This document shows, piece after piece, positions 1 through 64,000 of a DNA stretch of 64,000 nt. Position 1 is the stretch's first letter; each line of letters starts with the position of its first letter. The stretch is from Tribonema minus. Taxonomy: Eukaryota > Sar > Xanthophyceae > Tribonematales > Tribonemataceae. Location of the stretch: positions 186,001-250,000 of the forward strand of contig JAFCMP010000434.1 in assembly GCA_017506865.1 (NCBI GenBank), given 5' to 3'. A model generated the notes under the pieces. That model searched no databases and was not told the origin of the DNA. It was given only the letters and a program-made list of their open reading frames with translations. Both the position numbers and the translations under genes were made by a program.

Positions 1-1210
1 ATGTGGCAGATCCAAACATAAACTTGCAGCTTCCGACAACGGGTGTTGACCAACACACGCAGATGTTGTACAGTGGTTAGGCGGTCTTTTTGTTGCTGCA
101 GCGGGTCAGCGGCGCCCCAAAGTGCGAGTGCGCTTGCCCCGCCAGCGGCGGCCTACCGTGCGTGCTGGACTCCGACGCGCTCAGAACCCAGCGCTCAGCA
201 GCAGTGCAGCGTGTGCTGTGCGGTACATCTAGAGCTCTTGCGTTCAGACACGAGGCATTGACATATACGAACTCGTCCATACGCACAACGGATGCTAGTT
301 AACACATCAGTACACGCAGCAGCGCTCCAAGCGTGCGCCGTCGTGCCGCCGCCGTCCGCGAGGCTTGGCTCCAGAGTCTAATGGCGATGTGGTCAGCATG
401 GCGCAAGTTCCACGAAATATGGGCACATAGGGGTGTCACACTGCGGCGCACACGCAGTGGCGGCATGACGCGCATGCGCGCGCAGCGCACGCACTGAGGC
501 ATGCCCCTTGCTGACGCGCCCTCAGACTGTTGGCCAAAGCTAACAGCGTCTGCCTCGCGCATGTGTACATGCATTCATTGTGCTGCACTACATTGTCATG
601 GCTTCTGACGTGTTTCGCAACAAGGTGATCGGCGGCGAACGGAGCAGGCACTCAGAGGGTTAGGTTTACGCAATTTTACTGCTACAATGATGTGTGCTGA
701 ATTGTAAAAAGGCATGAGGCGGTGCATCACGAGCACTGCGTCGCTCGGGTCTGTACATGTGAATGTCGGCAAGCTTGCAGCTGCATCTGAAAGCACCTGT
801 TTTTCAACAGAAATATATGTTCAATAAAAGCAACTTTGATCTTTGGCGAGAGCTATCATGGGTCAAGTAACTGGAACAGATGGGCTGAGAGTACATAGGC
901 AGGAAGTGGCTGTTGAGGCAATAAGGCCTGAAGGCAGGACGTGCTTGAGCTAGCAGCAAGTACCATGTTTGAGCGCCTCTGTCATTAATCCCTGAAGCAA
1001 TGAGGCCTGACGCCCATCAGGTGCATATGACCATGTAGTGTGTGGTGACAAGTTTGCAAGCAAACGAGTCATTTTCGTCCCTAGACGACCCTGCAAGTGC
1101 AACATGATGTTGTGCTCCGTCATCTTCGTCAATCTCGACAGGCACAGCCTCAGCGAAGGCACGATGCAGCATCTGCTCATTGTACGAAATGATTTCTCAC
1201 ACACACACAC
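1..1210. other. No supported gene at the left edge
   Basis: I see no open frame here with convincing protein character on either strand. The short frames are Cys/Arg/Ala-rich and look like by-products of GC-rich DNA. A CAGCGCTCAGCAGCAG stretch near 190-205 belongs to a motif that recurs across the window. The left part may include introns or downstream exons of the minus-strand exon at 1211-1390. Confidence 0.4.
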
Positions 1211-1390
1211 CTGCAGAGCCTGCTCGTCAAGAGCGTGCCGCAGGTTATCCAGAGACACCTCCTCCCATAGCTGCAATGCACGCCTCGCCTCCTCAGAAGC
1301 AGCCTCAAAAGATGTTGCAGCAGCCACCAGCGGATCGCCGTCGAGCTCCTGCTCCGCCGGCTCAGGCAGGATATCTTCTGCTGTTATCAT
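1211..1390 (-). CDS. Possible first exon of an unrecognised gene
   Basis: On the minus strand, 60 codons run from an ATG at 1390 to a clean GT donor (GTGTGTGTG) immediately below 1211, in phase 0. The peptide begins MITAEDILPEPAEQELDG and continues acidic and helix-prone, with LQLWEEVSLDNLRHALDEQ near its end. That composition differs sharply from the Arg/Cys/Ser-rich noise in neighbouring frames, which is why I keep it. I do not recognise the family and could not identify the next exon, expected below 1210. It may also be an internal exon whose ATG is not the start. Confidence 0.33.
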
Positions 1391-2135
1391 TTGTTTTTTG
1401 GAGTGAGATTTGATGGTCTAGAGGGAATCAGCCAGCACTGCTTGCGGCACTGTCTTCTGCTCACTGGTCGATGCCTCTACGCAGGTGCACAACAGTTCTT
1501 TCACCAAGCTTACACAAAGAATGAGGGTGACCCCAATGCAACTGGCTGATAGGGGGGTGGACCCCCCCCGACCAAGCCTTGTGTTGCCTGCAGAGCAGGA
1601 GAGGTCGCCAGAGGTGGGAGGCAGGTGAGCGCTTTTCAGTTGCTCTGCTGACACGCGCTTGTGCTGTGCTCTTACATGCACCCGTGTGCATAGCGGCAGG
1701 AACAGCACTGAAGGTGAAGGCAGTACGCAAGCATGATTAGCTGGGAGACAAAGCAGGATTGCCGGCCGGCCTGCTGTACATTGAGACCTTAGAGAGGCGT
1801 TGTGGGCTAGGATCCACCATACGTGTGGCCTTGGCATCGCGCATTGATGCACTCAGTGTGACTTTTCTGTGTGCTGCAAGCGCGTCGATAAGCGTGCGTT
1901 TCTAGATCCGATGTCATGCACTAGAGTTAGAGACCTGGTGGCTCGTAGTACTCTGCAGCTGCATGAAGCTATGGCGTGCTGCCCAGCAGCCGTCTTTGCA
2001 TCTGCAGAGCCAGCATCTTGCGACCATAGGTGCAGTCGCAGTCGAAACTTGATGCATTTTCGCAGAGTACGCTACTCACACCCGCACCGCACCTATTGCC
2101 GCTGCACCGCCTCGCAGAGAGCTGCACAGGAAAGC
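1391..2135. other. Intergenic stretch upstream of PGRL1
   Basis: This 745-base gap lies between the divergent possible exon at 1211-1390 and the PGRL1 start. It should hold the PGRL1 promoter and 5' leader, but I cannot point to a TATA box or other core element. No coding signal is seen. Confidence 0.35.
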
Positions 2136-5100
2136 ATGGCTCTTCAAAGAGTGCTGCTGTGCCTAGTGGCAGCTGCATGCGTGTCATGTGGCAGTGCCTT
2201 CGCACCGAGGCTCGGTGCCTCCGTGAGCAGCCGGACGGCGGTGTCATCGCGGGCGATGGGGATATTGAAAATGGCGGTGGAGGGCGCGGAGCAGGAGCAG
2301 GAGAGCCCCAGTGACAAGCTTATCTATGACTCTAGGACGGGGCGCTTTTACGAAAAGAAGATCGAGGAGGTGAGCCAAAAGTACTGTCGACTCAAAATGA
2401 CTGCGTGTTCAACATGCCTTAAACACGGCCCTTGTTGAGCAATAGAATACTGCCTGCCCATCTGAAGTCAGCAGCACAAACATTGACTATTGATCACACC
2501 ACAGGCACTGCTGCTGCAGTGTGTGAGTTTGCCTCGGTCACAGCGCCTGCTGTGCTCTGTCAAGGGGTGTCAACGGGCTGTAGCGCAGCACAAGCCGCTG
2601 TGAGGGATGGCAACAGGCCCAGCGCTGACGGTTCAGTGTGTTTATCAGTCGCCGTTGCCAAACAGCTATAAAGACCGTTGTAGCGCAGCATAGGCTGCCG
2701 CCAGTAGCTGTGTTTTCTGAGCAATGCGCTGATCGTCAGCACAGTTCAGCATAGGGGCTAAGAACAGCCCCTGCATGCGCCCTAACATGGTAGCATTTAT
2801 TCCATAACATGGTTCACAACCACTCCAATATGGCATATGCAGCTGGCGCTGCCTTGGGTTCCAGGCGTGCATTCCGGCATCAGCAGCTGCCACTGTTTGT
2901 TGCCTGGTGAGGAGTTGAAGTCGCAAGCTGGCTTGAATTGCAGTAGCACCCATTCCTCTCATGGGTGCAGACCTGTGGATTGCGGCATGCCACTGTTTAC
3001 TAGGACCCCACTGTTTCAAGCATGCCCCAACCTCAACCTGCAATTGAGATGGATTGGGCCTTGCTCTCCACTCAACGGTATCTACGCGCGTGTGTGCTGG
3101 GGCCACTCTCACTGAGGTAGTACATTCACGTGCTGCTTTTCACATGGCAGTATGCATCATACGGCATGATGGGTGTTGTGCGCTGACACATCGAGGCATT
3201 TCAAGACTGCAGTGTTGGGCGCTGGTTGCGCTGAACTTCAACTGCATCCTGCCACAAACGTCACACATGGCGTGGGCATCAGAGGCTCTCTACTGCAGAT
3301 GTATGGCAGTGCTAAACCAACACAATGGTTCCTCGTACCTTCCATCATGGGCGTGAAGCAGTGCTGAAAATTTGCGTCGCACTTAGCAGTGGCCTACTAT
3401 TTGTCAGTGTCTGTGACCGCGTTGCCTGGCAGTCATCGACACAGAAACCCTCTCGCGGTCTATCATTTGTGGTTGCCAGGAGCGGCTCCTGACAGCCAAT
3501 GTTGTCGCTACAGAATCAGCATAAGGCGCTCGTGCAGCGCAGATGGTGCAACTTCAACATTCACTTCAACTGAGTCACCTTGGGTATTTGCGGACGGGCC
3601 AGCGGAGTGACCAGCTCGGCAGGCTGCATAGCGCCGGCACTGGAGGAGCGGAGTGCGCATACATAAGCTCAACTTGAAGTGATGCACTGTACAAGACCGA
3701 GGCAAATAATCGCGTCAGCTCACGATATTAAGCGTTGCAGAAGCGTGCAGGGGGTCCCTCCCCTTTCCGCTTGGCAAAATTGCTGCCCCAGCGCCGGTCG
3801 GTAGGTAGGCAAGTGTTGAACATTTTTTCGCGTAATTGCAAGACATTTTAGCGCTGCTTCTTGCTGTCGCCGCCCGCCCAACTGGCATGGCGGCAGCGGC
3901 GCTGCCGGTGACGATAGGTCGCGCTCACGCCGCGTGCGCAACTGCGTTTCACCTCTCTTTCCCGCTGCCGCCGCCGCGCGACGCGAAAGGGCACGCCCAG
4001 ACGCCGGGCTCGCTTGCAGAGCCCCCATGCGCACCCCCCTGCACTGGGTAGGTAGGGCATGTATGTATGCAGTGTATGTTGAACAATCATCAAGGTTACT
4101 AGTGCAGTGCCGCGCGCTGCACAGCCAATATACCGACATGCGCTCCACGCCTCTGGGGCATGGACACGTTTGCAGGTGCCCCCCGTCAGCGGCGGCGCTG
4201 CCCCTCGACATGGGCCACGGGGCCAGCTAGCGTGCGCCTCAGCAACGGTTGGGGCAACCACGAGCACCCTATGTCAATGATGCCATGCCATGAATGTCTA
4301 TCTTATGGACCGGTAGGCACCTCACCGTAGTGCCGAGCGCTGACTTGGTTGTTGACCCTCCCACTCTTCTCTCCCCCCGTGTCACAGATCTGCAGCGACA
4401 TTTACTGCGCAATCAACGAATACTGTGGTGATCGCTGACATTGTTGCCCCCCCCCCCCCTCCCCCCCCTGTGTCACAGATCTGCCGCGACGAGTACTGCG
4501 CGATAGACCACTACAGTGCTGAGCGCTGACATTGTTTGTGCCCGCCCCCCCCCCCCCCCCCCCCCCCCGTGACAGATCTGCCGCGACGAGTACTGCGCGA
4601 TAGACGAGTCCACGGGCGAGCAGGTGCTGCTGACGCTGGAGGAGAAGGAGCGCATCTTCCTTGACTCCATACAGTCCTTCTACTACAGCGACCGCCAGGT
4701 GCTCGCGGACGACGACTTCGAGAAGCTCAAGGAGGACCTCGTGTGGGAGGGGTCGCCGGTGGTGATGCTCAACCGGCAGGAGACGCTCTTCCTCAACGCC
4801 ATGAGCGCGTACCTGAAGGGCAGCCCGATCCTGTCCGACGAGGAGTTTGACACCCTCAAGGTGAGGGGGGGCAGTTTCAAGTTGAAGTTTTGATGTACGT
4901 GCGTGACCGGTGTCGGCTTACGGCTAGTGCACATGGCCGCTGAACTGCACAGTTCATCATGTGGAGTGCTGCAACTTCAAGTTGTTGAAGTTTTGGCGTG
5001 CGCGCTTGAGTCGTTCGCGACCGATGTCTGCCACACACAGGTGCACTGGCCGCTGTACTGCAACGTTCATCACATCAAGTGTGCAAGTGTGTATTGTATG

Positions 5101-8100
5101 TTGCCACGAAGTGCAATGCAGTGGAGCGTGACTGCTTGAATCAGCTTTAGGTTCAGCATCAAACAGCGCAAAAGCGGCTGGTGCAGCGCGTAATGTTATG
5201 GAGTTCAAGTGCTGCTACTTCGCCCTCTTCTCGTCACTACCCCAAATCCACTTTCTGTATCCCCAACTCCAATCCTAACTTGAAACTTAGGTCGGAGCTG
5301 CGCGAGGCTGGCAGCACGTTCGCCGTCTCCATGTTGCCCATGTGTGCTACATCGATCCCCTCTTATCACTACTCCAACCTGATCACCATTTCCCCAACTT
5401 CAATCAACCCAAATGCCCTACCCTCAACCCTAACCCTAAAACCGCAGTCAAAGCTGCGCGAGGCTGGCTAGCAGCAAGGTCGCCGCCGCTTCCATGGATC
5501 TCAAAAAGCACTTTTGATGCCCCTTTTTCATTACTACCCTTCAAGCAAAACCTCTGTATCCAACTTCAACCCCAACATCAAACCGCAGTTGGAGCTGCGC
5601 GAGGCCGGCAGCAAGGTGGCCGTCTCCATGGAGCCCACGTGCTACAACGACCCCCTTCTCATCACTACTCCAACTTTCTAAATCTCCAACTCCAATCAAC
5701 CCAAATCCCCTAACTTTAACCCTAACCCTAATACCGCAGTCGGAGCTGCGCGAGGCCGGCAGCAAGGTCGTCGCTGATTTTATGGAACTACTTACAAATG
5801 AAACCTGGTTTAACCCCTTTGCCATTGCTACCCTCTAAACAACCCTCTGTATCTAACTTCAACCCCAACTTCAAAACTGCAGTCGGAGCTGCGCGACGCC
5901 GGCAGCAAGGTGGCTGTCTCCACGGAGCCCAAGTGCTACATCGACACGGGCATCTGCACAGTCACATTTCAGGAAGACAAGTTCCGTGAGGCGACGCTGT
6001 ACGTACCTGTTGGCATACCTACCCTGCTCTTCAGCCTCGGCGCGCTGTACGAGGTACGTACTTCTTCTTGAAGTTCTTTACTTGAAGTATGTACTAGACT
6101 CTTCTCATAATTAGTCATAGCAATGTGGTCGGGCTGGGGCTGAGGTGGAGGATAAGTTCCGCGAGGCGACGCTATACGTGCTTTGTAGGCATACCTACCC
6201 CCTGCTCTTGAGCCTCGGCGCGCTGTACGAGGTACGCAGTTTCACTTGAGTACTTCTCTTGAAGAATTCATTGCATGGAGTATACATCAGACCACTCATT
6301 GTCACTCGCCAGCAATGTGGGTGAGTTGGGGCTCAGTTTGGCCACCAGTTGTAAGTTTTTGCACGTCATTGCTCAACGCGCCCGTTGGAGCACCTGCCCT
6401 GTGCTTCAGCCTGTTGGCACTGTACGCGGCATGCACTTCTCGTGGAATCTCGCTGAGGGCGCAGAAAAGCCCTGACGGTCGATGGCCGCGCTTGCTGCTG
6501 CTGCCGAGTCGGAGCCTGCGCACACCTCGTGACAAACTGTCGCAGTCGGCGATGACACTGAGATATGTCCTTCTTTGGAGTACTTTATTGGAGTAAGCAT
6601 TACAGTAGTAGGTTTCCACTAGGACTGAGGCGTTGGTGGGGGTTGGGGTCACGAAAGGCCCAAACACAGGTTTGCACGTCAGTGCTCGGCGCGCGCGCCG
6701 GCGCACCTCCCCTGCGCTTCAGCCTCGGCTCGTCCTGCACGAGTAGTGGAAAGCAGGAAGGCGGGCACATGTTTGCTTTCGAAGGCAGCGCTCACGGTAC
6801 CCATGAAGGCAGCGCTCCGCATGCTTGGCAAAGTCAGCGCTCCGCATGTTTGGCAAAGGCAGCGCTCACCGTGCCCATCTAGGCAGCGCTCCGCATGCCT
6901 GTTAGCAGCGCTCAGCGTGCTCATCAGCGACGCTCAACGCTACCGTGAAGGCAGCGCTCAACGTGCCCATCAACGCAGCGCTCAGCGTGCTCGTCAAGGC
7001 AGCGCTCCGCATGCCCATCACGGCATCGCTCAGCGTGTCTAGCGCCCCATGCGCACCGGCTCCTCAGCCTTAGCGCGCGATGACCGTGTCTGGAGTGTAG
7101 AGATCAAGATCTGGGTTGAGATCGGTGCCCTGCAGCAGCCCAATGCGCGGAACGTGAGGTGCGTGTCTGCTGGGGGCATCTGACGGGAGGGGGGATATCC
7201 CCTCAGACTCTGCAGAGCCAGGGGTCAAGGGTCTCTCGACTTGCAGTGTAGGTATGTTGTACCAGCGGTGACTGCCCGTGCTCGTGCTCGGCCGTAGCTC
7301 CCAATTGAGATCTGATCGGGCGCAAGCCGACTCACCCCTTTCCACCTCTTTCTGGCGCATCCCGGCAGCGCATGCGCTGGAGCGCCGCCACCGCCAGAGG
7401 TGCACACGACAGCCAAGCGACCATACAAACTCAGCTCATAGCACCGTGTTCTGCTCTACCGAAAGCTCAAGTCATGCTCAGGACTTGACTCAAGCTCAGC
7501 GACCATACAAACTCAGCTCATGGCACCGTGTTCTGCTCTACCGAAAGCTCAAGTCATGCTCAGGACTTGACTCAAGCTCAGCTCCGCTCTCTCTCCGTAC
7601 CTGGTGCCTGCCGCAGCTCTTGGAGCCTTTACGGTCTGTGAACCCGCTCGTCACGCTGGTGCTGGCGACCCTCCCCACGTACTTCTTCACCAAGTTCTTC
7701 ACCGACAACGTTTTTGCGACAAATGACCCCAAGGTGAGGGAGGCACCCGCAAGCGTTACATGCCGTGTTTGCGACGCAAGGCGTCTATGTCAGACACTTG
7801 ATGTGTTCACCAAATATGCACTCGTGACCAGCAAGTGCGTGCTGCCCCTGGCTTCCGCTGCGACCATTCCGTGCATTGGAGGGGATGTGTAGCACGCCCC
7901 TGGGCCTCCGCGCCTCTGAGCTCAGCGCATGCATGTGTGGCAAGATATTAAGTATGTCCATGTCTTCATGGAAGAAAAATTTCATGACATTGTCACTGTT
8001 CAGCGCTTAAAATGACCGCATTTGATATCTGTCGCAGATTGCGTACGGCCCGTGCCCATCGTGCGGCGCGTCCAACCATGTGTTCTTCGGGAACGTCCTC

Positions 8101-8208
8101 GGCGTGGAAGGGCCCGGCGAGGAGGCCAACTTCAAGTGCAGCAACTGCAAGGAGGAGATCACAATTCGGCGGCGTGACCTGCGCGCACGCACCTCGCCCA
8201 AGGCTTAA
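2136..8208 (+). CDS. PGRL1: PGR5-like protein 1 (PGRL1-like), plastid-targeted, five exons
   Basis: Exons: 2136-2369, 4576-4860, 5883-6053, 7617-7733 and 8038-8208, all joining in phase 0 to give 325 residues, close to the usual PGRL1 length. Exon 1 encodes a hydrophobic signal (MALQRVLLCLVAAACVSC) followed by GSAFAP, typical of plastid import in algae with complex plastids. Exon 2 carries the acidic repeats FEKLKEDLVWEGSPVV and ILSDEEFDTLK that are characteristic of PGRL1. Exons 3 and 4 contain the two membrane spans (LYVPVGIPTLLFSLGALYE and NPLVTLVLATLPTYFFTKFF). Exon 5 holds the terminal Cys pairs CPSCG and CSNC. The known family role is PGR5-dependent cyclic electron flow around photosystem I in the thylakoid membrane, probably as a redox-controlled ferredoxin-plastoquinone component. 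All four junctions are GT-AG. The introns carry many partial copies of exons 2 and 3. Family assignment is secure; the start is supported by the signal sequence. Confidence 0.93.
4372..4540 (+). repeat. Two partial upstream copies of PGRL1 exon 2 with acceptors
   Basis: The exon 2 opening, CACAGATCTGCCGCGACGAG, is present three times: near 4385, near 4477 and at the genuine acceptor (exon from 4576). Each copy has its own C-rich tract and CAG acceptor. After about 40 exon-like bases the two decoys diverge and run into CGCTGACATTG, which gives an in-frame TGA if the copy were spliced in phase 0. The nearer copy is almost identical to the real exon; the outer one is more diverged. Confidence 0.88.
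5282..5785 (+). repeat. Four partial upstream copies of PGRL1 exon 3 start
   Basis: The exon 3 opening (GGAGCTGCGCGA, then GCCGGCAGCAAGGT, then GTCTCCATGGAGCCC) recurs near 5290, 5449, 5584 and 5741 before the genuine exon at 5883. Most copies keep a CAG-type acceptor and a preceding CAACTTCAACCC-like lead-in. Spacing is about 130-160 bases. TTAGGG-complement tracts (CCCTAACCCTAA) lie just upstream of the copies at 5449 and 5741. The copies differ in length and decay. Confidence 0.87.
6146..6745 (+). repeat. Partial downstream copies of PGRL1 exon 3 end with donor
   Basis: A clear copy of the second half of exon 3 (GATAAGTTCCGCGAGGCGAC through GGCGCGCTGTACGAG and the GTACG donor) lies at about 6151-6240. 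Two more decayed copies of its last part (CTGTGCTTCAGCCTG and CTGCGCTTCAGCCTCGGC) lie near 6396-6425 and 6711-6733. The first copy has TGCTTTGTAGGC where the exon has TACCTGTTGGC and would break the reading frame. Confidence 0.82.
6448..6472 (-). mobile_element. Possible remnant of the LINE 3' end
   Basis: TCTCGCTGAGGGCGCAGAAA followed by AGCCC closely matches the conserved tail of the LINE at 22661-28217 (TCTCGCTCAGGGCGCGAAAA, then AGCCC), in the same orientation. Only about 25 bases match, so this is a weak call. Confidence 0.35.
6780..7045. repeat. Imperfect minisatellite in PGRL1 intron 3
   Basis: About ten degenerate units of roughly 23-30 bases share the core GGCAGCGCTC followed by CGCATGCC or ACGTGCCCATCA. 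Unit length varies and there is no fixed phase. The core AGCGCT recurs elsewhere in the window. Confidence 0.8.
7417..7580. repeat. Tandem duplication of an 82-base unit
   Basis: Two nearly identical copies start at 7417 and 7499 (GCGACCATACAAACTCAGCT through GACTTGACTCAAGCTCAG), with one visible difference (CATAGCACC versus CATGGCACC). The second copy ends about 37 bases before the acceptor of PGRL1 exon 4. Low divergence indicates a recent event. Confidence 0.9.
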
Positions 8209-9813
8209 TAGCGCGCTTCTGTAGTTGACAAGACGCCGTGGCGTTTGGGGGGAGGGGGGAGGGGGGGGGGCATATCTTGCCGACTCTACCATTGCGCAAG
8301 CCGTATGCTTGATTGATGATGAAGCTTCACTGTGCAGCCCTGCAGCGGGTATGCGTGTGTTGGCTTTAATTGCATCTCGGGGTGGGTTGGAGTCCTAAGT
8401 GGCGAAGGGGGCGTGCGTGGTGTGCGGACCCCCCTTGAATGCGACATGAAGCAGGGGGGTGGTATGGTGACGGGAGGGGGGGCAGCGGGGCGGGGGGGAG
8501 GCACTAGAGGGAGGGGGCAGATTTTGACGTACAAGTTTGCTGCCCTGAGTAAAGATTACAGACGTATATCCTATTACACTGTACTGGCCGCAGTACACTT
8601 GTACTGGCCTGCAGTACACAGGGGGCGTGGGGTGGTGACGGTGACTCTGTTGAATATTGACAGCACACATTGCATCGATCGCGTTTGCAAGCGTCTTTCT
8701 TGTTGAAGTGGCTGTCGCCGCTGCTGCCGTTGCTGCAATGTCGCGCACTTACGCACAACAGCAGTTTGATGCAAATGAGATCAGAAGCAATATTTTTACG
8801 GATAATACCCCTGCGGGCGGGGTACATAGAGCCCTAGGGACGCGGGCAGGTATACCTGCAGTTACAGTGTCAGGCAGCTTCTGCCCTTAGCACATACATG
8901 CGAAAGAAGACAGCTCAGCAGGCTTATCATGCCATTCGCTTTGCACTGACGACATGCACGATATGTGCGTTTTGCAGAATCCCAGGATAAATGGCGCCTG
9001 CCTCAAAACTTGACAGGCTCCTAATCGGAAATCGCTACTCCAAAAAAAAGAACTCTCAGAGTGAGCTGCATTCTATGTAAGAGCAATATATGAAAATCCT
9101 TGACCTTCCTACTGTTTATACCAGTAAATTGAATGCTCCATTTTCCTTTTGCTAAATTAGTGATGCACGGCACGCTTGACTGGCACAGCATGTTGCAGTA
9201 ATTGTAAAGCTCAACGCTCGTGTGGCAGGTGCATATGTGCCATATATCAGCTGCACAAATTATGTGCATGTCAGCAATCATATGCTGGCAAGCATGGCAA
9301 AACAGGAGTGCAGAACAATGCATACGCCGCCTGGGCCGACAGCATGCAGCTCTGGAAGGCTCGCATGTTTCATGCCTTCAGATGCAAGCTGTACCACCCG
9401 CAAGCTGTACCGTACTGAATGTGCGTTATCTTTGCACTGACCTACCGCTGCACTGCAGCCGTCTCATCCTTTGCAGTGGGGACACACACTCACTTCCTCA
9501 TATTGCTTTTCCAGTATCAATGGGGGTCACCAAGGGGGTCCTTCACCAAGTTTTCCCCAAACTTCAAACGTGAACTCTGTGGGAAACACACAGTACATGT
9601 GTCGTTTGTTGTTCAGTTGATTGCATCCGTCTCCCGCGACCATTTGCCGTTTCATTGTGCCCCAAAGTTCTATTTGCGCAGGCTCGCTTGTTTATCAATG
9701 AACGACATACATCGCACCTCTGACTGCAGGATTGTGCTTCTTCATGCTGCCATGCGGGTACCGGCAGCATGTGATTGACCCTGAAGCACCTCTATCTGCT
9801 TGTGCCCTCAGAT
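8209..9813. other. Intergenic region between PGRL1 and the ankyrin-type gene
   Basis: It contains poly-G-rich tracts near 8250-8270 and 8460-8520. A short frame from 8738 (MSRTYAQQQFDANEIRSN) has reasonable composition but no recognisable family and no clear partner exon, so I do not call it. The PGRL1 3' untranslated region should lie at the left end. An upstream exon of the ankyrin-type gene may lie near its right end. Confidence 0.4.
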
Positions 9814-10941
9814 ATGTGGCTGAAAGTCTTCGAGTTCCTTCCGCACGGACACTACCTGCAGCTTTCATCCGTAAGCACAGGATGGCGCTCGCTGTATGCC
9901 GGTACCATGCAGCTGAGGGGGCTACCCCAGTCACAGAAAGAAACCACCGTGCAAGCCGTGCTTGCATCAGTGCCTTTGCTTCAGTGGGCGTTTGGGAACG
10001 GATGCAAGGAAACCCCAAAGCTGCTGGACCGCGCCGCCGCGTGCGGTCCTCTAGAGGTGTTGCAGCATCTTTACCTGAACGCGGTGCGCCGGGGCTTAAA
10101 CCCAACATATGGCCACTTGTCCATATGCAGCGCTGCAGCTGGGCGCGGAGATGTTGAGATGCTGCAGTGGGCGCGCGCCCAGGAGTTCTACTGGGACGCG
10201 TCCGCAAGCGAGGCAGCGGCGCGCGGGGGGCACCTGCAGGCGCTGGAGTGGGCGCACGCCAACGGGTGCCCCTTAGACTGGCGTACGTGCGCCGCAGCGG
10301 CCAACAGCGCGCACTCACATGTGCTGAAGTGGGCGCGCGACGCCGGGTGCGAGTGGGACGCGAGGACATGCAGCGGCGCCGCGGCGGGCGGCCACCTGGG
10401 CATTTTACAATATGTTTGAAGCCACGGCTGTCCGTGGAGCAGCGCAACCTCGCACAATGCGGCCCTCCACGGTCATCTCGAGCTTCTGCAATGGGCGCAC
10501 GCCAACGGCTGCCCCCTCAACGCGAACGTATATTCGGCGGCTGTGCGCGGGGGCCACCTGCACGTGCTCCAGTGGCTGCACGACGCGGGCTGCCCCTGCA
10601 ACCTACTTGCGTGCGCGTTTGCAGCAGAGGGGGGCCACCTGGACATCCTGCAGTTGCTGCGGGCGCGAGGCTGTCCCTGGGACGGGATGGTGTGTAGAAA
10701 GGCGGTTCAAGGGGGTTTTCTCGAGTTGCTACAGTGGGCGCGCGCCAACGGCTGCCCATGGGGCGAAGCATGGACCCTTCAGTTTCTAATGTGGACTCGG
10801 GTTGCGGATTGCAAGATTGACGCAATATCAACGGCGGAGTGGGCGCTGGCAAATGGCTGCCTATGCAGCGACAAACGTAGGTCCCGCTTAGACTACTTGC
10901 CGCGCAAAGTGACAGCTGCTCAGGCGCGCAGCTCTGTGTAG
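9814..10941 (+). pseudogene. F-box-like/ankyrin-type repeat protein with one in-frame stop
   Basis: A single frame spans this interval, interrupted only by TGA at 10417-10419. The start has an F-box-like helix (DMWLKVFEFLPHGHYLQLSS followed by VSTGWRSLY). After it come about nine divergent ankyrin-type units of roughly 33 residues with the signature GGHLxVLQWARxxGCPWD. The unit containing the stop reads GHLGILQYV, stop, SHGCPW, exactly in register, so a CGA-to-TGA change is the simplest explanation. Repeats continue without frameshift to the TAG at 10939-10941, ending in a unit with weaker repeat character (ISTAEWALANGCLCSDK). Such repeat proteins are common in stramenopile genomes and are usually protein-protein interaction modules. 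The start is uncertain: ATG 9814 is the first ATG in frame, but an upstream exon is possible. Alternatives are a recent null allele, a sequencing error, or two shorter genes. Confidence 0.75.
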
Positions 10942-13293
10942 CGTTGACGAGAGTGATCACCACTCTTAATTCACAAGGTCGCCATGAGCTTGTGCGTGCG
11001 AGCTGAGCTGAACAAGTTTTGCAAAATACACAAAAAGGGTACGTTCATGTTTTTTTCATGTCTCTGTTGATGTTTGCTGCCTTGTCTGCATGGTCTCGAA
11101 GGCACGCAGCAGGGGTGCACCTCGCATTCAACAGCATGATCTGCTTTTGCATGGTCAGGCATCGCGCGCGTGCCACCGATGAGACTGATTTGTTTTGTTG
11201 CATCTTGCTAGCATCTCTTTTTAAAAGAAAGCGTAAGACTGCCAGCCATGCTTGCATGCATGCATGCTTTACGCTACCTGCTCAAACATGTCGGTTTTGT
11301 TTGGCGGGGATTTCTGCAGTAGTCAAGCATCCACACAGCTCAGGTTGCAACTTTGTACGTTCTGGCACGCACAAGTGATGACTAGAGGTCTACAGTAGGT
11401 GGTCTGTGCAACATGTGTATGCGTTGGATACAAGCACTGCGCCTGAAGCGGCTGTCACTGCATGCGGGCACACGCTCAGAGTACACATGATGGTGGTATA
11501 CCAAGGTGTCAAACCGAGCCGGCATGTCCTTGGCTGATACAAACCAATACTGAATTTTCACAACAACAAAGCAATACAGCAAATTTTGGGATCTGATGCT
11601 TGTGACGGGAGCGCTACATGGAGGGTAGGCCAGCTCATGCCTGAGCAGCACCATGGCACCGGGGCGTCCAGTACTGGCTGGTACGTGCTGCTTGATCCAA
11701 GTCTGCAACTGTGAGAGCACTGTGCCATACGCCCATGCAATGTCCAGTGCCAGCCTTCTACGACGTGGCAGCCACCTGTCACTACTAAGTCTTATTGGGT
11801 ACCCAAAGCAGTCCGCAATGCTTCAAAGGCAATTGTCAGCTGGCTCCTGTACGCATGTGCACCCACGATGACTTCAGATGCCGGCGCAGGCATCATTGCT
11901 TGAGATCAACAGCCCGTGGTAGTCAAACATACTGTAAGTTTCATCATTTACATTATGTAGTGCCAATGTTAAAGCGCACTGCACGTCATCACTGGCCTAG
12001 TTGGTGCGCACTTTGACCTCTGCACATTGACGCTGCAATTGCAAAGGACAAGAGTCGAAATGCACATGCTGCTGACCTCGGAGTCCTTCCTACATGATCA
12101 ACACACACATGCTGAAGGCGCAGTGCTATTTAATGCACAGTACGCCAGCCAGCGTTGGAAAACAATCCAGCGCCCACTGACACTCGACAACTCCATGCGC
12201 TTTCACCGCTGCGCCGACAGCACAATTCACATTATGTACACCATGTGCACTCGACATGTTCATATACGGCACTGTTCGACTCGTAGCCAACGACTGCAGC
12301 AGCGGCGACCGCGGTTATGGTGGAAGGCACTTGCGGCTAACCACACTTAGTCAACTAGAGCTCTACGATTCGTTGATTCGTTTGCATAAAGAGGTGCGCA
12401 CAGGCCTGCGCTTTGCCCTGGCAGTCACCATCAATGCCCTGGCAGTCACCAATCAGCAGCACTGTGCTCAAAACGCAGATTCAAGCCCTGGCGGGTCCAC
12501 CCAGCCGTGCGCCACCCTTGCAGTCGCCGAATCAAGCAGCAGCTCTGATCGAAACCTCCGGAGGTTTGACTGGTCTCCTAACCATCCCTGGCGCTGCAGA
12601 AACGTCCGAGCACATACAGCATGATGCGGAAATCAAGGGCCTGGCGCACAACGCGCGCCATGCAGTATGTATGTATATTGACCTCAGTCATTCTTCCTGC
12701 GCTGTTGGCGCGCCGTGTGACAACGCTCGCGCAGACAGTGTCCGCCGTGCACAGTGCATACACATGCATTTACACAGCCGCCGCCCAGCCCTCCCGCATC
12801 ACCAAACACGCGAGTGAGGGCGCCCCCTCCCCCCCCCCCACACACACACCCTCTCATGTGAAGCGACCGGAGCGGCAGTGTCACACAGGTGTAACAGCCA
12901 TAGGTGTGTCACGTGTAGTCGACCGACCGACCGAACGCGTGCGAAGCACGGGCAGGGGGGGGCTGCAAGATGCCCGTCGCAGGCGATGGCAGCGCTCAGT
13001 CAACGCGGCAGCCGCCGCAGGTGACAGCCTCAAGCGGCCATGCACGCACACGCGCCACAGCCATCTCCGCTGCAGAGACGGCAACTGCTAGACGTGCGGT
13101 GCCAAGCGTATATGATGCTTGTGCGCGCTGAGCACAGCCGCCGGTGGCGCGATGCCCCCTGTGCCTACTGTGTGTAGCACCGAGCGGGGGTGATGTGTGG
13201 GGGGTGGGATGCATGTATATGGGCGGGGGGGGGTTCACCAGCAGGGCGGGAGGGGGGGGGGCGCGGGCAAGCGGGGGGGGGGAAGGGGCGTAG
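10942..13293. other. Intergenic region between convergent genes
   Basis: This 2.35-kb region between the ankyrin-type gene and the end of the UBE2 gene has no supported exon. It holds one copy of a dispersed repeat (12268-12385), a short duplicated CCCTGGCAGTCACCA near 12416-12446, and G-rich tracts near 13195-13285 just beyond the UBE2 stop. Confidence 0.45.
12268..12385 (+). repeat. Dispersed repeat, copy 1
   Basis: About 115 bases match 36908-37025 in the same orientation at roughly 80-85% identity by eye. Shared blocks include GACTGCAGCAGCGGCGAC, GGTGGAAGGCAC and CTAGAGCTCTAC, then TTGATTCGTTT. One copy is intergenic, the other intronic. It could be a small non-autonomous element; I see no clear terminal inverted repeats or target duplications. 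Confidence 0.75.
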
Positions 13294-16200
13294 CTATGAT
13301 GCGAACTCCGCGGTGCACTTGGCAGCGTTCTTGATGAAGGCTTGCTTGTCTTCAATGAGCAGCCGGCCGATCTCGGGCTCAAGCGGTGACTCTGTGGAGG
13401 GCTCGATGAGCATCTGCACAGGTCAATGATGGAGAGCAGCGCTGTTATGAGTGCATACACGAGTGATGATGTACGGAACGTACTCCATGAAGAGTGAGAG
13501 GTGGGGTAAGTGTACGAAAGCATCCGTGCACTGAAGAGGTAGAGCGGCCTTTTTGTGAGCAAAGCGCTGCGCACGTGACGCAGACATGCGCACGGCACGA
13601 GCCCCTCCTTAGAGCCTCCTGATAAGAAGCGCACGTGACAGCGACGGCCAGCACGAGTAAAAGTTGCTGGTGAGAGTTGCTTGCATGCAACTTGAGCATT
13701 TGAGCAAACTGAATGCAATCCTAAGAACGGGCGTTGCCATTGCTACCACCTCCTTGGTGATGTGTAAGCTGTGTTTCAACAACCGCGCAGCGCTGCATGA
13801 CTTGCGATTGACGGCGTTTTCGCACGCGACGCAGCCGACACGATCATGTTAGTCTCCAGACTAAGATCATAGAAGCCTCCAGACTTGTGATCAGGTGCAT
13901 TAAAAAAAAAAAAATGGGTCACTCAACCGACAACTTCGACCCTTTTGAGGGACGTCGCCCAACCGCCAAACATACCATGTACACCGTTGAACATACGCAC
14001 ATGAGGGCTCTGACGATTGAGCAGCGGGCGCGCTGCCCGCGCCAGCATTGTTCAACGCTCCTGGGCCACGCAGTCAGCACGACCATAGAAGCCTGCAGTC
14101 CCCCCCCCCCTACCCCCTGCCACGAACTCTACGTAGCACGCACTGTGTGCTGAGGGGCAAGGGAAAGCGGCTGCGGCGCGGCGCTGCGTATCAGAATAGT
14201 GGAGGATGTCGCAGTGCCCAGCGGCACGCCCCCGCGCCTGGCGTCTCATGATAAGCACAAAGGCGACGTCAGCCACGATCGTGTAGGCCTCCAGACCGCT
14301 CATCGGCGGCGAGAGAGGAACGTGCATCTGCATTTTTTAGTTCGCCGCTGCTGCCCGAGTGCATGTTGCGGTGCGCGGCGGCATTGGCGCGCACCTGGCG
14401 TATCGTGTTGAGGACAAAGGTGACGTTGAGCGTGGGGCCCCAGTTGTTGAGAAGGACGTCCGCGCAGATCTCGCCCGTCGCCGTGCGCACGTGCGGGTGG
14501 TAGATGCGCGTCTGGAACTTCACCTGCGCGTGATGGGGTGAGAATTGAAGTTGAGATGAGAGGTCAGTTCAAGCAAACAACGGCACGTGGTGGATGCACG
14601 TCAGCAACTTCACCTGCGCGCGTGGGGGGGGAGAGGGGGGATAGTTGCAGTTGGAGTGAGAGGCATCAGCTCAGCAAGTCAGCACCTGCATGTGTGGCAG
14701 ATGGCTAAGGACTTCACCTGCGCATGCCGCGCCATCGGGTCATCCCTACTGTACAGCAAGCGCAGTATTCCGCGGCAACAAGCTGAAAGCATCATGGAAG
14801 ACAAGGAACATCTCACCGCCCCCCCAACCCACCGGTCCCCCCCCCCCCCCCCCCCCCCCGCCGGCGCACAACTTAATTAAATCCATGGTGGGAAGACCGG
14901 GGAGGGGGTATGTGAGAGAACTCACACAAGAAAGCGCACCTCACACCAATACGATGGCATCAACATTTTGACTGCGACCAAAACATCGCTGGCATCAGCG
15001 GTAGGGTTAGGGTTAGGGTTAGGGTTAGGTAGCGCAGGAACATGATGCGGTCACTGCAACGCCGCAAGTCGTGACCATAGCAGCCCTTCATGCACCCGCA
15101 GGCATAACCGCGCTACATGGCTGCGCATGCATCCGTGACACCGCAGATCAAGGGAGGAAAGCGGCGCGCACTAACATACGAACACGTCGAGGGCTGACAG
15201 TGCACCAAGTGTGGAGCGCCCTGTCAGCGCTGATGAGCACTGATGATGGGCCAATCAAGTGCTGAGCGCAGTGGCGGACTAAACAGATCGCAAAATGCCA
15301 ACGAGCACACTGACCTTGGGTGCCTTGAAGGGGTACTCTGCCGGAAACTCAAGCGAGATGTTGAAGATCCCTCCCTCGTAGGGGGTGCCGTCCTGTTGAA
15401 GTTAGGAAAGAGTGGGGGGTGCACAAAGCAGGCATGCTCACGATATGTTCCGCTGCCGTCTTCACACACCATGTATGCAAAAGGTCGTCGCAGGACCAGA
15501 TACTAGACAGGGAGTTGAAGTTGCACTCATCCCTACTCGTCTCTGTGAAGCTGCTGTCCTTGTGAACTGCACCATCAGTTAATTGCGTAGGAGAGCCTCT
15601 CAGCTGCAAAAGCCCACTCTACCATTGCGAATCATAGAGCTCACAATGGCACACTGAAGGGGAGAAAGGTGATTGCTATCCTGAAAATCATCTGATCCTC
15701 GAGCTATCCTGAAAATTATCTGATCCTCGAGGGGCACTCAAAGCTGTCAATGTGACGCTTGATGTGCTGAACACCAGCAATGTGCCGTGAAGTTGTGGTT
15801 GAAGTCTTAAGTGGCAAGCCTGGCACGACAATCTGTTCTATGCGTCAATAACCATCGCAACATATAACGTCGGACACGAAAGTCCAAAACTCACGGCCAC
15901 CTCAAGCGCACATGCCTACAGAACATCTGACAAGGCAACATGCCCAGAATCAGTTGCCTATCTGATATTGATGGATATTAACATACTGATCACACTCCTC
16001 CACCAGACCTGCTCATTTGTAGCATGAGGACTGAGCTGCGGACAAATAATTGAACTTCGCGCTGAACAATTTTTTTTCTGCACTCTTGCACGCACCGGTC
16101 CCACGATGGTGGCTGTCCATTGCAAAATATCGTCCTCTTGCGGCTCGCAAGTGCACCAATCCAGAGGCGACCGCTTCAGCTCCGCGAGCTCCTGACCTCA

Positions 16201-16599
16201 GCGTGACGAACAAATCCAGGAAGTTGAACTGTGAGGTGACAGTGTGTGTGGAACAATTCTGCACCTGACAACCTGTGCCTCGAGGTGTACAACGACACGC
16301 TATGAATCTGACGCAAGAGATTTATTGCGCGCCTGATTCCGGCGGCGGTTGTGCAATGCGATCTGTGCGTGTGTCGGGGCATGCAATGATGATTTTTGGC
16401 CGATGCCAGTGCCAGCACACAGTTGTGCTCGGCAGCAGCGTAGTGAGGGAGCGCGAGAAGCTCCTATGATGATCAGAGCGCATTCAGATCAGAGCTCGAA
16501 AAGCAAGAGAGAGAGAGACAACGAGCACGAGAGAGCAACCTAATGTTCGACTTGCCGCATCATTAACCGAGTATTTACCTTGGTGAGCCGCCTCGCCAT
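13294..16599 (-). CDS. Ubiquitin-conjugating enzyme E2, five exons
   Basis: Exons on the minus strand: 16579-16599, 16096-16191, 15315-15392, 14395-14523 and 13294-13413, all phase 0, giving 147 residues, the UBE2D core length. The order is MARRLTK, then ELAELKRSPLDW, then the central sheet ending EFPAEYPFKAPK, then VKFQTRIYHPHV with the active-site Cys in TGEICADVL, then the C-terminal helices. Known family role: accepts ubiquitin from E1 as a Cys thioester and passes it on with E3 ligases, in cytosol or nucleus. The N-terminus and the NAAKCTAEF tail also resemble UBE2L3, so the subfamily is open. The usual HPN tripeptide before the active Cys reads HPH here. Partial copies of exon 4 flank it in the introns. 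The start is the only ATG in frame; its 7-codon first exon has a GTAAAT donor. Confidence 0.93.
14222..14275 (-). repeat. Partial copy of UBE2 exon 4 end plus donor
   Basis: On the plus strand, GCGCCTGGCGTCTCATG...ACAAAGGCGACGTCAGC matches the genuine exon end GCACCTGGCGTATCGTG...ACAAAGGTGACGTTGAGC at 14391-14432. In gene orientation it lies downstream of exon 4 and keeps the coding edge. Its donor position reads GC (plus-strand GCGCCTGG against GCACCTGG). Confidence 0.75.
14575..14740 (-). repeat. Two partial copies of UBE2 exon 4 start plus acceptor
   Basis: The genuine junction (plus strand GGAACTTCACCTGCGCG near 14514) is echoed by AGCAACTTCACCTGCGCGCG near 14608 and AAGGACTTCACCTGCGCATG near 14708. 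Each is preceded by a decayed stretch of exon (CACGTGGTGGATGCACGTC and TGTGTGGCAGATGG). In gene orientation both are upstream of exon 4 and retain CAG acceptors. Confidence 0.82.
15001..15029 (+). repeat. TTAGGG tract in UBE2 intron 3
   Basis: Just over four uninterrupted TTAGGG units sit inside the intron between exons 3 and 4, antisense to the gene. Similar short tracts occur in introns of PGRL1, HSF and the acid phosphatase. Confidence 0.9.
15676..15735. repeat. Short tandem duplication in UBE2 intron 2
   Basis: The block GCTATCCTGAAAAT[C/T]ATCTGATCCTCGAG is present twice in direct succession, with one difference. Confidence 0.85.
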
Positions 16600-17688
16600 G
16601 ATCCGCGAGAGGAAGAAAGTGGAAGGTGATGTCGGTCCGAGCCAAAGCCAAAGCTGCGCCTGATCTCTGCTTGCAATTGCCAGGACGTCTACGTCTTGAG
16701 AGCGTTCCGCAAGCCAACAGACTCGTGAGACTCGTCACTTTGCGGCGTCAACGAGTATTGGTCCAGCCCATCAAATTCAAGCTCTGGGCACCGTACAGCA
16801 GATTGGTCACCAGGCGTTGCTGCTTTCGGAGCGAATCTGCAATCATGGTGAGTCCGCAGTGCTCCAGCCACTTGCCCGGCCGGCTGCATCAATCTGCAAG
16901 CTTGGCTGACAACCGTGAGTTTCCTGTCGTTGGCGGATTCTTTCGCACCGCGAGGTCATGGAGCAGCCGGTGTGAGCAATGAAGTTTTTCTGACACCCGC
17001 TGGAAGTCTATCGTTACCCTTGTACTGGCAGACCTGCAGAGATGCAGCGGATGGAGGTTGCGGTCGTAAGATCGCGAAGTGCCGCTGCTCCATGGTCTGC
17101 GAGCTGAACTCAGCGACGAAAAGCTATTCACGCCGGGGAGAATGCCTGTAGCTACAAGCTCAGTCCGCGTTATAAATTGCCATATCATCTGGTGCTGACC
17201 TGAGGAGCTGAGTTCAAAGCTCAACGAGAATTGTCACATTGTGGGAGCAGCTCGTATAGGCTAGCTTTCAGCAGAGCCCTCAGTCTCGAATCCATGCAAT
17301 ACTTCTTGCCGCACAATGCTGAGTCATTCAGGACGGGACGACGGCGATTCAGGGTGCTCCTGGCTTCACGGACTGACTCCAGAACTCGCCCTTCGGTACA
17401 TGGATACTTGACATTGTCCCAAGATGTGGATGCCACCTATTATGGATCGAATTGCTCAGTGCACAGCTCACGTCGGTTCACACGACGGATTGGCGCAGTG
17501 CTGTCATAAGCTACTGTTTTTACTCCAGTCAGCCTGCACTCGTTAATGAGCGGCGTTTGACGTTCACAGGCTGCACCCGACGCTCCTTTCTCATTATCAG
17601 TTGACTTTGTTCCTGCACACACCAAGCCCAGCTTTGCTTCACAGTTCTTCTCCGCTGTGACGGCCGCTGCTTCAACGCGCAGGCGGAG
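16600..17688. promoter_or_regulatory. Divergent intergenic region between UBE2 and Ran
   Basis: The UBE2 start (minus) and Ran start (plus) are 1.09 kb apart, so this interval must hold both promoters and 5' leaders, possibly shared. I see no convincing TATA box. GA-rich repeats near 16490-16540 lie in UBE2 intron 1, just outside this interval. No supported coding exon lies between. Confidence 0.5.
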
Positions 17689-20600
17689 ATGCCTGAGTTC
17701 AAGCTCATTCTGGTGGGAGACGGGGGTGTGGGGAAGACAACCTTTGTCAAGCGGCATTTGACGGGAGAGTTTGAGAAGAAGTATGTTGGTGAGTAAGACA
17801 AACCACATGCTACAACGCTCAGCTTCATGACGCTTGTATGTCAGCCAGATGGAATAAAACAAGATGCAGGCAGACATTTGTGGACAACAATTACGGTCAG
17901 ACTGTTGGCGTGGGTGTAGATAGGTCAGGCTTGACAGGTAGGGATTGGGGGCAGGTAACTTGTGGCAAGTTGGGCAAGAAATAGGTACATCAAGGTGCTC
18001 TCGCGACGCACTGTAGAGCAAGGCGCTCTCGCGACGCACTGCACTGCCGGCGACGCTCATTTTGAAATGTAGACACACTTTCATAGGCCACGGAGTACAA
18101 GCTACGCCTGCCATCAGATTACGGCGGTTCAGCTGGTGCGGCTGCAGCATCTGCCGCATGTCAGCTGCGCTCACAGCAGCCAGCGATGGAATGCAAGCTT
18201 ATGGCTGCTGGCATTCCTGAGGAGGGCAAGATGTGGGGAGGGGATGGGGGGGGGGGGGGTTGAGGCTGCGGCATCTGGCGGCGCGCGCCTCACCTGACAG
18301 CAAACACTGAAACACTGTCAGCAGGATGCGACGGGGGCATTGATTCTTAGGTAGGCTGTCACGCCACGTGCTGCTGGACAGGGAGGGGAGGCGAGATAGA
18401 TGAATGGGCAAGGGGGCAGGGAAGGTGTGGGGGGGGGGGGGTGCAGCAGTGCTCACCGCTGAAGCCTCTCGCTGCTGGCGCACCAGGCAGTTGCTGCCAC
18501 AAGCATCAGCGCTCAGCCACCGTGGCACGCTCCTGGTGACGCACAGTGCTCACAGGCACGGATGCTGAGGTGTGCCACGGGCTTCTGCAGCGTCCTTGGC
18601 CCGGAATCCTGGTCCGTGAGTGCGCGCAGATTTCAACGCTGGGTGGGTTGTGTTCGTGTCTGGCGAAGAAGGGGGGGCAGGAGGTCTCTCGTATTTCAGG
18701 CATGCAGACTTGTTGTCTCTGCAGATCCTGGATTCCAGACAGTCGGTGTTGAAGTTGGGCTAAGACAGCGCTCCGCCGCACTGCAGCAGTGCTCAGCTAC
18801 AGCAGTGCAGCGCTGCGCTGCAGCACCGTTCTCTGTTGTTGCTGGTCCAGCACTCAGCGCTCGCGTCGCACGCGCGCAGCGATGCGCTCGCAACGATCGC
18901 GAAAGACCGTGCGTCGCTCTGAGCACTGTTGCAACAGCATTGCTGCATAACATTGCAGCGGCACTCTCCTGCTCACTCCTCTGGTGGGCCACACGCGCGC
19001 TGGGAAGGCGCAGAGATACGCGTGCAATGACCGCGCAGGGCCGTGGGTTGGTCTGAGCACTGTTGCCACAGCGACAACAGTGCCGGCCGGCAGGTTTGCC
19101 TAAGGACCGTGTCATCGCTATGCTGTGTGCAGTTTGAGACTCATGGAAAGTCTCTGAAACTGGCTAGGCAGCGCAGTTTTAGACTCATGAAATGTTTCTT
19201 AGACTGGCTAAGCAGCGCAGTACTGTCAATGTACGGCGGATGCATTGCGGTCAGCGTTGGAGTCAAAAGTTCAAGCAAGCCCATGTTACGCAAACTTCAA
19301 CCCTGAAGCTTCGGATGTGCAACTACGCGCAGCGCAGCCAGGCGGCTATCCGTCTTCTACTGCAACAGCAGGCCCTGATCGGTATGACTGTTGATCTAGA
19401 AGTATCAACAGTAAGTCTTGTCGATGCACAGCTGACGCGTTGCGGTCAGCGTTGGAGCCAGAGCTCCAAGTAAGCCCATGTTGCACAAACTTCAATCTGA
19501 AGCATTGGATGTGCAACCACGCTCAGCGCGGACAGGTGGCCATCCGTCTTCGCTCTAACAGCGGGCCCATTTTCGGTGCGACTGACAATCTATCAGTAAA
19601 CAATGACTTTGCATGCTCACACACACTGCGAAACTGCAACTTCAAAGTCGGAGCGACGTTTGGCGTGGAGGTGCGGCCGCTCGTCTTGCACATGCACCGC
19701 GGCCCCATCAGGTTCAACGGTTGGTCTGTTCAGCGTGACCGATAATCTTCCAATCATGAACAGTGACTTTGCACGCTCATTCGCATACAAAACTTCAACT
19801 TCAACGCGCAGCGACCCCCTTGGCGTGGAGGTGCAGCTGCTGGTCTTCCACACAAACCTCGGCCTCGCCCTTTTGATCCGCCTCGTATGTCAATAAAGAA
19901 TGATGCCTCACAATCGACCAATTGCGGAACTTCAACTTCAAATGCGCAGCGACACTCGGCGTGGAGGTGCGGCCGCTGGTCTTCCACACCAACCGCGGCC
20001 CCATCAAGTTCAACGTCTGGGACACGGCGGGACAGGAGAAGTTCGGCGGGCTGCGCGACGGGTACTACATCCAGGGGCAGTGCGCGATCATCATGTTCGA
20101 CGTCACCTCGCGTATCACGTACAAGAACGTGCCGTACTGGCACCGCGACCTCACGCGCGTGTGCGAGAACATCCCCATCGTGCTCACGGGCAACAAGGTG
20201 GGCGATGCAGTGTGTGTAGCTGCATCATTGCTGGGCGCTGAATAAGAACAAGTACACAGTAATCAGTACATACATGAATGCGCAGTAATGACATCACTAC
20301 AGTACAAGAATGTGCCGTACTGGCACCGCGACCTCACGCGCGTGTGCGAGAACATCCCCATCGTGCTCACGGGCAACAAGGTGGGCGATGCATTGTGTGT
20401 AGCTGCATAATTGCTGGGCGCTGAACAAGAACAAGTACACAGTAATCAGTACATACATGAATGCGCAGTAATGACATCACTACAGTACAATGTGCCATAC
20501 TGGCACCGCGACCTCACGCGCGTGTGCGAGAACATCCCCATCGTGCTCACGGGCAACAAGGTGAGTGGAGCTCGACGTGCTTCGGAGCGTACATGAGTGC

Positions 20601-22025
20601 TGGTCTTCTTGTGCGCGCTGAACAAAAACAAGCACACAGTCATCGGTACATGCGTGAATGCGCAATAATCACGTCAATTACAGTACAAGAACGTGCCGTA
20701 CTGGCACCGCGACCTCACGCGCGTGTGCGAGAACACCCCCATTGTGCTCACGGGCAACGAGGTGAGCACTGCCGCATACGGGTCTGCATTTCAGTACATG
20801 AGAGCAATGCGTGTGGTGGCACTGGGTGAGGGTTAGGGTCTGTGATCCTGCGAGACATGCGCACTCGTTGACCTGCACGGCACGCGGGGTCTGCATACAT
20901 ACGAACCACCTGACAGTGTGGGGGCCGTTTGCAACGTGCCCATCGGCAGCGCTCACACCTTTCTTATCAACTGCACTGCAAGGCGAAGCAGGTCACGCTG
21001 CATACATTGAACCACCTGCTGCGCTACTACATCAGCAAGGCGCCTCTCGCGCACTCGCTTTAACCACACACTTCCACACGCACATGGGGGCTCTTATCTA
21101 CACGCTTCTCGCTGCCACTTGCCCCCTCCCCCCCCCGCGCGTCAGGTCGAGATCAAGGACCGCAAGGTCAAGGCCAAGCAGATCACGTTCCACCGGAAGA
21201 AGAACCTGCAGTACTACGACATCTCCGCCAAGTCCAACTACAACTTTGAGAAGCCCTTCCTCTGGCTCGCGCGCAAGCTGGTCGGCGACCCCAACCTCAT
21301 GTTCGTCGAGCAGCCCGCCCTCGCGCCCCCTGAGTTTCAGCTCGACAAGGCAGATGTCCAGGTATGTCTTGTCTCATTGCGCATGGCATACATGCGTAGT
21401 TGAAGATGCAGCTGGGTGAGGGCAAGTATCATAACCATTACATATGAACGCCATACGCAAGTCATGTCTGTGGAGCAGCCCACCCTCCGCCTCCTGAGTT
21501 CCAGCTCGACAAGGCAGATGTCCAGGTTTGTCTTGTTTCGTGCTGAACGGCTTAAATATGTGCAGATATACTGTGGGTGATGCCCAAGTTTGTTGTGCAG
21601 CATGCGCTCGCGCTGCCCAAGTTCCAGCTCGACAAGGCAGAAGTGCAAGCATGTACCTTCTAATTCTGGATGGCAAACATGCCGCATGTCTGTGGAGCAG
21701 CCCGCTTCCGCCCCCAGCTCGACACGGGCAATGCCCTAAGTACCAATGCTGCAAGATATGAGTCCAAGCATGCCGCAGGAAATCCTCTTATTTGGGGATT
21801 GCCCTGTGTTCTTGCTGCACAGTGAAGCACTGAAGTACACATGTGTTGGTATAGTTCAGTGCGTGCAGTCACAGTGCGATCACAGTACATGGAGTAAAGT
21901 CGTAGTTTATTGCACTGATCACCCCCCCCCCCCCCCCCCTCTTGCGCGCCCCCTCGCAGCGGTTCGAGCAAGAATTGGAGCAAGCAGCGGCGATCCCCCT
22001 GCCGGACGAAGACGACGACCTGTGA
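17689..22025 (+). CDS. RAN: GTP-binding nuclear protein Ran, four exons
   Basis: Exons: 17689-17788, 19950-20197, 21146-21361 and 21960-22025, giving 209 residues. The first junction splits an Ala codon (G|CG); the others are phase 0. Visible motifs: P-loop GDGGVGKT, switch [12 protein letters not shown], the Ran-specific RDGYYIQ and [31 protein letters not shown], and the acidic tail DEDDDL at the C-terminus. Known role: GTPase that drives nucleocytoplasmic transport through importins and exportins and guides spindle and nuclear envelope assembly. One oddity is that the guanine-specificity motif, NKVD in known Ran, reads NKVE across the exon 2/3 junction. Introns 1 to 3 carry multiple copies of the exon 2 and exon 3 edges. 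The gene is head-to-head with UBE2. Confidence 0.96.
19249..19880 (+). repeat. Partial upstream copies of Ran exon 2 start
   Basis: Two clear copies lie near 19632-19720 and 19790-19870. Each has a CAACTTCAA lead-in and the exon-like GGCGTGGAGGTGCGGCCGCT or GGCGTGGAGGTGCAGCTGCT, then a CACCGCGGCCCCATCA-like or CACACAAACCTCGGCC-like continuation. Two older copies near 19249-19330 and 19441-19515 share AGCAAGCCCATGTT or AGTAAGCCCATGTT and CAAACTTCAA, and are barely recognisable as exon. The genuine exon begins at 19950. Confidence 0.83.
20200..20770 (+). repeat. Three tandem downstream copies of Ran exon 2 end with donors
   Basis: A unit of about 185 bases (exon end AAGAACGTGCCGTACTGGCA through GGGCAACAAG, donor GTGGGCG or GTGAG, then intron) is repeated after the genuine exon 2. 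Copies begin near 20305, 20490 and 20690. The exon-derived part is nearly identical (AACATCCCCATCGTGCTCAC kept in two copies, AACACCCCCATTGTGCTCAC in the last). The final copy reads GGCAACGAG before GTGAGC. The intron part drifts faster than the exon part. Confidence 0.92.
21462..21750 (+). repeat. Three partial downstream copies of Ran exon 3 end
   Basis: The exon 3 end (GTCGAGCAGCCCGCC, then TTTCAGCTCGACAAGGCAGA, then TGTCCAGGTATGTC) is echoed near 21469-21537, 21592-21655 and 21690-21742. The first two retain TTCCAGCTCGACAAGGCAGA; the third is shortened to CCCCAGCTCGACACGGGCAA. Donor-like GTTTGTC remains in the first. Confidence 0.85.
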
Positions 22026-22652
22026 TTGGCCAGCCATCGCCGCTGTTTGACCAATCGCCTCGCAGCAGCAGCGTCTAGGGGGATTTTAGGGGGGTCTTGT
22101 CTGCCGCACAAGCGCCCCATCAACATTGTGCACTTGGGCACGTGTAGGGGCCGGCCCCTTGCAAATAGTGCTGAGCACATGATGCAAGCAGGTGGGGGGC
22201 AGGGGTGGGCTGTGGGGGAAGGTGGTGAGGGGGAGGGGGGGGGGGGGGGGCAAGTTGAGCGGCTTGGCTTTCCTCCATGTTCTTTTTGACCGAAACAAAG
22301 CAATCACTGGCTATGCACGCCAAAACTCAGCCTCCTCAACGCCTCTTGTTGCAGCCGCTGCAATGCATGTTGTGGTCTGCTTGCATTTGCCACATTGCAC
22401 ACCAGCATTGTCAGCTGTCCCGTAGGCCCACATTTGTTGTGAGTCGCAGGCTGTCAGCCATTGTACTGAGCGGATGCGTAGTATGCCATACGTCGTTGTC
22501 ATGGCTTAATCGCTCAGAACATCAAAGGTTCATTGCTTCAGTGTGCACGGGTCCACCAGTGCGCGTAGACTCCGCTGCATGAGGCTCGCACGGAGGGCAC
22601 AAGGTCTCCTGTGCATATGCCTGTTCCGATTGTACCAGTTCTTGAGTTGGAG
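22026..22652. other. Ran 3' flank and LINE insertion flank
   Basis: No gene is seen. The interval holds the Ran 3' region and a G-rich tract near 22225-22250. It ends at the LINE's possible target duplication. Confidence 0.45.
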
Positions 22653-22660
22653 CTGGTACT

Positions 22661-25600
22661 TTTTATTAATTCTCGCTCAGGGCGCGAAAAAGCCCAGATG
22701 ATTGGCATCTAGCTGTAAGGAATCTACATGTCGTATGACAGTCTGAAAGTGTCGCAACGACAACCACTCAAACGCCGCCGCCGCCAAATGGCATCTCGGG
22801 GTCCTCCCCTACGTCCTCCTCCATGTGCCCCCCCCCCCTGGATTCTGCCATGTGTGTCATGACACGGCCAGAGTACGCCATGTGGAGCGCTGCCGACAGT
22901 GCCGAGCGTAAGCGCGCCAGGGCGATGCCCTTGAGAGCTTTAGGGCGCGCTCCTCCGGGCACTGACATCCTGCTGGCATACTCCGTCGCCACAGCCTCCA
23001 GCAGCTTCCGCCCCTGCTCCCCGATGCTGCCAAATGACCCTATTGCCAATGTGGCAAGTTTGTAGCAATTCTGATCATAATGACCAGAATAGTGGGTAGT
23101 TTTGGCGGCCTCTTGGTCGCGGCAGCATCGCTCGGGGTCTGCTGCAGTCTTCGCCGCCCGCGACGCCACCTGTGCCTCGAAGCAGGTAACGTCCACCATG
23201 AGCGGTAGGTGGCGTGTCGGGTCGTCGTAGCCGGTCACCGGGAAGGCGTCGGCAGGCAGCACGATGTCCATCCTGCGACTCCCCGGCGGCCCGGCGGACC
23301 CCAGAAACGGCGTGTAGTCCTCGTCCACCAGTCCCGTTTTGAGGTATTGCCGCAGGAGGCGCTGCGTGGCCCTCTTGACGCTATTGTGGACAATGGTGTC
23401 GTGCGCCTTGACGCGTGGCGCTTGACACAGCCGTGCATGCAGGGTGCCGCCCGGCGACTTCCCGCACAGCTTGCAGCCTGCCGTCTGCTCCTCTACTCCG
23501 ATGGCGCGTTTGACGGCCAGCTGCCAGGATAGGCCATCGAACGAAGCCGTTGTGGAGTACATGGGCTCGTTGAGGAATGCCATGCCGATCGAGTGCATGT
23601 GGCGCTGCGACCGGAATCGAGCAAGTGCTTGCGTGCGTTGCGTGCCCTGCGGCAGCTGTTGCAGGTCCGCCTCCACCTTATCTGCAAGCTCGGTAGCGAC
23701 GGCATCTGCAAGCGCACTCTGATTGGGGCGCTTCAGGCTACACTGCAACTGCAGAGCACTGGCGTCAAGTACGCAAGCAGCATCCGCACCAGTGCCACCA
23801 CCTGCTGTCGGCCGCAGCGGCGGCTGCTGCGTAGGTGGTTGCTGCTGCAGTGGCGTTAGCGCTGGTGGCAGTATATGTTCCAGCTTGTCACCTGTTGCTG
23901 CACGTAGAGATGTGGCAGCTGTGGCGATCGTCTGCATGAGGGGCAGGCGCGCCACCTCTGCTGCTGCTGCGCCTTGTAGCATTGCTGGTGTGGAACGCGC
24001 AGCGCCTGAATTGACGGCTGCCGCTGCTGCGTGCGCTGGTGCTGCAGCTGTGCCGCCTGCCGTTGCTGCTGCTGCCAGTGGTGTTGCTGCTGCCGCAGGT
24101 GTTGGTGCAGCACCTGCCGCATTGGCCGCTGCCACCGCCATTGCCGCTGTCGCAGCCGGCACGGTTGCGGCGCCGCCTGCCGACGCTGCTCCTGTTGCAG
24201 GTGCTGCAGCAGCCCTTAGGCTAGTAGGGCCTGTAGCAGCTGTATTGCCTATGCCCGCAGCCGCTGCTGTTGATGCTGCAGTTAGTGATGCCGCCGAGGC
24301 CACTTGAGGTGCAACATGTGCTGCCGCTGCTGCAGCAGCCTCTGATGCTGGAGCAGCTGCTGCTGCCGCCGCTGCTGCTGCCGCCGGAGTAGTTGCGCCG
24401 TGCGCCGCCGCTGCTGCTGCTGCCGCTGGTGCCGCCTGTGCTGCCGCCGCGGCCCCTGATCCAGCGGCAGCTGCGTCGTGTGTTGCCGGAATGGCTGCGC
24501 CATAAGCGCGGCCAGCCGCTGATGCAGTTGCCGCTGCCGGGGCGGTCGCGCCTCCACTGGCAACCGCCGCTGCCGCTGTAACAGTTGCCGCTGCTGATGC
24601 TGCTGGTGCTGGTGCTGCTGCCGCTGCTGCCGGTGCCGCTTGTGTTGCCGCATCCTCAGCAGCGTTGTCTGCAGCCGCTTGAGGAGCCGCCTGCTGCAGC
24701 ACCCCCGCCCATCCAGAGAGTGCTGGTTGCAGCGCTTGCAACGTGCCCGCCACATACGCAGCATCAGCGATGTCGCAGGCGCTGGTAATGCCAAGGCCGC
24801 CATGCCGTGTTGGGAGTCGCGCTTGCTGTAAGGCTGGGCCGTGCGCTGCCAGATGGAAGTGGGCCCCACTTTGCTCAAACTGGCGCCAGGTCTGGCCTGG
24901 TGGCTGCAGGCCCATTGAGTGCTCAAGCACCCACTGCGTGACCCGATCCCACTCCTTGGCGGCTGGCGCTGTCTGCGTAGTGGGAATGGTGCGCAGGCAG
25001 TACGTCATGCGAGGCACCACGCAGTAGCGCAGTAACCTGAACATAGCCCTCGGAGATGTCAGGCGCGCGCATCGCTCTGCAAATCGAGCCCCTGCCCCGC
25101 CTGCACCCGCTTCCCTGCGCAGCCATGCGTCCACAAAGCTGCTGTGGCCCACCGGCACCCCCAGCAACACAGCTCCACGGTTCTGATTTTCATCCGTATC
25201 CCCCACTAGCTGAACGCCCAGCTGCTGCAGCAGTTGCCGCTCGTGGTCTGTCACCACATGCCCCCTGCCAGGCAGCGCGCGTGACTTGGTGAGGTTTAGC
25301 TCCAGCCCCACCTCCGCAAAGTGTTGTTTGAGCTGCGCCACCGCCTGTATGTCATCCTGAGTCAGCGTGCAAGCGCCTGTTCGGACGTTGGCATCGTCCA
25401 TGTAGGCGCCCATCCGCCTCCGCGCGCGCTGCGCAGCCGCCGCCTCATTGAACCGTTTCAAGCACTGAGCAATGGCGCCGCAGAAGAGCATCGGTGCCGC
25501 GGGGTCCCCCTGCTTAAACCCGCGCTGAGACATGATGATGCGCGTGGAGCCGTCAACGTGCTGGAACAGCAGGCGTGGCCGAGTGCGAACGTATGTGCCG

Positions 25601-28217
25601 ATGAAGTAGTCGAGGAAGTCCGGCAGCTGTGCTGCTACCCATTCCGCTGCCGCCAGGACGAACACCATGTTGAAGGCATTCTTGAGGTCCAGCATGAACT
25701 GCCAGTGACCGAGCTCATACGCGAGTTTGCCGGCCATGGCCGCTTTCTCCGCTCCTGCTGAGACGGCTACCCCATACTGCCCGTCTGGCTCAAGGAGCTC
25801 CGCCAGGAAGTCTTTGCGGTCTGCCACGTACACCGAAGTGCATAGTCGCTGCAGCACCTCGCCGCAAACGATGGGCCGCTGCTTAGCTGTACCATCTTCC
25901 TGTTGTTCTGCAAGTGGCGTCAGGCGCCCCGCGCCATGCAACTGCCAGAAGGCATCCGGCAGCCGCGCAGCCTCCCGCATAACGGTCTGAAGCCACCGTG
26001 TGAGGACAGCAGCAAACTCATGCCGTCCCCAGCTTGTGCGTAGCGCATCCTGCAGGTGGCTGTAGCGCAGCCCCGATGGGCCTGCTCCACTGTAAGGGCT
26101 TGCTCGCTGGATGAGCTTGGCAACCGTCTCTGGCTCAATTCCCTCCCCCTGTAACAGGCTGAGTTCTGCTGGCATGTCGGCTGCTTTCGCCACAAGCTGA
26201 TCAACCATGCCGGATAGCTCATGGAGTTGTTCCCCTGGCGCAGCGGGGGGGTGTTTGGACTGCATGGCGGCAAAGCAGTCATCATCAGGTATCGCCACCG
26301 TTTTGGGCTGAAGGAAACGCGCTGCCTGCTGTAGCCCCCCCCGTGTGCCCATGCACTGTAGGACGTAGGCGTTGATCGCTGCCTCCGTTTGCTGGCGCGC
26401 GCGCCAGCGCCGGTGCGCACGCGCGTGTGCGAGGAGCGCTGGCACCAACCGGTCAAGCTCACCGCGTGCCAACATTCTGATTCTGTCGGAGCGAGTGATG
26501 CCAGGTGCGCCATCGGTGGAGGTGATGAGTGATGGCATGAGGTGGTGTAGAATCGTGGATCTTTGCAGTCGCTGCACCCGCCCTGCGGAATCTGGCTCCC
26601 GCGCCGCATTGACGAACATCGTCATTGTGTGTGCCAACAGATGTGTTGCTGCGTTCTCCAGTGCAGCTCCCACATAGCGACGATTGCGTGGTCTAGCAAG
26701 GCTTCTAGTTGTCGCGAACTGCAGCTTGCACAGCTCATCGAGGCTGATGCTGTCAAGCACTGCTGCGACTGCGGGGGTTGAGATGGTCCACGTGAAAAGC
26801 CCACCTGCCCCACCTGCTGCGCCTGCAGGGCCTGGCGCTGCCGCTGCTGTCGCCGCACCTGCCGCTCTGGGGCCCCCTCCGCCGCCGCCGCGGCCGCCAC
26901 GACCACAGCCTCGTCCGCCGCTGTCGCTGCTGCGACCGCTGCCACGGCCACCGCGGCCGTTTTGAGTTCGCGCGCCACTGCCGCTGTTGCTAGCACCGCC
27001 GCTGCGGCTGCTGGCATCACTGCTGCGGCCGTTGCCAGCGCCGCTGTCCTTAGTACCGGCTGCACTGCCGCCGCCGGCACCGCTGCTGCTGCCGCCTCCG
27101 GTTCTGCTGCCGCTAGTCGCTCTGCTACTGCTGATGTCTGCATCATTGCTGCCGCTGCGAACGCGTCCTCCATTGCCACGTCCGCGCCCTCCACTGCGAC
27201 CCCGACCCCCTCGTGTAGCACTGCTGCCCCCACGTTCCGGCCTCTTCGAGCTGCCGGAGGAGCTGCTGCCACCAGCCTGAGCAGCAGGTGCCTGCTGCGC
27301 GTGCGCTGGTCCCTTTGCGTAGGGGTTGCCGATGGGTGTGCACGCCGGTTGCTGCTGTGGCAGCGACGTGGTAGCTGTTGCCGTCGATGCATCAGGTGCT
27401 AGCGGTGCTGCTGATGCTGTTGTTGACAATGTTGCCGCCACTGCAGCGGGTGAAGTGATAGGCCTGCATTTGCGGCAGTGCTTGCCCGCGCTGGCATCGC
27501 TGCTGTCCACTCTGAATGTCTTGTTGGCATGAAACAGGTTTTTGCACAAGGCACACTCGGTGTAGATGGTTTGCAAGTGCGACGTGCTGAGGTCGGAGCG
27601 CTCCAGGAACGTTGTTGCTGTCCCACTGTGGTGTTTGCGCTGGTGCTTCGCCGCGATGTGGGCGTTTAACCTCTGCTGTAACGAGAGCAGCGACATGCCC
27701 TTCTTCACCACGAGGTCGCATAAGTTGCACTTGTACTCCGGGTCCGCACTGCCTCCACCTCCAGCTTCGTCGTCTAGCATCAGAGGTTGCTGTTCCAGAC
27801 TGTTATGACCTGTTCTAGAGCGCTTGACTGCACTTTGCCCGCCCGTGTGCTCCCCTTCGCCTGTTTGATCGGAAATTGACCAACCGTCATTCTGTACCCT
27901 CTTGCGTTTGTGCGCTGCGCGTCCGTCTCCAGTTGCTCTGCTGCTGCCACTCGTGCCATCGTCCTGTTGACAAGCGCCATTGCCATCTGCAGCACTGGTG
28001 CTAATATCCTGCGCTTGTGCGCACGCTAGATCGGATTCCTTGCATTTCTGCGCTGATTCAGAGTTGGCAATACGGGCCTCCCGCCGCCGCCATGATATTC
28101 TTTTCATGATCTCTGCTACGCCATGGTGCTACATGCTACAGCTACATACCTATCCGCAAGTACTTGTCAGTTCTGTTGTACATGATTGAATGATGTGACA
28201 TTAGTAGGGCAGGAACA
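22661..28217 (-). mobile_element. Full-length LINE with a restriction-like endonuclease
   Basis: A 5.56-kb element is bounded on the right by CTGGTACT (28218-28225) and on the left by the same 8 bases (22653-22660), a possible target-site duplication. In element orientation it has a short 5' leader (about 110 bases), one long ORF, and about 107 bases of 3' region ending AATTAATAAAA. The 3' region recurs alone at 29538-29651, where the match begins right at the ORF stop codon; a smaller piece recurs at 43309-43350. That pattern is expected of 5'-truncated LINE copies made by target-primed reverse transcription. I see no long terminal repeats. Confidence 0.85.
22768..28107 (-). CDS. LINE ORF: zinc finger, reverse transcriptase, CCHC, endonuclease
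   Basis: One uninterrupted 1,779-codon ORF. By approximate residue: 125-155, a C2H2-like finger (YKCNLCDLV ... HIAAKH); about 185, a second Cys pair (CALC); 290-430, an Arg/Gly/Ser-rich tract; about 740-960, the reverse transcriptase, with LDLKNAFN (block A, about 803), QRGFKQGDPAAP (block B, about 865) and AYMDDAN (catalytic YxDD, about 900); about 1140-1410, an Ala-rich low-complexity segment; about 1545, a C-x2-C-x8-H-x3-C knuckle (CKLCGK ... HARLC); then RRMDIVLP and LMVDVT, consistent with a PD-(D/E)xK restriction-like endonuclease. This order matches R2/R4/Utopia-type LINEs in general; I do not assign a clade. The element codes for its own copying by target-primed reverse transcription. 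An intact frame suggests recent activity. The long Ala run is unusual and could be polymerase slippage. Confidence 0.9.
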   Translation of the reverse strand: MKRISWRRREARIANSESAQKCKESDLACAQAQDISTSAADGNGACQQDDGTSGSSRATGDGRAAHKRKRVQNDGWSISDQTGEGEHTGGQSAVKRSRTGHNSLEQQPLMLDDEAGGGGSADPEYKCNLCDLVVKKGMSLLSLQQRLNAHIAAKHQRKHHSGTATTFLERSDLSTSHLQTIYTECALCKNLFHANKTFRVDSSDASAGKHCRKCRPITSPAAVAATLSTTASAAPLAPDASTATATTSLPQQQPACTPIGNPYAKGPAHAQQAPAAQAGGSSSSGSSKRPERGGSSATRGGRGRSGGRGRGNGGRVRSGSNDADISSSRATSGSRTGGGSSSGAGGGSAAGTKDSGAGNGRSSDASSRSGGASNSGSGARTQNGRGGRGSGRSSDSGGRGCGRGGRGGGGGGPRAAGAATAAAAPGPAGAAGGAGGLFTWTISTPAVAAVLDSISLDELCKLQFATTRSLARPRNRRYVGAALENAATHLLAHTMTMFVNAAREPDSAGRVQRLQRSTILHHLMPSLITSTDGAPGITRSDRIRMLARGELDRLVPALLAHARAHRRWRARQQTEAAINAYVLQCMGTRGGLQQAARFLQPKTVAIPDDDCFAAMQSKHPPAAPGEQLHELSGMVDQLVAKAADMPAELSLLQGEGIEPETVAKLIQRASPYSGAGPSGLRYSHLQDALRTSWGRHEFAAVLTRWLQTVMREAARLPDAFWQLHGAGRLTPLAEQQEDGTAKQRPIVCGEVLQRLCTSVYVADRKDFLAELLEPDGQYGVAVSAGAEKAAMAGKLAYELGHWQFMLDLKNAFNMVFVLAAAEWVAAQLPDFLDYFIGTYVRTRPRLLFQHVDGSTRIIMSQRGFKQGDPAAPMLFCGAIAQCLKRFNEAAAAQRARRRMGAYMDDANVRTGACTLTQDDIQAVAQLKQHFAEVGLELNLTKSRALPGRGHVVTDHERQLLQQLGVQLVGDTDENQNRGAVLLGVPVGHSSFVDAWLRREAGAGGAGARFAERCARLTSPRAMFRLLRYCVVPRMTYCLRTIPTTQTAPAAKEWDRVTQWVLEHSMGLQPPGQTWRQFEQSGAHFHLAAHGPALQQARLPTRHGGLGITSACDIADAAYVAGTLQALQPALSGWAGVLQQAAPQAAADNAAEDAATQAAPAAAAAAPAPAASAAATVTAAAAVASGGATAPAAATASAAGRAYGAAIPATHDAAAAGSGAAAAAQAAPAAAAAAAAHGATTPAAAAAAAAAAAPASEAAAAAAAHVAPQVASAASLTAASTAAAAGIGNTAATGPTSLRAAAAPATGAASAGGAATVPAATAAMAVAAANAAGAAPTPAAAATPLAAAATAGGTAAAPAHAAAAAVNSGAARSTPAMLQGAAAAEVARLPLMQTIATAATSLRAATGDKLEHILPPALTPLQQQPPTQQPPLRPTAGGGTGADAACVLDASALQLQCSLKRPNQSALADAVATELADKVEADLQQLPQGTQRTQALARFRSQRHMHSIGMAFLNEPMYSTTASFDGLSWQLAVKRAIGVEEQTAGCKLCGKSPGGTLHARLCQAPRVKAHDTIVHNSVKRATQRLLRQYLKTGLVDEDYTPFLGSAGPPGSRRMDIVLPADAFPVTGYDDPTRHLPLMVDVTCFEAQVASRAAKTAADPERCCRDQEAAKTTHYSGHYDQNCYKLATLAIGSFGSIGEQGRKLLEAVATEYASRMSVPGGARPKALKGIALARLRSALSAALHMAYSGRVMTHMAESRGGGHMEEDVGEDPEMPFGGGGV

Positions 28218-28225
28218 CTGGTACT
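28218..28225. repeat. Possible 8-base target-site duplication of the LINE
   Basis: CTGGTACT at 28218-28225 is repeated at 22653-22660, exactly at the element's A-rich 3' end. Eight bases could match by chance, but the position relative to the tail supports it. Confidence 0.5.
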
Positions 28226-29083
28226 CCAGTACAGCACGTGACCTCTATGCAGAACTGACTGCATGACACAACTCTGTAGAGCTTAGCATCGGACGCAAAG
28301 ACTGTGCCAGAGAGAACGCTGACCTGTTCACTACAAAGTGCCAAATGCCGAGTCAAGGACTATGTGATTGGCCAGTACAAGTTGAAGCCCAAAAGCTACA
28401 ATGTGCGGCTTGAACCTACTTTTATGAAGTGACACTACCGCCACCAACCTTGAGCGCAAGCTGTAGCGGTCAGGCCAGTCGCGGCGCCGCGCACCGCTGT
28501 TTGCGTGTGCAGCGCAGACAGGCAGGCAGCGTACAGGGACACACAAACAGCAGACCGATGCATCGCGACCACCTCCCTGCCGCCCTTGTGTACATTTGTG
28601 AATTTCGCCGACGACGGCGCGGCGCGCTCTGTTTGTACATGAATGGCAAAAATCCACATGACCCCCCCCTGCCGGCGCACACTGTAGTTGGTCACCGAAT
28701 GACCACGAGCTTTGCTTCACCCTTGACAGACGCGTCAGCGCTCGACACGTATCCCCTCCAAAAGTGCCACACGCACGGTGCGGCGGCCGCGATGGCGTTC
28801 TGCTGGCGTAGTCGTCAAGGGCCCGTGTGCGCTGCGCCACGCTCTGCTCTGCTGTGGGGTCATCAACTCAAGTGTCAGCACCGACATGGGGAGGTCATGT
28901 GTACGGCAGGTTTCCGAAACGGTTCCGTCGCACAACGTGGGGGCGCCACGCTGCCACCGCGTGCGAGCGGTCCCGCACAACCACCGCCTCGCCAGTAAAT
29001 CTGTGGGCATCTGCCCCCCCCCCTTCCCCCGGCCCCCGTCCCCGCCCCCCGGAAATCGCACTCCCACAACTTCAACTTCAACT
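28226..29083. other. No supported gene
   Basis: The region between the LINE and the exon at 29084 shows no convincing coding frame on either strand. It includes a C-rich stretch near 29010-29050 followed by a CAACTTCAACTTCAACTTCA tract just before the exon's stop codon. Confidence 0.4.
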
Positions 29084-29337
29084 TCACTTGTTCCGCGGCC
29101 GAGCGTCGAACATCGCCGGCCCCCTGCGCTTGGCGCGCGGGTACGGCCGGCTGCGCCCCCCGCCCGTTTCCATCGCGCCGTCAAAGTCGCCAAACGCATC
29201 GTCGTCGTCGTCGCCGCCGCCGCCGCCGCGAGCGCCGTGCTGCGAGCGCCCGCCGCCGCGCTGCGGCTTGACCGTGCGCCGCAGCTCGTCGGCGCGGTCG
29301 CGGATGTTCCTGCGGCGCCGCGAGACGAAGGGGTTCG
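29084..29337 (-). CDS. C-terminal exon, possibly the last exon of CSN7
   Basis: On the minus strand, an acceptor (GGTTCACAG) precedes 29337 and the frame NPFVSRRRRNIRDRADELRR runs through Gly/Arg-rich and poly-Asp stretches (GGGGGDDDDDAFGDFDGAME) to a TGA at 29084-29086. A decayed copy of its 5' edge, including GGCGCCGCAGG, lies upstream near 29461-29500, the pattern seen at genuine exons in this window. CSN7 C-terminal tails are charged and poorly conserved, so this could be the end of the gene at 30368-34602. However, CSN7 exon 4 ends in phase 2 and this exon needs phase 1, so at least one unseen exon must lie between, or it belongs to another gene. Confidence 0.5.
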
Positions 29338-29537
29338 CTGTGAACCAGAAACAATTATCCTTGCATGTATGGATACTCGGAGTACGCTGGAGTGTGATAC
29401 GCACACAACGTCGAATTACTTCGATATGACGATGATGCAGCGATGCGAGACGATGGGTTTTTGGGCCTGCGGCGCCACGGGATGGCGGGTTTGCGATGAA
29501 GCCCGTGTGCCATGATCGTGCACGTGTGGAGCATGAA

Positions 29538-29651
29538 TTTTTTATTGGTTCCCGCTCAGTGCGCGACAAAGCCCAGATGAGTGGTATCTAAGCTTGCTGT
29601 ACGAACATCTACATATCGTGTGACAGTCTGAACGTTTCTCAACAACAACCA
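29538..29651 (-). mobile_element. 5'-truncated copy of the LINE (3' tail only)
   Basis: About 114 bases match 22661-22771 in the same orientation: TTTTTATTGGTTCCCGCTCA, GCCCAGATGA, CGTGTGACAGTCTGAACG and CAACAACCACTCAA. The match begins at the LINE stop codon (TGAGTGGTTG in element orientation) and ends at its A-rich tail. Identity by eye is roughly 80-85%, so it is older than the full-length copy. Confidence 0.83.
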
Positions 29652-30367
29652 CTCAAGCATTTACTTCTACAGTATATACGTACTTCTACATGGTCTGCAT
29701 ACTTCAGTACACGCTTCCTTCTTCTGAGGTTTATACCTTTGCAGCGCCATCGTTACACATAGAGTGTACAGTACTTTTATTATATACTGCTCGTTAGCAC
29801 CGAGAGGTGCGGCAGCACTCGCGGTGGCGCTGATGGTGGCGAGGGTGCATCAGGCAGCAAGGGGATGGGAGATGCTGGCTGTGAGCAGGAGCTGCGGAGT
29901 CGCGTGTGGTGAGGATACGGCTTTGGGCAGCAGCAGGGGATATTGGAACATGGGGATACGGATAGCATCAGGGCACACTGTAGATCGTTTGCTTGAACAC
30001 GCAAGAAAGAGAACCTCGGCCAGGCACGTCAGCGGCGTGCTTAGGCAAGGAATCGAGGACCGGGCGCCTCTGGCCCAAATGTATACTAGAGGCATAACCG
30101 CGGTCCTCCGGCGTTTTCGCTCAAGAGATGGAGACATCGGCTACGATAGGTGTGGCTCAGACTGGGTGCCGCTGTGTCTGCCCCCCATGAGTCTAGTACA
30201 AGCCTGCAACGCAGGGCTCTAAGGGCCCGTCCGATTTTAGTTTTTTGCATTCTTATCCAACGCATCAAGCCCACCTTGGGGCTGCTATAAATACAAGATC
30301 ATAAGTACACGCATGGATCTAAAACTTCGAAGTTCATGCTTCAGAGTTCAAGTACTTGAAGTATCAC

Positions 30368-33300
30368 CTTTGCTGCACCTCCTCCGCCTTCCACGCCGCT
30401 TTTGCGCTGTTGACGCCCTTCCGCAGCCCCCTCAGCGCGCGGTCCGTCGCCCCCGCCCACATGTCCAGCGTCGCTATCATGCTGTCAATCTCCTCCGGGC
30501 GCACGTCGCGCGGCGTGACGTGCTGTAGAGTGGTTGCGGGAGTATGTTCAGTATATGAACTTCAAGAGGTGCACCTGTGTACTCCACAGCATGTCTTTGT
30601 GTCTCATCGAGGTGTAGGTATGTGGTTATGCCGTCCATCTCCTCCGGGCGCACGCTGCGTGGCGTCACGTGCTGTCAAGAGCAGGTGTATTCATTCTGTC
30701 AACTTCAAGTTCAAGGAGCGCATCTCTATACCCTACGGACATTGAGCCGGTGCGAGCCGCGTCGCATGGCGGCGCCTGGCGCTTCTGAGCAAATGGCAAT
30801 GAGCACATTCACTGCGTATTGTATGACACGTCGTCGTGGCGTACGTGAACGCGATGATCGCAAATCCGTAAGCTGTGACACGCTCTTGCATCTCACAACG
30901 GCTAGCGTTGTGCACAGCTGATCGCGCAGGGTCCCCACGCGCTGTTCTAGCGTGCACATCCGCTTGCAACCCCGCACACACACGCGCTACCTGAGCTACA
31001 CACTCTCTTTGTTGCCCATCCCATGCTGCGGCCTCATCCGACATTGCACTGCGAGCGATTTCGCGCCCCCGCCAGCACTTGACGGTCATTTTGCCCTGCT
31101 TACCCTCCGCGCACACGTACGCATATCATTCGCTCCCCCCTTTGTATCCCTTATCGTGACGATCATGGCGCCCGGAACTCGAGTGGCCCCCATTCTCGCA
31201 CCGGCGGCGCTGGCTCACGTTCTCGCACCGGCGTCGGCTCCCGTTGTGGAGAGGTGGGCCCGCTTGACAGCGAGCCGATGTGCGTTTCACCTTCCTCGAG
31301 CATCAGCAAGTACAACGGGTTCTTCGGACACCGCCATCAAAATAAAGGGCGAGAAATTCAGCTGTTGTGAGCCAGCGACGGCGTGCTCTGCTGGCGCCAC
31401 CGCCGCGCCTCTGCCGCCGCCTGCCACGGTCCTGAGGCCTGAGTGCAATTTGCGCGCGCATTGCGCTGCCGTCGCGGTGTGCTGCTGCCACGGCAGGTGC
31501 TCCGGTGAGCTGCGCCTGCCGCCGCCGCTGCCGCTGCCGCGAGGCGCGGCGGTGGCGCCAGCGGAGCACGCCGGTCGCTGGCTCATAGCAGCTGAACTTG
31601 TTGCCCTTGGTCATGATGGCGGCGTCTGAAGGAATCCATTATCCTTGCTCGCGCCCGAGGAAGGCCAAACGCATGTCGGCTTACGGTTTTAACTTGAGAG
31701 CGGGGCCACCACTCCATGACGGGAGCTGGCGCCTGTGCGAGAACGTGAGCCAGCGCCGCCATAGCAAGGGGGCTACTCAGGTTCCGGGCACCATGATCGT
31801 CGCGATCAGGGATAACATGGGGGGAGCGAGTCCTGGAGCACACACGGGTGTTTGACTCCTAATGTATGCATACGTGTAAGCGGAGAGCGAACAGGGCAAA
31901 ATGACCAACAAGGGCTGGCACGCTCGGCTGGTCGGCTGGTCAGACCTGCTTGCAGAGGCTACCTCATGCACACATGGCAGGTAGTTGTCACTAGGAGCGT
32001 CACTTCCATGGAGACACCTGGAGAGTCGCCTTCGGCAGTTGACGTGCCATCAGCGGGGGAGGGAGAATAGTGGCGGGCACGCAGCTGATGCAGCGTATGC
32101 GCGGCACAGGGAGCGTGGCGCTGAGCGTTGTTGCGCGCACCTGAACGCGCAGGGTCCCCGCGCGCTGGTCCAGCCTGCACGACGGCTTACATCCCGCACA
32201 CGAACGGGCTCTTTGAACTACTCCATGTATAGCGCATCCCATGCTGTGGCCTCATCGACCACTACGCGGCCTGCAATCGGGGTCAGAAATGATGGGTCGC
32301 ACATCACAAACAGCGCTGAGCGTTGCGCGCACCTGAACGCGCAGGGTCCCCGCGCGCTGGTCCAGCCTGCACTGCAGCAGCCCCGCGTACATGGCGTCCA
32401 GCACCACGTCCTCCACCACGCGCACAGACGAGACCTGTGCGCATTCGCGTGGGTTTGTGTGTTTGGCGGGCGGGGGGGGGGGGGTAAGGGGGCAGCGATC
32501 AGCGCATAACAACATGTGAACAACGCTCAGAGATTTACTACTTCTAGTAGATTTAGGGTGTAACTGTTGGGGTGGTGACTGGGCCCGTGAAGACTGTCAC
32601 GAGGACACTGCCAGTGTCCGCATTGCTTCTCAAAAGTACGCATGGTGTATATATGTATGCAATGGGGTATGTATACTGTGTTTGCCGCCGTAACAAGAGC
32701 CGTGCGCGCGCGCGCGCGCACGCTCGCGCGAACGAGCGAGGCAGCTGTCGGCGCGCGCAGCTGCTCAGGCGCGGCAGTGCTCGGCGACAGCGCTCCCACC
32801 AGCGAATGTGCGTCGCAGCTGCGCATTTCACGTTGTCTGAGCGCTGCTGCGCTTCGTCAGGACGTCCTCTACACAAATCGAGACGCAACACGGTACATGC
32901 CAGCTTTGCATGCGACATCCAACAGCGAAAACAAGGCCAACAACCATACAGCAGGGCATTTCCACAGGCCCGAGTAAGAGTGTTAAAACAAAAGTACATG
33001 CCACGTGGGTTTGCGAGCGCGAGATATCAAGACATCCCAAGTGCGGCAGGCATGGCACTGCTCAGCCGTGGCAGCGCTTTGCCTTCTGCCAGTGCCCGAC
33101 ATTTGTGTCGAGCTAATGGATGACACTGCTGCTGCTGTACTGCTCATGTACTCATCCCCCTGGATCCCCAAAGCTGGCCCCCTGGCCCATGACCCCAACC
33201 TTAACTACGAGGCTTGCGCTTGCAATTACCACTGTGGCGTCAATCACTTTCAGCATTCACAGCCGCTCAGTCATGGCATCGCCGCGCCCTCCCGCTGCCG

Positions 33301-34602
33301 CCTTCCGCAGGCGTCTGCGCCCCTATGCCCCCCCCCCTCCCCTCGCGCTCATGAAAAGCAGCCCGTGAGCACCACCGCCGACATTACACACTCACCCCTA
33401 GCGCCTCCTGCAGCTTGCCGTACGGCACCACGCGGCTCGTGTTGGCGAGCGCGACGACCGTGAGCATGCGCAGCTTCTCCGTCATGGCATCGCTCAGCTG
33501 CGGCAGCGCTCCGCCCGCGGCCTTGTGGTCGCCATACACGCCGTACGCAAAGAGCTCCAGCAGACGCAGGTACGGCTCGTGCTCCGTGCCGCGCAGCTGC
33601 GGGGCGGCGTGGCAGTGGTGCACAAAAGGGAATTTTCCGCGTGAGCACAGGCAGGTGCAGCACCCGTTGGTGGGGGGCTGCGTGTGAAGCGCTGCTGCTG
33701 TGGGCGCGTAGCGCGGCAGCGGCGGCGCGTGAATGTGATAATGTGGTTGGGGCTGTAAAAGTGCAGGCCACCAGGCATGGGAGCGTGTAATCGGACAACC
33801 CTACAAGGCGTTGTGCTGCATGCGACGGTCGCATATGGCACGCCTTGCAGGGCATGTGGTGACACGGAGTCTGCATCATGCAACATGGCTAGAGAACCTG
33901 CTGCGTGTGCGGCTGCGATTGTGTCACCTGACGCATGGGCGTAGCAGGGTTCTTGTGAATGCCCACTGAATGTTTGTGTCTTTCATGTTGCGGGCCGCTG
34001 AAGAAGTGACTAGGCTGCTCATGCAGTGCTCAATATTTGCTCCTGTAAAATGCCAGCTCGCTCTCGGACTTTCGTGATATTAGAAAGGTATATGCTGGTC
34101 AAGTCTCTGTGTAAGTTGGCTGTGATCTGAACCTTCAGAATAGTGAAGAGCTGTAAATTGCACGTTCAAACAGCGGCAGCAAACAAAAATGGTTGAAAGT
34201 TCGCTGATGGGCGATCACCGACACCGTGTGCAGCTATTGTTATCACAGCTGCGTGTCAGCAGAAGCAACACCTGCATATCGCAAGTGTGATGCAGTATCA
34301 TGGTAAACCTCAAAGCGAATAAGTTGAAGACCTGGAAGCCTGAGCACATGTCTCAAGGATCACTGGTTCTATCACCATCAGCCTCTACAACATTTTTGCG
34401 TGGCAGCTTTTGCATCATCTATGCATCTGCAAACTCGCGTGCTCACCCCTTGTACGTTGGGCATCGCCAGCAGCTCCCCAAAGACAAAGATTTTCTTGTC
34501 AGCCATGACTTTCTGGATCAGCGCCACACAGGCCCTGCCCTTGGCTGTCTTAGCCAGGAGGCAATACTGCTCCAGCCCAGCAGCTCCTCCATCTTCGGCC
34601 AT
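30368..34602 (-). CDS. CSN7: COP9 signalosome subunit 7 (CSN7), PCI-domain protein
   Basis: Exons on the minus strand: 34447-34602, 33396-33596, 32333-32434 and 30368-30522; the first three are phase 0 and the last ends in phase 2, so a further exon must follow. Exon 1 starts MAEDGGAAGLEQYCLLAK and ends KKIFVFGELLAMPNVQG. Exon 2 has EPYLRLLELFAYGVYGDHKA and LPQLSDAMTEKLRMLTVVAL. Exon 3 is the winged-helix part of the PCI domain, VVEDVVLDAMYAGLLQCRLD followed by QR. Exon 4 (HVTPRDVRPEEIDSMIATLD) is a long helix. This order and these motifs match CSN7 closely. Known role: scaffold subunit of the COP9 signalosome, which removes NEDD8 from cullins and so controls SCF-type ubiquitin ligases. The gene is head-to-head with the HIG1 gene. 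Its introns carry exon-edge copies, a long inverted repeat, and possibly the terminal exon at 29084-29337. Confidence 0.88.
30590..30680 (-). repeat. Partial copy of CSN7 exon 4 start plus acceptor
   Basis: On the plus strand, ATGCCGTCCATCTCCTCCGG, then GCGCACGCTGCGTGGCGTCA, then CGTGCTGTCAAGAG, matches the genuine exon edge at 30480-30530. It lies upstream of exon 4 in gene orientation and keeps the acceptor. Confidence 0.85.
30918..31040 (-). repeat. Outer copy of CSN7 exon 3 end and following intron
   Basis: GCGCAGGGTCCCCACGCGCT followed by GTTCTAGCGTGCACATCC resembles the genuine exon 3 end at 32338-32375. CCCATCCCATGCTGCGGCCT, then CATCCGAC, near 31016 resembles the intron stretch near 32230. 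It lies on the far side of the inverted repeat from the nearer copy at 32131. Confidence 0.7.
31069..31922. repeat. Imperfect inverted repeat of about 850 bp in CSN7 intron 3
   Basis: The left arm (31069 to about 31460) is matched in reverse complement by the right arm (about 31480 to 31922), with small indels and roughly 75-80% identity by eye. Matching blocks include GACGATCATGG/CCATGATCGTC, GGCGCTGGCTCACGTTCTCG with its complement, GAGCCAGCGAC with its complement, and outermost GTCATTTTGCCCTG with CAGGGCAAAATGAC. There is almost no spacer. The element sits between two direct copies of the CSN7 exon 3 edge. It could be a fold-back transposon or a locally inverted duplication; a transcript through it would form a long hairpin. 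Confidence 0.85.
32131..32270 (-). repeat. Nearer copy of CSN7 exon 3 end plus donor
   Basis: GCGCGCACCTGAACGCGCAG, then GGTCCCCGCGCGCTGGTCCA, then GCCTGCAC, is almost identical to the genuine exon 3 end at 32328-32374, including the GTGCGC donor (reverse strand) and the GCGCTGAGCGTTG flank. It diverges after about 40 exon bases. Confidence 0.9.
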
Positions 34603-36016
34603 GTTGTTTCGATCCAAGTGCTGAGGACTTCAGGTCGCACTTCAACACCTTCGAGAGTGACGCACCCTTGTCGCGGAAATTGGAGAAGGGCGTGAGAGCG
34701 GTACTGGAAAGCGGTGCAGAGGGGTTGCCGCACGGAGCATCTGGCGGTGAGCGATCGAAGTTGGCCAGCAGTAGTAAGCTCCACAAAGTGCGTGCACGTG
34801 ATGATGCGATGGGAAAACAGATGCCGACTACTGTCACTCAGTCATAGCACGCTTGCAAAGCTACCCCTGTCGCAGCTTTTCTGTCAACTGATTGCAAATG
34901 CCACAAGCACAAAAGCAGAGCTGATTTGGCCGCCAGCTCCCTTTCAGGATGACTGAATCCACGGAGGCCCGTACGTGCCATTCATCATGCGACATAGCAC
35001 TTTGCTGATTGATTGTACTGGCAACTTCCATACTGCTGGCACAGATGCTAGCCGGTCGAACCTGCATTTGCACCTCTGTCTGGCGCGGGCCTCACATGCA
35101 AGGCAAATTCAGCTTCATTTCATAGGCTTCTACAGCACGACGACGCCGCTGCTGTACGTCTCACACAGTGCCGCGCAGCTGCCTGCAAGATGCTGGAGTG
35201 CGGTACGCACCTGGACCGCAGCTTAGCTCCTAGTTATGGTGCCGAGGCGCAGTGGTACAGCAGCAGCACCGCAGCAACGGACTAAGCGCTGCGCGCCGCT
35301 CCATGCCCACGTATGTGGACTGCTGAGTATTAATCGTAGTTGGCCGCCGACCGCACGTGATCAGCAGTGCGCATCATGCATGCGCCCGCGTCCCCACCCT
35401 CTGGGGCTCACGCTCAGAACATTGCAGCGGCGCTCCATGCCGACCGCACTCTTGCTGCTCGCGCCGTTGTGGAGTTTGACCTGGGACTGTGCCACGACCT
35501 GTTGCGGTGCAAAAGCGGCAGTTGACTGCCGGCCACTGGCAGTCCTGCTTGTGTGTGCCGAGAGCGCCGCGCCGCAGCAGCGCTCCGCAGGCTGTGGGCG
35601 ATGCGCCCCCTCAAGCGCGATTAGAGAATCCTCGGTTCATGGCTTGTGATCCGCACGTCCTGGTCTCTCTTTGGGGGTGATGGCAGCGCGGCAGCAGCAG
35701 GCAGCGAGACGTTTTTTGGGGCACATGGAGGGCAGTGCTCAGCAGGCACCACAGCCACCGGCCATGAACATGCCTACCCCCTTGCGGCACCGCTGCGCTG
35801 CTCTGCAATAGCAGCACGCAAAGCATCCGCTCTACGCTGCGTAACGCCGCTCAAACGTCACTGCCATGTGTCCTCTCTACATTACCCCCCCACCCCCACC
35901 CCGCCCCCCCCCGTTCCCTTCCCACCGACTCACAGCATCGCTGCATGCCCCCCCCCTGTGCTGCGCCCCCCTCCCCCTCCACCGTCGTCAGCAGCGGCGG
36001 TAGCTGTTGGGGAGCG
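34603..36016. promoter_or_regulatory. Divergent intergenic region between CSN7 and HIG1
   Basis: The starts of CSN7 (minus) and the HIG1 gene (plus) are 1.4 kb apart. The interval must hold both promoters; I cannot define core elements. A C-rich stretch near 35880-35960 followed by GTCGTCAG just before the HIG1 start could instead be an intron end, in which case HIG1 has an extra upstream exon. Confidence 0.45.
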
Positions 36017-38725
36017 ATGCTGGGGGACTTTGAGGGCAAGAAGGAGCAGGTGCTGAGCCTCGCGCAGCACGAGGGGCTGCGGTGGGGCACCGCGGCGGGC
36101 ATCGCGTCCACGGCGGCGGTGTTTGCGGCGCAGCACTTGAGCCAGGCGTTCCGCGTGCGGACCAATGTCAGCGCCAAGGTGGGCTGCCGCCATTGAGAAG
36201 TTGACGCAGGAGTATTGATCATTGGAACAGGATGCGGCACCTTGCGTTGCAGCTGCCCCATGCTAGCACCGCGGCGGGCATCGCGTCCACGGCGGCGGTA
36301 TTCGCGGCGCAGCACTTGAGCCAGGCGTTTCGCCTGCGGACGAATGTCAGCGCCAAGGTGGGCTGACGCCATTGAGCTGTTGACGCTAAAGCATTTTATC
36401 GTCGGAACGATGATGCGGCGGCTTGCGTTATGGCAGCACCGGGCTCGGGCTGACCATTGAGTTGTTGGCCGCGAAAGATTCGATCATCGGAACAAACAAG
36501 GATTCGGCGGCTTGCGTGTTGCCAGCACCGTGCTCGCAGCGCGACGCGTCCAGCGCGCTGCATGCAGCACCAAGGCACGTTAAGCTGGTACTGTGTACAC
36601 ACGAAGTGACGTGCTTGTATATGTGTCACTGAGCCCTGCTGCCTCCCTGTTGTGGGTATGTATGCCCCACCCTAGTGCGGGTAACCCTGCACATAACCCT
36701 TTGTCTAACGCGATGCTAAACCTGCCTAGGGCCAGGGGCAGGTTTGCTGCATGTTCTGTACTAGATTGCTTGCGGCAACACTACTCCAGACTGGCATATC
36801 GACAGCAACAGCCATTGTCCTCAAAGTCGCCGCCGGCGTCCGGCACATGCCTTGAACGCTAAAAAGCTTGCACACAGAAGTCTTTGTGCCTACTGTGGAT
36901 ATGGTGGCACTGTTTGACTTGTGGCCAATGACTGCAGCAGCGGCGACTACGGTTATTGGTGGAAGGCACTCTTGCGGCTGACCACCCCTTGTCACCTAGA
37001 GCTCTACAATCTTTTGATTCGTTTTTCATACCACACTCTGGAAATGCCACTTCAAACCCTACTTCAACTTACCCCCCCCCCCGGTCCCCTTCCCAGGTCG
37101 CGCTGGCGATCTCCCCGCCGCTCGCGCTCTACAACCTCATGGCGGAGCGCACGATGATCCGCGCGCAGCACGACCCCGCGCTGTATGGCATCTACCCCAA
37201 GGGCCACGTCGCCACGGCTCAGCAGGCGCGGCAGCAGCGCGCGACGCTGCGCTGGTACCACCGCCTCGCCAACGGCGCGTACAGCAACCCCTTCGCCTTC
37301 ATCGCGGCGCTCGGCGTGCCCGCCGTCGGCGCCATATTCTGGCAGCAGAGCCGTGAGGGGCACGCGCACTTGAAGTTTTCACAGAAGGTGACTTCGCGCG
37401 CGCGCATGTGCACTTCTACTTGAAGTTGTTGGTGCGGCGGGCTGATGGCAGTGCTCGGCGCGCGCTGTCGCGTGACTGCAGCTTTGCGGCGGACTCACAC
37501 CAACTGTTCTCTGCACTTGCACAGGCGAGTATACCGCTTGTGCAGCTGCAACACCACCACACTTGCTCCCGAAGCAGATACCCCCCTTCCAGCCCCCCCC
37601 CTCCCCCCCCACATACACACACGCGTTGTTCGAAACATTGTAAGTTGCGAGTTCCGCGCTGTGCGATGAGCGTGTCAGGCCTGTCGCACTTGCCCTTGTC
37701 AATTCTCTCAAGGTTTGCACCATCATACCATGGACATTGATACTGATCACAGTGGCTGCTGCTGCTGCCGCCGCTGCCCCGTTGCTGCTGCAGGTGATGA
37801 TGCACTGTGTCTCCTGCTCAGCAACGTGCGCCATCCCAGCATCAACAATCTTGGAATTCACTATCAACTTGAAGTTCACTGAGTACTGCGGTCCTTCACC
37901 GCTGCTGCCGCCCTTGCCCCCGCCTGCTGCCGCTGCTGCTGCCGCAGGTGATGCACACGCGCGTGTTTGGACAGATGACAGTGCTCGGCGTCCTGGTCTC
38001 GACCATGGTATTCAGAGACTACATGTACAGGTATGTATAAATGTATGTATGCATGTATACATGTATATGTACACGATGTATACCTTTGTTGATGCTCACT
38101 CAGGGCGCGAATGTTCAGATGGGTTGATGTCAGCATCGCTACCAGGAAACTACGTGTACCTTTTGACAAAGTGTCTCGACGCGCAATGATGATCACTTCG
38201 AATGACATTGCCAATTTTTTGTACGGTATGGTGGTGGGCCGACGCACGGTGGGACTGGCCGGCGCAGCTTCTGCCCCTATGTGACCGCGCTGGATGCCCC
38301 TGCTGTACACTGAGTCCTGCGGCATAGCGCTACCGGCGCGTTTCGCTCTCAGCGCAGATTTCTCGTGTCGTTTGATAAGTGTCTGCTGAGGCTTAGGGGT
38401 AGGCCGGCTGCTCGACTCGCGCGGCCCGTGTCGCCTGCTCCACCACTCCCCTGCACCATCACAACACTGCGCGCACCAAGTACCATATGGACAGCAGATC
38501 TGATATCCCGAGCTTTTTGAGGCTTCTTGAGGGCATCATATCCAGGCCCATGCACTGAAACCGTGAGACGGCGTGAGTGGCTTCACGCCGTGCATGCAAC
38601 CGCAGAGCGCTGCCACTGATGCTGAGCGCTGATGCTCTGCGTGCCACACGCGCCTCAGGAACGGCGGCCTGTACGTGGAGGACGCCGACGGCCTCGTGCA
38701 CAGGGCGCATGAGCCCGCCGTATGA
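36017..38725 (+). CDS. HIG1-domain mitochondrial protein, four exons
   Basis: Exons: 36017-36178, 37097-37387, 37948-38030 and 38659-38725, consistent in phase, giving 200 residues. The N-terminal half is MLGDFEGKKEQVLSLAQHEG, an Ala-rich helix, then ISPPLALYNLMAERTMIRAQ. The HIG1 signature follows: NPFAFIAALGVPAVGAIFWQ as the first membrane span, a loop with KFSQKVMHTRVFGQ, and MTVLGVLVSTMVFRDYMY as the second, then a short tail (NGGLYVEDADGLVHRAHEPA). Known family role: HIG1/Rcf1 proteins are inner-mitochondrial-membrane hairpins linked to cytochrome oxidase and respiratory supercomplexes. The HIG1 domain is normally near the N-terminus in short proteins; here it is preceded by about 115 residues. 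Start ATG 36017 fits the helix but an upstream exon cannot be excluded. Exons 1 and 3 have partial copies in adjacent introns. Confidence 0.82.
36256..36560 (+). repeat. Two downstream copies of HIG1 exon 1 end
   Basis: The first copy (about 36262-36428) repeats ACCGCGGCGGGCATCGCGTC through AATGTCAGCGCCAAG and the GTGGGCTG donor with few changes. The second (about 36429-36540) keeps only the intron-side part (GGGCTGACCATTGAGTTGTT, ATCATCGGAACAA, GGCGGCTTGCGT). Unit length is about 170 bases. Confidence 0.88.
36908..37025 (+). repeat. Dispersed repeat, copy 2, in HIG1 intron 1
   Basis: This is the partner of 12268-12385 in the same orientation. It ends about 70 bases before the acceptor of HIG1 exon 2. 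Confidence 0.75.
37750..37815 (+). repeat. Partial upstream copy of HIG1 exon 3 start
   Basis: CTGCTGCTGCCGCCGCTGCC, then CCGTTGCTGCTGCAGGTGATG, then ATGCACTG resembles the genuine junction GCTGCTGCTGCCGCAGGTGA followed by TGCACACG at 37935-37959. The acceptor CAG and the VM codons are kept. Confidence 0.7.
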
Positions 38726-40341
38726 TACCTACATACCCTACCCAAGCCACACACACACACACACATCGGCACACTTTTACTGCGATGGTATCCGCGCGTG
38801 TGGTGCCGCAATTTTTACCAACGGTTTTGGGCGCCGGGGGGGGGGGCGAACAATTTTTGGGGCAAATTTTGGAGCACCGAGGGAACGTGCCGAGGAATGC
38901 GCTGCAGACGCGGGAACGGTCTGCAGCACCCGGCAGCCAGTGCGCGCGGGACTTGAGGGGCATGGTGGTATCCGGCTCAGCAGGGAGCGTGCGTGTGCGA
39001 ACTCAGCGTGAATCGCGCTGCACACATGATATTGTGCTCCTCTTTGTTGAATGTGACACATGTCCTCAGTGCGCTCTTGTTACGTGCGTCTCTTTACCAT
39101 GTTGCATTGCTGGTGGCGGCGCATTGGTTTGCAGCTCATGAGCGCTGCCCTCGCAGGCGCGTTGTGAGCGGCGTGTCACTGAAAGTTGATTGAACGCAAG
39201 GCTCAGGGGGGCAAGTTTACTATGTCAGCTTCTCTTACTGGTTGGTGTACTTGTGAGTGCTGCCATGCTCACGGTTAACCCACAACATTGTCACGAGTTT
39301 TGTTGTTGGATTCGCTGCCCCTGTAACTACCCGCTGCATGGGCTCATATGGGCTCAGCCTTTCACCCTGCCTGTACGCCATCATCCCGGCAGACACGATA
39401 TGTGATCGAAGCCCACTGCTCGCCGTTGCAATGCACGCCGATGCTGCCTTCATGTCTACTGCAGCGGATGAGGCAATTATACACGTATGACAAGGCTGAG
39501 CTGACCGCTTTTGTCACATGGGAAAATAGCCACATTGCAGCCCCTCGGTCTGATGCGGCTGAAGGTGTTTGGTGGAGTCAAGCATGTCGCGTTGGCGCAG
39601 CGGCAGCACGCGTGCAGCGCGCATGCCCGATACGTCATCTGGCACGGTGTGCTGATGGCTCCACCGCGAAGCAAAGTCGACGCCAAGTTCTTGCATACAG
39701 CAGCTGCTGCTGAAGCGATGATGGCACGTACAGTCCAGGGGCTACTGTGCCTGGGAGTGGCCATGCGAAGTCATCATCATCATTATCATGAGCATGGCCT
39801 GTCAAGGGTCCTGCATGCGGTGCACGCTGCGGGGCATGATGCGCGGCGCCTCGGACAGGCGTGTGATGTCAATTGCCAATCAGACAGTGCAACTCTGGGC
39901 GTAACATAATGCGTCCATGAACAGAGGCTGCAGCCAATGCTGGAACGACACCGTGATGCTTTGGTCTGCCCTGGATTATTATCTGAAACGGCCAGCATCG
40001 GCAGCGCAGGTGCTGACGGCATGCATGACGTTGCAAGTACGCCTGCGGGAGGGAGGGGAGAGACCTCGAATTTATGGACATGTGTGAACTCAAAAATTTG
40101 GCCAGTACTACTTAGTTTCTCAAAAAGCTTGTTGGGGAGAAGGTAACCGGTATCTGAACGTCATGGAGCAGCTGAATATGCAAGCCAAGCACCAACAGAT
40201 GCCGGACCCCAACATCCTTGGTTTTGGCCGCATTTAACGTTTCGATTGCCTCCTGAGACTGTACACTGCTGCCAGTATGACTCGCCTACTTCACCTCGTA
40301 TGTTGCGTTTTTTTGTGCCACTCTTGCCATGGCAACAGCCA
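38726..40341. other. Intergenic region between HIG1 and HSF
   Basis: No supported exon on either strand. It should contain the HIG1 3' region and the HSF promoter. A (AC)n tract lies near 38746-38768. Confidence 0.45.
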
Positions 40342-43300
40342 ATGCCGCCCAGGCGCAGCACCAGCAGTAGCAGCATCGCCAGCAGTGCTGGCCAGCCCGC
40401 AGCATGTGAGAGCCCCCGTCGTACAAGGCGTGCTGCTCAGCTCGCCCAGAGCAAAATAGCTGCAGTGATTGACGCCGAGAGCACCATGTACGGACGGGCA
40501 CGCGCCATTAAGGAGGAGGAGGCGGATGCGATGATGTCGGAGGCCCTGGTGGAGGCTGCAGCGCCTAGTGATGGCAGGGGCAAAGGAGCGAAGAAGCAGA
40601 GGTGATGTCCCGACCACTTTTTCCCCACAGTTGGCCGCTGACGACGACGGCATCATGGCTGAAGCGGTGCCAAATTGAGCCTCTTTTGCTTTTGAGAATA
40701 GTCGAAAAGCTTTGTACACAAGACTTTCCAAGTCATTCCAGCAGACACTTGTCGTGTTGGCGCATATTCATTTGTGTTGATGACCATGACGATGACGTCG
40801 CGTGCATGTTGCCACCAACAGCTCTGGCCCCCTCCGATTTGCTGTTGAGGATGGTGAATGTACACTGTAGCTGGCTGAAGAGGTGCTCCGTGTCTCTTTG
40901 TCTCTTGTGCCATTTTTCCCGCAGTGTGTCGGCCTTCCTAAGCAAGACCTTCGACATCTTCAGGTGAGGAGTGTTGGCAAGTCACCGTTCACAGTTTCAG
41001 GCAAGGCAACCGGTCCGGTCCGGAGCCTTAAACTTCATCTCCAGCAATTATTTCCAATGCAGAGGTGATGACGCCTTTTGCGGACACGAAGTGAGATTTG
41101 CGTTGTGTCTGGGGGGGTGGGGCCAGTCGCATTTTATGAGCAGGTGCAAGTGGCAGCTGTGAACAGCGCACAGGCATTTGCATGTACCTGTCTGTTAGCA
41201 TTAGAAGACACGCCCATTGAAGTCCTGGTGCAGTGGCAAGTCACCATTGACACCTCCACAGTACATGATCGCCATCAGCTGGGGCGTAGTGTTTGTGTGT
41301 GCTCACAGCTCGCCAGACTCGGCCCAGGGCACGAGGATGTCACCATAGCCACCGCTTATGATGCTCCAGGGCTGCCATCTGCTTCGAGGCGCCACTCGAG
41401 GTTGCGAGTCGCAGATCAGCTCTTCAGCCCCGCATGGCTGTGACAACTGACTTTGACTCGGACACAACTTCAAGCGTGACACTCCTCCGCACACCTCGCA
41501 ATGCCGCCACCGTCGCTGCCCCGCAGCAACCCGCAGTTTCAGGCGGAGGGCATCTGCGGCTGGAGCGCCAAGGGCGACGCCGTCATCATACACAACCTGC
41601 GCGACTTCAGCGATCGGGTGCTCCCGCAGTACTTCAAGCACGGCAACTTCCAGTCCTTCGTGCGCCAGCTCAACATGTACAACTTCAAGAAGACGGTCGC
41701 GGACCCCACTAACGGCGAGTTCAAGCACCCGCTGTTCCGCCGCGGCATGCGCCACGTCCTGCACCTGATCAAGCGCAAGGTACGCGCTGCTGCTGCTGCT
41801 GCTGGTGATGCTGCTCTGATCGCTGCAGCACCTGGCAACTGCCTCCGCGGTCCCGGTCCGCAGGCAGTCCAAGCACTGCCATCGCATATTGAGGCCGACC
41901 CCCATGGGCGGCCGTTTTGACATCACTGACACAGCCTTTTTGCAGGCAACGGAGGCGTGAGTCGGGTACGCGCTTCAAACAAATGCATAATGATGCCCAG
42001 GCGTATGTGTGACGACACGCAACGAGTTGCTGAGCACTGTGCCCACATTCACAGCTCCCAACGGTCGTGGCCAGCATCAACCCCCTTCCGGGCTACCGTA
42101 GTGGTAGATAACTGCCAACAGATACGCAGCACGCGCCGACCCTGCAGAGCTGCGACCTCGCCCACCGGACTTCATCATCTGCCACATCGCTGTCAGCGTG
42201 CTCCCCGACATCTCACACCTGCCGCCGTTGCGCTTCAACGCCGCACACACTCACCCGCGCCCATCCCCCGCCCCTCGCGTGCGTATGCGAAGCCACCCAG
42301 CGGCACCGTGCGCGCGCAGGCGGAGAAGGCAGCGGCGGCGGCAGCAGCGTCCGGCGCCAAGCCCGAGGCGCCGCCACTGCTGCCACCGGCAGCGGCGGCA
42401 ACGACGGACGCAGCGGCGTTTGGTGCGCTCGACAGCATCGACTTGCTGCGCCTGACGGAGCTCGCAACGATGAGGGAGGAGGGGGAGGGGGGCGGCGGCG
42501 GGGGGGATGACGATGGGGCGGAGGCGGCAGCGGTGGCGGCGGCGGCGGCGGCGGCGGCGGACCCGGAGATGCGCATCAAGCGCGCGGCGATGGTGGAGCA
42601 GAGCGACAAGGTGAGCGCTGTGGTATGTGTCAGTGCTCAGTTCACGTGGGCTGAAAGGGAGCGGAGGGGGGATTCGGGGCGGTCGGGGACGGAGAGGGGA
42701 ATGCTGACATCGGGCAAGGTCTTTAGAGGGGCGGTCTCTGTTGAGGTATGTGGGGCGGCGGCGGTGGATGCGGTGCAGTCACATTCATGTTGAGTGTCTA
42801 TGCAGTGTATGTTGAAGTATGCGTATGTACGTAGTGTCTTTGTGTTGCGTCGCGCGACCTCTTGTGCTGTTCCGAGGTGCCGACGGTCGGTGCCAAGATG
42901 AGGGACTGGTTCGAGGCAGTTGTAGTTGAAGTTGATGGTCTTGAGGTGAGCAACGTGCAGTCTTGAAGCACCGCCCAAAACGCAGAGACGTGTCACACGG
43001 AGCATACATCACCTGAGGATTGCATTCAACGTGCGCGCTCGCTCACCTTTCTCTGCTGCCCTGGCTACCCGCGTGTCGGCAGCCCCCGCTACCACCTTGA
43101 ACGCACATGTAACTTGAAGTACATGTGAGCATGTTGAACTTCTTTGCAGGGTGCACCAGTGCTCAGATATTTGCGTCCGGTCATCGCCGCCGCAGGTTCT
43201 GATGGAGCTGGTGAGGCTGCAGGAGCGGCAGAAGGCTACGGAGGACAAGCTGAAGGAGCTCGATGCCGAAAACAAGGTACTTGTGGTTGCAAGTCCATTG

Positions 43301-46300
43301 ATAAACATCCACCATCTGGGCTTTTTCGCGCCCTGAGCGAGAAATAATAACACGTACTTGAGAGAGGTACACGCCCTATGCTGATCCCGCACCTCTCCCC
43401 CCCACGCCCCACCCCCCCATACCAGCTAGTGAAGCAGGAGCTTATGAGCGTCACCCTGTGCTGATCCCGCACCTGTCCCCCCGCCCCTGACTACCGCCCT
43501 CCCCCCCCCCCCCTTTGTAGCTGGTGAAGCAGGAGAACGCGCTGCTGTGGACGCGCATGCGCACACACTTTGGGCTTGTTGGTGTCAGTGTATGCTCCAG
43601 CACCTCTCCACCCCTCACTCCCCCCCCCCCCCCCCCCCTTAACCCCCCTCCCCCCCCCCCCCCATCACAGCTGGTGAAGCAGGAGAACGCGCTGCTGTGG
43701 ACGCGCATGCGCACGCACTCGGCCGACCAGAAGCAGATGCAGACCAAGATGCACAAGATCCTGTACTGCATGTACGAGATGTACGTGGCGGCAGGCGGCA
43801 ACGTGAGTGCGCATGCATACATACCCTGATTGCGCATACCTACCTACCTTGGTAGAATGTCAGTGCCCAGCATGCTCACTACACAAGATGTGCGTTGCGG
43901 CTGGCAGCAACGTGAGTGTGCATGCGTAAATACCCCGATAGCGTGTACCTACCTACCTTGGACATCAGTGCTCAGCATGCTTACGTGGCAGCCGGCGACA
44001 AAGTGAGTGTGTGCATATGTTCATGATTAATAGAGCGTACCTACCTACCTTGGATGTCAGTGCTCATCACGCTGCAGTGAACTTCAGCGGGCCCTCTCTC
44101 TTCAAAGCCTTGAGCAGGGGGGGGGGAAGCTGTTGTCGCCTTTCTCAGCGATTACAATGTGTGCGCATACCTGCGCACATCCGGAGCGAGATGAGAAACG
44201 CAGGCTTGCTTTGAGCATTGAGAGGTGTCTGCAGCGGGGCTGGGCCTCAGGATTACGATTAGGGTACAGTAGGGTTAGGGGTAGGGTTAGGGCTACTTCT
44301 GCAGCAATGACAGGAGGGCTGCCTGGCTTGCTCGTCGCTCTCTCTCAGCTGCAGCGTCGACTCGGGACTTGCGACTCATGACTCTCATGCACAGGTCATC
44401 ACACTGCTCAACACCAGTGCCTGCACTGTGGCTACCGTGTCAAGTGATGTGGCCGTTTCGTCGCTGTGAGGTGCATTGCTTGCTTGCCTTGCACCCCGGC
44501 GGCACGGCAAGGTGTTGCCTGCCTGCCTGCTGCGTATTGTTCACAACATCAAAAGCTGGCGAGTCAACGCAGCAGAAGATCACCCCCCCATCGCCAGCTG
44601 ACTTATCAGTTGCAGTACATAATGTGAATCACGCATGCTCTCCTTTGGCATAGCGTAGTTGGCTGCAACCAGAATGCAAGCCCCGCCCCTGCACGGCGTC
44701 TCACAAGCTGCACACGTCTGTATGTACTCAATGTGTACCAGTGCGCACTCCATGCGCACTCTGTGTGTACACCGCGCGTCACACACCGCTCACTCCCCCT
44801 GCCCCCCCCCCGCTCCCCCCCCCCTCCCCCCCCCCCCCCCCCCCCCGCAGCCCCAGTCCCATCTCGGCGGACTCCTCACGGACCCCTCCATGGCCACCTC
44901 CTTTTTGCCCTCGAGCTCCGTCGAAGACGTAACCGACGATCCGCTGTCGAGCGCTGCTGCCGCTGCCTCCAGCGCGCTCGCCAGCTTGCAGTTGAAGCGG
45001 CTGAACGCGGCGACATCGGTGGCGGCAGGCAGCGGCGGCGGCGGCGGCAGCAGCGGCGGCGGCGGCGGCGGCGGCGGCGCAGGGGGGGATGGGGGGGGGA
45101 TCATGACCAACCTGTCTTTTCCGGGCCTGCACAATCTGGGGTCGATGAGCGGAGATATGGACTTCAGCGCGTTCAAGGCGAACCTGCAGCGGCTGGGCAT
45201 GGACATGGCGCCGCAGCTCGGGCGGCAGGTATGTATCATACTTATCTTGGAATAAAAAGTGAAACTGTCGTTCTGGGCATGGACATGGCGCCGCAGCTCG
45301 CGCGGCAGGTATGTATGTTTATCCTTGAATTAAATAGTGAAACTGTCGTTCGTTCCTCCCCTTTTGAGCACCTGCGCGCATCCGCAAATGGCCGAGCACA
45401 GAAAGCTGCCACATCCGTGGCAATGTCGTGCCGCTAGTGCTTCGATGCGATGCTGCGTGGTGGTAGAAGCTTGAGGTTGGGTTAGGGTTAGGGTTAGGGT
45501 CTGTGCGCACGGTGCGTCCCGAAGCGCGTGTAGGCATGACTTGAAGTTGAAGTCAAAGTGCACTGGGCGATGGATTACGTGAACTTGAACTTAGGGGACT
45601 TCGAGGCGCGCTCCCGGATGCTCGCGGCAGGTGCACACAAGCGAAGGTGTTCCGCAAAAAGGATACATGACTGCAGTCGCAGTGTATTTGGACAGTCCGC
45701 ATGAGGCTGGAGTGCATGCACAGCACGCCCCTGAGCACACGCGCGCGATTTGGAACTGAAGTGCACGACGAGACCTCTCCCTCTGACCGTCGCAAGACTC
45801 CCCCCACTCACAACCTCTATCACCGACTCCCTCTATGCGCAGGGCTCCTTCACCGAGGCGCTGCTGCCGCCGCCGACGGAAGACGACAACTTCAACATGC
45901 ATTCCGGCAACTTCAACGCGCAGCCCAGCGGCGGCGGCAGCGGATCGCTGCTGCTGGAGAACGGCATCAAGAATGCTCAGCAGGGGGGTCCCTCAGATCC
46001 CCCGCTGGGCCCCATGGCGAACCCTGCGGGGGCGGTGGTTGGGGGCGGCGCGCTGAGCCGTGGCGAGTCTATGGACTGGGCGCGGCACCTGCGCGTGCCG
46101 TGGGGGGGGGGAGGGGCGGCGGGAGGGGGGGAGGGGGACGCGGCGCCGGCGGCGAAGCGCGCGCGCACGGAGGTGAGGGGTCGCGCTTGTTTTTGAAGTC
46201 TGATGAGGTTTTGGCGCGCCGTGAAAAGGAATGTCGGCGTTCTTCGTACGCGTTGTATGCGTTGTTGCTCTGTTGCATGACGACAGTTGTTCTGAGGTTT

Positions 46301-48323
46301 GCGGTTTGCATTGGCAGTGGGCAGCGCGGGAGGAAGCGAGGGGGTGAGGGGGGGGATGAGAGGGGGATACCGTGTCGATGAAGGGCATCTATCTGGATGT
46401 GCAGCGGCTTCAAGCCGGCTTTGTGTGTCACAAAGTAGTCACCTGCTGAGCATTGATGTGTTGATGTCTCACTTGACAAGCCCCTGACGCTCGTTCGTGC
46501 GTGGATGTTAATGTGCGCACCACGCCGCCGCCGCCAGCAGCATTCAACTGTGGCGCAGCGCTCGACAGCTACAGCGGCACTGCTCGGCAGCAGCAGCAGT
46601 GCATGCCGACGCTTGTACAGTTAGCAGCATCAATCGGGCAGCTACAGCAGCGCTCAGCTGCACCGCGGCAGCGCTCGACGGCAGCAGTGCTCAGCAGCAG
46701 CAGCAGCAGAGCATGCCGACGCTTCTACGTTCAGCAGCACATGAATGCGCTGCCCGCTGCCGTGTCGATGTGAAGTCGTGGCGCATGCGCTGCCGCTACC
46801 CGCATTGCGGCGACGTCGCGCTCGGCGGCGGCAGCAGCGGCGCGGCAGCGCTCCACAGCAGCAGATGCGCACGCTGACGCAGCTGTTACCAGCGCCAACT
46901 CTTAACGCATGCCCACGCACTGCGACGCTGCAGGGAGGCGAGGCCGGCCTCGGCGGCGATGCGGCAGCGCTCCTCGGCAGCAGCAGCGGCAGCGGCGGCG
47001 GCGCGCTGACGCGCACCATGTCGGTGGAGGGCGCGCAGATTGCGGACGCGCTGGGCGCGCTGGAGAGTGACGAGGCGAACACGCTGACCAAGATCGACAG
47101 CCTGGGGTATCAGCTGCTCAGCGAGATGATCGAGGTGAGCGCTGGGATCAGGGTATGTATGAGCGGATCACGGTGTGCGTAGTCTTATTAAGCTCAGGGG
47201 TATACACTGTGCTATTTGGAGTTAGTGCTCAAACAAACACGCTGATCGACGGTCTGGGGTATCAGCTGCTCAGCGAGATGATAGAGGTGAGCGCTGACAC
47301 AAAGTTATTCTGAATGGCGAGATGCGCTAGGACCATAGTGTATATGAGCGGATCAAGGTATGCGTAGTCTTATTTAGCTCAGAGGTGTACAGTGTGCTTT
47401 TTTGGAGGTGGTGGTCAAACAAGCACGCTGAATCGACGAGATGCACGAGCGGAGCAAGGCGCGCGTGGCGAGCGTGCAGATGTACAGCGTGGGTTCGTGG
47501 GGCCCAGCGTTGACAGCACAGACTGTGAGGCGAGCGTTGACACAAGCTGCCGCTGCGAGCGAAGAGCTGCACAATCAGACCAAGCGTGCGCGTCCATATG
47601 GCTCACAGTTGTGCAGTGTGGGTTTATGGGTGCCTAGTGATCATAGCAGAGAAGCACGTCGCCAAGAGCGACAGACTGGGTATCGGCGGCCGCTCAGCAA
47701 AATGATTGCGGTGAGCAAGGGTTCCAGGCTTCATGCTGCACTTGAATGCCAAGTGGGTACTGCTGTCATGGTGCATTGAATGAGTTTTTGTCCGCAACCA
47801 TGGGCAGGCACACTTTGATTGCGCTGTTTTCCATCTCCATCATATGCTGTGCGTGAACCGAAGCGGCCCTTACCCTTTCTGCAAGCGCTTCCTAGGGCCT
47901 GCCGTGCAATCACACCGCAGCCACACCCCCTTCCCTTCCCCCCTGTTACAGATGGCCCCTGGCGGTGAGCTCCTGACGCACCTGGACTCGACCCCCTTCT
48001 CCCTCACCTCGCCGTACGGCAGCGGCGGCGATCAGTCCCCCGCCTTTGGGTCCGCAGCGCCGCCGCCGCACACGCCGCTGCCGCACGCGCCGCTAGGCGC
48101 CGCCGCCGCTGCTGCTGCGGGCTATTTTGAAGCCGCCGATGCGGGCGGCGCCGCCGGTGTGGCAGCAGCGCTCGCCACAGCTGGTGACGCGGCGCTGAGT
48201 GCAGCCGATGACGCGGCTGCAGGCGGCGCGGCTGCTGAGGTGGACGGTGGCGCTGCTGCTGCGGCGGCGGCGCCTGCGCCGGACGCTGCTGCCGCGGCGG
48301 CGGCGGTGCCGGCGGCGGAATGA
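40342..48323 (+). CDS. HSF: Heat shock transcription factor, about ten exons
   Basis: Exons: 40342-40601, 40925-40963, 41527-41779, 42320-42610, 43196-43276, 43671-43802, 44851-45228, 45843-46172, 46934-47134 and 47952-48323. The phases agree (two phase-2 junctions at the start, then phase 0) and give 778 residues. The DNA-binding domain is split over three exons: VSAFLSKTFDIF, then NPQFQAEGICGWSAKGDAVI, VLPQYFKHGNFQSFVRQLNM and YNFKK, ending LIKRK. The oligomerisation coiled coil is ELVRLQERQKATEDKLKELD plus LVKQENALLWTRMRTHSADQ. The rest is Gly/Ala/Ser-rich and acidic, as in activation regions. Known role: trimeric activator binding nGAAn heat shock elements. The first exon (MPPRRSTSSSSIASS ... 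GKGAKKQ) is inferred from position and phase. A possible 9-11 base microexon near 41946 and a small exon near 47440 could add residues. Many exon-edge copies lie in its introns. Confidence 0.88.
43309..43350 (+). mobile_element. Short LINE 3'-end fragment in an HSF intron
   Basis: CCACCATCTGGGCTTTTTCG followed by CGCCCTGAGCGAGAAATAATAA is the LINE tail in plus orientation, nearly identical over about 42 bases to the reverse complement of 22664-22705. It starts 33 bases after the donor of HSF exon 5. Confidence 0.82.
43420..43600 (+). repeat. Two upstream copies of HSF exon 6 start with acceptors
   Basis: The exon 6 opening CTGGTGAAGCAGGAGAACGC also appears at 43521 (through CTGTGGACGCGCATGCGCAC with only late divergence) and in short form near 43427 (CTAGTGAAGCAGGAG). 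Each copy has its own C-rich tract; the 43521 copy has a TAG acceptor. The genuine exon starts at 43671. Confidence 0.92.
43870..44060 (+). repeat. Two downstream copies of HSF exon 6 end with donors
   Basis: GTGGCGGCAGGCGGCAACGT followed by GAGTG at the genuine junction (43785-43808) is echoed by GTTGCGGCTGGCAGCAACGT followed by GAGTG near 43896 and GTGGCAGCCGGCGACAAAGT followed by GAGTG near 43986. All three are followed by TACCTACCTACCTTGG and CAGTGC[C/T]CA. Confidence 0.9.
44255..44295 (+). repeat. Degenerate TTAGGG tract in HSF intron 6
   Basis: The stretch ATTAGGGTACAGTAGGGTTA, then GGGGTAGGGTTAGGGCT, is an imperfect telomere-type run. Confidence 0.75.
45270..45320 (+). repeat. Downstream copy of HSF exon 7 end
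   Basis: CTGGGCATGGACATGGCGCC, then GCAGCTCGCGCGGCAGGTAT, repeats the genuine exon end at 45193-45232 with one change, GGG to CGC. The downstream intron stretch (TTGAAT[T]AAATAGTGAAACTGTCG) is duplicated as well. Confidence 0.93.
45477..45500 (+). repeat. TTAGGG tract in HSF intron 7
   Basis: Three to four TTAGGG units in succession, sense to the gene. Confidence 0.88.
47225..47720 (+). repeat. Downstream copies of HSF exon 9 end with donors
   Basis: The exon end (AACACGCTGACCAAGATCGA, then CAGCCTGGGGTATCAGCTGC, then AGCGAGATGATCGAGGTGAG) is repeated near 47237-47300 with few changes. It recurs near 47645-47712 in decayed form (GTCGCCAAGAGCGACAGACT, then CTCAGCAAAATGATTGCGGTGAG). The pair 47430-47510 and 47560-47635 also resemble each other (GAGATGCACGAGCGGAGCAA against GAGCTGCACAATCAGACCAA) and may derive from another small exon. 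Confidence 0.85.
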
Positions 48324-49185
48324 CGTGCTGCGCGCGTGAGCGCTCCCTCGTGGTCGCGGTGGCGCTCACAAGCTCACAACCCGCCGCTGTCCCCCGGCTG
48401 TGTGGTTTTGAGGGGCAGCGGGGGGGGGGGGGAGGCTATTCACTGGGAGACTGCGAGCCCCCCGCCCACTTCTTACCACTTCGCTCTTGCGGCACTGCAG
48501 CTGTGCGCACTGTGTCGCAGGACCGCCATCCTGGGTGTCAGCACCCGCACCACACAACGGAGGCGGCAGTAATCTTGAACCAGCCATTCAGGCACGCACT
48601 CTTGCAGGACGTCTTGTCGACTGTCCTTGCGGCGCTGCCGCGGCGCGCCCCCTGTGTTCGTCGAGCGCTGCAACAGCGCGCTGCTGCTGCGCGCCGTCGG
48701 CGGCATACACGCACGCCTGCACTCGCTTCCTTGCAGCTCTCCAGTTTGAGTTTTGAAACTGATGTGAATGGTGACTCTATGCTCTGACAGTGTCTTCTCA
48801 TGTGTGTTTTGCGCGCTCGCTGCTGTGTCGGGCGCGTGCGTGGTGTGGAACATAGTTTCAAAATGACATAACGCCGTACGATGCGGTCAGATGCGCCAAG
48901 CATTGGTCTACATGCGTAGCGGTGCGCTTCTGATGCCACACTGAGCAGCATCCTCGTGGTAAAAGCACGGTTGAGAATGCAGCGTTGACATGTCTGTGCA
49001 CCTAATACATAGTGCTTGCTTTATCAGGAGCAGCCCTGATGAGTGCAGCGCATGTTGTGGGCGCGCCCACCGCAGCTTCAACGGTCATTCCTGAATGTGT
49101 AATCAGTGCACGGTCGAGGCCACCCAGCGTGGTACATCATCACGCCTTCACAGCCAGAAGCGTCGCAAATCAGCTGCAAGGCTGA
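48324..49185. other. Intergenic region between HSF and cyclin
   Basis: No supported exon. It should hold the HSF 3' region and cyclin promoter. A G run at 48420-48433 and a CGCGCTGCTGCTGCGCGC hairpin-like stretch near 48677 are visible but not assigned. Confidence 0.4.
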
Positions 49186-50013
49186 ATGCGAGAACGCTGT
49201 TTGCAGTGTGCTACTTTGACATTATGTAGCCCAGATGCACGTGTAGGTATACCTATGAGTATGAGTCTTACACAATCAGTCACTCTGTACGTTTACTCGT
49301 ACGTATGGAACCCGTTCGCGCTCAAATTGAACTTGTGTGGAGAGGCGGCGGCTACCCTCGATGCGGCCGTCGCAGGGCCGCATAGCCAGGGCTGCTACCA
49401 GCATAGTATGACACCCATGAATATACCGGCATGCAGCACAGGCGCTTGCCGCAACAGGGTCGAGGCATCCGAGCGCGGCAAGAATTCGTATTTGAAAGAG
49501 GCCTCCCTCTACCGCGCTGCACCCTTCTGCGAGCCACCGTCGATGAAGCCAATTCGGGACCGAGAGCAGCATGACAGCATGTCCAAATTTGATAATGCAG
49601 CCTCTTGCTCGCTCAGAAAGCTTTCGAACAGGCCAAAGAACAGCTGCGGCTGCAGGGCTGAAGTGGACGAGGAAGATTTTAGCTGCAGCTTTCAGCAGCG
49701 GCAACAGCAGCAGCAGCAGCAGCAGCAGTCGCTGATTGCGGCAGCAGCAATGTCAACGCGGTCGCCGTCACGAGCTCCCTTAGTGACCGTGGCAGACGCA
49801 GCCGCATCCGACGCAGCTGCGGCAGCACCTGCCAAGCCACAAGCATCAACGCCAGGATCCGTGTCGCCAGCGAGGCCCGAAGCAGCGGTCAATGCAGTGC
49901 AGCCATCGCCTGCGTTTGCACAGCCTGGAGTAAGCAAAGACACAACACCATTGCCACCAGCACAGCAGCCCGAACCACCTTCACCACCGCCACCATGCAG
50001 CGCTGGCGATGCC

Positions 50014-50056
<43 letters not shown>

Positions 50057-51969
50057 CAAATCCGGGCTGCGCGTCGCCGCCCCACAAACGCTGCCGCAAC
50101 GCCTCCCCGCCGCCGCCGCAGCCGCCGCCGCCTCTCCCCTCAGCACAAACAACGGAGCCGCCGCTGCCGGCGGGCTTGCACGACATCGATGCCGAGGAGC
50201 GCGATGACGCGCAGCTCTGCAGCGAGTACCAGGATGAGCGGCTGCGCTGGCTGCGGGAGCTCGAGCGCCGCGCGCGGTACCGCGTCGGGGCGGGGGACAT
50301 GGCGGCGCGGCAGGGGGGGGGGGCTGTGGGGGGCGGCGAGGGGGAGGGGGCGCAGGGAGGGGGTGCGGCGGGGAGGGGGGGGGTAATTGGTCCTGCGGAG
50401 AGGGCGCTGCTGGTGGACTGGATGACGGGGCGCGCGTACGATTGCGGACTGCAGCAGGCGACGCTGCACAGCGCGGTCAGCCTGCTGGACAGGTGAGACG
50501 ACGCATCAATCATGTTACCTTCTATTACCCCAACCGTAACCATAGGTCTGGGGTCGCTCAGACTCTCTGGGAAGTGCAACAGCACATATGCAGAGGGTGT
50601 CAGCGCCAACCCCAAGTCTGGGAAGTGTAAGCGCGAATATGCGGAGGGCGTCAGCGCCGTCGTGAGGTTTGACGTCTGCCATACTTTTGAGCATAGAGTT
50701 ACGTGCCGTGCCGCACACCTGTGGAGGGCGCCGTACTGCCGCTCGCGCCGCGATGCTGTGAGTGCACTGGGTCCCCAACGAGGCAGCACGGCCGGCTGCC
50801 AGTCTAGATGCGCATCGGCAGCCCCACTTCTGATGGTGTGCGCAGCTACACACGGCTGCTACTGGCACGGTCTCCGTCTGCCGCTTGTCAGCAGCGATGG
50901 CTGCACGAGCGGTGCCACTCAGTGCCCTGCTCGACCAGCAGAGTCGCGCCGTGCTGAGCTCATGTAGTTGGGTGGATCAATTCGAAGCACTGACGCACAG
51001 TCCCACGCGGCAAGCACATGCCGACCATTCCATTCACTTTTTATCTCACGTTTTCGCTCTCTGCGCAAGCTCCATTGCGTCCATGCACGCGCGTGTCAAT
51101 CAGCCTCTAGCACAACCGCCTGAACAAGTATCACGCAAGCTGTGCGTCGACGGTCATCGCCCCTTTTTCCTCATGTGCCGATCCCCCACCGCACGGCGCG
51201 CAGGGGCCTGGCGGCGGTGCGCATCGGCGACGCGCTGGAGGGCGAGGCCTTCGCCGCAGCAGCGCTCCACGCTGCCGCCAAGCTCTACGAGCCGAGCGAC
51301 ACCGCCGCCGCCGCCGCCACCGCCGCCGCCACCGGCAACTGCACTCTTAACTCTGCAGCGCGGCCGCCGCTGCGCGTACTGCGGCGCGGCCTGCACGCCG
51401 ACGCGACGCCGGCGCGCATCGCCGCCGCGGAGCTGAAGCTGGCGGCGGCGCTCGGCTTCGCGCTGCACGCGCCCACCGCGGCGGCGTTCCTGCCGCGCTA
51501 CCTCGCCGCCGCGGGCGCGCCGCCGGGGTCGCGCGCCGCGGCGCTCGCCGCGTATCTGATCGACCTCTCGCTCACGACGACGGAGACGTTGCGTTTCCTG
51601 CCGTCGCGCGTCGCGGCGGCGGCGGCGGCGCTGGCGGCGGCGACGCTGCAGCCGCGGCCGGCGCCGCATGTGCAGGCGCAGTGGCGGCAGCAGCGGCCGC
51701 CGCCGCAGCAGCGGCAGCAGCGGCGGCAGCAGCAGCAGCTGGCGGTGTGGTCGCGCACGCTGGCGCACGTCGCCGGCGGCGTCTCCGCAGCAGCGCTCGG
51801 CAAGGCTGCGCGCCACCTGGCGGCGCTGCAGCGCGGCGGCTGCGACGCGCGCGCGGCGGCGACGCGGCATCTGTGGCGGCGGCACGGCGGCGCGGCGGCG
51901 TGGGCGGCGGCGGTGGTGGCGCTGAGCGACGAGGAGGTGGAGGCGGCGCTGCTGCGCTGCGCCTGCTGA
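49186..51969 (+). CDS. Cyclin A/B-type protein, two exons
   Basis: Exons: 49186-50492 and 51204-51969, joined within an Arg codon (AG|G), giving 690 residues with this start. The disordered N-terminus has a poly-Gln run, poly-Ala runs and Pro-rich stretches. The cyclin signature follows: DAEERDDAQLCSEYQDERLR, then the core AERALLVDWMTGRAYDCGLQ ... LHSAVSLLDR. Exon 2 completes the first fold (EGEAFAAAALHAAAKLYEPS) and gives the C-terminal fold (LGFALHAPTAAAFLPRYLAA, AAYLIDLSLTTTETLRFLPS). Known role: regulatory partner of cyclin-dependent kinases in the cell cycle. The first fold lacks the usual FL and KYEE motifs, and Gly/Ala insertions (for example after GAGDMAARQ) enlarge it, so kinase binding is less certain. 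Residues before 49750 are weakly coding-like; the ATG at 49750 (MSTRSPSRAP) is an alternative start. No destruction box is obvious. Confidence 0.78.
50560..50665. repeat. Tandem duplication of about 54 bases in the cyclin intron
   Basis: CTCTGGGAAGTGCAACAGCA, then CATATGCAGAGGGTGTCAGC, is followed by GTCTGGGAAGTGTAAGCGCG, then AATATGCGGAGGGCGTCAGC. No exon sequence is included as far as I can tell. Confidence 0.83.
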
Positions 51970-53997
51970 TGCGCGCTGCTGCCGCTGGAAGAGCGTGGCG
52001 GCAGCGCGGTCTGCTGCTGGTGGTGGTGGTGCTGCTGCTGCTGCTGCTGCCCTGAGTTGCCCCAAGATATGTAAGAGCGGATGCCTCCGCTCGGGGCAAG
52101 CGAAGGATCGTGCGCAGGCTCATTTAAATCAAAGTTGGCCTTGACCCTGCACATTGAGACGATTGACGCCCTGCTGCTGCTGCTGTTGTTGACTGCTACC
52201 ATCGCCGCCGCCGCTGCTACTGCCATGCCCGTCCGTAACGGTGATGCTCATGAATAAAAGGGGAAGTGCGAACGCTGACTGCGCACTGCTTCAGCACTGC
52301 CGTCCGCCTAAATTGCTTGCAGCCTCTGCCAATCACGTCTGCATCTGCCTCCTCACAACTCTGGCTAGCTTCCGGTTCACAGCTCTGGCTAGCTTCCGGC
52401 TCACCAATATTGCAGCAAACATGCGCTGTAAGGCTTTTTGAATATGGCACCAAGGACGTCGAAGGCTTCAAGAACATTCACCAAAAGCAAGATGAAACCC
52501 CGAAGGAATTGACGGTAGCCCATCAACTGTAATGTAACACTTTGGCACATCGTGCGACATGGGGCGAGTCACTCCATACCACATGTATCTCATGATTGCT
52601 TACAATGTCACTCAAGGCAGCACAAACTTTGCAGGGCGCATTCTGCTGAATATGACGCCTGCTCGCAAGCCAGCGAGACCGCTTTGCATTGCTGTCTGAG
52701 TGCGCCTGTGAGGGCAGCGCATTGCTGATATTTCAATCAGCTATGTAGGTACGCGCGTGCATCACACTCTCTCGCCATGTCGGCAAGTTGGTGGGTGATG
52801 TGCATCAGCAAGCCAGGGCAATGGGCGGCAAACGAAGCACAGTACATGCGCAACTGGCTGCACAGCCCGCAATCCATAGCATCATGCAGAGCGCGTGCGA
52901 CAACAGTCATGACCGTCGTTGGCGACAAGCAGCAGCAGCAGCAGCAAGCTATGGCAATGAAACAAGGCAGACACACGAGGAAGTAAACGCAGAGTGCCAC
53001 TCACACCATCGACATGTGTGATGCTGTGTATCTCATTGTCGCAAGAGAGCGGGTACGCGAAGGGGGGGGGGGGACGCGAATGCGCGCTCCCCCCCCTGAT
53101 GGCGGCGGCGTACGAAATGAATACTGTCCGAACTGTTGACGCCACACACGTTGCAATGGAGCCGTGCGTGCGCAAGCTGCGCACGCGTACTTTCTACTCA
53201 CTTACTGTGTACCACCGGGCGAATGAAACAAGAGCTTCAGCTACGCTACTTCCGCCGTCCACCAAAGTGGGCAGGTAGGTATAGGTTTTGCCCCCCCCCC
53301 CCCCCCCCAAACCCCCTCAAACCCTCAAACCGCCGCCACTGTGCGGCGGCACCGACTGAAACCATCCAAAGAGCGCGCGCTGATGTCTACTGTTGGGCGT
53401 GTGTGTTGTGTGTACGTGTGTGCACATACGAGCGGTGCAGCGCTTAAACGCTGCTGCACCAGTGCACTCCCCCCTATGCCCCCCCCCCCCCCCCCCCCCC
53501 CCGCCCCCCCAGTGTGTCAGGGGGGCGCCTATATTTACACTCGATGTCTTGACGGAATGCGGGGCCGGGATTGGCAGGGAAAGGCGGGTACTCCCGCTCC
53601 TCTTCTGGCTGAAGGAAGGGGAGTCATGGATGGTGACCGTGCGGCAAGGAACGGGACCCCATCTGTTGAAGTTGAGATGGAAACGCACGGTGGGCGCTCC
53701 ACTTGCCAGCAACTGCTGCCAAGGCCTGCGCTGTCGACAGTGCACAAGTACGGGGGTAGAAGGCGGGTACGGAATCTCCCTTGCGGCAGCGCTCTATGGC
53801 GATGGCGACGTTGAAAGCGAGCGCACGGCCGTAGGCTGTCCCCCTTGCCCCCCTAGCGGGAGAACCCCCTGGTCCCCCCCCGCCGCGCGCGTTCCGCTGT
53901 AAACCGTGTGTGTCGATCGCCGGCACTGGTATGCGAGAGGGGAGTGCTAACGACGCCCGCAGGGGGGGGCAGCCCACCCCCCCCCCCGGAAATGCGT
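51970..53997. other. Intergenic region between convergent genes
   Basis: Two kilobases with no supported exon between the cyclin stop and the end of the minus-strand gene at 53998. Poly-C tracts lie near 53290-53308 and 53480-53510. A duplicated CAGCTCTGGCTAGCTTCCGG-like block lies near 52360-52402. Confidence 0.45.
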
Positions 53998-55774
53998 CTA
54001 GCACTTGACGAAGAGCGTGAGCGCCGACACGGCGTCGCCACCGCCGCCGCTGCCGCCGCGCCGCGCCGTCTGCTGCATGACCATGGCGCGCCCGCCGCAC
54101 ACGAGGCGGCGCGCGCTGCGCAGCTCGAAGCCCGTCGCCGCGTTGGCGCTGACGAACGCGACGCTGCGGCCGTCGCGCGCCCAGCGCATGCGCGCCGTGC
54201 GCCGCCGCTGCTGCTGCCGCTGCTGCTGCTGCTGCTGCGGAGGCGGCACTCCATTGCTGTCGCCCTCTGCGGCGTTGCTAGAGTTCTGACCGCTGCCGTC
54301 GGTGCTGCTGCTGCTGCCGCCGCCGCCGCTGCTGCTGCCGATGCCATCCTCCATGGCGTCAGTGCTCAGCACCACGGACGGCCCGCCGAGCGTGTACGTG
54401 GCGGTGGAGAGGGGGGTGCGCTCGCGGCAGACGGTTACTTGGAACTTTCCGCCGGAGTGCCGCACGGCGTGGAACAGTCTCTCGGTCTTGGAGACTTCGG
54501 CAGCGTGTGCGACCTGGCAGGGGGGGGGGGGGGGGTTGAGGTTAGCACTGTTGAAGTTTGAAGGAACCAACCGGAGGGCGCGGTGCGTGTTTGAAGTGCG
54601 GGTGAGAGCTGAGCTTACGATGTCGCGCAGGCAGCTCCGCAGATGACGGTGGTGTGCTCCGCACCGAAGAATCAATAACGTGTGCAGCACCAAGCGAAAC
54701 AGCAGCAGCGGGGGTGCATATTTGTGGGGCAGGGCGACACGTGCTTGACCACTGAATGACGCTGAAGTAGAGGCAGTCCGTATCTGCCAGGGTCGTTACT
54801 TTTCAGCAACTTGGCCTGCCATCTGCCTATCTGCCTCGACCAATGCTAATACTTCAGCATTAGTGCTCCGATGGCACAACTGTGGTGCATACATGTAGGT
54901 GCTGCACATCATCAGCTATGTGCAGTCCAATACAGTGGCTGCAGCTGACAAAGTGCACGTGCATGCCTGCAGGGAACCATGCTGCAGCACAGCTGCAACA
55001 CTGCGAGTGCAGGCAATGGCAGTTGCATGCAAACTCACAAAAGCTGCTGAAACGTTACGTGACAGACCAATTTACAAATATGCAGGTACGCACCTGCTCT
55101 TCGCTCAGGCCGCAGAAGCCCAGGAACGCGCCCATGTTGCGAGTCTGCACACGCTTCCACACACCGGTGAAGTTGGGTCTCGCCATTGGCTGCTCCAGCT
55201 GCTGCTGCTGGCACTCCTCGTCGTCGCTAACGCACATGACGTCCTGGCTCGGCACGCGCTTAAGCCGCCTGAGACTCTCCACCAGGGAGGGCAGAGATTT
55301 ATCGTCCTCGCTACTTTCGCTGCTGATGCTGTTGGGACCGCGAGGGCGCTTAACGCCCCCTTTCAAGAACTCTACTGCTGCGGCAGGCTGGAATCGCTGC
55401 CTGTTGTAGCTGCTGCTGCCGCTGCTGTTGTGGTAATCGTGCGCTGACGGAGGCGGTGGAATGGTGTCCAGAGGGCAACGAGTCTTGCCGCTAGCGCTGT
55501 TGGTGCTGCTGCCGCTGTCGCTGCTCCTTCTGCTGTCCACGCTGCAGCCGGCGCCGCCGTCTGGCACTAGCCGCTTTCGCTTGAAGCCCAGCAGCAGCGA
55601 CGCCACATCTAACTCTAGCTGCTGCTGCTGCTGCTCCTCGGACAGCAACGCCTCCTCCTTGAGACAGCATGGCTGTGGCTGAGGTGCAACCTGCATGGCC
55701 ATATCCTCTGCAGTGCTGCTGGCTGATGGGACACGGCTAGAGTGCTGGTAGGCAGCGTCGCAGAGTGCCCACAT
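53998..55774 (-). CDS. Protein with FABP/lipocalin-like C-terminal domain, two exons
   Basis: Exons on the minus strand: 55094-55774 and 53998-54513, phase 0, giving 398 residues. Residues 1 to about 200 are disordered, with poly-Gln, Ser-rich stretches and a basic KRKR. From about residue 202 the sequence reads PNFTGVWKRVQTRNMGAFLG, the typical opening of a fatty-acid-binding/lipocalin barrel. It continues with strand-like segments KFQVTVCRERTPL, STATYTLGG, MRWARDGRSVAFVSANA and GFELRSARRLVCGGRAMVMQ, ending SALTLFVKC. A Ser/Gly/Gln-rich loop (GSSSGGGGSSSSTDGS) interrupts the barrel. I infer a small-ligand or lipid-binding fold; the ligand and role are unknown, and the long disordered N-terminus is unusual for this fold. 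The start is the first ATG of an open exon with no better upstream choice. Confidence 0.65.
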
Positions 55775-57882
55775 GCACGTTGGTCAGGCCGGGGTGTGCG
55801 GCGGGGCTGCCGCTTATTTTATCTGCTCTATTCACCTGCGACCGCGTGCCTGCCGAGCCAGAGCTCTTCATTGCGCAGATATATCACGCAGAGGCTCGAG
55901 CCGAGCCGTATTAAAATTGTTAGCACGAGCGGGCGGGCCTTGCATATTTGCCCAGGAGTCGTTCCGGGAGAACCGCTCGCTCTCTGAACTGTACAAGTGG
56001 AACCGAAGTGCGAGGGCCCGCAAAAACGGAAGAAGATAACAGCGGCAGAGAGCATAGCTATATAGGTAGATGTCCTGATGATACACTACATCATTCTTGG
56101 AGAGCAGCCAGGTTGAGGCAGTACTGCTTTGTGTGCTGCGCAGCCTTCGTCGATATCTTCGCAACATGATTCGAGCTCACCACTGTGAATTGCTTACTGG
56201 GAAACGATCACTACATCGATGTGTTGTTGATCAAGTGAGCGTTCAACGCAGTCTGCGACAGCACACGTGATTGCAGCCGCAAATCACAAACCAGACACAC
56301 AGATGATTCGTCGTTCATTCACGAAAAGGATCCATGTAGTCTAGGCTAATGGCGACTGCATTTTGGTGTGCGGCATCATTTTCAAGAGAACGGACCCCCT
56401 GTAGTCAAAGGATATCTGGGCACGCCAGATGCGCAACAGACACTGCACCTCATCAGGTGCAGAGCTTACAACACTGACTGCTCTCAGCAATGGCTTGACA
56501 TCACTATGAACTTGTGTTTTTGTGACTCAGTCTTGAATGCTTCAGCAGTTTTTATGCTGCAAAATGGCAGAGGTGAGCTGCATTTATGTGGTGCCAGATG
56601 CCCCAATCAACACCTGCCCTGCCCCATCCCCGCCGTGTACCTGGTTCATTTCTGAAGGGGGGAAGGGGGGGGGGCAGCAGTGCAGTGTACCCTACCCAAC
56701 CAGCCTACGTGATGCGTGTGCAGTGCCGCTTCATGTCATACAACTGTGACTGCTTGTCCTTGTCGATGCTCAGCCGTCAAAAGCAATGCATCTAATCAAG
56801 TCTGCGCAAGCAGCAATATGCACAGCTCAAGTGCCCTAAATGTGCTGGCACTGTCCATGAGTATTCTCAGCTGATTGCTGCACATATATGATTAGAAAAC
56901 GTGCCAGGTGCCAACTTCAAATGCCAACTTTTAAAAAGTTGGCATGTTCCGTCTTTTGAGGCCCTGCTTTCTTGCTGCATCTGGCAGGCAGCACCACCTG
57001 TGCATCAGCTCCCATCAGGGTTCAGTTTTTTTTCTTTACGTCAATTACAAACACTGTCCTACGTGATGGTCAAGCCAGCTCAGCCCACCATGAAAAATGT
57101 GTTGTCCACGGCAGACTAGCAGCAGCAGGAGCAGTAGGGGCAGCCACAGGCCTCAAACATAGCCAGCGCCTGACTAGCGGCGATTAAGGTGAGGGATACA
57201 TAGCAGCAGCGGGCGAAGCAGGGCAGGACGCGACCAAGAGCTGGAAGACTGTTGCATTGGTGCTGGTGATATGGTTGTGACCGAGCTGTATCTGTTGTCG
57301 AAGCTGTGCGCCTAACTCTTCTGTATACTGCACGGGCACTGCACACACTCACACGGCAAGTCCACACGCCCCTAGCTTATGCGCCTACCAGGCGCCCCAT
57401 GCAGTCGTGTGCAGCAGTGCTCAGCACACACCTCAAAGGGTAAGGATATGGTATCCTTGCCCCCTGACAATGCGTGCTGAAACCCTCTTTTTGCAATGAG
57501 GAGGCACGCAGGCAGGTATTCCATTGGCACCACCAACCAGAACCCCCCAATTTTACGAGCGGGGCGTGCGTGAAGTGCAACGGGCTGTGCGTGCGCGAGA
57601 AAACGCCGCACACACCGCGCCATCATATGATGAGAAGGAAAACTGGAAGTGAAATAAGGGCGGGGGAGGGGGGAGAAGGACAAAGGGGAAAGGGCAAGCG
57701 CGGGGAGCAAGGGGGGGGGGGTTGATGACCTGAACTGATCATCACCAGAACTTCTTCAAGTTCATGTTACAAGAGCTGAGAAGTGGCCACGACTTCAAAA
57801 AGTCCTGCCGTGTCCCTGACCTTCAAGTTCGCAGTGTCTCTGAACTTCAAGTTCAGCAGACAGGGGAGAGCGAGCGCTGCCG
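55775..57882. other. Intergenic region upstream of the FABP-like gene
   Basis: No supported exon in about 2.1 kb. It holds the promoter of the minus-strand gene starting at 55774 and, at its right end, the 3' flank of the acid phosphatase. G-rich tracts lie near 56660-56676 and 57660-57722. Confidence 0.45.
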
Positions 57883-60800
57883 TCACGGCGCGGCTGCTGC
57901 GGGCACGCGGCACGCCTCCTTGACGCTCGCGAACGGCGCGATGAGGCCGCGGATGGCCGCCGCAACAGTGCTCAGTGGACAGAACTCGGCGCCGTGCGCG
58001 TGCGCGCCGTGCGCTGCAGCGCAGCCGGTGACGCGGCTCGTGACCGCCGCGCCGTTGTACACCACCTGTGGCGATGCAGGGGGGTGGAGGGGGGGGGGGG
58101 AGATCTGGTTGATGGGGTGCATTCATCACATCGAGAGGTGATGATTGAGGCGTGAGGTTGTGGTGTGCAACGGCAGGCGCCGCGGCGCAGCCAGCGCGAT
58201 GCCGCCGACGACGCGGCTTGTCGTCGCCCGAGGTGCGTGGGGGGGGCTCGGCCAGCGCTGCTCGTCTTACAGACCATGCTCTCTGTCTGAACGAGATCGC
58301 AGCTGTGGGACATGACGCTGCGCGCTCACAATCACAAGTACGCGCACACACACTCTCGCCGCCAGCGGTGTCTCTGCTGAACAGTGTGGTCTTGCACTCA
58401 GTGACACTGCATGAAGCCGCGCCTGTTGGCTCAAGGCAGGCCGTCCACAGAAACCTCAACTTGAAGTATCATCGAGCCATCTGCGAGGTCTCATGACAAG
58501 CGCCAACTTACAGCAGATTGGCAGGGTCTAAATTGCCCCCCCCCCCCCCCCCCCACACACACAAACCCACTCAGCACGCATCAAGAGCCCACACACTTGG
58601 ACAAGGTACGCACACTTGCGCCTCAAGACTCGGGCTCACCCGCACGAACGCGTCTGCGCACGGCCCCTTCGGCTCCGGCAGCGGCAGCGGCGGTGGCGGC
58701 GGTGGCGTGTGCGGCGTGTGCGCGCGTGTGACATTCGCAACCGTCACACCCGGGGGGGCCGGCCCCCCCGCCACCCCCGCTCCTGAGGTGGCGCCCCCCG
58801 CGCCCACCTCCGCCGCCTCCGTCCCCCCTGGCTCCACTACCCCCTTGTCTCCCTCCTCGGAGGCAGCGCCATCGCTGTGCTCAGCGGCGACCTCCTGCAG
58901 AGCGCGCGCGCCGGCGCCGTTCCTGGAATTTTCCCCGGAACACGCAGGACCGGTCCAGAGCTCGATGCGCACGTGCGACGCGTAGGGCGGCCAGCGGCAG
59001 TCGTACGCGCCGAGCGCCGCGAGCACGGGCGCTATTACGGTGTCGTGGCCTGAATAGAGGGCCAGCTTCGGCGCCTGCGCGTGGTTGACCACAAGTGCAC
59101 GAAGGTTAGGGTTAAGGCTGGATTAGGGCTAGGGCAAAGGCGCCAGTGCAGGGGCGGGGCCCGATATTGTTTGTGCGTGTGACATTCTTTGAAGCTTGAA
59201 GTATGTTTTGAACTTGAAGTATGAGTTAGCGTTGTTGGTGTCTGACAGCGGTGCACATGAGCTGCCAGCATGTGTGAGATGACGGCATCGTGGCCTGAAT
59301 AGACGGCCAGCTTCGACGCCTGCAAACAGGCCGGCAGCATGATCGTACATTGAGGTCAGCGTGGAGAGTGGGGAGAATGCGCCTGCACAGGGGCGGCGGC
59401 CTGACCGGTGACGAAATCTACGAAACGCGCTTTTGAGCTTGAAGTATGCATTCAAACTTATGCATGAGCAGCATAAAGTAGCCAGTGAATGAACAGCAGC
59501 GGTGCACATGCGTTGCCAGCACAGGTAATATTAGAGTGTCAGGACCTGAGTAGAGGGCCAGCATCGGCGCCTGCACTTGAACAGACGCGATCGTCCACGA
59601 ACTTAGGGGTAATGTTTTGCTTACGATCCAGTTAGCGCCAGACAGGAGCATCACCGCTCTCGTGCCACAGAATCACAAGCGCAAACACATGCGTACATAC
59701 CCGTGTGCTCAGGGCTCACATACTGTCCGCGCCGCATGGCGTGCAGTGCGACCAAGCACACAGCAGCAGCTGCACCGCGCATAAACGCAAGAGACGCGGA
59801 ACGACGAGTGCGCCTCACGGCATCTCTCGCGGACACGCGCTTCGTCATTTTCAAGCGTGGCAGAAGACGTGAAGCAGGCACGTCACCTGTGCAGATGGTT
59901 ACGCCATTGCTGCCCTCACCCTTACTCGAATTCACTTCAGCATGCTACTAATTCACAAACTGCAAGTATCAAATAACCTCCTTCACGGGCCGTCACCTGT
60001 GCTGGCGGTTCCGCTGCTGTCGCCGCCGCCTCCATGTTGCCCAGCAGCTCCATCATGAACGGGTAGATGGACAGCCGTGAGGCGGAGAACCCTCCCTGTG
60101 CAGCAGCGCTCAGGATCAGAGGCAACATCGCTCAGCTAGGTGGTGCGGTCCACATACATTTCAAGTGCGTGCGTGACTTCATTATTTACTTCAAGTATGC
60201 ATACTTCAAGTATGTACACTTCAGGTATGTGAAAGGCAGAGGCAACATTTGTCAGCTGGGTGCTGCTGTCATTGTACTTGACGACGTTGTACACTTCAAG
60301 TATGTGAACTGTGAACGTCGAGGTGTACAATTGGAATAATGTGATGCGATTACCAGACAACAAATTGCGTCATCGCTCAGCTTGCACACTAAGAGTCTAC
60401 ATCTGGACAAACATGATGGAAGTTGGGAGGCCAAAACGACCGCGTCTGTCGGCTGCATGGATGTGCAGCCTTACAATGGCATGCCATCTCTACACTATGC
60501 GTGGGTTCTTCAAGGGTTGTAGTCAACTGCCTCGCAGTAGTCTAGTCGAACTTCATCTTCAACTTCATCCTAGACCATCTACATACATACATGCCCTACC
60601 TGCACCCCCAGGTACTCCATGCACAGCCGCCGGTCCGACTCTGCCATGAGCGCGCGTGCCAACTGCTCCCCCATGCACCGCGCGCCGCCGCCACCGCCGC
60701 CGCCGCTGCCGCCGCCGCCGCTGCCGACGCCGCCACCGCATGGTTGAGCCATGCCATGGCACGCGCGTGCGTACACATGGTCTGTGAGCCGCGTCACCTG

Positions 60801-63707
60801 TAGCAGCACGCATACAACGGACGACATACAAGTACAGGTATGTACTCGTGGACTTGTATACTTCACGAATGAAGGCTCCAAGGGAGGCTGCATGTCCCGT
60901 GTGTTCCTAGGGTTTGAATTACGTGCAGGAACAATAGTCTAGTCAAAAGCCCTGTGGTATGCACAACCAGATCACGCCAATCGCGTCATTCGCAACGCAC
61001 GTCACGCGCGTACACTTATGCGCTTCGCAAGCATGAGCGTTGTGAGCAACGCCTGCTTCAATGCTCAATTCATCTGCATGAATGAATTCATGCTCATCAT
61101 GTGGGGGGGCGCATCACCTTCATCTCCGCGGCGGGCGCCCCGAAGCCGTCCGCCATGCGCTGCACGACGTCGTCGCGAACGCGGAGCGCTGACGCGCCCG
61201 CCTGCTGCTGGGCCTGCACAAGTTCAAGGTCAAGTTGAAGTGGTGGTGCATGGGCTTCATGAGTGAAAGCTAGGTACAGCAGGATGAACAAAATCACTTG
61301 CAATGCTCTCAGGCCATCAGCGAGTCAGGGCAAGGTTCAGAGTGGGAGTCAGAGTCGAATGGCCTTTGCACTGGCCATCCGGGCAGCCTCCCTCCCGCGC
61401 CCTCATGGCGTCGCGACCACTTAGGGTTAGGGTTAGGGTTAGCTAACCCTGAAAATACCATTTCATAGGGTGGTGCAGGCGCACTGAGTTCGTGCGGCAC
61501 CGCAGTAAAGTACTAGACAGACGAGCGCCATTGAGTCAGAGCCACAGTCAGAGTCAAAGTCAGGGTGAGAGTCATTTCCGCCATGGCCCTCGGGCAGTCC
61601 CTCCTCCAGCGAGTCAGAGCAAGATTCAGAGTCAGAGTCAGAGTAAGAGTCACCTCTGCGATGGCAAGATTCAAAGTCAAAGTCAGAGTGAGAGTGAGAG
61701 TAACATCCGCGATGGGCGTCGGGCAGTCCCCCTTCAGCAGGCGCTCGCCGCCGCCGCCTACGTTGCGAGTCAGAGCAAGAGTCATAGCGAGAGTCAGAGT
61801 GAGACTCACCTCCGTGATGGCCCTCGGGCAGTCCCCCTCCAGCAGCCGCTCGCCGCCACCGCCTACGTTGGTGCTGCTCTTGAGGCCAATGCCCTGCATG
61901 ACCTGCCATTGAGGCGCGCACCAACGGCATGCAGTGGCGGCGAGGGGGTGGGGGGTGGGGTGTGTGTGTGAGGGGGAGGCTGACGATAGCCGCATGAGGG
62001 AGGGGGGGCAGTGTTGAGGGGGAAGGGGTGCTGACAACGGCCACACGGGGGGGGGGGGGGGGGGGGGAGGGGGAGGGGGGATGATGGCAGCAAGGGGGAG
62101 AGGGGTGGTTGGTCCTGATGACAGCCGCATTCTTTGCGCTGAGTGAGGGATTCGTTGGGGCAGCACACAGCAGCGCTTGACATGTGCACAAATTGGCGGG
62201 GCCTCAGTGAGATGAATTGCAGATGAGCCGCAGATGTACTGCGCTGTAGTACACTGCTGGTGTGGACGACGAAGACAAACTGAGATTTGAGCCTTTTTGT
62301 TTGAAAAAAGACAAACTTCAACTGCTGGTTGAGCAGTGCGCCGCACCTCAAATTCTTGTCCGGGTTGAACCGCTGATGCACTGCACTGTACATGCTGTTG
62401 TGGACGACAAAGGCAAGACTGAGGACGACCTTCTACAAGTAGATGAACTTCAACTGCGCCGTACCTCAGCGTTCTCGTCCGGGTTGGTGATGATGGTCAC
62501 GCGCCCGTGACCCGCCCCCAGCAGACCGCGCAGCAGCGCCGCCGCCGACGCCAGCGTCCGCGTGTAGTCAGTGCTCCGCACATAGAGCCCCCCCCCGTGC
62601 CCCCCCGTCACCTGGCTCAGCAGGTGACCGTATGCCGTCCGCAGCGCGTCGCCCAGGCGGAAGTGCTGCCTGCAAGGAGGCGGCGGGGCGCGAGTGAACG
62701 AGTCGAGTGAATGAGTCAAAGCTGTGCGGTTCAACAAGTAGCACTGGGTTCCACGTGCAGAGCCTTCCCCCACTTGCCATCATCCCCTCCACCCCCCGGA
62801 GGCCACCAACTCCTCCCGCCCCCCCAACAATGACCGCAGGCTGCTGCCGCCTTCAGAGCCTCCCCCACATGAAAGCGCACTTTTGGGTGTTGTTGTGTGC
62901 ATTGGCTCTGTCCCCACACATGCACACCTGACCTGAAGCGGCTCTGCAAGTTCAGCAGACTGCCGCGGAAGTTCAGTGAACACATTCGCGGCAGCCCTTC
63001 TCTGTGAGCGGCTTCGAGTGCACGTTCCTCACGGCGGCGTCCTCTCCTGCAGCGCCGCAGACACTTCACCATGCCCCATACCCGCACGCCCGACTAGAAT
63101 TGGCTCTTCCCCTGTGCGAGGTCTGCTGTATGCATGTGACTCTCCATAGCCCCTTTCTCCATGACCTGCCCCCGCGTGCACAACCATCCCCGGCGCGCCC
63201 CCCCCCCCCCCCGCCCTCCCCTCCCCCTCCCCCCCTTCAGCAGCGCCGCACCCGTGACCATACACGCACGCATGCCTGGATCTACGCTTCTGCTCTCGAG
63301 CAGTTGGCTCTGGCAGAGTCACCCCCCAAAAACAAAGAGTCCAGCCACTCACCGTAGCCCCTTCTCCGTGAGCTGCCCGGGGGCGCATGCCCCCCGCGGC
63401 GGCGCGCGCTCCCGCTCCCCCCCCCCCCTTCCCCTCCAGCAGCACAGCAGACAATAATCTACTTTACACGCATGCCTGGATTGGTGCTGCTGCTTTGGCA
63501 GATTCCCCCCCAAAAAAAACACAGAGCCCCCACTCACCGTAGCCCCTTCTCCGTCAGCTGCCCGGGGGCGCACGCCCCCCTTGGCGGCGCGCTTTCCCCC
63601 TGCCTCCCCCCCATCCCCTCCAGCAGCGCGGGCCGCAGCGAGCGCTCCAGCGGCTGGCCGTCCACCCCCACTACGCCAATGTTGCGCTCCACCTCTGACC
63701 AGACGCT
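57883..63707 (-). CDS. Histidine acid phosphatase family protein, 5' end outside window
   Basis: Exons on the minus strand: 63538-63707, 62465-62669, 61810-61902, 61118-61213, 60600-60797, 59997-60095, 58640-59074 and 57883-58065. Phases agree and give 492 residues, but the start and the catalytic RHGxRxP motif must lie upstream, beyond the window. Visible family motifs: GQLTEKGLRQHFRLGDALR, then GLYVRSTDYTRTLASAAALL, later KLALYSGHDTVIAPVLAALG (the catalytic His-Asp pair), then YDCRWPPYASHVRIELWTG, and at the end VVYNGAAV and EFCPLSTV. Known chemistry: phosphomonoester hydrolysis through a phosphohistidine intermediate, usually in secretory or lysosomal compartments. The WPPYASH motif points to the 2-phosphoxylose-phosphatase/ACP2-like branch rather than phytases, as inference. 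A Gly/Pro/Glu-rich insert of about 90 residues follows GENSRNGAGA, and a Gly-rich loop lies in exon 60600-60797. Its introns hold copies of nearly every exon edge. Confidence 0.87.
59100..59140 (+). repeat. Degenerate TTAGGG tract in acid phosphatase intron
   Basis: AAGGTTAGGGTTAAGGCTGG, then ATTAGGGCTAGGGC, 29 bases from the acceptor of the exon at 58640-59074, antisense to the gene. Confidence 0.75.
59275..59585 (-). repeat. Two upstream copies of the SGHD exon start
   Basis: The genuine exon edge (plus strand ACGGTGTCGTGGCCTGAATA, then GAGGGCCAGCTTCGGCGCCT) is echoed near 59280 (ACGGCATCGTGGCCTGAATA, then GACGGCCAGCTTCGACGCCT) and near 59535 (AGTGTCAGGACCTGAGTAGA, then GGGCCAGCATCGGCGCCT). 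Both keep the CAG acceptor in gene orientation and are followed by GAAGTATG-rich intron. Confidence 0.9.
59875..59925 (-). repeat. Downstream partial copy of exon 59997-60095 end
   Basis: CACGTCACCTGTGCAGATGG, then TTACGCCATTGCTGCC resembles the genuine edge CCGTCACCTGTGCTGGCGGT, then TCCGCTGCTGTCGCC. The donor is retained. Confidence 0.65.
60117..60306. repeat. Tandem 120-base duplication in acid phosphatase intron
   Basis: CAGAGGCAACATCGCTCAGC and CAGAGGCAACATTTGTCAGC start two copies 120 bases apart. Each ends in repeated ACTTCAAGTATG blocks (five in all, one variant), the densest cluster of that motif in the window. Confidence 0.85.
61345..61780 (-). repeat. Three downstream copies of exon 61810-61902 end
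   Basis: The genuine edge (plus strand CTCCGTGATGGCCCTCGGGC, then AGTCCCCCTCCAGCAGCCGC) is echoed near 61690 (ATCCGCGATGGGCGTCGGGC, then AGTCCCCCTTCAGCAGGCGC), near 61575 (TTCCGCCATGGCCCTCGGGC, then AGTCCCTCCTCCAGC) and weakly near 61362 (GCACTGGCCATCCGGGCAGC). Between copies lie GAGTCAGAGTCA-type microsatellites that are part of the unit. Confidence 0.9.
61421..61446 (+). repeat. TTAGGG tract in acid phosphatase intron
   Basis: Three to four TTAGGG units are followed directly by CTAACCCT, an inverted unit, forming a short fold-back. Confidence 0.85.
62325..62425 (-). repeat. Downstream partial copy of exon 62465-62669 end
   Basis: CAGTGCGCCGCACCTCAAAT, then TCTTGTCCGGGTTG resembles the genuine edge CTGCGCCGTACCTCAGCGTT, then CTCGTCCGGGTTGG. 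A second duplicated intron block (GTGGACGACGAAGACAAACT against GTGGACGACAAAGGCAAGACT) flanks it. Confidence 0.8.
63022..63445 (-). repeat. Downstream copies of exon 63538-63707 end with donors
   Basis: The genuine edge (CACTCACCGTAGCCCCTTCT, then CCGTCAGCTGCCCGGGGGCG, then CCCCTCCAGCAGCG) is repeated near 63346 almost unchanged. It recurs near 63151 in decayed form (CTCCATAGCCCCTTTCTCCA, then TGACCTGCCCCCGCGTGC, then CCCTTCAGCAGCGCCGC), and a last trace lies near 63032-63060. Confidence 0.9.
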
Positions 63708-64000
63708 CTGCGGGCGGGAGGGGGCGCGGAAGTGGCGGGCGGCGCGCATGACCGTCAGGGGACGGTGTGAGGAGCGTGGTCTTGTATAGTTGAAGTTGTG
63801 GAAGGCGCTCGTGCCATTGGAGGATGCTAGGAGTAGGGTAGTGAAACGCAAGGAACTGGTTTTGCAGTTGCTTGTACGCAGAAATGCCAGCGCCGTACAG
63901 AAGGCATATTCAACAGCTGCTTTGGGAACAGCTGCTTCGACTGCACTGCGGAGGTGACGTCACCGCAAGCAGTGATGCGCCTGACTTTGACCAGCGTTCG
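63708..64000. other. Intron at the right edge of the acid phosphatase gene
   Basis: No exon recognised. In gene orientation this is the intron upstream of the first visible exon; the RHG-motif exon and start must lie further right. Confidence 0.6.

Follow-up and report, generated by a model that had tools for sequence, protein, structure and literature searches.

In the genome of Tribonema minus, the copying of exon edges into the adjoining introns is real and general. About one exon edge in six (50 of 303 in the per-edge copy count) carries partial copies of itself which, to judge from their sequence, are local head-to-tail tandem duplications of DNA and not copies of spliced RNA. The copied exon part is more regular in length than random duplication predicts. 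The reading that we prefer, with a probability of roughly 0.55, is that ordinary small tandem duplications pass through a splicing filter and are then multiplied again by exchange or conversion.

Window, sample and gene models

The window is the whole stretch of DNA that was analysed, 64,000 bases in length (bases 186001-250000 of contig C434, which has 911,828 bases; the T. minus genome comprises 158 Mb in 554 contigs). The sample used for counting covers 244 kb, consisting of the window and 180 kb of 10-kb stretches of T. minus (L004-L013 and L015-L022), of which L007 was selected non-randomly for its Ran paralog. L014 (5.4 kb, with 61 local inverted pairs) was excluded from the sample counts. 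Exons were called with a gene model that had been self-trained on the window together with further T. minus stretches. Predicted exons shorter than 45 bp or with a coding score of 8 or less were excluded, as were low-complexity probes from the probe-based counts and 14 predicted exons flagged as copies; L021-L022 were used without this copy filter, and the doubtful exon 6909-7034 was retained. The classification of 87 arrays, the alignment of edge-spanning pairs and the lists of unit lengths were made without L021-L022, which were included in the probe counts, the side placement, the codon, stop and gap counts, and the masked-array and donor/acceptor tests. A coverage profile, which mixes copies with true exons, played no part in the verdict.

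The self-trained model recovered exons in 7/7 named genes and missed some exons. Five of the seven are supported by Pfam matches (Ran, UBE2 as UQ_con, CSN7 as PCI, HSF and histidine acid phosphatase), and PGRL1 and the predicted HIG1 model gave no Pfam match above the cut-off. Annotated T. minus proteins correspond to PGRL1, to HIG1 and to both Ran paralogs; the protein built from the PGRL1 exons is identical (100%) over 88% of its length to its annotated counterpart, and the annotated HIG1 protein carries PF04588.

Occurrence and nature of the exon-edge copies

As shown in Table 1, copies of exon edges are present in all seven genes, on both strands, in which the sequence-only reading had described them. 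The weakest copy, that of UBE2 (42 bp, 86%), falls below the thresholds of the edge-copy listings.

Table 1. Exon-edge copies and the corresponding true exons in the window. Decimal fractions are identities.
Feature	Position	Strand	Remarks
PGRL1, two tandem copies of acceptor and 5' edge of exon 4576-4860	4335..4575	+	unit ~91-95 bp; period 91, 2.9 copies; 4335-4508 vs 4430-4605 at 80% in self-comparison; edge copy 4479-4508
PGRL1 exon, true copy	4576..4860	+	residues present in annotated protein P0001
PGRL1, copies of 5' edge of exon 5883-6053	5254..5882	+	5292-5355 (0.84), 5591-5651 (0.92), 5740-5768 (0.97); closest to exon is most similar
PGRL1 exon, true copy; duplicated at both edges	5883..6053	+	
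PGRL1, copy of 3' edge and donor of exon 5883-6053	6147..6267	+	exon part 82 bp, 0.90; 5972-6090 vs 6147-6267 at 83% in self-comparison
UBE2 exon (UQ_con), true copy	14395..14523	-	gene model and Pfam
UBE2, partial copy of 5' edge of exon 14395-14523	14587..14627	-	14497-14538 vs 14587-14627, 86%
Ran, two copies of acceptor and 5' edge of exon 19950-20197	19572..19905	+	19654-19719, 19819-19864; unit ~157 bp
Ran exon 3, true copy	19950..20197	+	
Ran, three copies of 3' edge and donor of exon 3	20302..20767	+	spacing 183, 180, 201 bp; 0.99, 0.96, 0.96; first copy recent, 98%
Ran exon 4, true copy	21146..21361	+	
Ran, two copies of 3' edge of exon 4	21462..21682	+	0.91, 0.78; spacing 165, 122 bp
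CSN7, copy of 5' edge of exon 30379-30522	30628..30709	-	
CSN7, copy of 3' edge of exon 32333-32434	32118..32180	-	1.00 over 40 bp
CSN7, second copy of 3' edge of exon 32333-32434	30918-30957	-	
HIG1, copy of 3' edge and donor of exon 36017-36178	36266..36429	+	exon part 92 bp; missing from annotated protein P0241
HSF, copies of acceptor and 5' edge of exon 43671-43802	43398..43569	+	43521-43569 (0.98), 43398-43440 (86%)
HSF, copies of 3' edge of exon 43671-43802	43883..44073	+	chiefly intron part, 73%
HSF gene, copy of 3' edge of exon 44851-45228	45273..45351	+	0.97
HSF gene region, copy of 3' edge of exon 46934-47134	47244..47438	+	0.93
Acid phosphatase, two copies of 5' edge of exon 58640-59074	59261..59575	-	0.80, 0.79
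Acid phosphatase, copies of 3' edge of exon 61810-61902	61533..61765	-	61706-61765, 61577-61610
Acid phosphatase, copy of 3' edge of exon 63538-63707	63353..63443	-	exon part 90 bp, 0.89

In the 244-kb sample, 60-bp probes found a same-strand copy within 1.5 kb at 46 of 295 exon edges and an opposite-strand copy, within the same distance, at none of them (0/295). The sequence-only reading had proposed a comparison of exon edges with exon centres, and the edges prevailed: a copy was found for none of the 73 centres, which were probed only in exons of at least 180 bp, and in exons of that size 25 of 161 edges had one. At least one edge was copied in 44 of the 169 kept exons, and both edges in 6. 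The numbers of edges with one, two, three and four copies were 26, 11, 11 and 2, which agrees with the one to four copies per edge described earlier. The rule that copies of 5' edges lie upstream and copies of 3' edges downstream held for 77 of 79 copies, and the claimed growth of divergence with distance was seen in 40 of 56 within-edge pairs, in which the nearer copy was the more similar (opposite in 11, ties in 5; p = 6e-5, the pairs being non-independent).

In the self-comparison of the window, 51 of the 57 repeat pairs were direct and 6 inverted, and 45 of the 51 direct pairs start less than 600 bp apart. The local pairs in 18 stretches were 295 direct versus 74 inverted, 61 of the latter coming from L014 alone. 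The match covered at least 0.75 of the spacing in 40 of 86 edge-spanning pairs. The copies consist of contiguous exon and adjoining intron DNA, and the splice dinucleotide is retained in 55/64 copies. The intron sequence inside the copies and their head-to-tail order point to tandem duplication of DNA and not to copying of spliced RNA; retrocopies would show joined exons and absent introns, and the copies contain the adjoining intron and the splice site. Since such a duplication across a junction automatically gives copies in gene orientation, upstream of 5' edges and downstream of 3' edges, this layout is no independent evidence.

The mean identity of the exon part was 0.917 (64 copies), and 37 of 89 copies were below 90%, which indicates that they are not assembly duplicates; such an origin is conceivable for near-identical copies like Ran 20302-20560. 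Most breakpoints have diverged too far to show microhomology or a repair signature. An overhang of 1-3 bp beyond the spacing was seen in three young two-copy arrays, as chance would give too.

Excess of duplications at splice junctions

Arrays spanning an exon edge numbered 41 of 87, compared with 18.5±3.6 expected under random relocation; outside the window alone, they numbered 25 of 63 compared with 13.0±3.1. Detection bias accounts for part of this raw excess: slow decay of the exon part leaves old edge copies visible. The identity of the exon part was 0.917 versus 0.637 for the 40 bp of intron flank in a permissive alignment. In its full form, this argument means that there is no junction effect, and that uniform tandem duplications seem centred on junctions only since old copies can still be recognised by their conserved exon part, which we regard as rather unlikely. 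In the simulation, constraint raised the detection of edge units to 0.62 versus 0.43, about 1.4-fold, and the gain was nil (0.44 versus 0.43) when the match itself had to span the edge, yet the observed number of edge arrays exceeds expectation by more than this (41 versus 18.5±3.6). The decay model is imperfect, and its simulated exon:intron ratio of 1771:1372 is lower than the observed 46:17.

When the exons were masked, a modest excess of 1.4-1.5-fold survived, which speaks against an absence of any junction effect: 30 of 72 arrays touched an edge versus 19.7±3.5 expected (P = 0.002), and 30 of 58 versus 21.2±3.4 with the null confined to gene surroundings (P = 0.008). Arrays at least 85% identical touched an edge in 17 of 32 cases versus 9.4±2.3 (P = 0.003), and the remaining, less identical arrays in 13 of 40 versus 10.2 (P = 0.18). 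In the window alone, the result was 7/17 versus 5.1±1.8, which is not significant. The exon-masked flank tests gave a smaller effect and are in this respect favourable to the absence of a junction effect, with copies at 47/291 or 50/292 edges versus 12.1±1.6% (range 8.6-17.2%). Another edge count pointed the same way, with 52/317 edges versus 11.9±1.6%. A pseudo-edge control (32/320 versus 3.9±0.9%, 2.6-fold) overstates the excess, as edge arrays were excluded from it by construction.

Two further results are consistent with uniform duplication and tell against a process directed to junctions. Among the best pairs at least 90% identical, an edge was spanned by 1 of 14, versus 1.9 expected, so that recent pairs show no excess. 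In noncoding 60-bp windows, which overlap the same arrays and include satellites, there was no peak of copies at junctions: copies were found in 17/293 windows next to a junction, in 93/1551 at 60-760 bp from it (six distances summed), and in 55/463 with no strong exon within 800 bp, satellites included.

Detection bias was considered as the whole explanation and rejected, the 41/87 edge arrays, the limit on the exon part and the masked excess all speaking against it. A true junction excess is indicated, perhaps 1.4-2-fold, which need not be mutational.

Length of the exon part and unit size

At all 44 edges with copies reaching the junction (72 copies), the exon part measured 29-92 bp. For random units of the observed sizes, an exon part longer than 100 bp would be expected in about 29-41%, and the observed lengths differ from random with KS p values of 4e-4 to 3e-6, varying with the exon set and the unit distribution. 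In the alignment-based measurement (40 pairs), the exon part ranged from 12 to 104 bp with a median of 52.5, where the sole value above 100 bp, 104 bp, comes from the doubtful exon 6909-7034. The ceiling of 92 bp is no detection effect, because longer exon parts are easier to detect, although the floor of 29 bp is one. Detection bias would indeed favour long exon parts, and none was seen, which is a further point against the absence of a junction effect. The exon-part length is thus more regular than random duplication predicts, with no proven cause.

The unit spacing was 80-208 bp in 33 exon-touching arrays, and of 24 arrays without predicted exons, 6 had units longer than 208 bp, three of the six in the satellite-rich L015. 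Whole-exon arrays numbered 0 of 87, compared with 2.5 expected (P = 0.07). Arrays wholly inside exons were not depleted (11 versus 11.3±2.9 expected), which indicates that coding sequence as such is not spared. The spacing was divisible by 3 in 12 of 17 within-exon pairs, but 10 of these 12 came from a single exon.

Decay and possible use of the copies

The low number of stop codons in the copies is left unexplained by simple decay. At the looser threshold, 3 in-frame stops were found versus 10-11 in the neutral simulation; at the stricter threshold, there were 0 in 1233 aligned codons versus about 6-7 simulated. The mismatches of the copies at codon positions 1, 2 and 3 numbered 66, 78 and 193, and two copies in the Ran gene on contig C68 were read by eye as 60-bp in-frame units preceded by AG and followed by GT. 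Together with the retained splice dinucleotides, these observations favour the view that the copies are functional, as alternative cassette exons or as splice-site decoys under selection. We consider this view very improbable. The gaps in the exon parts of the copies break the frame in 28/33, and the copy peptides were found in none of the four annotated proteins (Ran P0123 with 212 residues, the C68 Ran P0124, PGRL1 P0001 and HIG1 P0241). With 6% divergence on the copy branch, about this proportion of splice sites would be retained, and conversion from the true exon would remove stops as well.

Coding constraint on the copies was thus suggested by the codon-position counts and weakened by the frame-breaking gaps and possible conversion. 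Conversion by the true exon would be the simplest reason for the low stop count. The copies mostly do not appear to be functional exons, and a minority may be used, as 62 of 77 copies had neither gaps nor stops.

History of the copies in the Ran paralogs

Contig C68 carries paralogs of PGRL1 (79%) and Ran, and the best matches of the HSF and HIG1 exons outside C434 also lie on C68. Taken with the PGRL1 and Ran paralogs, these matches suggest that C434 and C68 form a duplicated block.

The two Ran genes, in the window and on C68, share a collinear match of 765 bp (77.6%) that runs through the copies as well as the exon. For the window copy at 19819, the intron part had an identity of 0.77 with its counterpart copy on C68, compared with 0.69 with the other window copy and 0.51 with the flank of its own true exon. 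Because this intron part is closest to the C68 counterpart, some copies would predate the split of the paralogs, and part of the Ran copies seem older than this split. At the sites differing between the two true exons, the copies agreed with their own locus in 50 cells, with the other locus in 18 and with neither in 11, and one copy in the window Ran gene, likewise in this register, is 98% identical. The Ran copies were either remade after the paralog split or had their exon parts refreshed by conversion.

Proposed mechanism

In the preferred reading, small head-to-tail duplications of DNA, with units mostly of 80-210 bp, would form locally, as in break repair or slippage. Where a unit crosses a splice junction, one copy would remain attached to the exon, and the spare copy would fall in the intron and be spliced out, so that junction-straddling events would be nearly neutral and persist. 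Units covering a whole exon or a long exon part would disturb the mRNA or splicing and be purged by selection. The conservation of the true exon would keep the exon part of the array alike, and the alike exon parts could anchor unequal exchange and gene conversion, by which new copies would arise near the exon while older ones decay. The lengthening of introns would be a by-product of repeated duplication. Three elements of this scheme are inferred: how the duplications arise by repair, their filtering by splicing, and their amplification through exchange or conversion.

Donor edges had copies more often than acceptor edges (31/148 versus 17/156, p = 0.018). This is expected from a splicing filter, because transcription reaches the true donor ahead of its copy, but an acceptor copy ahead of the true acceptor. 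The filter is further supported by the lack of exon-centre copies, the limit on the exon part, the count of whole-exon arrays and the four annotated proteins without copy peptides, and re-amplification by the Ran arrays. Other results argue against the preferred reading. A strict filter by coding damage predicts a depletion of within-exon arrays, which is not observed; if uniform duplications were merely filtered, masking the exons should abolish the excess, but 30/72 versus 19.7±3.5 was found; splicing selection gives no obvious reason for the limit of ~92 bp and the absence of edge units longer than 208 bp; and the low number of in-frame stops does not follow from simple decay.

These regularities would suit a process tied to transcription or splicing that directs duplication to junctions, such as an R-loop, spliceosome-bound pre-mRNA or a nucleosome-sized patch, with units of ~130 bp near the junction. 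We judge this distinctly unlikely. In its favour, the exon part (29-92 bp) and the unit (80-208 bp) are narrower than in random placement or noncoding arrays, the masked excess includes the arrays at least 85% identical, 4929 of the 5411 noncoding local-repeat bases of the window lie in exon-touching arrays, and the undepleted within-exon arrays suggest that selection is perhaps weaker than assumed. Apart from the recent pairs and the noncoding windows, the asymmetry between donors and acceptors speaks against it, as it is not predicted. We know of no mechanism that duplicates DNA directed at splice junctions. The fuller claim is doubtful to the same degree. It holds that a ~130-bp unit, made up of the splice site with 30-90 bp of exon edge and some 50-120 bp of intron, is copied next to itself again and again, at exon flanks and not at centres, and is a main source of intron growth. 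The mechanism suggested in the sequence-only reading therefore stands in part: junction-associated partial duplication is widespread and more regular than random, but a special copying process under the guidance of RNA or the spliceosome is not shown. The copies contain intron sequence, sit head to tail and look like small DNA tandem duplications.

Implications for intron growth

The proposal that the copies contribute to intron length is upheld, as junction-spanning duplications add to introns. Duplications that are spliced away harmlessly are probably a visible route of intron growth. The results bear on the way in which introns grow longer and on whether junctions as such are prone to mutation. 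T. minus offers datable, oriented by-products at ~1/6 of its exon edges, together with paralogous gene pairs for timing. Intron growth through junction-spanning duplication becomes countable, and mutation can be separated from selection if young events are visible. The copies are also a warning for annotation, as those with intact splice sites resemble exons; the self-trained gene model predicted 14 copies as exons.

Comparison with known systems

Introner elements belong to one sequence family inserted at many loci. The copies in T. minus differ from them in that every copy is derived from its own neighbouring exon. When one unit, that of Ran, was searched against the genome and the best candidates were scored, there were 3 matches, all at Ran loci (itself, its neighbours and the paralog); near-identical members at unrelated loci, as expected of introners or transposable elements, were not found for this unit. 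Introners, and likewise introns arising by AGGT duplication (the Rogers model, described in PMC4974935), resemble the copies in altering the intron content of genes.

In the ROCO LRR genes of brown algae, whole 72-bp exons are amplified and used in the protein, according to the accessible part of PMC11378527. This case resembles T. minus in the local amplification of exon and intron in a stramenopile lineage. In T. minus, unlike the ROCO LRR exons, the copies are partial, absent from the four annotated proteins examined and mostly frame-breaking in their gaps. Tandem exon duplication would give whole-exon arrays and gaps in multiples of 3, and the counts were 0/87 for the former, with 28/33 gaps not a multiple of 3.

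In break repair by CST/Pol alpha-primase, short DNA segments are duplicated head to tail at breaks (PMC8355091). These duplications share their short head-to-tail units with T. minus; splice junctions are not mentioned in the accessible part of that source.

No earlier report of exon-edge duplication on a genome scale was found in the open-licence literature. Tandem duplication spanning a junction is already published for a potato gene. In the potato RdRp gene, as described in the available text of Ma et al. 2016 (PMC4974935), a tandem duplication across an intron-exon boundary inherited the parental splice signals and exonic sequence became intronic; according to a figure legend, the same gene also has an 83-bp tandem duplication inside an intron. 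As in T. minus, the duplication crosses the junction and exonic sequence moves into an intron. The potato case, as far as that text describes it, concerns one gene, which acquired an extra intron and inserted exon sequence; the gene models of the window contain no extra new intron, and on C68 one may interrupt the counterpart of the PGRL1 exon 4576-4860, which matches two separated stretches there. In T. minus, unlike potato RdRp, the copy is absorbed by an existing intron, at ~1/6 of the exon edges, repeatedly, and on both the donor and the acceptor sides.

Sequence Motif near Splice Sites and Its Relation to Exon-Edge Copies

In the sample, which comprises the window and 180 kb of other T. 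minus stretches, TTGAAGT on the sense strand was enriched within 50 bp downstream of donors (24 hits for 147 donors), and ACTTCAA on the sense strand was enriched in the 25 bp preceding acceptors (11 hits for 155 acceptors); with the orientations reversed, a comparable rise was absent at these positions in the sample. AACTTCAAC occurred 23 times, where 0.19 occurrences were expected, and CTTGAAGT 24 times relative to an expected 1.35. When related hexamers were included and 70 bp was considered, 2 of 127 introns carried the motif at both ends. The TTGAAGT/ACTTCAA motif is a possible intronic splicing signal.

Copies of the exon edge were commoner at donor edges with the motif (10/26) than at those without it (21/123; p = 0.03), whereas at acceptor edges the difference was not clear (3/18 with the motif and 14/140 without; p = 0.42).

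Retroelement and Other Repeats

The reverse transcriptase segment between Ran and CSN7 is a remnant of a LINE-like retroelement. The palindrome, whose nested arms are 76-97% complementary, is perhaps a fold-back element. The two repeat pairs found by self-comparison of the window differ from the local exon-edge copies in being dispersed. Telomere-like AACCCT/TTAGGG repeats lie internal to contigs, and TAACCCTA was counted 33 times in the noncoding DNA of the sample against 0.5 expected. L014, a small contig left out of the later counts, is rich in inverted repeats, with 61 local inverted pairs.

Features located in the window and, where indicated, in stretch L015
Feature	Position	Strand	Remark
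Reverse transcriptase coding sequence	23170-25820	-	RVT_1 on piece 25107-25820
Imperfect palindrome, ~850 bp	31071-31919		within CSN7 intron
Dispersed repeat pair	12268-12383 / 36906-37024		85% identity
Dispersed repeat pair	22648-22771 / 29527-29656		81% identity
Satellite-like array, 219-bp	L015 254-4142
Telomere-like AACCCT/TTAGGG repeat	15002-15029
Motif sites, examples	4881, 5562, 5855, 6067, 19791, 19928, 45888, 59195		more in other stretches

Relationship with a Second Contig

Relatives of PGRL1, Ran, HSF, and HIG1 are present both in the window and on another T. minus contig, C68, at 31000-188200, and the sharing of these four genes suggests a large duplicated block or an ancient genome duplication. 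The PGRL1 exon at 4576-4860 is a single piece in the window and has two separate matches on C68 (31272-31385 and 31531-31707). An intron may have been gained or lost between the paralogs, possibly through duplication.
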